A stretch of 22,963 nt of DNA from a virus: IMG/VR virus record IMGVR_UViG_3300017951_000145, positions 1 to 22,963 of that record; one strand, written 5' to 3'. This document shows, piece by piece, positions 1-22,963 of this stretch (position 1 is its first letter; each line of letters begins with the position of its first letter). The translations under genes and the position numbers were made by a program. The notes below the pieces were generated by a model. That model was not told where the DNA came from, made no database searches, and saw nothing but the letters and a program-made list of their open reading frames with translations.

Positions 1-33
1 CTCACGCGCAAGAGCATGATGCAGATAACCTAG
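1..33 (+). CDS. 3' end of an upstream gene (partial)
   Basis: Frame 1 is open from the window edge and ends LTRKSMMQIT then TAG at 31-33. Only ten residues are visible, so the product cannot be named. The next start codon (37) follows after three bases in the same frame, so the two genes are probably translationally coupled. In a phage of this layout a portal or other head gene would be expected upstream, but that is inference. Confidence 0.4.
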   Translation, partial: LTRKSMMQIT

Positions 34-36
34 ATC

Positions 37-189
37 ATGGCTGCTCAGCCTGAACAGCCTGAACAGAGGGACCCGGCCCCTTCCTTGATCCCCCCACCCC
101 CGATTTACCAGCCGCGCGCGCCAGAGAGACCCCTCAGAAAATCTCACAAAAAATCCCATACCGATTTCGGCACCCTAGTCCAGATTTAG
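37..189 (+). CDS. Small proline-rich protein, 50 aa, unknown
   Basis: An ATG at 37 opens a 50-codon frame ending in TAG at 187-189, immediately followed in frame by TGA, so it has a double stop. The product starts MAAQPEQPEQRDP and is rich in proline, glutamine and basic residues, with a PPPP run near residue 20 and a KSHKKSH basic patch near the C-terminus. It is likely to be largely disordered. It begins three bases after the upstream stop and ends nine bases before the ATG of the next gene. I do not recognise a family. It could be a small head accessory or connector tail, or a non-coding spacer that happens to be open. Confidence 0.4.
   Translation: MAAQPEQPEQRDPAPSLIPPPPIYQPRAPERPLRKSHKKSHTDFGTLVQI
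169..176 (+). promoter_or_regulatory. Late-promoter-like octamer GGCACCCT
   Basis: GGCACCCT fits the recurrent GGNANMCT element and ends 22 nt before the ATG at 198. It lies inside the end of the 50-aa ORF. Its spacing supports ATG 198 rather than the upstream GTG at 189. Confidence 0.45.
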
Positions 190-197
190 TGACGCAG

Positions 198-1100
198 ATG
201 CCGTATTCCCTGGCTCATACGATCTCCTGGGTCGACTCAGGTACCCGTCATGATGCTTTGGTGTATCTGTTTGATACGGCACTGGCGGGCAGAACGGATA
301 CTACAGTAAGTGCTCACCCTGATGCGAGTACAACTAAAAGGAGTGTCAAGAGGACGGTTACCAGTTGGATTACTGGGACAACGCACGACATGTATTACTA
401 TGTGAGTTGGTCAAGTACGACGCCAACTTCATGTTCTATTTACAGTGACTCAACGTATACCACGACACCAGGCGACCTGGGCACTTCTACTACTCTTAGC
501 ATCAATATCGACATAGATGTCAATGGGAGTTTACCGGCAAACGGTGATTTCCAATTCTGGACGTCTGATACCAGTGATGGTGTTTTGATGACACAGAATA
601 GAACGGCCTTGTTCTGGGATCCTGGTGTTGCCGAGGGGATGTTTTATCCAGACGATAGTTGGGATGGCACGGTCAATAATAAAGCGAGCTCGTATTTTCC
701 GTGGACTAACCATGATCCTATGATGATCAACGCTGGAGCTTATCCGATAAACAGCACTCTGAGCAGTACTGACTATAACATGAATATACTGGTGGGCCAT
801 AACGTCTCTAGCGGCAGGCCAGACGGGTATGGTGAGATGATTGCCGCCCCTCCAATTTCCTGGGGAAAGCAGACCACCAACTACTACCCTGGCGTTAGCG
901 ATACCTTTGCGTTCTTCCTGCCTCAGGATAGCATATACTATTACCCCACTTCCTCGAGTGCTACTAATAGGCAATGGGGAACCACCAGTGCTGGGAGTAT
1001 GAATGTTATATTCAACAGCGACAACTCGAAATACTACATGACCACAAGCAGTACTGGTATGGGAGTCGACTGCGGAACAACGGAACCACTTCTTACCTGA
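198..1100 (+). CDS. Putative virion protein, 300 aa, unknown
   Basis: I chose ATG 198 over the in-frame GTG at 189 because the promoter-like octamer sits 22 nt upstream of it. The protein is dominated by Ser, Thr, Tyr, Asn and Gly, has few charged residues, no obvious membrane segment and no coiled coil, a composition typical of beta-rich phage structural proteins. I recognise no catalytic motif or family. Codon use is more A/T-rich (many AGT, TAT, ATA, ACT) than in the tail tube and capsid genes, which could mean recent acquisition. It is followed after 5 nt by a 62-aa gene, probably in the same transcript. A tail or head decoration role is inference from composition and context only. Confidence 0.65.
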   Translation: MPYSLAHTISWVDSGTRHDALVYLFDTALAGRTDTTVSAHPDASTTKRSVKRTVTSWITGTTHDMYYYVSWSSTTPTSCSIYSDSTYTTTPGDLGTSTTLSINIDIDVNGSLPANGDFQFWTSDTSDGVLMTQNRTALFWDPGVAEGMFYPDDSWDGTVNNKASSYFPWTNHDPMMINAGAYPINSTLSSTDYNMNILVGHNVSSGRPDGYGEMIAAPPISWGKQTTNYYPGVSDTFAFFLPQDSIYYYPTSSSATNRQWGTTSAGSMNVIFNSDNSKYYMTTSSTGMGVDCGTTEPLLT

Positions 1101-1105
1101 TCGCT

Positions 1106-1294
1106 ATGGCTGCCGACATTACAATTAACTCCGTTACTGCGGTCACCTCCTCAGCAGATGCCTCTTTTAGTATAGACCTCAGGCGAGTCCTTGTTCGAGA
1201 TTCTGTTGTTGCAGTTATCGAGACATCAGGTGGGGGCTCAGGGCCAGCGCCTCGGCCTTCCAGCGGCTTCCTTTACCCCAGGGGGGACTCCTGA
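1106..1294 (+). CDS. Small unknown protein, 62 aa
   Basis: ATG 1106 lies five bases after the TGA of the preceding gene, suggesting coupled translation, and no promoter-like octamer sits at the usual distance. The product begins MAADITINSVTAVTSSADAS, predicted beta-strands, then has a Gly/Ser/Pro-rich C-terminal tail (GGGSGPAPRPSSG). It ends in TGA at 1292-1294, directly before a convergent minus-strand ORF. Start motifs of the MA-D/N-I type and this size recur in small phage virion proteins, but I recognise no family. The frame is open further upstream, overlapping the previous gene, and I regard that part as non-coding. Confidence 0.55.
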   Translation: MAADITINSVTAVTSSADASFSIDLRRVLVRDSVVAVIETSGGGSGPAPRPSSGFLYPRGDS

Positions 1295-1295
1295 T

Positions 1296-1541
1296 TTACG
1301 CTAAACCCTTCATCCAGTCCCTTTCTGATGGCTCGAGGAGGTAGATCAGGCGATTCATGACTGATTTAGCCTGGTCTTCTTCTATTTTGTGGTAAATTTG
1401 AGCCAACAGCTGGAGGGTTGCCTCTTTCTGGCGGCACCTTACGGCCAGCAGTAGAGCAAGAGAGATCTTTAGCACGGTTTTGGAGTCAACTGGGGGCCTT
1501 ACATTACGCATTATACCAGTCGGAAACCTAGCTTTGACCAC
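1296..1541 (-). CDS. Minus-strand small helical protein, 81 aa, unknown
   Basis: The minus strand is open for 81 codons ending in TAA at 1296-1298, while no plus-strand frame fills the 253-nt gap between neighbours. That argues for a real gene. The sequence looks helical: a hydrophobic stretch (KISLALLLAV) followed by an amphipathic charged segment (QKEATLQLLAQIYHKIEEDQ). An alternative start at ATG 1511 would give 71 aa and avoid overlapping the plus-strand octamer at 1522. The minus strand reads TGGTATAAT around 1519-1511, a good extended -10, but it overlaps the proposed start. The gene is convergent with the 62-aa gene (one base between them). Other minus-strand genes here are homing endonucleases; this one has no HNH motif. 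Confidence 0.45.
   Translation of the reverse strand: MVKARFPTGIMRNVRPPVDSKTVLKISLALLLAVRCRQKEATLQLLAQIYHKIEEDQAKSVMNRLIYLLEPSERDWMKGLA
1522..1529 (+). promoter_or_regulatory. Late-promoter-like octamer GGAAACCT
   Basis: GGAAACCT ends 19 nt before ATG 1548 and 28 nt before the alternative ATG 1557. It matches GGNANMCT exactly. Confidence 0.45.
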
Positions 1542-1547
1542 ATTATT

Positions 1548-1964
1548 ATGCCGATCATGGCTTTAGACACTACAGGCCACTGGGTTGCAGGTGATGATCT
1601 GCGGATTATTGAAGCGCTAAAGCTGCCTTTCGGTGCATATACCCTCGAGTGTACACAGAATTGCGCCAATCAGCTTGAGAACATGAGTTCTGAGGCGGCT
1701 TTACGTGTTCGGGCATTGCTGGACGAGTATGAAGCGGCAAAAACTGCCGAATCCACCCAGAATCTGAGTGACACTGAGGGCAAAACACTGGTTAAGGCCG
1801 ATGTTTTGGAGTGGGAACGCAATGGCGCCGGCTTGCCAAGTGGCGCACAACAGGAAATGAGCCGTGCGCAGCAGGAAATTGCTCAATACTTTGCATTCTG
1901 CAGCTGTATGGGCGGCCTACAGGATGGCAGCATGAACGGAGTCACGTACCTAATACGCTCCTGA
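1548..1964 (+). CDS. Putative neck/connector-region protein, 138 aa
   Basis: Two in-frame starts exist, ATG 1548 (MPIMALD) and ATG 1557 (MALD); the octamer at 1522-1529 lies within the usual range only for 1548. The protein is acidic and mostly helical after residue 35, with TEGKTLVKADVLEWERNG near residue 80 and GAQQEMSRAQQEIAQYF near residue 105. It has four to five cysteines but no paired CxxC motif. Position just before the head-tail joining and tail completion genes suggests a head-tail connector or adaptor, but sequence alone does not prove it. Stop is TGA at 1962-1964. Confidence 0.65.
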   Translation: MPIMALDTTGHWVAGDDLRIIEALKLPFGAYTLECTQNCANQLENMSSEAALRVRALLDEYEAAKTAESTQNLSDTEGKTLVKADVLEWERNGAGLPSGAQQEMSRAQQEIAQYFAFCSCMGGLQDGSMNGVTYLIRS

Positions 1965-1974
1965 GGGTGTTCCT

Positions 1975-1982
1975 GGTAAACT
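1975..1982 (+). promoter_or_regulatory. Late-promoter-like octamer GGTAAACT
   Basis: GGTAAACT ends 24 nt before ATG 2006. A second partial copy, ACCTAG, lies only 6 nt before the ATG. Confidence 0.4.
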
Positions 1983-2005
1983 GTAGCCAGTACAAACCTA
2001 GCCCT

Positions 2006-2179
2006 ATGTCAGGTCATCCCGAAAACAGCCCAGAGGTCAATCAGCTGATGGAAGAAATCGCGAAAGCTGACACCGCTCAGGCTTGGTGTAAAGGCTGTAA
2101 CAACTGGGCGATCGTCAATGCTGCCTACAGTAAGTACATCAAGGGCGAGATTGAGTCTTGCAAGCGCTGCCGAAAGTGA
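2006..2179 (+). CDS. Zinc-ribbon mini-protein, 57 aa
   Basis: The protein (start MSGHPENSPEVNQLMEEI) has an acidic helical N-terminal half and a C-terminal pair of CxxC knuckles, CKGC near residue 32 and CKRC at residues 53-56, ending in a basic CRK tail. This four-cysteine arrangement is a typical single-zinc ribbon. The frame is open upstream to 1811, but that part overlaps the preceding gene and is judged spurious; the octamer at 1975 and the Met at 2006 define a compact product. Such mini-proteins in phages may bind nucleic acid or act as transcription or assembly cofactors, but no specific role can be assigned. A terminator follows about 50 nt after the stop. Confidence 0.6.
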   Translation: MSGHPENSPEVNQLMEEIAKADTAQAWCKGCNNWAIVNAAYSKYIKGEIESCKRCRK

Positions 2180-2226
2180 CGGAAAGCGTAGCGAGCCCGA
2201 TAGGGCGAGGTAAGCTATAAAAAATC

Positions 2227-2248
2227 GCGGGGCGCAAGCCCTGCTTTT
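2227..2248 (+). terminator. Rho-independent terminator
   Basis: GCGGGGC (2227-2233) pairs with GCCCTGC (2238-2244) around a GCAA tetraloop, giving a 7-bp stem with one G-T pair, followed by TTTT. A smaller GCCC-GATA-GGGC hairpin lies just upstream near 2196-2207. The linker TTTTCAATACCTGG leads directly into the next octamer. Confidence 0.75.
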
Positions 2249-2256
2249 CAATACCT

Positions 2257-2264
2257 GGAAGACT
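2257..2264 (+). promoter_or_regulatory. Late-promoter-like octamer GGAAGACT
   Basis: GGAAGACT ends 21 nt before ATG 2285, directly downstream of the terminator. It is the main reason for preferring ATG 2285 over GTG 2267. Confidence 0.5.
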
Positions 2265-2284
2265 AGGTGGATTCGGGTGAAATG

Positions 2285-2800
2285 ATGGCCAGCAATTCTC
2301 CTTTGATGCCTTACAAGAATGCACGGCTACTCGTGCCTGGGCAGAGCGCTGTGACCGTTGTTGATGGCCGTCTGCAGGCTACTCCAAGTGATTCATACCT
2401 TGTGCGTTTGTTTGTCAGTAGGGCCCAGTACAGCGGCGTTTCGTCTGGCTCGAAAAAGCTGCCCCTGGAGTCTCAGCTCGATGGCAGGATGATGCCTGGT
2501 GCTTCTGGTGATCAATTTTTTTATCGCGGCTATGCGTTAGACTTCACTACTGTCCCGGCCGATTACGACCTGGTGGCCGGTGATGAGACCAACCTTGTCT
2601 GGACACAAGTTACAACGCAGTACAGCTGGCTTGCCACAGGGACTGAGTGCCAGTTCAAGTTCGGTCAGGACCCGATCATGCCTGCAGCTAAAATTCAACG
2701 CTCTAGCGGCCAGTATGGTGGGCTAGGCATCGATGAGATCATTTACAAGGAAATTGGTGGGGTCGAACTGCAACTGACGGGTTCGGAACTGCAAAATTAA
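2285..2800 (+). CDS. Putative head-tail joining (stopper) protein, 171 aa
   Basis: ATG 2285 (MASNSPLMPYKNARLLVPGQ) is favoured by octamer spacing; ATG 2282 and GTG 2267 are in-frame alternatives. The product is beta-rich, with VTVVDGRLQATPSDSYLV near residue 25 and LVWTQVTTQYSWLATGTECQF near residues 105-125. The C-terminal segment IIYKEIGGVELQLTGSELQN is predicted strand and helix. Length and position, between connector-like genes and the tail completion protein, fit a head-closure or stopper protein. The family assignment is inferred from position, since I see no diagnostic motif. It ends in TAA at 2798-2800 and is followed by an inserted minus-strand HNH gene. Confidence 0.7.
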   Translation: MASNSPLMPYKNARLLVPGQSAVTVVDGRLQATPSDSYLVRLFVSRAQYSGVSSGSKKLPLESQLDGRMMPGASGDQFFYRGYALDFTTVPADYDLVAGDETNLVWTQVTTQYSWLATGTECQFKFGQDPIMPAAKIQRSSGQYGGLGIDEIIYKEIGGVELQLTGSELQN

Positions 2801-2801
2801 C

Positions 2802-3335
2802 CTAAACAGGCGCTCCTAGCTCTCTTCGGAGAGTGACGGAAGCCTTGTGAGCCGCCTTGGGGCAGTCGAAATACCCAGCAGAATACATCTTGGCGCGATA
2901 AGAAAAGCAGGCATGCCAGCCGCTCTTATTCCAGCAGACCCATCTGTAGCCAGATTTATTCGGCTTCTTCCTGCTCTGTATCACATCCTTTCTATTCAGT
3001 CTTTGCTCGCTGTCTGAGGCGGCCCTGAGGTTCTCTGGAGCGCTGTTCAAGGGGTTGCGGTCGATGTGGTCCACGGTAAGTGGGTATGGATCATAACCAT
3101 TGGCGATGATGAAGACAGCACGATGCGATTGGCAGTACCTGCCGCCCAGCTTAACCTGCCCGTACCCTGTGCCATTGACTCGACCAGCCATCTCGCCGAT
3201 TTTGGCCCGCGAATAAGGAGAAAACCGCTCCTTCCATCTCAGACCCGTCGGCAGCTCTGGGGCGACCTCAAGACAGCGCTTGATGGACTGGATCTCTTCT
3301 GCGGAATACTGTCTGTAGAAGAGATGCATTGGCAT
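2802..3335 (-). CDS. HNH homing endonuclease with AP2-like domain, 177 aa
   Basis: I take Met at 3335 (MPMHLFYRQYSAEEIQ) as the start; Met at 3329 is also possible, and an open TTG extends to 3374. Residues about 20-75 match the N-terminal part of the endonuclease at 20686. The HNH core is TVDHIDRNPLNSAPENLR near residues 85-102, with the DH-I-D and N...N...NL signature. The C-terminal part (SGYRWVCWNKSGWHACFSYR, then AAHKASVTLRREL) looks like an AP2-type DNA-binding domain. Free-standing homing endonucleases of this type cleave phage DNA and promote their own spread. It lies antisense between two neck genes and has no promoter-like octamer at the usual spacing. Confidence 0.85.
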   Translation of the reverse strand: MPMHLFYRQYSAEEIQSIKRCLEVAPELPTGLRWKERFSPYSRAKIGEMAGRVNGTGYGQVKLGGRYCQSHRAVFIIANGYDPYPLTVDHIDRNPLNSAPENLRAASDSEQRLNRKDVIQSRKKPNKSGYRWVCWNKSGWHACFSYRAKMYSAGYFDCPKAAHKASVTLRRELGAPV

Positions 3336-3365
3336 GCTTGTGCATACCGTTAATTCACCAGGCGC
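2807..3365 (+). repeat. Short direct repeats flanking the HNH gene
   Basis: CAGGCGC occurs at 2807-2813 and at 3359-3365, each preceded by a related TTAA-containing stretch. The pair brackets the minus-strand HNH gene. It may mark the insertion boundaries, but a 7-bp match can be chance. Confidence 0.25.
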
Positions 3366-3379
3366 CGCAAGCAAAACTA

Positions 3380-3943
3380 ATGAAGCTACCTCCTAATGTT
3401 AAACTTGACGATAACGCCAAGCAGCTTCTAGGGCTGAAGCCTTTTGATGACCTGGAAGAAGGCGGATTCGACGTGGATATTCCTGTTCAACTGCTTCCGA
3501 TGGGAATTGTTAACGGGTGGTCAGTTAGCGTCGAAGGAATAGAGGACTTCGCAAATTCGATTAACCAGGAAGCCGAAGATATAAAGTTGGCCGTCAAGAA
3601 GGCCTTAAAAGGCGTTGCTGTCGACCTTAAAAGGGCTCTGGACGCAGCTCTAAAGTCTTCGGCCTGGAGGTGGCCCACAGGAGGCTCTAGGGACATCTAC
3701 GACACGGGTGCGCTGCTCAGCTCTGGCTCGGTAACTGTCAATGGTTACAGTCTTGCCGTGAAATACGGAGCTTCGTATGCCAGTATTGTACACAATGGCG
3801 GCTACATATTCCCTTATGGCAACAAGAATTTGAGACCTATTTACCTACCAGGCCGCCCCTGGATTACCTCTACGCTGTACGGTGGCGGCCCTGTCCCCCA
3901 GTTTGACTTCAATGCCTCCCTAAAAAGGTACTTGAGGGGCTGA
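3380..3943 (+). CDS. Tail completion / HK97 gp10-like protein, 187 aa
   Basis: ATG 3380 is used because the open frame upstream (to 3329) overlaps the HNH gene. After a helical region with alternating K and A (residues 65-100) the protein shows the HK97-gp10-like order: RDIYDTGALLSSGSV (about 118), YASIVHNGGYI (about 141) and LPGRPWITSTLYGG (about 161). The D-TGAL-S, Y--IV--GG and GRPW elements are typical of this neck and tail-completion family, whose members sit at the head-proximal end of the tail. Position before the tail chaperones and tail terminator agrees. No promoter-like octamer lies at the usual distance, perhaps because the HNH insertion displaced the original junction. Stop is TGA. 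Confidence 0.8.
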   Translation: MKLPPNVKLDDNAKQLLGLKPFDDLEEGGFDVDIPVQLLPMGIVNGWSVSVEGIEDFANSINQEAEDIKLAVKKALKGVAVDLKRALDAALKSSAWRWPTGGSRDIYDTGALLSSGSVTVNGYSLAVKYGASYASIVHNGGYIFPYGNKNLRPIYLPGRPWITSTLYGGGPVPQFDFNASLKRYLRG

Positions 3944-3946
3944 TTA

Positions 3947-3954
3947 GGTATACT
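3947..3954 (+). promoter_or_regulatory. Late-promoter-like octamer GGTATACT
   Basis: GGTATACT ends 22 nt before ATG 3976. Of the thirteen well-spaced copies it is one of the closest to a consensus -10 (TATACT). Confidence 0.5.
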
Positions 3955-3975
3955 ACGTGCGCTTGATGACACGTT

Positions 3976-4536
3976 ATGACTAAGCTCCCTTTCGTAGTAT
4001 CTCCAAGGCTTAAACCCATCAAAGAGCTTGTTGGCTCTGACGATTCCGGCATAATCGAGATCGAACGCTATGGCTACTTGACCGCAGGCGAGCGTTCCTT
4101 TATGCAGTCTAACAGCACTGAAGAAAAGACGCTTAGCGAAGTTCTGTCTCTTACCCGCAAGGTTGGCAAAGCTTACTCGCTGGACATGAAGCAGTCCTAC
4201 GAGCTGGTTATGACTGCGATGACTGACCAGTCAGATCAAGAGGCCAGCAAGGTCTGGGACGACTTTAACGTTGAATTGGGTGATCTGACGGGCCAGCTGA
4301 TGCGCCAAGAGGAAACCAAAAAGATCCTCAAGGCGTTGTGTCTTTGCGTGTACCGTATTGACGCTGAGATCACGGTTGACGACATCATCAAACTTCATGA
4401 TGATATTGTCGACGGCCTAGTTCGACTGTTTAACGACGAAGAGGCCAAGAGTACCGAACGCCTTCTGGACGTTCTGGGTGTCGAGGAAGACGAGGACATC
4501 GTTGCCGACGGCATTGATGAGGTAGAAAAAAAGTAG
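3976..4536 (+). CDS. Tail assembly chaperone (gpG-like), 186 aa
   Basis: The start ATG has an octamer 22 nt upstream. The protein is helical and strongly acidic at the C-terminus (VEEDEDIVADGIDEVEKK). It ends with codons GAA AAA AAG TAG, which form an in-phase A-AAA-AAG slippery heptamer at 4527-4533. A -1 slip leads without a stop into the frame of the following gene at 4563. This is the classic lambda G/G-T arrangement, in which both the short protein and a small share of fusion product are needed to assemble the tail around the tape measure. The assignment rests mainly on the frameshift and the tail-module context. Unusually, the pair lies before the tail tube gene rather than between tube and tape measure. 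Confidence 0.7.
   Translation: MTKLPFVVSPRLKPIKELVGSDDSGIIEIERYGYLTAGERSFMQSNSTEEKTLSEVLSLTRKVGKAYSLDMKQSYELVMTAMTDQSDQEASKVWDDFNVELGDLTGQLMRQEETKKILKALCLCVYRIDAEITVDDIIKLHDDIVDGLVRLFNDEEAKSTERLLDVLGVEEDEDIVADGIDEVEKK
4527..4533 (+). other. Programmed -1 ribosomal frameshift site A-AAA-AAG
   Basis: The heptamer is in the correct phase (GAA AAA AAG) right before the TAG. After slippage the reading continues GTA GCG GCC GGC AAG... and reaches the ATG at 4563 in the same frame with no stop. A GAGG at 4519-4522 could act as an upstream Shine-Dalgarno stimulator, and a weak GGCC...GGCC pairing (4538-4554) lies downstream. Confidence 0.75.
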
Positions 4537-4562
4537 CGGCCGGCAAGCAAGGCCTTTCTTAC

Positions 4563-5150
4563 ATGGATGATATATTCTGGGACCTCAAGGCGTTCTTTCC
4601 TGGGGACTCAGAGTTTCATCTAGAGAACTTTTACCGGCTGCCGTGCGAGTACGTTACCCTCGCACATCATAGGGCTATAAAGTTAAGGAAAAGGCAGCTC
4701 CACGAGGCAGAGCGTCCATCGGCTCTACTTGCTTGCCTTTATGCTAACTCGAAGAGGGACTCAAAAAAGAAGGCTGTCAACATGGACGAGTTTTATCTGT
4801 ATCCCGAAGAATCGGCAAACAGTGGTCCATCAAGCAGATTCGGTTCAGCTTATCTGTACCTCGCCAAGTCAGGCAAGCTGCCTTCATGGGCGCTGTTCTG
4901 CTACAAGGACGTTGCAAAGTCCGCCGATGGGCCTGTTCCAACCATCCCGGCTCTATTCTCCGAGTATGCGATCCTTCTGGCTCCTAGGAAGGGACTAGAA
5001 GGCTACTCTGGCCTTCTTATCGCTCTTGAGGCAGCAGAGGGCCCTCAGCGGTTTACGAGCCCTTGCGGGATCAGCGAGACGTTAGTTGTTCCTAGTATCC
5101 ACACTAAGGCTATCGCCGAAGAGAATATCACTCTTCGACGTTTTCAGTAA
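4563..5150 (+). CDS. Tail chaperone T part, made as -1 fusion with 3976 gene
   Basis: This frame is entered from the previous gene by the -1 slip at 4533, predicting a 391-aa fusion (186 + 205 residues). Its own ATG at 4563 could also give a 195-aa protein, but it lacks a promoter-like octamer and a good Shine-Dalgarno. The segment starts MDDIFWDLKAFFPGDSEFH and contains YRLPCEYVTLAHHRAIKLRK near residues 23-43, a basic helical block. The C-terminal half has a more globular beta-rich composition (YAILLAPRKGLEGYSGLLIAL). By analogy with lambda gpGT the T domain contacts the tape measure or tube subunits. The last 23 nt overlap the 3' end of a convergent HNH gene. Confidence 0.65.
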   Translation: MDDIFWDLKAFFPGDSEFHLENFYRLPCEYVTLAHHRAIKLRKRQLHEAERPSALLACLYANSKRDSKKKAVNMDEFYLYPEESANSGPSSRFGSAYLYLAKSGKLPSWALFCYKDVAKSADGPVPTIPALFSEYAILLAPRKGLEGYSGLLIALEAAEGPQRFTSPCGISETLVVPSIHTKAIAEENITLRRFQ

Positions 5151-5556
5151 GTAGCCGATCAAGCCAACAAATATCATCTTCCGAAGCGGTTAGGTCTATG
5201 ACCTGGCCGCTTTTTAGCCATTCGCGGATACGGAGCTCAGCCGACAGCGAGTAGAAGGGTTGCATACCGTACCATGCCAGCCACTCTTCGCTCCCCTTGG
5301 CTTGGTTGCAGCGCCTGCAAGCTGGAATTGCGTTTGAAGTGCGGTCTTCGCCTCCTTTGGCTCTTGGTTTTACGTGGTCAATAGTCAGTGACTTGTCGTC
5401 AATTGGGGGTTTATTGCAGTAGGCACAGCGATTTCCCCATACCTCCTTGATGCCGGCTCTCCAGAGCCGCTTTGCTTCAGCCGATGATAATGCTGTCATG
5501 GTGTAAACGTAGTCTTGTGGGCGCTCGTAGAGCGGTTGGCGACTAGCGTCTGTCAT
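5128..5556 (-). CDS. HNH endonuclease (CxxC zinc type), 142 aa
   Basis: The HNH core begins NRCAYCNKPP near residue 42, continues LTIDHVKPRAKGGEDRTSNA and ends IPACRRCNQAKGS. This is the classic CxxC...DH...N...CxxC layout with two zinc-binding cysteine pairs, the general-base His in DH and the metal-site Asn. Met 5556 is the longest start; Met 5499 (MTALSSAEAKRLW) is an alternative close to the domain. It is a different subfamily from the two AP2-linked HNH genes in this window. It is antisense to the tail genes, overlaps the chaperone gene's 3' end by 23 nt, and lacks the promoter-like octamer. It is probably a free-standing homing endonuclease. Confidence 0.88.
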   Translation of the reverse strand: MTDASRQPLYERPQDYVYTMTALSSAEAKRLWRAGIKEVWGNRCAYCNKPPIDDKSLTIDHVKPRAKGGEDRTSNAIPACRRCNQAKGSEEWLAWYGMQPFYSLSAELRIREWLKSGQVIDLTASEDDICWLDRLLTENVEE

Positions 5557-5641
5557 CGAATTACGATAACAACGCCAGAAGAAATGCTGGTTGAAGCGAT
5601 TAGCATAAGCTTTTCTGCGTTGTTAGACTAGTATACCCGCT

Positions 5642-5649
5642 GGAACCCT
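5642..5649 (+). promoter_or_regulatory. Late-promoter-like octamer GGAACCCT
   Basis: GGAACCCT ends 22 nt before ATG 5671. GTATAC (5631-5636) lies just upstream. Confidence 0.5.
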
Positions 5650-5670
5650 ACGATCGTACGGTTTTCGGCC

Positions 5671-6102
5671 ATGACCCAGCAATTTCCTACGAATCCACAG
5701 GTGATTTACGACACTTTGGTCGCGGACGCAACTTTTATGAGCTACGTAGGTGAATATACCTTCAGAGCAGGTCAGGTCACGCCTTCGATTAGTATCGTTA
5801 CTCCTGGTGCCGATTTACCCGCCGTCAAAAAGGCTACTGGAGTCGAAGTTGTTATTCACGACACAGCAGAATTGTCTAGAAAGGAATATCTAAGTGGTTC
5901 AGCTGATATCGAGGCTAAGTGGACGGTCTTTTTGATCTGCTGGGAGGAAGCGACAGGTACTGATATGACCTTGGCGGCAATACGCGTCCTGGAAATCTTT
6001 GCTGGATCCAACTCTTATGAAACGGTCTCCGTAGCAGACGGCCTTGGCGCTTTGGTGCAGACTGCGATCCAGATCCCATCTGACATGCCGATCCTGGCTT
6101 AA
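5671..6102 (+). CDS. Putative tail terminator protein, 143 aa
   Basis: The gene lies directly before the tail tube gene. The protein has an N-terminal helix (NPQVIYDTLVADATFMSYVG), a strand-rich middle (GVEVVIHDTAELS), then ADIEAKWTVFLICWEEATG (near residue 78). A helix MTLAAIRVLEIFA follows, and the protein ends with VQTAIQIPSDMPILA. The alpha/beta order with a W-x-V-x-L-x-C-W strand and long helix resembles tail terminator proteins (lambda gpU type), which cap the tube and set tail length with the tape measure. The match is by pattern rather than strict motif. Stop is TAA at 6100-6102. Confidence 0.68.
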   Translation: MTQQFPTNPQVIYDTLVADATFMSYVGEYTFRAGQVTPSISIVTPGADLPAVKKATGVEVVIHDTAELSRKEYLSGSADIEAKWTVFLICWEEATGTDMTLAAIRVLEIFAGSNSYETVSVADGLGALVQTAIQIPSDMPILA

Positions 6103-6107
6103 GACGG

Positions 6108-6157
6108 CCTATTGGAAGAATAGGTATAACGGGCCGTAGAAGGTCCGAAGTACCTTC
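6108..6157 (+). promoter_or_regulatory. Tail tube leader: GGTATAAC and two stem-loops
   Basis: CCTATT (6108-6113) pairs with AATAGG (6119-6124) around GGAAG. GGTATAAC (6123-6130) is a near-match to the late octamer with a -10-like TATAAC. GAAGGT (6139-6144) pairs with ACCTTC (6152-6157) around a 7-nt loop, at the expected 5' end of a transcript from that octamer. The leader before ATG 6184 would be about 45 nt, longer than for most genes here. Confidence 0.45.
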
Positions 6158-6183
6158 ATGCGGATCCAGGTCCGTTCTTCTAT

Positions 6184-6798
6184 ATGGCAAACTTCTCTGC
6201 TGCCTTCGGGTACGATCTGTATTTGATCCCCCTTTAGGCAGAATCCGTTGACACTTCGTTCACTGGCGTTACTGGTGGCGTTGGTGCTGGTGTTAGCAAC
6301 TTCATCGACACCACCAACGTTATCGCTCAAAACGAAAAGATCTCCTACGCTGCTGGTGTGTTCTCCATTGGCGCCTCTCCCGTCGCTGAGCCCACTGACG
6401 GCACCATGCAACCCGTGCGTCTGTATGGCCTGACCAGTGCTTCCCTCGAGACCGACACTGGTTCTGAGGACATCTATACCTACGACGACGAGACCAAGGG
6501 CTTCAACCAGGCCGTGGCAACTACCAAGTCCTGGACCATGTCCCTGGCTGGTATCGCCGACTTCAAGGACGCTGGTTATCAGATCCTGCGCCTCACCGAG
6601 CAGAACACCGTGGCTGACGCCCTGCGTGTGAAGATCGCTCGTGTGGGCCCCACTGGCACCGTCGAGACTGTGTACGGCTACGGCACCCTGATGGGCTACA
6701 CCGAGTCCAACGAAGTGTCTTCCATCGTGTCCTGGGAGTGCTCCCTGACTGGTTACGGCAGCTACGTCGTTGAGCTCGACGAAAACGCTGGTAATTAG
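6184..6798 (+). CDS. Major tail (tube) protein, with in-frame TAG at codon 18
   Basis: ATG 6184 opens MANFSAAFGYDLYLIPL, then TAG at 6235-6237, and the same frame continues AESVDTSFTGVTGG without another stop to TAG 6796-6798. After the first TAG there is no ATG and no suitable start before GTG 6358, which lies inside clearly protein-like sequence. Ignoring the amber gives about 204 residues, normal for a tube protein. The content fits: TSASLETDTGSEDIYTY (about 85) and MSLAGIADFKDAGYQIL (about 120). Codons are strongly biased to GGC, ACC, CTG and GTG, as in the capsid gene, indicating high expression. The amber may be a sequencing error, a real mutation, or a suppressed codon; other genes here end normally in TAG, so it is not globally reassigned. 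Confidence 0.75.
6235..6237 (+). other. In-frame amber codon near the start of the tail tube gene
   Basis: The codons are CCC CTT TAG GCA GAA. A single C-to-T change from CAG (Gln) would create it. Neither the +1 nor the -1 frame restores the conserved downstream frame, so readthrough or an error explains it better than a frameshift. Confidence 0.7.
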
Positions 6799-7044
6799 CT
6801 GATTGGAGGCATCGCCTCCGTCGACACGTTGAACACTGGTACCGCGTTCGTCACCGACGGCGCGGGTATCGATGTTACCATCTCTGGAACTGCTACTGCT
6901 ACCGCCGATACGGACAGCAGCGGCAACCTTACCGCAATCAACATTACGTCTGCGGGCTCTGGTTATACGGTTGGAGACATTATCTCTGTTGTCGAAACCG
7001 TTGGCTCTGGATCTGGAACCTTCCGTGTTGCATCTATCGCCTGA
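6799..7044 (+). CDS. Candidate readthrough extension of the tail tube protein, 81 codons
   Basis: After TAG 6796-6798 the same frame stays open for 81 codons to TGA at 7042-7044. It encodes LIGGIASVDTLNTGTAFV, then a Gly/Thr/Ser beta-repeat domain (ATADTDSSGNLTAINITSAG, SGYTVGDIISVVE). No ATG is present; TTG 6829 is the only listed canonical-type start and lacks a well-placed ribosome site. A 6-bp stem (GGAGGC 6805-6810, GCCTCC 6814-6819) begins 6 nt after the TAG, where it could stimulate readthrough. The domain resembles one in the 13494 tail gene. Many tube proteins carry an extra C-terminal surface domain, sometimes made by recoding. The alternative is a separate small gene using GGAGG (6805-6809) and an unusual start. 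Confidence 0.55.
   Translation: MIGGIASVDTLNTGTAFVTDGAGIDVTISGTATATADTDSSGNLTAINITSAGSGYTVGDIISVVETVGSGSGTFRVASIA
6805..6819 (+). other. Stem-loop just after the tail tube stop codon
   Basis: GGAGGC-ATC-GCCTCC forms a 6-bp GC-rich stem with a 3-nt loop. It has no T tract, so it is not a terminator. Its left arm contains GGAGG, which could also be read as a Shine-Dalgarno. Confidence 0.6.
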
Positions 7045-7080
7045 AGTCCGTAACCGCGATGCTTACGGCAAAACACCCAG

Positions 7081-7102
7081 GGGCCCAGCAAGGGCCCTTT
7101 TT
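7081..7102 (+). terminator. Rho-independent terminator after the tail tube gene
   Basis: GGGCCC (7081-7086) pairs with GGGCCC (7092-7097) around AGCAA, followed by TTTTT. A7079 and G7080 can extend the stem. It ends the tail tube transcript before the tape measure gene. Confidence 0.85.
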
Positions 7103-7105
7103 CAT

Positions 7106-7113
7106 GGAAACCT
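7106..7113 (+). promoter_or_regulatory. Late-promoter-like octamer GGAAACCT
   Basis: GGAAACCT ends 22 nt before ATG 7135, only four bases after the terminator T tract. It would restart transcription for the tape measure gene. Confidence 0.5.
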
Positions 7114-7134
7114 ATACCAGCTTATTAGGAAATC

Positions 7135-10100
7135 ATGGCTCAACGGATGGGTGGCCCCGGTATTACAAACTTTGCCATCAAGATTGAGCCACAGGTAGTT
7201 GGTGCTGACAAGGCGAGTGCGCAGTTAAACAGACTTGTAGATAAAGGTGTTGCCGCTGTTGAAGCCGGGAACCTCGAGCTTGCTCAGAAATACGAGCAGG
7301 CTATCGGTCAGATTATTGGCAAGAAAGGCAAGGCTGAAATCCAAGTGGACGTAGATACTGTAGTCGACAAAGACGGTGTCAAACACCTGCAGAAAACTAG
7401 CAGGATTCACACCGAAAACATTTCCAAGCTAAGCAAGCAGAAAAGTCTTCACCACGGGTCCCTAACCTCTCTTAGAGCCCAGCTGAGAACGGCAACTCAA
7501 AACCGAGATGCAATCGCAGCCACTACGACTGTAACCGGCGTGTTCGGTCGCAAGGTTCAAGTAGCCAACGCCCACTGGGTGGAGGCCAATAATCAGGTCA
7601 AGAACCTGAGCAAAGAAATCAACCTGATTAGCCAGCATGGCAGCAACAAGGGCTTCATGAGCGGCTTTTTGTCCGTGGGTAACAAGCTCAGCCAGATCAC
7701 CATGTCGGCCATGGCTTTAGGTCAGGCCATTCAGGCTGTCAATATGATGATTGGCCCCCTTGTCAATCGTCAAAAAGAAATTCAGTCCCTGAAGCTGAGC
7801 TTTGAGCAGCTTGGTGTTTCGGTCGAAGGTCAAAACGCTATCCTGAGGGCGGCTAAAGCTGTCTCACTGACTTACGGTCAGTCATTGACAAAGATTGAGG
7901 GCGCCTTCAAGCGACTGGGCCCTGCTATTATGGCAGCCGGTGGCAGTCTGACCGATACCCAGCTTGTCATCGAGACCATTGCAGCTCGTACTACGATGCT
8001 TGGTCTTAACACTGAAAAGACTGGTCGATATATCGAAGCCTTCGCCCAGGTTATGGGTAAGGGCCGCCTACAGGGTGAAGAACTTAACCAGCAGTTCGCC
8101 GAACTTGACGGTGCATTGCGTGGCCAGCTAGCCTCTTACTTCAAAGCTAAGTATGGTATCGAGAACCTCTCCGATGCCATGCAGAACAGCGAGATTACCA
8201 GCCAGATGTTCATGGAGGCCATGATTGCGATTGGCGAGGTGGCAAGGGAAAAGGTGGCTGGCGATTTTGCGTTGCTTCAGAAGTCAATCGAATCGCTTGG
8301 CAAAAAGGGTGGCATGACCATCGCTCAGTTCCAGGCAAAAATGCAGACATTGACGGCAATTGGCCTCGAGAAGGTTGGTCAAACATTGGCTCCAATTGGT
8401 AAAGCCCTTGCCTCGGTTTACGCTGCGTTTGTGCAAATCTTTACCAAGGTTGCAACAGAGATGCCTGGCGTCCAGATGCAGTTCCAGTGGATGGCAAATT
8501 TCTTTGGCAAGACTCTTAAATTTGCCCTAAACGGAATCTTGCTTCTGTTTGGTGTCATTATGCAGGTCGTCAACCAATCAGTGCTTTATCTCAGGGATTT
8601 TATTGACGAGGTCATGAAGCTACCTGTTATCGGCGACATTTTTAGAGCAATTAGCGATAAGGCTAAAAAGCTAGAGGAAGACCTCGATTACGCCATTGAT
8701 GGTTTTTCGATGTTAAGCGAGGAAACAACTGGCTCGATGAATGCCCTTCAAAATTTTGAGAACAAAGCAAAAGACCTTGACACGCGGCTGGCCGAGGGCA
8801 AGATCACGCAGGATCAGTACAACGAAGCAATTAGCGCCCTCGATACCAAGAAAGCTCAAGCAGAGCTGAGAGGGTTGGAGGCTCAAGCCGAATCCACGAC
8901 GGCCAAGCTGCGGGCCTATGTGGAGGCCTATGAGGCTGCATCTGAGAAGAAAATTGCTGGCTGGGAAGATGATATTAAGGCCATTGAAGAGGTCAGCAAG
9001 GCCGACAAGAAGTCCGTTGATGGCCAAGTTGAGGGCATTAAACGAGCTGCCGAGGCCCGCAAGCGGGGATATGAAGATTCAAAAGCAGCTGCCAAGGCGT
9101 ACCACGACGGGATTCAAGCAGCGTTAGACAAAGAAGCCGATAGCGTCAAAAGAAACAAAGAGCTGTTAAGGCGTTATTTTGAAGACTCAAAGACCTCCGT
9201 CAAGGAGTACTACGATGAGCTGAGAAGGAACTCGGACGAAGCCCATGCTCAGGCGATGTCAAACTATGAAGCGGAAATTAAAGCGATAAACAGGAAAAGA
9301 GATGCTGAGCTGCAGGCCTTGGAAAATGGCCCTGAAAAGCGAAAACTTACTCGGATGGAAATCCGGCAGCTTCGCAGGAAGGCTGCTAAAACGACCGACC
9401 CATACGAGAGACAAAAGATTAGAGCTCAGATTGAGCAAATAGAAAACGAGGAAAAGGCGCACAGGCTAAAAATCGAACACGCAAAGGAACTTGCGGAGGT
9501 AGAGAAGCAAAAAGCGGAAGCAGACAAAAAGCGTGCAGAAGAAAAGAAAAAGATTGATGAAGAAGAAAGGGAAAGACTTAAGAAGCTGCAAGAAGAACAG
9601 CAACAAGCTTTCCGTGACATTGCGGATGCTCTGTATCAGATTGCACAAGAGAAGCGGCAATCCCAGGAACAAGAAAAGCAAGCTCTTAAGGAAATCGACG
9701 ACGCAAAACGCAAAGACGAACGCGATACCAAGGACGGAATTCAAAGCATTCAGGACGCGCACGATAAGCGTGAGCAAAGCCGCAAAGATCAAATTGATAG
9801 GATTAAAGAAAAAATTGACGAGGAAAAAGACAAGCTTAAAGAAATTACCGATGCAATCGAAGCCAACGAGCGCGCTATGGGTGAGTTCGGCGATGCTGTT
9901 GAAGATGTAACCCTGGAAGAACTCCAGAGTATGCTTGAAAAGCTCCAAGCCATCGAGAGGCAGATTAAGAGAAACAAGGCTGCCATGGCCGGCAAAGGCG
10001 ACGACACACCTGAGCCTCCAAGGCAAACATTTGCTGGTGGCCCTGTGAGAGGTGGTGAGCTGCTCACTGTTAACGAAATTGGCCGAGAAGGCTTCATAAC

Positions 10101-10389
10101 AAGCAGCGGCAAGATGTCGGAAATTGCCACGAAGGCGTGGGGTACGTGGCGTGCTCCTTCTAATGGTACTGTTATCCCTGCTCATATCTGGAGTGAAATC
10201 AAGGCAGCTCAGAATATGGATCCCGCTTCTATTAACGTTGCGCCATTTAGCGGCGGTCACTCTGTTAGCTCTATTAGTCACGGAGACAGTATTATGAATA
10301 ACGTGACGGTTCAGTCGGTCAACCCAGCCAAGACTGCTAGTGACATGCTGGTATCTATGACCAAGATCCGCCGCCGCCGCCTGCGCTGA
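7135..10389 (+). CDS. Tail tape measure protein, 1084 aa
   Basis: ATG 7135 has AGGA 8 nt upstream and an octamer 22 nt upstream. Residues about 185-385 match the tape-measure N-terminal domain, with VMGKGRLQGEELNQQFAELD near 305. A hydrophobic segment (FALNGILLLFGVIMQVV, about 462) could be the membrane-active part. Residues about 540-955 are a long, highly charged coiled coil rich in K, E, D and Q. The C-terminal region (FAGGPVRGGELLTVNEIGRE, about 966; SNGTVIPAHIW, about 1012) is typical of tape measures, and the protein ends KIRRRRLR. At about 1.5 angstrom per residue the tail would be roughly 160 nm. It sets tail length and helps DNA delivery. I see no lysozyme or peptidase domain. Confidence 0.95.
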   Translation: MAQRMGGPGITNFAIKIEPQVVGADKASAQLNRLVDKGVAAVEAGNLELAQKYEQAIGQIIGKKGKAEIQVDVDTVVDKDGVKHLQKTSRIHTENISKLSKQKSLHHGSLTSLRAQLRTATQNRDAIAATTTVTGVFGRKVQVANAHWVEANNQVKNLSKEINLISQHGSNKGFMSGFLSVGNKLSQITMSAMALGQAIQAVNMMIGPLVNRQKEIQSLKLSFEQLGVSVEGQNAILRAAKAVSLTYGQSLTKIEGAFKRLGPAIMAAGGSLTDTQLVIETIAARTTMLGLNTEKTGRYIEAFAQVMGKGRLQGEELNQQFAELDGALRGQLASYFKAKYGIENLSDAMQNSEITSQMFMEAMIAIGEVAREKVAGDFALLQKSIESLGKKGGMTIAQFQAKMQTLTAIGLEKVGQTLAPIGKALASVYAAFVQIFTKVATEMPGVQMQFQWMANFFGKTLKFALNGILLLFGVIMQVVNQSVLYLRDFIDEVMKLPVIGDIFRAISDKAKKLEEDLDYAIDGFSMLSEETTGSMNALQNFENKAKDLDTRLAEGKITQDQYNEAISALDTKKAQAELRGLEAQAESTTAKLRAYVEAYEAASEKKIAGWEDDIKAIEEVSKADKKSVDGQVEGIKRAAEARKRGYEDSKAAAKAYHDGIQAALDKEADSVKRNKELLRRYFEDSKTSVKEYYDELRRNSDEAHAQAMSNYEAEIKAINRKRDAELQALENGPEKRKLTRMEIRQLRRKAAKTTDPYERQKIRAQIEQIENEEKAHRLKIEHAKELAEVEKQKAEADKKRAEEKKKIDEEERERLKKLQEEQQQAFRDIADALYQIAQEKRQSQEQEKQALKEIDDAKRKDERDTKDGIQSIQDAHDKREQSRKDQIDRIKEKIDEEKDKLKEITDAIEANERAMGEFGDAVEDVTLEELQSMLEKLQAIERQIKRNKAAMAGKGDDTPEPPRQTFAGGPVRGGELLTVNEIGREGFITSSGKMSEIATKAWGTWRAPSNGTVIPAHIWSEIKAAQNMDPASINVAPFSGGHSVSSISHGDSIMNNVTVQSVNPAKTASDMLVSMTKIRRRRLR

Positions 10390-10391
10390 TA

Positions 10392-10399
10392 GGCATACT
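10392..10399 (+). promoter_or_regulatory. Late-promoter-like octamer GGCATACT
   Basis: GGCATACT ends 21 nt before ATG 10420. It starts three bases after the tape measure stop. Confidence 0.5.
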
Positions 10400-10419
10400 G
10401 GAGTACTTGAAAGGTCCGC

Positions 10420-10758
10420 ATGTTTCTCTTCGGTACTCCAAAAGACATGGCAAGGCTGTACGTGGAGCAGGCCGTTTCGTCGGGTGGCGGAGGTCTCGAG
10501 GACCTGCACTACGAAGACATGGAGCTGCAGGAGCTACAGGATCTGTTGGTCTACCTCCGCATTGCCTACTACAGGGCCTCCAGAGACACCGAAGACGAGG
10601 CGGTGGTGTCAGTCATCACAGAATGGCACGACGAGATCTTCCTGTACCTCCTGGAGGTTGTGGAGGACTTCAGGACGCTTGTCTGCAGCCGCATTCACAA
10701 GCCGATCGGTGACTGGAACAAATATCATAAGCTCGCAGGCTGCACTTCGGCAAACTAG
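10420..10758 (+). CDS. Small acidic tail-module protein, 112 aa, unknown
   Basis: The protein starts MFLFGTPKDMARLYVEQAVS and is mostly helical and acidic (LEDLHYEDMELQELQDLLVY near residue 27, EVVEDFRTLV near 85). It has no membrane segment and no recognised motif. It follows the tape measure by 30 nt and precedes the distal tail genes. A tape-measure-associated or distal tail assembly role is possible from position only. Its stop TAG (10756-10758) lies partly inside the octamer of the next gene. Two other frames are open across this stretch; octamer spacing and protein character support this one. Confidence 0.7.
   Translation: MFLFGTPKDMARLYVEQAVSSGGGGLEDLHYEDMELQELQDLLVYLRIAYYRASRDTEDEAVVSVITEWHDEIFLYLLEVVEDFRTLVCSRIHKPIGDWNKYHKLAGCTSAN
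10749..10756 (+). promoter_or_regulatory. Late-promoter-like octamer GGCAAACT
   Basis: GGCAAACT ends 23 nt before ATG 10779 and overlaps the last codons and stop of the 112-aa gene. Confidence 0.45.
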
Positions 10759-10778
10759 CTGCAGTTAGGTGACCCGAA

Positions 10779-11180
10779 ATGGCCAGCATAGGAGTGTCTT
10801 TTACGCCCCAGGCAGGGTCTCCAGTTTACAGTTTTGTGTTCAGGAACTTCGGTGACAACAACATGCCGAGGACCTATTCTGACGTAGCTACTTTTAATCA
10901 GTCAGCCAACGGTACCACGATCCTCGGCGGCCCTGCATTTACGCAGAAGCGGGTATGGGCTATTAACTCGATGATTTTGACAGCTGAGGCAGAGAACTTT
11001 GACGCCATGTACCAGGCATGGGACGCTGACCGCGCCTCTGGCTATCCAGTTGCTTGTGGTGTCGTGGATGACACCTTTGGCCCGACCGTCAACGCTAGCG
11101 CAGTGTTTTCTACGGCTCCAACATACATGCGAGCAGGTCCGCAGTACACCGTGGTCGCTTTTGGCTTGACGGAGGTTTGA
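10779..11180 (+). CDS. Putative distal tail protein, 133 aa
   Basis: The protein starts MASIGVSFTPQAGSPVYSFV and is beta-rich with a central FTQKRVWAINSMILTAEAENF (about 52) and YQAWDADRASGYPVACGVVDD (about 77). The short length, lack of charge clusters and position between the tape measure and the hub fit a distal tail or tail-tip ring protein, but this is positional inference. The stop TGA (11178-11180) lies 3 nt before the ATG of the hub gene, whose GGAGGT ribosome site is inside the end of this gene, so the two are coupled. Confidence 0.7.
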   Translation: MASIGVSFTPQAGSPVYSFVFRNFGDNNMPRTYSDVATFNQSANGTTILGGPAFTQKRVWAINSMILTAEAENFDAMYQAWDADRASGYPVACGVVDDTFGPTVNASAVFSTAPTYMRAGPQYTVVAFGLTEV

Positions 11181-11183
11181 TTA

Positions 11184-13463
11184 ATGTCTTATATCGTAAA
11201 CCAGGCTCGCGTCCATTCCCTCACCGTTGGCGGAGTTGACTATACCAGCGCCTTGGTCAGTTGGAATGCCTCCGATTCTTCTGCCAACAAGAATGGCTTC
11301 ATCACCACGTCTGGGACACTGGTCCTCGGCTCCTATCCTGGTGGGCCCGACGTAGAGGACTACGACCGCAACGATTTTAAGCGCGGTGTTCCTGTCATCT
11401 TGACAATGCAGACACCAGCTGCTGTAACTTATCGCCACCCTCGTGGACTGCTGTATGTTATCTCGACGTCCTACAACGTTGAAGCAGAAGAGTTAAACGT
11501 TGAGATCGGCTGCCGCCTGGCAATGGCCGCAATCATGGATGATCCGAGTACGACGCTTAACCTGTCTCCTATCCACCTTGACCCAGCGCGACAGCAGCTT
11601 AGCAACATTAGCGCGGCTTTCGCTACGACCGGGCAATACCTGTATCAGGATAATAACGGCAACTTTGTTTCTGGCAAGTTTTTCAACGGAGATTCCGAGG
11701 CTGGTACCGCAACTGGGCAGTGGACTTCAGTCCTTGGCGTAACTGCCCTTTCTGCTGCACCACTGGCAGGAGCTGGTGCCATTCCTGACTCAATTAAACT
11801 GACATACTCCGTACCCGAGGGGTCGATTGCCGATGACCAAAAGGGGCGGATCGATACTGAAGAGACCTTTTCCTATTACTGGGTTGATTACCCTGCCTCT
11901 TTGAGCGTTCGGACTGGCGATGGCGATCTTAACAATGCTGGCGGCCTAAACCCTGGAGAAAAACCAGATGGAACCAAGAAGGATCCATGTGGCAACAAGG
12001 AGCCAACGCCAGAGGACAACGGCCAGGGGTCTTGTCAGGAGGGGTACAGCGTCGAATCTCGTCCTTATATCCTGCCCGCTAATCGGCACGAGCTGAGTAA
12101 AACTTACTACAGAGGACCAGCTGGTCAGCAAGACTTCACCGAATCGTGGACTTGGGGCCCTATCGTAGAAGCTAATAGCCAGTATTTTGCTGATGACTAC
12201 GCATACTGTGTCGGACAATGGGCAACCGACTGTCAGCCAGGCGGTGGATGCAGTACGCCTGGGATGCTTGAGAGGCTGCTGGGAAAAACGACGACTAGGA
12301 ACCACTTCGGATCCGCCAATGAGATTGTAAAACAGGTTCAAACGTCTTGGGTTAACATGCTGTCGATGGCCAAGCCTCAAGACTGGAGGTCTGGTCTTAG
12401 CCCTCAGGGTGTTCCAGAAGGCTTCAGGCGCCCAAGTCAGTACACCATGATTCGGTCTCAGGTAAAGATTACGAAGTATTATAGGGAGGGCAATGCTAAT
12501 GTGCAGTACACAAAAACTTACACCAGTGTCGGCAATAACGGATCTGGTATCTCTGTCGGTGAGACTGCGCTTGACGCTTACAACGGTGTTGTAACATCGG
12601 AACTAAGGCGCTCAACCTCGACCGCTACCCTTGACGTCGCTCCAGATATCGTGAACTCGGCTACGACGAGCACTGTAGAGCAGACCACCGAGCTGCCTCT
12701 GTTTACTGGCCGCTACACCTTGCCACCAGCTGAGGCTGGTCCTTATATCATGGAGGAGTCAGTCCCAATGCCTCTTCTGTTTGACACAGAGCAGGAGATC
12801 CAGGCCGCGATTGATGACTACTCGAACTACCTGATCCGCTTTACCAAGGGCGACGCTTTTGGCCTCCAGATTGGCGAGGGGCTCCGTGAGGACGTGGCTC
12901 AGAATTGGTTCCCTGGAATGCCGTTCCGCTACTACGATCCCAAGAAGGGTAAAGTGCTTGCGTTGCGCATGGACGCCACCTCCTGGGGTGTCACGAAGGA
13001 CGAAAGCGCATTTGTTACCAATGGTATCTGGTGCGGCGTGTCAAACGGTACCGTAACGCTCCCTCAGAACGTTGTAGGAGCCTCTACGGTGACCGATGGG
13101 GGCAGTACTGACCCGCTGACCACTGCGCCCAACGGACCTACCGCTTCAGCCCCTCCTGTGGTCGTTCCTCCTGTTGTTGACAACGAGACAAATGTTGACA
13201 ATGGAACCTTCGCTTGGGTCATCAAGGTCGACATGATACTCAAGGCCACCGTGGAGGCGCGTAACGACATCGGCGTTCAGCCGCCACCAATGGATCCTGA
13301 GGTCGTGGAGCACTTTCAAGCTATGGTCGCCTACTGTCAGGGCATGGTCGTACAAGCTGGTGGCCTGCTTTCTGCAGACGGTACTGGCGGAGTTCCGATC
13401 GAAAACGGAAATACGCTTATTACAACTGGGGCAACTGTAGTGACGGCAGATCTCTTCGTGTAG
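11184..13463 (+). CDS. Putative tail hub / baseplate protein, 759 aa
   Basis: ATG 11184 has GGAGGT 8-9 nt upstream. The first about 115 residues look like the hub domain found at siphophage and myophage tail tips: SLTVGGVDYTSALVSWNASD (about 12), then a strand with NDFKRGVPVILTM (about 62) and the following segment GLLYVISTSYNVEAEEL (about 87). A low-complexity Gly/Pro/Asp loop with cysteines lies near residues 250-285 (GGLNPGEKPDGTKKDP). The C-terminal third has a Pro/Thr/Val-rich linker (VVVPPVVDNETNVDN, about 660). The protein would form the tip that the fibres attach to. I see no peptidase or lysozyme motif. Stop is TAG. Confidence 0.75.
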   Translation: MSYIVNQARVHSLTVGGVDYTSALVSWNASDSSANKNGFITTSGTLVLGSYPGGPDVEDYDRNDFKRGVPVILTMQTPAAVTYRHPRGLLYVISTSYNVEAEELNVEIGCRLAMAAIMDDPSTTLNLSPIHLDPARQQLSNISAAFATTGQYLYQDNNGNFVSGKFFNGDSEAGTATGQWTSVLGVTALSAAPLAGAGAIPDSIKLTYSVPEGSIADDQKGRIDTEETFSYYWVDYPASLSVRTGDGDLNNAGGLNPGEKPDGTKKDPCGNKEPTPEDNGQGSCQEGYSVESRPYILPANRHELSKTYYRGPAGQQDFTESWTWGPIVEANSQYFADDYAYCVGQWATDCQPGGGCSTPGMLERLLGKTTTRNHFGSANEIVKQVQTSWVNMLSMAKPQDWRSGLSPQGVPEGFRRPSQYTMIRSQVKITKYYREGNANVQYTKTYTSVGNNGSGISVGETALDAYNGVVTSELRRSTSTATLDVAPDIVNSATTSTVEQTTELPLFTGRYTLPPAEAGPYIMEESVPMPLLFDTEQEIQAAIDDYSNYLIRFTKGDAFGLQIGEGLREDVAQNWFPGMPFRYYDPKKGKVLALRMDATSWGVTKDESAFVTNGIWCGVSNGTVTLPQNVVGASTVTDGGSTDPLTTAPNGPTASAPPVVVPPVVDNETNVDNGTFAWVIKVDMILKATVEARNDIGVQPPPMDPEVVEHFQAMVAYCQGMVVQAGGLLSADGTGGVPIENGNTLITTGATVVTADLFV

Positions 13464-13470
13464 GTATCCT
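13463..13470 (+). promoter_or_regulatory. Late-promoter-like octamer GGTATCCT
   Basis: GGTATCCT ends 24 nt before ATG 13494 and starts on the last base of the hub stop codon. TAGGTATCCTA (13461-13471) is a near-palindrome, TAGG-N3-CCTA. Confidence 0.5.
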
Positions 13471-13493
13471 ACACCGAATGAGATGTCCTTCAG

Positions 13494-14477
13494 ATGACAA
13501 TTGCCGCTAAGATCTCGTCTACCGAATTGACGGCACAGGTAACTGCTCGCTTTTCGGGTAAGTACCTGGAAGGGCGGCTGATCAACGCTGCTGGCACTTC
13601 CTACATTCCTGGAACAACCGACGACACTACGTTCCTTAGCTTTGAGCCAGCGCTTGGAACTGGTGGATATCAGCGGCAAATCATCAAGTACGAGCCAGCA
13701 GACATCTTGGCTTATAGTGACGACGGCGTGCCCCTCAATAGGAAGGCGACTATTTTCGCTCATGACGGAGGCGGTACGAGTATCGACTTCAGTCATGTCG
13801 CGCTGGTTTGGAGCACTGGAAATGCTCTGACTCTTGGTGCAGTAACAACCGCTCCAAGTGCTGGCGTAGACGGAACCTACACAAACATTCCCGTCACCAC
13901 GCTTGGCGGAGAAGTCAGAGAAGTGGGGTCGTTTAGCACTACAACGCCATTCACCGCTTCCCAGGCAGCTGCGGCGGTTACGATTAGCGGCGGGTCTGGA
14001 ACGGGGGCTACTGCCACTGTCGACACAGACTCCTCTGGCAATGTTGTTGCCGCCAATATCACTGGAGGTGGCTCCAACTATGTTGCTGGTGACAGTATTA
14101 CTATTACCGAGAGTGGTGGTACCCCTGGCGTTGCCACGGCAACTGTGGTCTTAGTTGACGGCGCTAATCTTCTTGTAGACCTGACAATTTCCAACAGTGG
14201 GGCAGCTACTACTGACTACGCTCTGACAATCGCGACACCTGGCTTTGGGTTTGAGGACGGAGACTCCGTGACTATTCTAGACGGAACACTCGCTGGGTTG
14301 GGCGCAATTACTGGCGGTGCTGGAAACTTAGTCTTCACTGTTGGTACTACCACCACAAGTACTGACGCTGGCGACATTCTGTCTGTAGCAGAGACCGCTA
14401 GCGCTGTTGTCCTCGATGGAGGGAACGAAGCAGTCTTCTACTGGGACCTCAAGCAGTTTGGATTCTACTCAGTCTGA
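13494..14477 (+). CDS. Tail protein with Gly/Thr-rich beta repeats, 327 aa
   Basis: Residues about 1-105 form a globular beta-rich head (MTIAAKISSTELTAQVTARF; FLSFEPALGTGGYQRQIIKY near 43). From about residue 160 there are repeat-type domains: ATATVDTDSSGNVVAANITG (about 173) with NYVAGDSITITESG, and a more diverged unit with TPGFGFEDGDSVTILDG (about 246). The first repeat is clearly similar to the readthrough extension of the tail tube gene at 6799-7044 (ATADTDSSGNLTAINITSAG). Such domains are common surface modules in cyanophage structural proteins and may bind host glycans, which I infer. Its stop overlaps the next start (TGATG at 14475-14479), showing coupling. Confidence 0.75.
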   Translation: MTIAAKISSTELTAQVTARFSGKYLEGRLINAAGTSYIPGTTDDTTFLSFEPALGTGGYQRQIIKYEPADILAYSDDGVPLNRKATIFAHDGGGTSIDFSHVALVWSTGNALTLGAVTTAPSAGVDGTYTNIPVTTLGGEVREVGSFSTTTPFTASQAAAAVTISGGSGTGATATVDTDSSGNVVAANITGGGSNYVAGDSITITESGGTPGVATATVVLVDGANLLVDLTISNSGAATTDYALTIATPGFGFEDGDSVTILDGTLAGLGAITGGAGNLVFTVGTTTTSTDAGDILSVAETASAVVLDGGNEAVFYWDLKQFGFYSV

Positions 14478-14740
14478 TGGCACTTATCGATGAACTGAAA
14501 GAGATCAGCTTTGCCGAGCGAATCGCTGACGTCGAGCGGCGTGACAAGGGCTATCTTGTTCAAGGCGACTTTGAGGGCAGCGTCACGGGCTACTGGGTCA
14601 AGCTTGATGAATCTGGTGCTGGAATCGTCACCTTCAATAATAAGGAGTACGTCACAGAAACGATCGGCTTTGTGTCTTTGCCAAAAGGTACAGCAGTAGA
14701 ACTTAGCTTCGCCGACGGCACTTATTTTAGCAAGTATTGA
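14477..14740 (+). CDS. Small tail-module protein, 87 aa, unknown
   Basis: ATG 14477 overlaps the previous stop by one base. The product (start MALIDELKEISFAERIADVE) has a helical acidic N-terminus, then a compact beta part (GSVTGYWVKLDESGAGIVTF near 37). It has no cysteines and no membrane segment. It forms part of a tightly packed run of small genes (14477-15259), presumably read from the transcript of the repeat-protein gene. No family is recognised; a tail-tip accessory or fibre-chaperone role is possible. Confidence 0.68.
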   Translation: MALIDELKEISFAERIADVERRDKGYLVQGDFEGSVTGYWVKLDESGAGIVTFNNKEYVTETIGFVSLPKGTAVELSFADGTYFSKY

Positions 14741-14741
14741 C

Positions 14742-14954
14742 ATGGCTATCAATCCCTCCCAACTTGGCGCACAACCGATTACGTCTAACTACGACGTGAC
14801 GATCGAACTGCTTGTAACCAGGCCAAGTCCTGGGGCTTACAACGCTACCGCTGATACGCCGAACAAGCTGGTGGGGTATTACGACGCAATCATGGATCAT
14901 GTAGAACTCTACATTGTCGACAATACTGGTTACAGGTATCTGAGGATAGCTTAA
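14742..14954 (+). CDS. Small virion-type protein, 70 aa, unknown
   Basis: One base separates the previous TGA and this ATG. The protein starts MAINPSQLGAQPITSNYDVT and is a short beta-rich protein (YDVTIELLVTRPS; DHVELYIVDNTGYRYLRIA at the C-terminus). The stop overlaps the next start as TAATG. The first four residues, MAIN, are shared with the next gene, so a short duplication is possible. The central YNATADTPNKLVGYYDAIMD is plausible for a small fold that interacts with a larger tail protein. Function unknown. Confidence 0.65.
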   Translation: MAINPSQLGAQPITSNYDVTIELLVTRPSPGAYNATADTPNKLVGYYDAIMDHVELYIVDNTGYRYLRIA

Positions 14955-15259
14955 TGGCAATCAATAGCGGACGAATTGCAGCTGGCCCGACAAAGACGAG
15001 AGTGGCAGCCAAGACAAATTGCGTCAGCATAACAAATACTACTCCACCGAACTCTTACCCGAGAGTCTCTCCAGAGACGGGCTCGCTCGAGACTATCGAT
15101 CAAAGCCCGCAAAGGGAAGGCCAGGTGCTGTGCTACAACGCGCAGAACGACACGGCGTTATATGTTGTAGTAGACATTGGTGGCACACTTACCTGGAAGC
15201 GTTGCGCGGCCATTACTGGCTACATCGATTCGACAACTGGAAAACCATTTGGCCTTTGA
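14954..15259 (+). CDS. Small virion-type protein, 101 aa, unknown
   Basis: The gene overlaps the previous stop by one base. It starts MAINSGRIAAGPTKTRVAAK and has a middle rich in Ser/Pro/Thr, then EGQVLCYNAQNDTALYVVVD near residue 56 and a C-terminal ITGYIDSTTGKPFGL. The EGQVLCYNAQ...ALYVVVD segment resembles phrases in phage fibre and head-decoration proteins where a domain reports a state as a string of beta-strands. It contains three cysteines. Function unknown; it is probably a virion accessory next to the Cys-rich protein. Confidence 0.65.
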   Translation: MAINSGRIAAGPTKTRVAAKTNCVSITNTTPPNSYPRVSPETGSLETIDQSPQREGQVLCYNAQNDTALYVVVDIGGTLTWKRCAAITGYIDSTTGKPFGL

Positions 15260-15260
15260 C

Positions 15261-15268
15261 GGTATCCT
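15261..15268 (+). promoter_or_regulatory. Late-promoter-like octamer GGTATCCT
   Basis: GGTATCCT ends 21 nt before GTG 15289 and 12 nt before TTG 15280, so the spacing rule favours GTG 15289. Confidence 0.5.
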
Positions 15269-15288
15269 AATCCAGTCGCTTGTGGCTG

Positions 15289-16482
15289 GTGAGCTGGAAC
15301 TTTTGGCGAAAGGTTGACGAGTTAGACAGAAGGACTAGCGACCCCAATCGGATTGCTGAAGATGCGCGTTCTGGCTTTTCTTTCACGAACGAAAGCTTTC
15401 TTGACAACGAGCTCTTCAGAAAAACCAGTAACTCTGAATGTAACGGAAGCCGCGACTGCGGATCTGGATTCGCCTGCATTGATGGTAAGTGTACCAAAAT
15501 CCACACCAGGGGCGGTGGCAACTGGACGCCGAACAGCTGTGGCGACGATAGCGTAACCCGGGCTTGCACCAAGGGCGACAAGTCTGGGAGTAACGATAAA
15601 TGTACACAGCCGACGCCAGGGAACTGCGACAAAGATCCTATCTGCCCTGGAGAGCGCTGTTGCAGGCAACAGGAAGATGGGTCGATTCGCTGTGTCTGCG
15701 GATCATGCGATCAAATCGATGCCTCTAGGTGTAACGTGTACTGCGACCAGTATTACAAAACTTGGGGGGATGTTTTGGCTGGTTGCTACAAGAGGGACGT
15801 GGAAGGTTTTGGCGAGTGCGGTGGCAATATCTGCGATGAATGCAAGTTCTGCGAAAGCGACTTTGTCGGCTCAAATTTTGGCACATGCGAGCTAGGCAAC
15901 CAGGGCGATCCGTTCAACCCTCTGCCGTGCCATTGCTTTCCAAGGTGCAGCGAAGAGTGCCACGTCTGCAACAAAGACGTAAACAGTTCAAGGTTTGGAG
16001 ATTGTCAGTACTCTGCGCAGAATTGCAGCGAGTGCTGTGCTATATCTAACTACGACTGTCCTCAGTGCGCTAGGTTCTTCCCAGGCTTTAGTTACCACTG
16101 CGAGCCAGTGACCAGCGCGAAGAATTGCATCAGTGCGCTACAGGAAAAGCTTTATAATCAATGCGCGGAAGATTGTGCTACCAAGCCAGACCCCTGCGCC
16201 TCTACGGGCGCCACCAGCCGCTGCATTGACGGCAGCGCACCTGTGGATCCCGATACTAACCCAGAGGGGCCAGCGGGTATCAGCTGCCCACAAGGGAAGA
16301 CGTGTCAGTACGCTGGCTACGTGGAGATCGGTGGCAAGACTTGTTATCTCTACAACACCTGGGTCACTGCTGACATTCCAGCAGAATGCAAGGAGGTCGA
16401 CTGCAACTGCCACATCGACTGTCCTGATTGTCAGCTGTGCGGAGCTGACGGTAAGTGCTATCCCGATCCAGTCTGTAGCTAG
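15289..16482 (+). CDS. Cysteine-rich virion-type protein, 397 aa
   Basis: GTG 15289 (MSWNFWRKVDELDRRTSDPN) is preferred from octamer spacing; TTG 15280 adds three residues. The first 50 residues have no cysteine and are charged. The remainder carries about 50 cysteines (about 12.6% of the protein), in CxxC, CC and Cx(4-8)C patterns: CNGSRDCGSGFACIDGKC (about 51), ICDECKFC (about 182), PCHCFPRCSEECHVC (about 212) and VDCNCHIDCPDCQLC near the end. The patterns look like metal-binding knuckles or disulphide-stabilised EGF-like modules. No signal peptide is apparent. In a virion the cysteines could be oxidised after lysis, or bind zinc or iron-sulphur. It probably belongs to the tail tip or fibres. 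I do not recognise a named family. Confidence 0.8.
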   Translation: MSWNFWRKVDELDRRTSDPNRIAEDARSGFSFTNESFLDNELFRKTSNSECNGSRDCGSGFACIDGKCTKIHTRGGGNWTPNSCGDDSVTRACTKGDKSGSNDKCTQPTPGNCDKDPICPGERCCRQQEDGSIRCVCGSCDQIDASRCNVYCDQYYKTWGDVLAGCYKRDVEGFGECGGNICDECKFCESDFVGSNFGTCELGNQGDPFNPLPCHCFPRCSEECHVCNKDVNSSRFGDCQYSAQNCSECCAISNYDCPQCARFFPGFSYHCEPVTSAKNCISALQEKLYNQCAEDCATKPDPCASTGATSRCIDGSAPVDPDTNPEGPAGISCPQGKTCQYAGYVEIGGKTCYLYNTWVTADIPAECKEVDCNCHIDCPDCQLCGADGKCYPDPVCS

Positions 16483-16489
16483 GAACCCT
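16482..16489 (+). promoter_or_regulatory. Late-promoter-like octamer GGAACCCT
   Basis: GGAACCCT ends 21 nt before GTG 16510 and begins on the last base of the Cys-rich gene's TAG. TAGGAACCCTA (16480-16490) again has the TAGG-N3-CCTA form. Confidence 0.5.
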
Positions 16490-16509
16490 AGCCTAGCTTC
16501 TATTGGTCC

Positions 16510-17625
16510 GTGGCAGTTTTTCCTGATCGCATTGTTCTGAAGAACTCCACGGACAGCCAGGCAGCCATTGAGGCAGCTATTGGCAACGGTGGATCCGATC
16601 AAATCACCCAGGGTGAGATCGTTGTTGGGCTAGAAGCTAACGCCGTTGCCCTCTATGCGATAGACGGCACTGGCAACGTCGTGAGAATCAGTAGCACTGG
16701 GGCTATCGCCAACCTTGGAGATTTGATCGATGTAGACCTCACTACACCCGCAACAGACGGGCAGGTCATTGCATATAACTCAACAAGCGGCAACTGGGAA
16801 CCCGTTGATCCTGGAACTGTTACTAGCGTAGACATCATTGGGGGTACGGGGCTGACGTCCAGTGGCGGGCCTGTAACTACTGCTGGCACAATTACTATAG
16901 ACCTGGATAATACCGCTGTCACCCCTGGCAGCTACACGAATGCAGATATTACGGTCGATGCCCAAGGTCGAATTACGGCGGCCGCTAATGGCGCGGCCCC
17001 CAGCACTTCTATTGACGACCTGACCGATGTAGACACGTCAACAACTCCACCTACCAATGACCAGGTGCTGATTTGGAACGAGACTAATTGGGTTCCTGGT
17101 GACGCTGCCGCAGGTGGTGGTGGGTCTACTGGTACCCGTCTCACAGAAAGCCAGACGGCCGCCAGCGGTGCTGCCACTTTTGTTGGCATAGGACATTCAG
17201 GCACTTTAGTAGAGGTAACCTCATCACTTGATGCCTGGATCGTTATCTACGGATCAGCTGCTGATAGGACCAGCGACTCGGGGAGAGCCTATAACACCGA
17301 TCCATCTCCAGGGTCTGGCGTTCTTGCTGAGTTCTATGTTACAGCTGGTAGCACCATTCTCGCCACCCCTGGTACGACATACTTCAACAATGACACCACC
17401 ATGACCGAGGCCATCTACGCCGCAGTCAGGGATCAGGCTGGAGCGAATGTCAACTCCCAGGTAACTATTACGGCTTACGGTCACCAGGCTCTTCAGGGTG
17501 CTTCCGTTCGCACTGCCCTCGGGATTGGTGAATACGCAGACGACGCAGCTGCCGGCACTGGCGGAGTAGCTTCTGGAGCCATGTATTACAACACAACTTC
17601 TAGCGACTACCGACTCAAGACCTGA
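16510..17625 (+). CDS. Tail fibre-type protein, 371 aa
   Basis: GTG 16510 fits the octamer spacing (21 nt). The start MAVFPDRIVLKNSTDSQAAI is followed by fibre-like text: IANLGDLIDVDLTTPATDGQ (about 68), GNWEPVDPGTVTSVDIIGGT (about 94) and YTNADITVDAQGRITAAANG (about 142). A second LTDVDTSTTPPTNDQVLIWN unit (about 172) shows that residues about 68-100 and 170-200 are internal repeats. A Gly-rich hinge (AAAGGGGSTG, about 201) separates a C-terminal globular beta domain. The protein ends GAMYYNTTSSDYRLKT. Such proteins form trimeric, host-contacting fibres; no chaperone or hydrolase motif is visible. Confidence 0.82.
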   Translation: MAVFPDRIVLKNSTDSQAAIEAAIGNGGSDQITQGEIVVGLEANAVALYAIDGTGNVVRISSTGAIANLGDLIDVDLTTPATDGQVIAYNSTSGNWEPVDPGTVTSVDIIGGTGLTSSGGPVTTAGTITIDLDNTAVTPGSYTNADITVDAQGRITAAANGAAPSTSIDDLTDVDTSTTPPTNDQVLIWNETNWVPGDAAAGGGGSTGTRLTESQTAASGAATFVGIGHSGTLVEVTSSLDAWIVIYGSAADRTSDSGRAYNTDPSPGSGVLAEFYVTAGSTILATPGTTYFNNDTTMTEAIYAAVRDQAGANVNSQVTITAYGHQALQGASVRTALGIGEYADDAAAGTGGVASGAMYYNTTSSDYRLKT

Positions 17626-17627
17626 TC

Positions 17628-17635
17628 GGTACCCT
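17628..17635 (+). promoter_or_regulatory. Late-promoter-like octamer GGTACCCT
   Basis: GGTACCCT ends 21 nt before ATG 17656. The downstream bases AGCCCAGCTT resemble those after the octamers at 7106 and 16482. Confidence 0.5.
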
Positions 17636-17655
17636 AGCCCAGCTTTCGGTCAAGG

Positions 17656-18030
17656 ATGGACATTCGCGAGGAACTGAAGTCAGCAGGAGTATATCCTCAA
17701 GGCCCTGTTTCGGCGTGGCCGCAGGGCCGTAATAATACCTTGATGAACCAGGCCAGGGAAAGAGGTAGGGCTGGTCTTCAGTCCGCTACCAAAGTAAGTG
17801 CCTCTACTGGAAAGATGGCAGCGGGACTCTTGAAGACGGCCGGACAAGCCCTGCGCCACGGAAAAGTGTCTGAGGTCATCCGAAACGAGCGCTACGAGAC
17901 CTGCAAGGCGTGCCCCGCCTTTATCGAGAGCTCCAAGCGCTGCTCTGATTGCGGCTGCTTTATGGAAGCCAAGACCTGGGTTGGCGGTGATCCTAAGGCG
18001 CTTTGCCCTCAGAAGAAGTGGGAGCGCTGA
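17656..18030 (+). CDS. CGC-type zinc-binding protein, 124 aa
   Basis: The C-terminal 50 residues contain CKACPAFIESSKRCSDCGCFMEAKTWVGGDPKALCPQKKW, here in parts: CKACP (about 83), RCSDCGCFM (about 94) and CPQKKW (about 116). This pattern is a small zinc-binding domain seen in many tailed-phage proteins, including cyanophages (the DUF6171-like group). The N-terminal part (MDIREELKSAGVYPQGPVSA) is basic and probably flexible with helices around ATGKMAAGLLKTAGQALRHG. It is likely a virion or assembly accessory; function is not established. It has one base between its TGA and the next ATG, so the two genes are coupled. Confidence 0.75.
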   Translation: MDIREELKSAGVYPQGPVSAWPQGRNNTLMNQARERGRAGLQSATKVSASTGKMAAGLLKTAGQALRHGKVSEVIRNERYETCKACPAFIESSKRCSDCGCFMEAKTWVGGDPKALCPQKKWER

Positions 18031-18031
18031 C

Positions 18032-18643
18032 ATGAGCTGCCCAACTGTAGACATGGAGAGCTGCGACAAAAAATGCAAGTGTTTTGGAGGCCCATGTAAT
18101 GGCCTGGCTTACGATTGTGCCGATCCGTGTCCTGGTTTGTATGAAGAGTTTAACGAAAATACATGCAGCTGTGATACAACAAACAAGCTTGGGGTATGGC
18201 GTTGGATCGGAAGTATTACCAGATTCTGCGGTACCTCCTGTATTTCCACTCAGCCCAACGGTACTACAATTATTGACGACGCCTGGTGGGATATCAATGG
18301 CAACGGTGTTCTTATCGAGAACCTCAACGAAAAGCCCACGATCTTCGGGACTGACCTGATCTGTACCTATGACCTTTCTGTGACATCTCGATGCCGTGAG
18401 GTGACTGGGTTCGAGTCGAGCTTTTACATGGAGAAAATCGGCCCCTGTAACTCTGATGCTGACGGCATCGGTGGCGACAAATTCAGGTCGCCAAACTTAA
18501 AAATAGGCAAGGTAAGCCCTGGGCCAGATCCTAATGTCTGCTACGCTTCTGGTTTTGTGGCCCCAGGAAGCACCTTGCGTATGACGGTCGCCATCGGTTC
18601 TTATGTCGAGGCTACTGGGTACTGGTACTGGTATAGCGAATAG
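18032..18643 (+). CDS. Virion-type protein with Cys-rich N-terminus, 203 aa
   Basis: ATG 18032 has GGGAG about 8 nt upstream; the frame is open earlier, but that part overlaps the zinc protein gene. Residues 1-50 carry about ten cysteines (CDKKCKCFGGPC at 11-22; CADPCPGLYEEF near 29; CSCD near 45). The remainder is a beta-rich domain starting LGVWRWIGSITRFCGT (about 53), with DAWWDINGNGVLIENL (about 83) and a C-terminal VEATGYWYWYSE. The W/Y-rich strands suggest a surface domain, perhaps carbohydrate-binding. It shares its cysteine bias with the 15289 protein and the 17656 protein, so the three may work together. Stop is TAG. Confidence 0.7.
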   Translation: MSCPTVDMESCDKKCKCFGGPCNGLAYDCADPCPGLYEEFNENTCSCDTTNKLGVWRWIGSITRFCGTSCISTQPNGTTIIDDAWWDINGNGVLIENLNEKPTIFGTDLICTYDLSVTSRCREVTGFESSFYMEKIGPCNSDADGIGGDKFRSPNLKIGKVSPGPDPNVCYASGFVAPGSTLRMTVAIGSYVEATGYWYWYSE

Positions 18644-18652
18644 CGATCGATT

Positions 18653-18660
18653 GGCATACT
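18653..18660 (+). promoter_or_regulatory. Promoter-like octamer GGCATACT of the scaffold gene
   Basis: GGCATACT fits the late octamer but lies 43 nt before ATG 18703 because a stem-loop is inserted after it. Confidence 0.5.
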
Positions 18661-18685
18661 ACCCCTGTAACATTCTTGCAGGGGT
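18661..18685 (+). other. Leader stem-loop of the scaffold gene
   Basis: ACCCCTG (18661-18667) pairs with CAGGGGT (18679-18685) in a perfect 7-bp stem with an 11-nt loop. There is no T tract, so it is not a terminator. It begins directly after the octamer, near the expected 5' end of the mRNA, where it may protect the transcript. Confidence 0.6.
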
Positions 18686-18702
18686 GATCCCTGCCTTACA
18701 AC

Positions 18703-19440
18703 ATGGCTGAAGAGAACCTCCAGCAAACCGCAGCAGAGACTGCCGCATCTGAAGCTTCTGCTCCCGCTCCATCCTCGACCGACGACATGATGCCCCGCTC
18801 TGAAGCGGACAATCTGCTTAAGGCGCTGAAGGCTGAGCGCGAAGCCCGCAAGCAATACGAGCGCGAGGTCAAAGAAACCAAGGCTCACCTGGAAAAATTC
18901 GCAGAAATCAATCCCGAGGAATACACTAAACTGCAACAGGAGGCCGCCGAGGCCGCTCGCCTGCAGGCTCAGTGGGGTGAAGCACGCGACGCCATCGAAA
19001 CCAAGTATTCTCAGCAAGCTCAAGAAGCTCGCAAAGAGGCGGAGTCGGCGACCGCGGCTCTGGCTGCCTACAAGAAGCAGTACGCCTTAGAGAAGGTGTT
19101 TAATGCTGCAGGTGGCCGCACTGACTCTGTGGACGGTGTGTCATTCTTCGACCTGATGGCCGGTCAGCTCGGTGGCAACTTCCGCCAAGAGGCCGATGGT
19201 TCTCTGACTGTTATCGACGCAGCCGGAGATCCCTTGCTCGATAAGGAATCTGGCAAACGAATTACTCCAGAAGATTACCTGGCTAGCTACAAGCATCACC
19301 CTGTTTTTGGTACTTTCTTCCGTGGCGCCAAAGGCAGCGGCGCTGGCATCGGTTATGGTGGTACGGATGCTAACGGGTTGCCGGTGGAGGACCTGACTGG
19401 GTTGAGTTCTACAGAGTTGTTTCAACGTGCCTTTGGCTAG
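18703..19440 (+). CDS. Capsid scaffold protein, 245 aa
   Basis: It starts MAEENLQQTAAETAASEASA, an Ala/Glu/Ser-rich disordered N-terminus. Residues about 30-130 are a charged coiled coil (ALKAEREARKQYEREVKETK near 45; EARKEAESATAALAAYKKQY near 108). The rest has a short globular part with TDSVDGVSFFDLMAGQLGGN (about 141) and an ending LSSTELFQRAFG. This composition and the position directly before the capsid gene identify a scaffold. It would organise capsid subunits during prohead assembly and then be removed. No protease motif is visible in it, so a separate protease or simple exit is needed. It ends in TAG before a terminator. Confidence 0.85.
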   Translation: MAEENLQQTAAETAASEASAPAPSSTDDMMPRSEADNLLKALKAEREARKQYEREVKETKAHLEKFAEINPEEYTKLQQEAAEAARLQAQWGEARDAIETKYSQQAQEARKEAESATAALAAYKKQYALEKVFNAAGGRTDSVDGVSFFDLMAGQLGGNFRQEADGSLTVIDAAGDPLLDKESGKRITPEDYLASYKHHPVFGTFFRGAKGSGAGIGYGGTDANGLPVEDLTGLSSTELFQRAFG

Positions 19441-19468
19441 ACTGGTATGGCTGGTACCTGATACTCCT

Positions 19469-19489
19469 GGGCCTTTCGGGGCCTTTTTT
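19469..19489 (+). terminator. Probable Rho-independent terminator after scaffold gene
   Basis: GGCC (19470-19473) can pair with GGCC (19480-19483) around TTTCGG, with G19469-T19484 extending the stem, followed by TTTTTT. The stem is short, so readthrough into the capsid gene is likely. Confidence 0.6.
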
Positions 19490-19553
19490 AATGGCAGCCT
19501 GCAGGTCATTACCAAAGCCGAAAACCTGTCCAAGGGGGCGAAAATACAGTTTA

Positions 19554-19642
19554 GGCATAATAACAGTAGCAGCCCCGTAGGGAAGCTCTGAGACGGAGTG
19601 GACTGAAAGGGTGCGATTGTTGAGATGGTTGTGACAATCATC
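19554..19642 (+). promoter_or_regulatory. Capsid gene promoter-like element and leader hairpin
   Basis: GGCATAAT (19554-19561) is like the late octamer but closer to a consensus -10. It lies 131 nt before ATG 19692, giving a leader of roughly 120 nt. GATGGTTG (19624-19631) pairs with CAATCATC (19635-19642) around TGA, an 8-bp stem with one G-T pair. A TAAGGT ribosome site lies 8 nt before the ATG. The rest of the 250-nt gap shows no credible ORF. Confidence 0.5.
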
Positions 19643-19691
19643 GAAACGCTAACACCCAATTCTTTGTTCATCTCTATCTAAGGTATTTATC

Positions 19692-20582
19692 ATGTCATTG
19701 ACCCTTTTGGAAGCCCAAAAGCACGCCAAGACTCCCCAGGAGTTGGCTGTCGTGACCGAACTGGCCGCTGGTCAGCTCATGTCTGTTCTCCCTTTCCGCA
19801 ACATCGAAGGCAACGGTCTGTTCTGGAAGCGTGAAGAGTCCCTGCCCGATGTGGGATTCCGCAACTACAACGGCCCCCTGGCTGAGTCTTACGCTGAAGT
19901 GAGCCAGCAGTCTGAGAGCCTCAAGCTCTTCGGTGGCGATATCAAGGTTGACCGCGCTATCGTGGACCTCGAAGGCTCTGATGCCAAGGCTTATCAGGTG
20001 CAGGCCCGCGTTCGCGCTATGCGTATGGCTTGGGAAGCTCTGTTTATCAACGGCGACTCCAACCAATCCCCCTCTGAGTTCGACGGCCTGGCCGCTCGCA
20101 TTCAGTCCGGTTCTTCTCAGTACTTCGCCAACGGTGGCGGTGCTCTGGATCTGGGCAAACTTGACGAAGTGATCGATAACGTTGACGCCCAAGGCGGCCG
20201 CAAGTACCTGGTCATGTCCAAGTCTGCTCGCCGTCACCTGAGCAAGCATGCTCGTGCTAACGGTCAGATCGAGATTGCTCGTACCGAGTTCGGCTATCAG
20301 CAGCTCTCCTACGCTGGCATTCCCGTGCTGGAACTGGATCGCGACCACAAGAACGTGGCTATCCTCGACAGCACTCCTTCTGCTCAGGACATCTACTGTG
20401 TGTCCTTCGGCCAGGATCTCCTGACCGGCATTCAGAACGGTGGCGTGAACGTCCGCGAACTGGGTGAGAGCCAAGACCAGCCCCAGCTGATCACCCGCGT
20501 GGAATGGTATTGTGGCTTAGCCCTCATCAACGGTAGGGCCGCTGCTCGCCTTGCCGGTGTTGACGCAACTGCTTCCGTCTGA
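19692..20582 (+). CDS. Major capsid protein (HK97 fold), 296 aa
   Basis: The product starts MSLTLLEAQKHAKTPQELAV, with TAAGGT upstream. Residues about 40-70 (FRNIEGNGLFWKREESLPDV) and FGGDIKVDRAIVDLEGSDAK (about 78) fit the N-terminal arm and E-loop region. Then come ARVRAMRMAWEALFINGDSN (spine helix, about 102) and SEFDGLAARI (about 125). LGKLDEVIDNVDAQGGRKYL (about 153) with VMSKSARRHLSKHARA and YAGIPVLELDRDHKN (about 207) are the P- and A-domain hallmarks of HK97-type capsid proteins. Codon use is extremely biased (GGC, CTG, ACC, CGC), as expected for the most abundant virion protein. It is flanked by terminators, so it makes its own transcript. It lies after the tail genes, which is unusual. 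Confidence 0.93.
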   Translation: MSLTLLEAQKHAKTPQELAVVTELAAGQLMSVLPFRNIEGNGLFWKREESLPDVGFRNYNGPLAESYAEVSQQSESLKLFGGDIKVDRAIVDLEGSDAKAYQVQARVRAMRMAWEALFINGDSNQSPSEFDGLAARIQSGSSQYFANGGGALDLGKLDEVIDNVDAQGGRKYLVMSKSARRHLSKHARANGQIEIARTEFGYQQLSYAGIPVLELDRDHKNVAILDSTPSAQDIYCVSFGQDLLTGIQNGGVNVRELGESQDQPQLITRVEWYCGLALINGRAAARLAGVDATASV

Positions 20583-20616
20583 TCCTAGTCGCTGACTGGA
20601 AAAACCAAATAGAATC

Positions 20617-20642
20617 AGGCCCCAACAACCAGGGGCCTTTTT
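20617..20642 (+). terminator. Rho-independent terminator after the capsid gene
   Basis: AGGCCCC (20617-20623) pairs perfectly with GGGGCCT (20632-20638) around an 8-nt loop, followed by a T tract to 20642. The linker TTTTTCATGCCTGG resembles those after the terminators at 2227 and 21445. Confidence 0.9.
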
Positions 20643-20649
20643 CATGCCT

Positions 20650-20657
20650 GGTAGAAT
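20650..20657 (+). promoter_or_regulatory. Promoter-like octamer GGTAGAAT
   Basis: GGTAGAAT lies 8 nt after the capsid terminator and 29 nt before ATG 20686. It deviates from the octamer at the C of CT (AT instead). Confidence 0.3.
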
Positions 20658-20685
20658 AGCAGTACGACCTACACCACTCTACCGC

Positions 20686-21414
20686 ATGAAGCACCTTCCC
20701 CTTCCCTCTCAAGAGCTTTTGGCCGAATACTTTGAACTAGACTCGTCAATCCCTCAGGGCTTGCGCTGGAAAAAGAAGGCCGCCAGGAACACGGTGATCG
20801 GATCACCTGCTGGGCGCCGTCACAGCAACGGCTACTGGGAGGTTCGCTTTCAAAAAGTTCTGTATAAGAGCAATCGGATTGTCTACAGACTCGCCACTGG
20901 TAAGGACCCTGGCGAACTGGAGATCGATCATATTGACCGCGACAAGTCCAACAATGCCGCCAACAACCTTAGACCCTTGGATCGCTCTGGACAGCAGTTT
21001 AACCGTGTCAGCTCTAACGAGTACAGGTGGACTACTTACGACGCTTCTAGGGGGAGGTGGGTAGGAGGGTATCACACCCCCAGACCCAATAGAAGGTACA
21101 TCTTTTGCGGATACCATAAAACGGCCAAGCAGGCCTACCAGGCCGTTCTTAAGCGTAAAGGCAGTGTAGAGCCGCATCTCAATAACAGTAAGATTACCTC
21201 CAACTACAGCGGATATAAAAACGTTGGTTTCGACAAAAGAAGTCAGAGAAAGTCAACCCCTTGGTTTGCTCAGGTCTGGCGACGAGTGGACGGCAGGCGT
21301 ATCGGCAAGTTTCTTGGGCGCTACTCGAACCCCTACGAAGGAGCGGTCGCCGCTGTTGCTTACAAGCGCGAAATCGGCCTGCGCTACGAGTATGCCCCTG
21401 GCGGCACCAAGTAA
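20686..21414 (+). CDS. HNH homing endonuclease with AP2-like domains, 242 aa
   Basis: ATG 20686 (MKHLPLPSQELLAEYFELDS) is preferred; the frame is open to 20644, where it overlaps the terminator. The N-terminal 80 residues align with the endonuclease at 2802 (QGLRWKKK against TGLRWKER; YRLATGKDPGELEIDHIDRD against the YDPYPLTVDHIDRN region). The HNH core is IDHIDRDKSNNAANNLRPLD (about 83). Two AP2-like segments follow: EYRWTTYDASRGRWVGGYHT (about 108) and SGYKNVGFDKRSQRKSTPWF (about 173), with AYKREIGLRYEYA at the C-terminus. It sits between the capsid gene terminator and the next gene, in the same direction as the late genes. Confidence 0.88.
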   Translation: MKHLPLPSQELLAEYFELDSSIPQGLRWKKKAARNTVIGSPAGRRHSNGYWEVRFQKVLYKSNRIVYRLATGKDPGELEIDHIDRDKSNNAANNLRPLDRSGQQFNRVSSNEYRWTTYDASRGRWVGGYHTPRPNRRYIFCGYHKTAKQAYQAVLKRKGSVEPHLNNSKITSNYSGYKNVGFDKRSQRKSTPWFAQVWRRVDGRRIGKFLGRYSNPYEGAVAAVAYKREIGLRYEYAPGGTK

Positions 21415-21444
21415 ACGTGCCTGGGTCTCCTGACACATCTTCTT

Positions 21445-21467
21445 AGGACCCTTCGGGGTCCTTTTTT
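21445..21467 (+). terminator. Rho-independent terminator after HNH gene
   Basis: AGGACCC (21445-21451) pairs with GGGTCCT (21456-21462) around a TTCG tetraloop, followed by a T tract to 21467. This is the most canonical terminator in the window. Confidence 0.92.
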
Positions 21468-21475
21468 AATGCCTT

Positions 21476-21483
21476 GGCATCCT
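21476..21483 (+). promoter_or_regulatory. Promoter-like octamer GGCATCCT
   Basis: GGCATCCT matches GGNANMCT but lies only 6 nt before ATG 21489, against about 21 nt elsewhere. If it is a promoter, transcription would start inside the annotated gene, and the true start may be TTG 21513 (29 nt). Confidence 0.35.
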
Positions 21484-21488
21484 AGCTC

Positions 21489-21857
21489 ATGAAACAACTT
21501 AAAGTAGACAGTTTGATCTCCTGGGACAAGGAGGAATCCAGGTTACTCTCGACCTACCCTGCCATCTTGGTCGAGGTCAAGTGGCTGCCTGGTAGCGGTA
21601 ACGGGTACCTCGAGGCCTGTCACCCTTCAACCAACCGTCGAAACATCCGATGGTACGCTGATGGCAGCGTTGTCGGCATGATCAACGGCAACACGCTGCA
21701 ACAGGTCGTGGCATCTGGATCCATCCTCAGACTTGTTCCTGACGGGGTCAATCCTCGTCTTGAAGAGTGGGTGGTAGCCATTTCGCCCCTAGAGGTTGGG
21801 CTGGAGTATATTCGCCCTAGAGCAAGAAGGAAGAGGAGAAGATCTAGGCGGTCGTAG
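21489..21857 (+). CDS. Small basic-tailed protein, 122 aa, unknown
   Basis: The product starts MKQLKVDSLISWDKEESRLL, has a compact beta part (AILVEVKWLPGSGNGYLEAC near 25; RRNIRWYADGSVVGMINGNT near 50) and ends in a strongly basic tail (RPRARRKRRRSRRS). The basic tail suggests nucleic-acid binding or packing inside the head, by analogy with basic-tailed phage head proteins; this is inference. The start is uncertain because the promoter-like octamer is very close to the ATG; TTG 21513 is the alternative. No family is recognised. Confidence 0.6.
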   Translation: MKQLKVDSLISWDKEESRLLSTYPAILVEVKWLPGSGNGYLEACHPSTNRRNIRWYADGSVVGMINGNTLQQVVASGSILRLVPDGVNPRLEEWVVAISPLEVGLEYIRPRARRKRRRSRRS

Positions 21858-21864
21858 GTAGCCT
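21857..21864 (+). promoter_or_regulatory. Promoter-like octamer GGTAGCCT
   Basis: GGTAGCCT fits GGNAN-CCT. It lies 36 nt before ATG 21900 and 15 nt before the weaker start ATG 21879. TAGGTAGCCTA (21855-21865) again has the TAGG-N3-CCTA form. Confidence 0.35.
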
Positions 21865-21899
21865 AGAGCAACTAACCAATGCCGCAGGAGGGCGACGCT

Positions 21900-22094
21900 A
21901 TGGGTGGAACCACTCTAGCTACCAGGGGGTTAAACATCCCAGCTTATGACTACGCGGGTTTTTCGCCGGCCGCTGCACCTACAGATGGCGATCAAGTAAT
22001 TACCTTCAAGCGAGGGGGGTCTGGCGGAACAACGGTTACCACCTTGACCTTAACTTATAGCGGCGGCGAACTAGCTGCTGTCACTAAGAGCTGA
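21900..22094 (+). CDS. Small virion-type protein, 64 aa, unknown
   Basis: ATG 21900 is preferred because AGGAGG lies 8 nt upstream; ATG 21879 in the same frame would add seven residues. The product starts MGGTTLATRGLNIPAYDYAG, followed by a strand-rich C-terminus (DQVITFKRGGSGGTTVTTLT, about 31; YSGGELAAVTKS). The Gly/Thr-rich pattern with LTLTYSGGELAAV is common in small fibre-associated or decoration proteins of tailed phages. It is probably expressed with the following fibre gene, whose start is 5 nt after its stop. Function unknown. Confidence 0.6.
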   Translation: MGGTTLATRGLNIPAYDYAGFSPAAAPTDGDQVITFKRGGSGGTTVTTLTLTYSGGELAAVTKS

Positions 22095-22099
22095 GGAAC

Positions 22100-22963
22100 A
22101 TGGCATACGAGTTTAACCCCTTTACGGGCACACTGGATAAAACAGGGGGAGCTGGCGGAGGCGGAGTAGTACCCGATCCGCTGACGCTAGACGAGCTTAC
22201 CGTCAACACGCTCCTCACTGCCGACCACATCCACGGCAATATCGCAGGCGGTGTCTACATCCACGTCAAGAACACCGACACCTTCCAGCTTGACGCTGGC
22301 ACCCCCTTCTACATCACTGGCACTGTTGGCGCTAGCGACCGCGTAGAAGTCCAAGCCGCCGACAGCGCCGACCCCGCCAAAGGCCCTGCAGTCGGCGTGC
22401 TGGAAACCACGCTGGCAGTAAACGGCGAGGGCAACGGCATCATCCTCGGTGAAATCTTCAACTACGACACCGATACGCCCGGCTGGAGCACCAACGACTC
22501 GCTGTATGTCGCCAACGGCAGCGGCCTGACCAACGTAAAACCGACAAGCGGCTACCGCCAGATAGTCGCCTACGTCGGCCGCGTTCATGCAAGCACCGGC
22601 ACCCTGGTACTAACTGGTACCAACATCGACCCAGTTGCAGGCAGCGACACCCAAATCCAATTCAACGATAACGGCGGCTTCGGCGGTTCACCGGATCTGA
22701 CTTGGGACGACACCGCAAAAGAGCTTAGTGTCGGCGGTGACATCAACCTTGATGATGGCGGCACCTATAGTACCACAGTCCAATCCGTAACGCCAACTGC
22801 CAACCGCACAATCAGCTTCCCTGATGCCACTGGTACTGTTGCACTCGTCAACGGTGCTGATGGCACAATTCAATATAACAATGCTGGGAAGCTAAAGGGT
22901 AACAGTGATTTTACTGTTGACCTTGACTGGAACGATGCCTTGACAGAATTCACTGGGCTGAAG
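22100..22963 (+). CDS. Fibre-type structural protein, 5' part (at least 288 aa)
   Basis: ATG 22100 has GAGGA 5 nt upstream. The frame is open to the window edge (288 codons), so the 3' end is missing. The start MAYEFNPFTGTLDKTGGAGG is a signature beginning of many marine cyanophage structural proteins. Residues about 30-165 form a compact domain (VYIHVKNTDTFQLDAGTPFY near 54; GNGIILGEIFNYDTDTPGWS near 114). From about 175 come fibre repeats: GSDTQIQFNDNGGFGGSPDL, then NRTISFPDATGTVALVNGAD and GTIQYNNAGKLKGNSDF. Codon use between about 22160 and 22700 is distinctly GC-rich (GGC, GCC, AAC, ACC) compared with the rest, suggesting a domain brought in by recombination. Confidence 0.85.
   Translation, partial: MAYEFNPFTGTLDKTGGAGGGGVVPDPLTLDELTVNTLLTADHIHGNIAGGVYIHVKNTDTFQLDAGTPFYITGTVGASDRVEVQAADSADPAKGPAVGVLETTLAVNGEGNGIILGEIFNYDTDTPGWSTNDSLYVANGSGLTNVKPTSGYRQIVAYVGRVHASTGTLVLTGTNIDPVAGSDTQIQFNDNGGFGGSPDLTWDDTAKELSVGGDINLDDGGTYSTTVQSVTPTANRTISFPDATGTVALVNGADGTIQYNNAGKLKGNSDFTVDLDWNDALTEFTGLK

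Follow-up and report, generated by a model that had tools for sequence, protein, structure and literature searches.

In phage phiEco32, promoters read by the phage sigma factor gp36 consist of a single element, tAATGTAtA, with no −35 and a start 6–8 bp downstream; gp36 lacks region-4 homology, and its promoters are dispersed before middle and late genes (PMC8948821). The late promoters of T4, which involve gp55, gp33, and the gp45 clamp, are also −10-only and stand before many genes (PMC2988020, PMC7892883), and gp55 combines a divergent linker with a conserved clamp-binding end (PMC2988020). Among cyanobacteria, the Synechocystis SigF promoters of pilA1 and sigF carry GGTAA in the −12 region and TAGGC at −32, and sigF is autoregulated (PMC2758279). 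Prochlorococcus phage P-SS2 was noted in 2009 to encode both a group-2 and a group-3 sigma factor, the latter likely to read specific sequences; as described in the sigma and promoter passages of that paper, the promoter search covered sigma-70-type promoters only, and those passages do not mention the octamer reported here (PMC2784084). Its two sigmas are thus already known, and the literature that we found names no target for the group-3 factor.

The stretch analyzed here (the window) is a 22,963-base virus record comprising a virion-gene part of an S-CBS2-like cyanosiphovirus genome. Its capsid protein is 82–87% identical to those of the Synechococcus siphoviruses S-CBS2 and S-CRES1-3, and 52% identical to the P-SS2 counterpart. 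Tape measure, scaffold, major head, neck, and tail genes were recognized, and a search for tRNA genes found none. Three HNH endonuclease genes lie amid the virion genes (2802–3374, minus strand; 5128–5556, minus strand; 20644–21414, plus strand), as does a gene (15289–16482) for a very cysteine-rich 400-aa protein without a Pfam match.

The first-pass annotation had listed 13 octamers of the form GGNANMCT ahead of start codons. All 13 were recovered as exact matches with the same ends, 19–24 nt 5′ of the same starts. The list was correct but incomplete, leaving out the octamers ending at 18660, 21483, and 21864 on the plus strand and at 5630 on the minus strand. The sites, each with the base that follows it, are:

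169..176, plus strand: octamer GGCACCCT, then A; 22 nt before the start at 198
1522..1529, plus strand: octamer GGAAACCT, then A; 19 nt before 1548; octamer in 2/2 orthologues
1975..1982, plus strand: octamer GGTAAACT, then G; 24 nt before 2006
2257..2264, plus strand: octamer GGAAGACT, then A; 21 nt before 2285; terminator-like hairpin at 2227–2244 just upstream
3947..3954, plus strand: octamer GGTATACT, then A; 22 nt before 3976
5642..5649, plus strand: octamer GGAACCCT, then A; 22 nt before 5671
5630..5637, minus strand: octamer GGTATACT, then A; serves the divergently oriented HNH gene, whose 17-codon leader ORF (5606–5553, minus strand) has its ATG 24 nt further on
7106..7113, plus strand: octamer GGAAACCT, then A; 22 nt before 7135 (tape measure)
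10392..10399, plus strand: octamer GGCATACT, then G; 21 nt before 10420
10749..10756, plus strand: octamer GGCAAACT, then A; 23 nt before 10779; octamer in 8/8 orthologues
13463..13470, plus strand: octamer GGTATCCT, then A; 24 nt before 13494; octamer in 19/20 orthologues
15261..15268, plus strand: octamer GGTATCCT, then A; 21 nt before 15289
16482..16489, plus strand: octamer GGAACCCT, then A; 21 nt before 16510; octamer in 22/23 orthologues
17628..17635, plus strand: octamer GGTACCCT, then A; 21 nt before 17656; octamer in 31/33 orthologues
18653..18660, plus strand: octamer GGCATACT, then A; the scaffold gene starts 43 nt on, at 18703, which gives a longer leader
21476..21483, plus strand: octamer GGCATCCT, then A; 6 nt before the ATG at 21489, a start call that is uncertain
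21857..21864, plus strand: octamer GGTAGCCT, then A; 15 nt before the called ATG at 21879

For the last of these, an in-frame ATG further on, at 21900, has a Shine-Dalgarno-like GGAGG. In the logo of the 13 originally listed sites, position 9 is A in 11, T or C precedes the octamer, and no upstream block is visible. The extended pattern GGNANMCTA occurs 15 times on the two strands of the window against 4.9 expected from shuffles (0/100 reach 15), and these 15 sites are either intergenic or confined to the 3′-terminal few bases of the preceding gene.

The first-pass annotation had proposed a full-genome scan with a distance control, and this bore it out in four complete relatives. Taking gene starts as annotated by others, octamers end 20–26 nt before 20/89 plus-strand genes in S-CBS2, 19/105 in S-CRES2, 19/107 in S-CRES3, and 9/120 in P-SS2, far above the 0.4–0.75 expected per genome (maximum 4) when gene positions were shifted 2000 times. 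When 300 upstream regions were searched without bias for gapped five-base patterns of any kind, GG.A..CT came first, with 84/300 upstream regions against 41/1196 controls (log10 p −49.6), and the same search in two more distant phages (contigs of 99 and 106 kb) returned CGGAAnCCT-like patterns. Because independent genomes show the enrichment, the worry that the pattern was hand-picked is removed. Sites from unannotated contigs were chosen by start-codon distance, and their distance histograms are not independent evidence.

Across distinct upstream regions, the octamer is kept in 94–100% of the well-sampled orthologues (genes at 10779, 13494, 16510, and 17656), whose median protein identity is 53–65%; few orthologues were sampled for the remaining octamer genes. 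The tape measure genes of S-CBS2, S-CRES2, and S-CRES3 carry it too, and beyond virion genes it precedes terS, the sigma gene, and rnr. Genes that abut their upstream neighbor had been said to lack the octamer, and it is found in 0 of the 1–17 orthologues of each. The major capsid gene (19692) counts against the promoter reading: no octamer lies 18–32 nt upstream in 59 orthologues, and CACCCAA, TTCATC, and similar sequence is conserved ahead of its start.

The octamer is almost certainly a promoter, and we consider it very probable that it forms the core of a single-element, −10-type late promoter, most likely read by the phage group-3 sigma. Logos of 67, 18, and 353 sites contain no −35 element, and in those of 67 and 353 sites the only conserved upstream base is a T at −2 of the octamer. 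Purines occupy positions 13 and 14 of the octamer register in 72% and 75% of sites, compared with 56% and 47% for octamers elsewhere, and the positions ahead of this pair lean toward pyrimidines. Position 14 is a purine in 77–85% of sites across start distances of 21–24 nt, and thus keeps its register with the octamer rather than with the start codon. If the octamer ends at −7, the expected +1 coincides with the purine pair. The register therefore fits the earlier reading of the octamer's last six bases as a −10 hexamer with fixed A2 and T6 and leaders of about 14 nt. Ordinary sigma-70 promoters were considered as a separate cause and rejected, as they number 17 in 20 kb versus 13.5 in shuffled sequence and leave the octamer genes unexplained.

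We propose that the promoter core would be (T)nGGNANMCTA at about −14 to −6, with transcription beginning at the purine pair 6–7 nt past the octamer T, which would leave a leader of ∼14 nt. A copy of its own stands before most virion and packaging transcription units, giving a candidate regulon of about 20–28 sites per genome, and abutting genes without an octamer are presumably read from the preceding promoter. Judging from gene content, these units would be expressed late. The most likely reader is the group-3 (SigF-like) sigma of the phage, working with the core RNA polymerase of the host.

This is a known kind of promoter, because phiEco32 already combines one-element promoters with a sigma lacking region 4. 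The octamer phages share with phiEco32 a single conserved −10-like element without a −35 (67- and 353-site logos), dispersed ahead of presumably late genes. The purine pair 6–7 nt past the octamer T would correspond to the start 6–8 bp downstream in phiEco32, and the sigma, with a Pfam region-4 match in 1/45 (E 0.15), may resemble gp36 in lacking region 4, although a degenerate domain 4 may remain. They differ in the box (GGNANMCTA, not tAATGTAtA), in the SigF-like group-3 sigma, in their cyanobacterial hosts, and in the usual placement of the octamer ∼21 nt from the start codon. Cyanobacterial SigF promoters resemble it in having GG and then A in the −12 region, an autoregulated sigma gene, and a related sigma family, but their TAGGC at −32 is not conserved in the phages, whose box continues with MCTA and has no conserved −35. 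Our search of open-licence papers returned no mention of the octamer, and within that literature the box, the host group, and the SigF-type sigma are new.

The window, a 23-kb fragment, contains no sigma gene, and the link to a sigma is drawn from relatives, which encode two each: one of group 3, adjoining terL, and one that is group-2-like. The earlier suggestion of either an altered polymerase or a phage sigma factor is best supported in its second part, and nothing was found for the first. For all four terL-side sigmas, the best model is NF005644 (SigF; E 7e-20 to 2e-23), although none reaches its curated cut-off; SigBFG models match the sigma as well. The octamer is present in 8/8 genomes examined that encode a group-3 sigma (S-CBS2, S-CRES2, S-CRES3, P-SS2, G001, G003, G016, and G017), and no group-3 match was found in S-CBS3, S-CBS4, or KBS-S-2A, cyanosiphoviruses without the octamer signal. 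GGNANMCTA counts are 0 in S-CBS3, 0 in S-CBS4 (first 50 kb scanned), and 1 in KBS-S-2A, versus 18, 16, 16, and 5 in octamer phages. Matches to the shorter pattern in S-CBS3 (2) and KBS-S-2A (3) were set aside as weak, since requiring the A at position 9 leaves 0 and 1, respectively.

Region 2 is recognized in 45/45 group-3 sigma homologues. Good region 2 without a recognizable −35-reading region 4 fits the missing −35 element. The C-terminal segment searched alone gave no Pfam match. An AlphaFold model from 5 sequences was poor (pLDDT 60); with 45 sequences pLDDT rose to 77.5, with the tail and domain arrangement weak. Domain 2 of the model aligns well (Z 11.7, 77 residues, 1.8 Å), and the Foldseek whole-chain TM of about 0.3 is low because the domains are placed freely. 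Residues 164–213 are helical in the model, and some sigma-chain alignments reach that far, so that a degenerate domain 4 may remain there.

Upstream of the group-3 sigma gene itself, the octamer occurs in 23/47 distinct regions and the extended −10 TGGTAnnnT in 34/47 (shuffled rate 0.8%), from which it follows that the two interchange in one register. Preceded by an octamer or by an extended −10 merging with it, the sigma gene would probably be activated first by an earlier sigma and would then sustain its own expression.

The main alternative keeps the octamer as a promoter box but assigns it to the phage group-2 (RpoD/RpoS-like) sigma, or to a host sigma with a phage co-activator. The group-2-like sigma is present in all relatives and also lacks Pfam region 4, and could therefore be the reader; the hexamer retains the A2 and T6 of a sigma-70 −10, and the extended −10 ahead of the group-3 gene points the same way. 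However, S-CBS3 and KBS-S-2A have RpoD-like sigma genes with neither a group-3 sigma nor an octamer signal, the GG before the hexamer resembles group-3 (SigF) −10 regions, and the S-CRES2 group-2 sigma gene itself has a TTGACA/CATAAT-type promoter. We regard this assignment as unlikely. At S-CRES2 4757, S-CBS2 47804, and S-CRES3 5004, sigma-70-type boxes (TTGACA or TTGACG with CATAAT, TATACT, or CATACT) stand ahead of the group-2-like gene, which suggests that the host enzyme expresses it early.

Far less probable is a translation signal, an RNA element recruiting ribosomes at a fixed distance in place of a Shine-Dalgarno sequence, which the first-pass annotation had named as its alternative. 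The narrow start distance (20–26 nt) would suit it, as would the scarcity of Shine-Dalgarno-like motifs, which had been noticed in the window and holds more widely (16% of octamer genes versus 40% of other genes), although this depletion is equally in keeping with a promoter. Against it, the distance drifts at the scaffold gene, where the octamer lies 38–43 nt upstream in most of 42 orthologues, and the purine signal follows the octamer, not the start. Terminator hairpins also stand between octamer and start at S-CBS2 32949 (where the octamer, GGAAAGCT, is a looser match), S-CBS2 34679, and S-CRES3 60682; an mRNA coming from upstream would be terminated at the hairpin, which a transcript begun inside the 5′ arm would not form. 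The octamer is moreover never found before orthologues of abutting genes, and is absent from cyanosiphoviruses of related Synechococcus hosts, with which the ribosome is shared. A regulator-binding or recombination site, which would also be a short conserved sequence ahead of many transcription units, is scarcely credible given the fixed orientation toward the gene, the −10-like register with a purine start, and the interchange with extended −10 boxes before the sigma gene.

With the group-3 sigma as the favored reader, its C-terminus permits a comparison with T4. The tail is variable (linker entropy 1.69 bits per column versus 0.51) and usually ends in QxxLF, with Q in 37/37, L in 36/37, and F in 37/37 complete tails. 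The bacterial beta-clamp-binding consensus is QL(S/D)LF, with more variability accepted (PMC9690074); the sigma end is usually QGSLF, in which Q, S, L, and F fit and position 2 is G, P, or A, not L. In S-CRES2 and S-CRES3, the group-3 sigma is the only protein with such a C-terminal motif. Beyond the −10-only promoters before many genes, the resemblance to gp55 lies in domain 2 and in a variable linker ending in a conserved motif. The octamer box is not TATAAATA-like, however, the QxxLF end is of bacterial beta-clamp style where T4 has a hydrophobic-acidic gp45 motif, and neither a clamp nor a DNA polymerase is annotated in the octamer phages, which would have to rely on the host clamp.

We tentatively suggest, as a hypothesis that falls somewhat short of an even chance, that a SigF-type sigma, its −35-reading domain lost, recognizes the −10-only octamer ahead of most late genes while tethered through QxxLF to the host beta clamp. 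If so, late transcription would be replication-coupled as in T4, but the sigma would be of another type and the clamp would be that of the host. QxxLF is absent from the sigmas of P-SS2 and several divergent members, and one contig (that of L010/L149) encodes a sigma without it yet carries many octamers; the motif is thus not essential for octamer use.

The octamer makes the group-3 sigma a testable late switch and suggests how these viruses turn on late genes. It predicts start sites within a base or two, and in a virus group that is common in metagenomes it helps to delimit operons and to check start codons. The sigma C-terminal motif makes replication-coupled late transcription directly testable outside the T4 group.

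Group-3 sigma genes whose products end in QxxLF, resembling a beta-clamp-binding peptide, include L159:10001-10726, L092, and L095. In the S-CBS2 record (NC_015463, 56832–57564), a frame break near codon 206 truncates the annotated 206-aa group-3 sigma. Two pieces joined by tblastn restore the 244 aa seen in its relatives, and another frame runs on to QGSLF.

The minus-strand HNH gene has an octamer 74–80 nt upstream in the window, S-CBS2, S-CRES2, and S-CRES3 (4/4). In the same four phages, a leader ORF of 16–17 codons begins 24–25 nt past the octamer and ends at or just before the HNH start, and inverted repeats (ACAACG...CGTTGT) flank it in some phages. Translational control of the homing endonuclease by this leader is possible.
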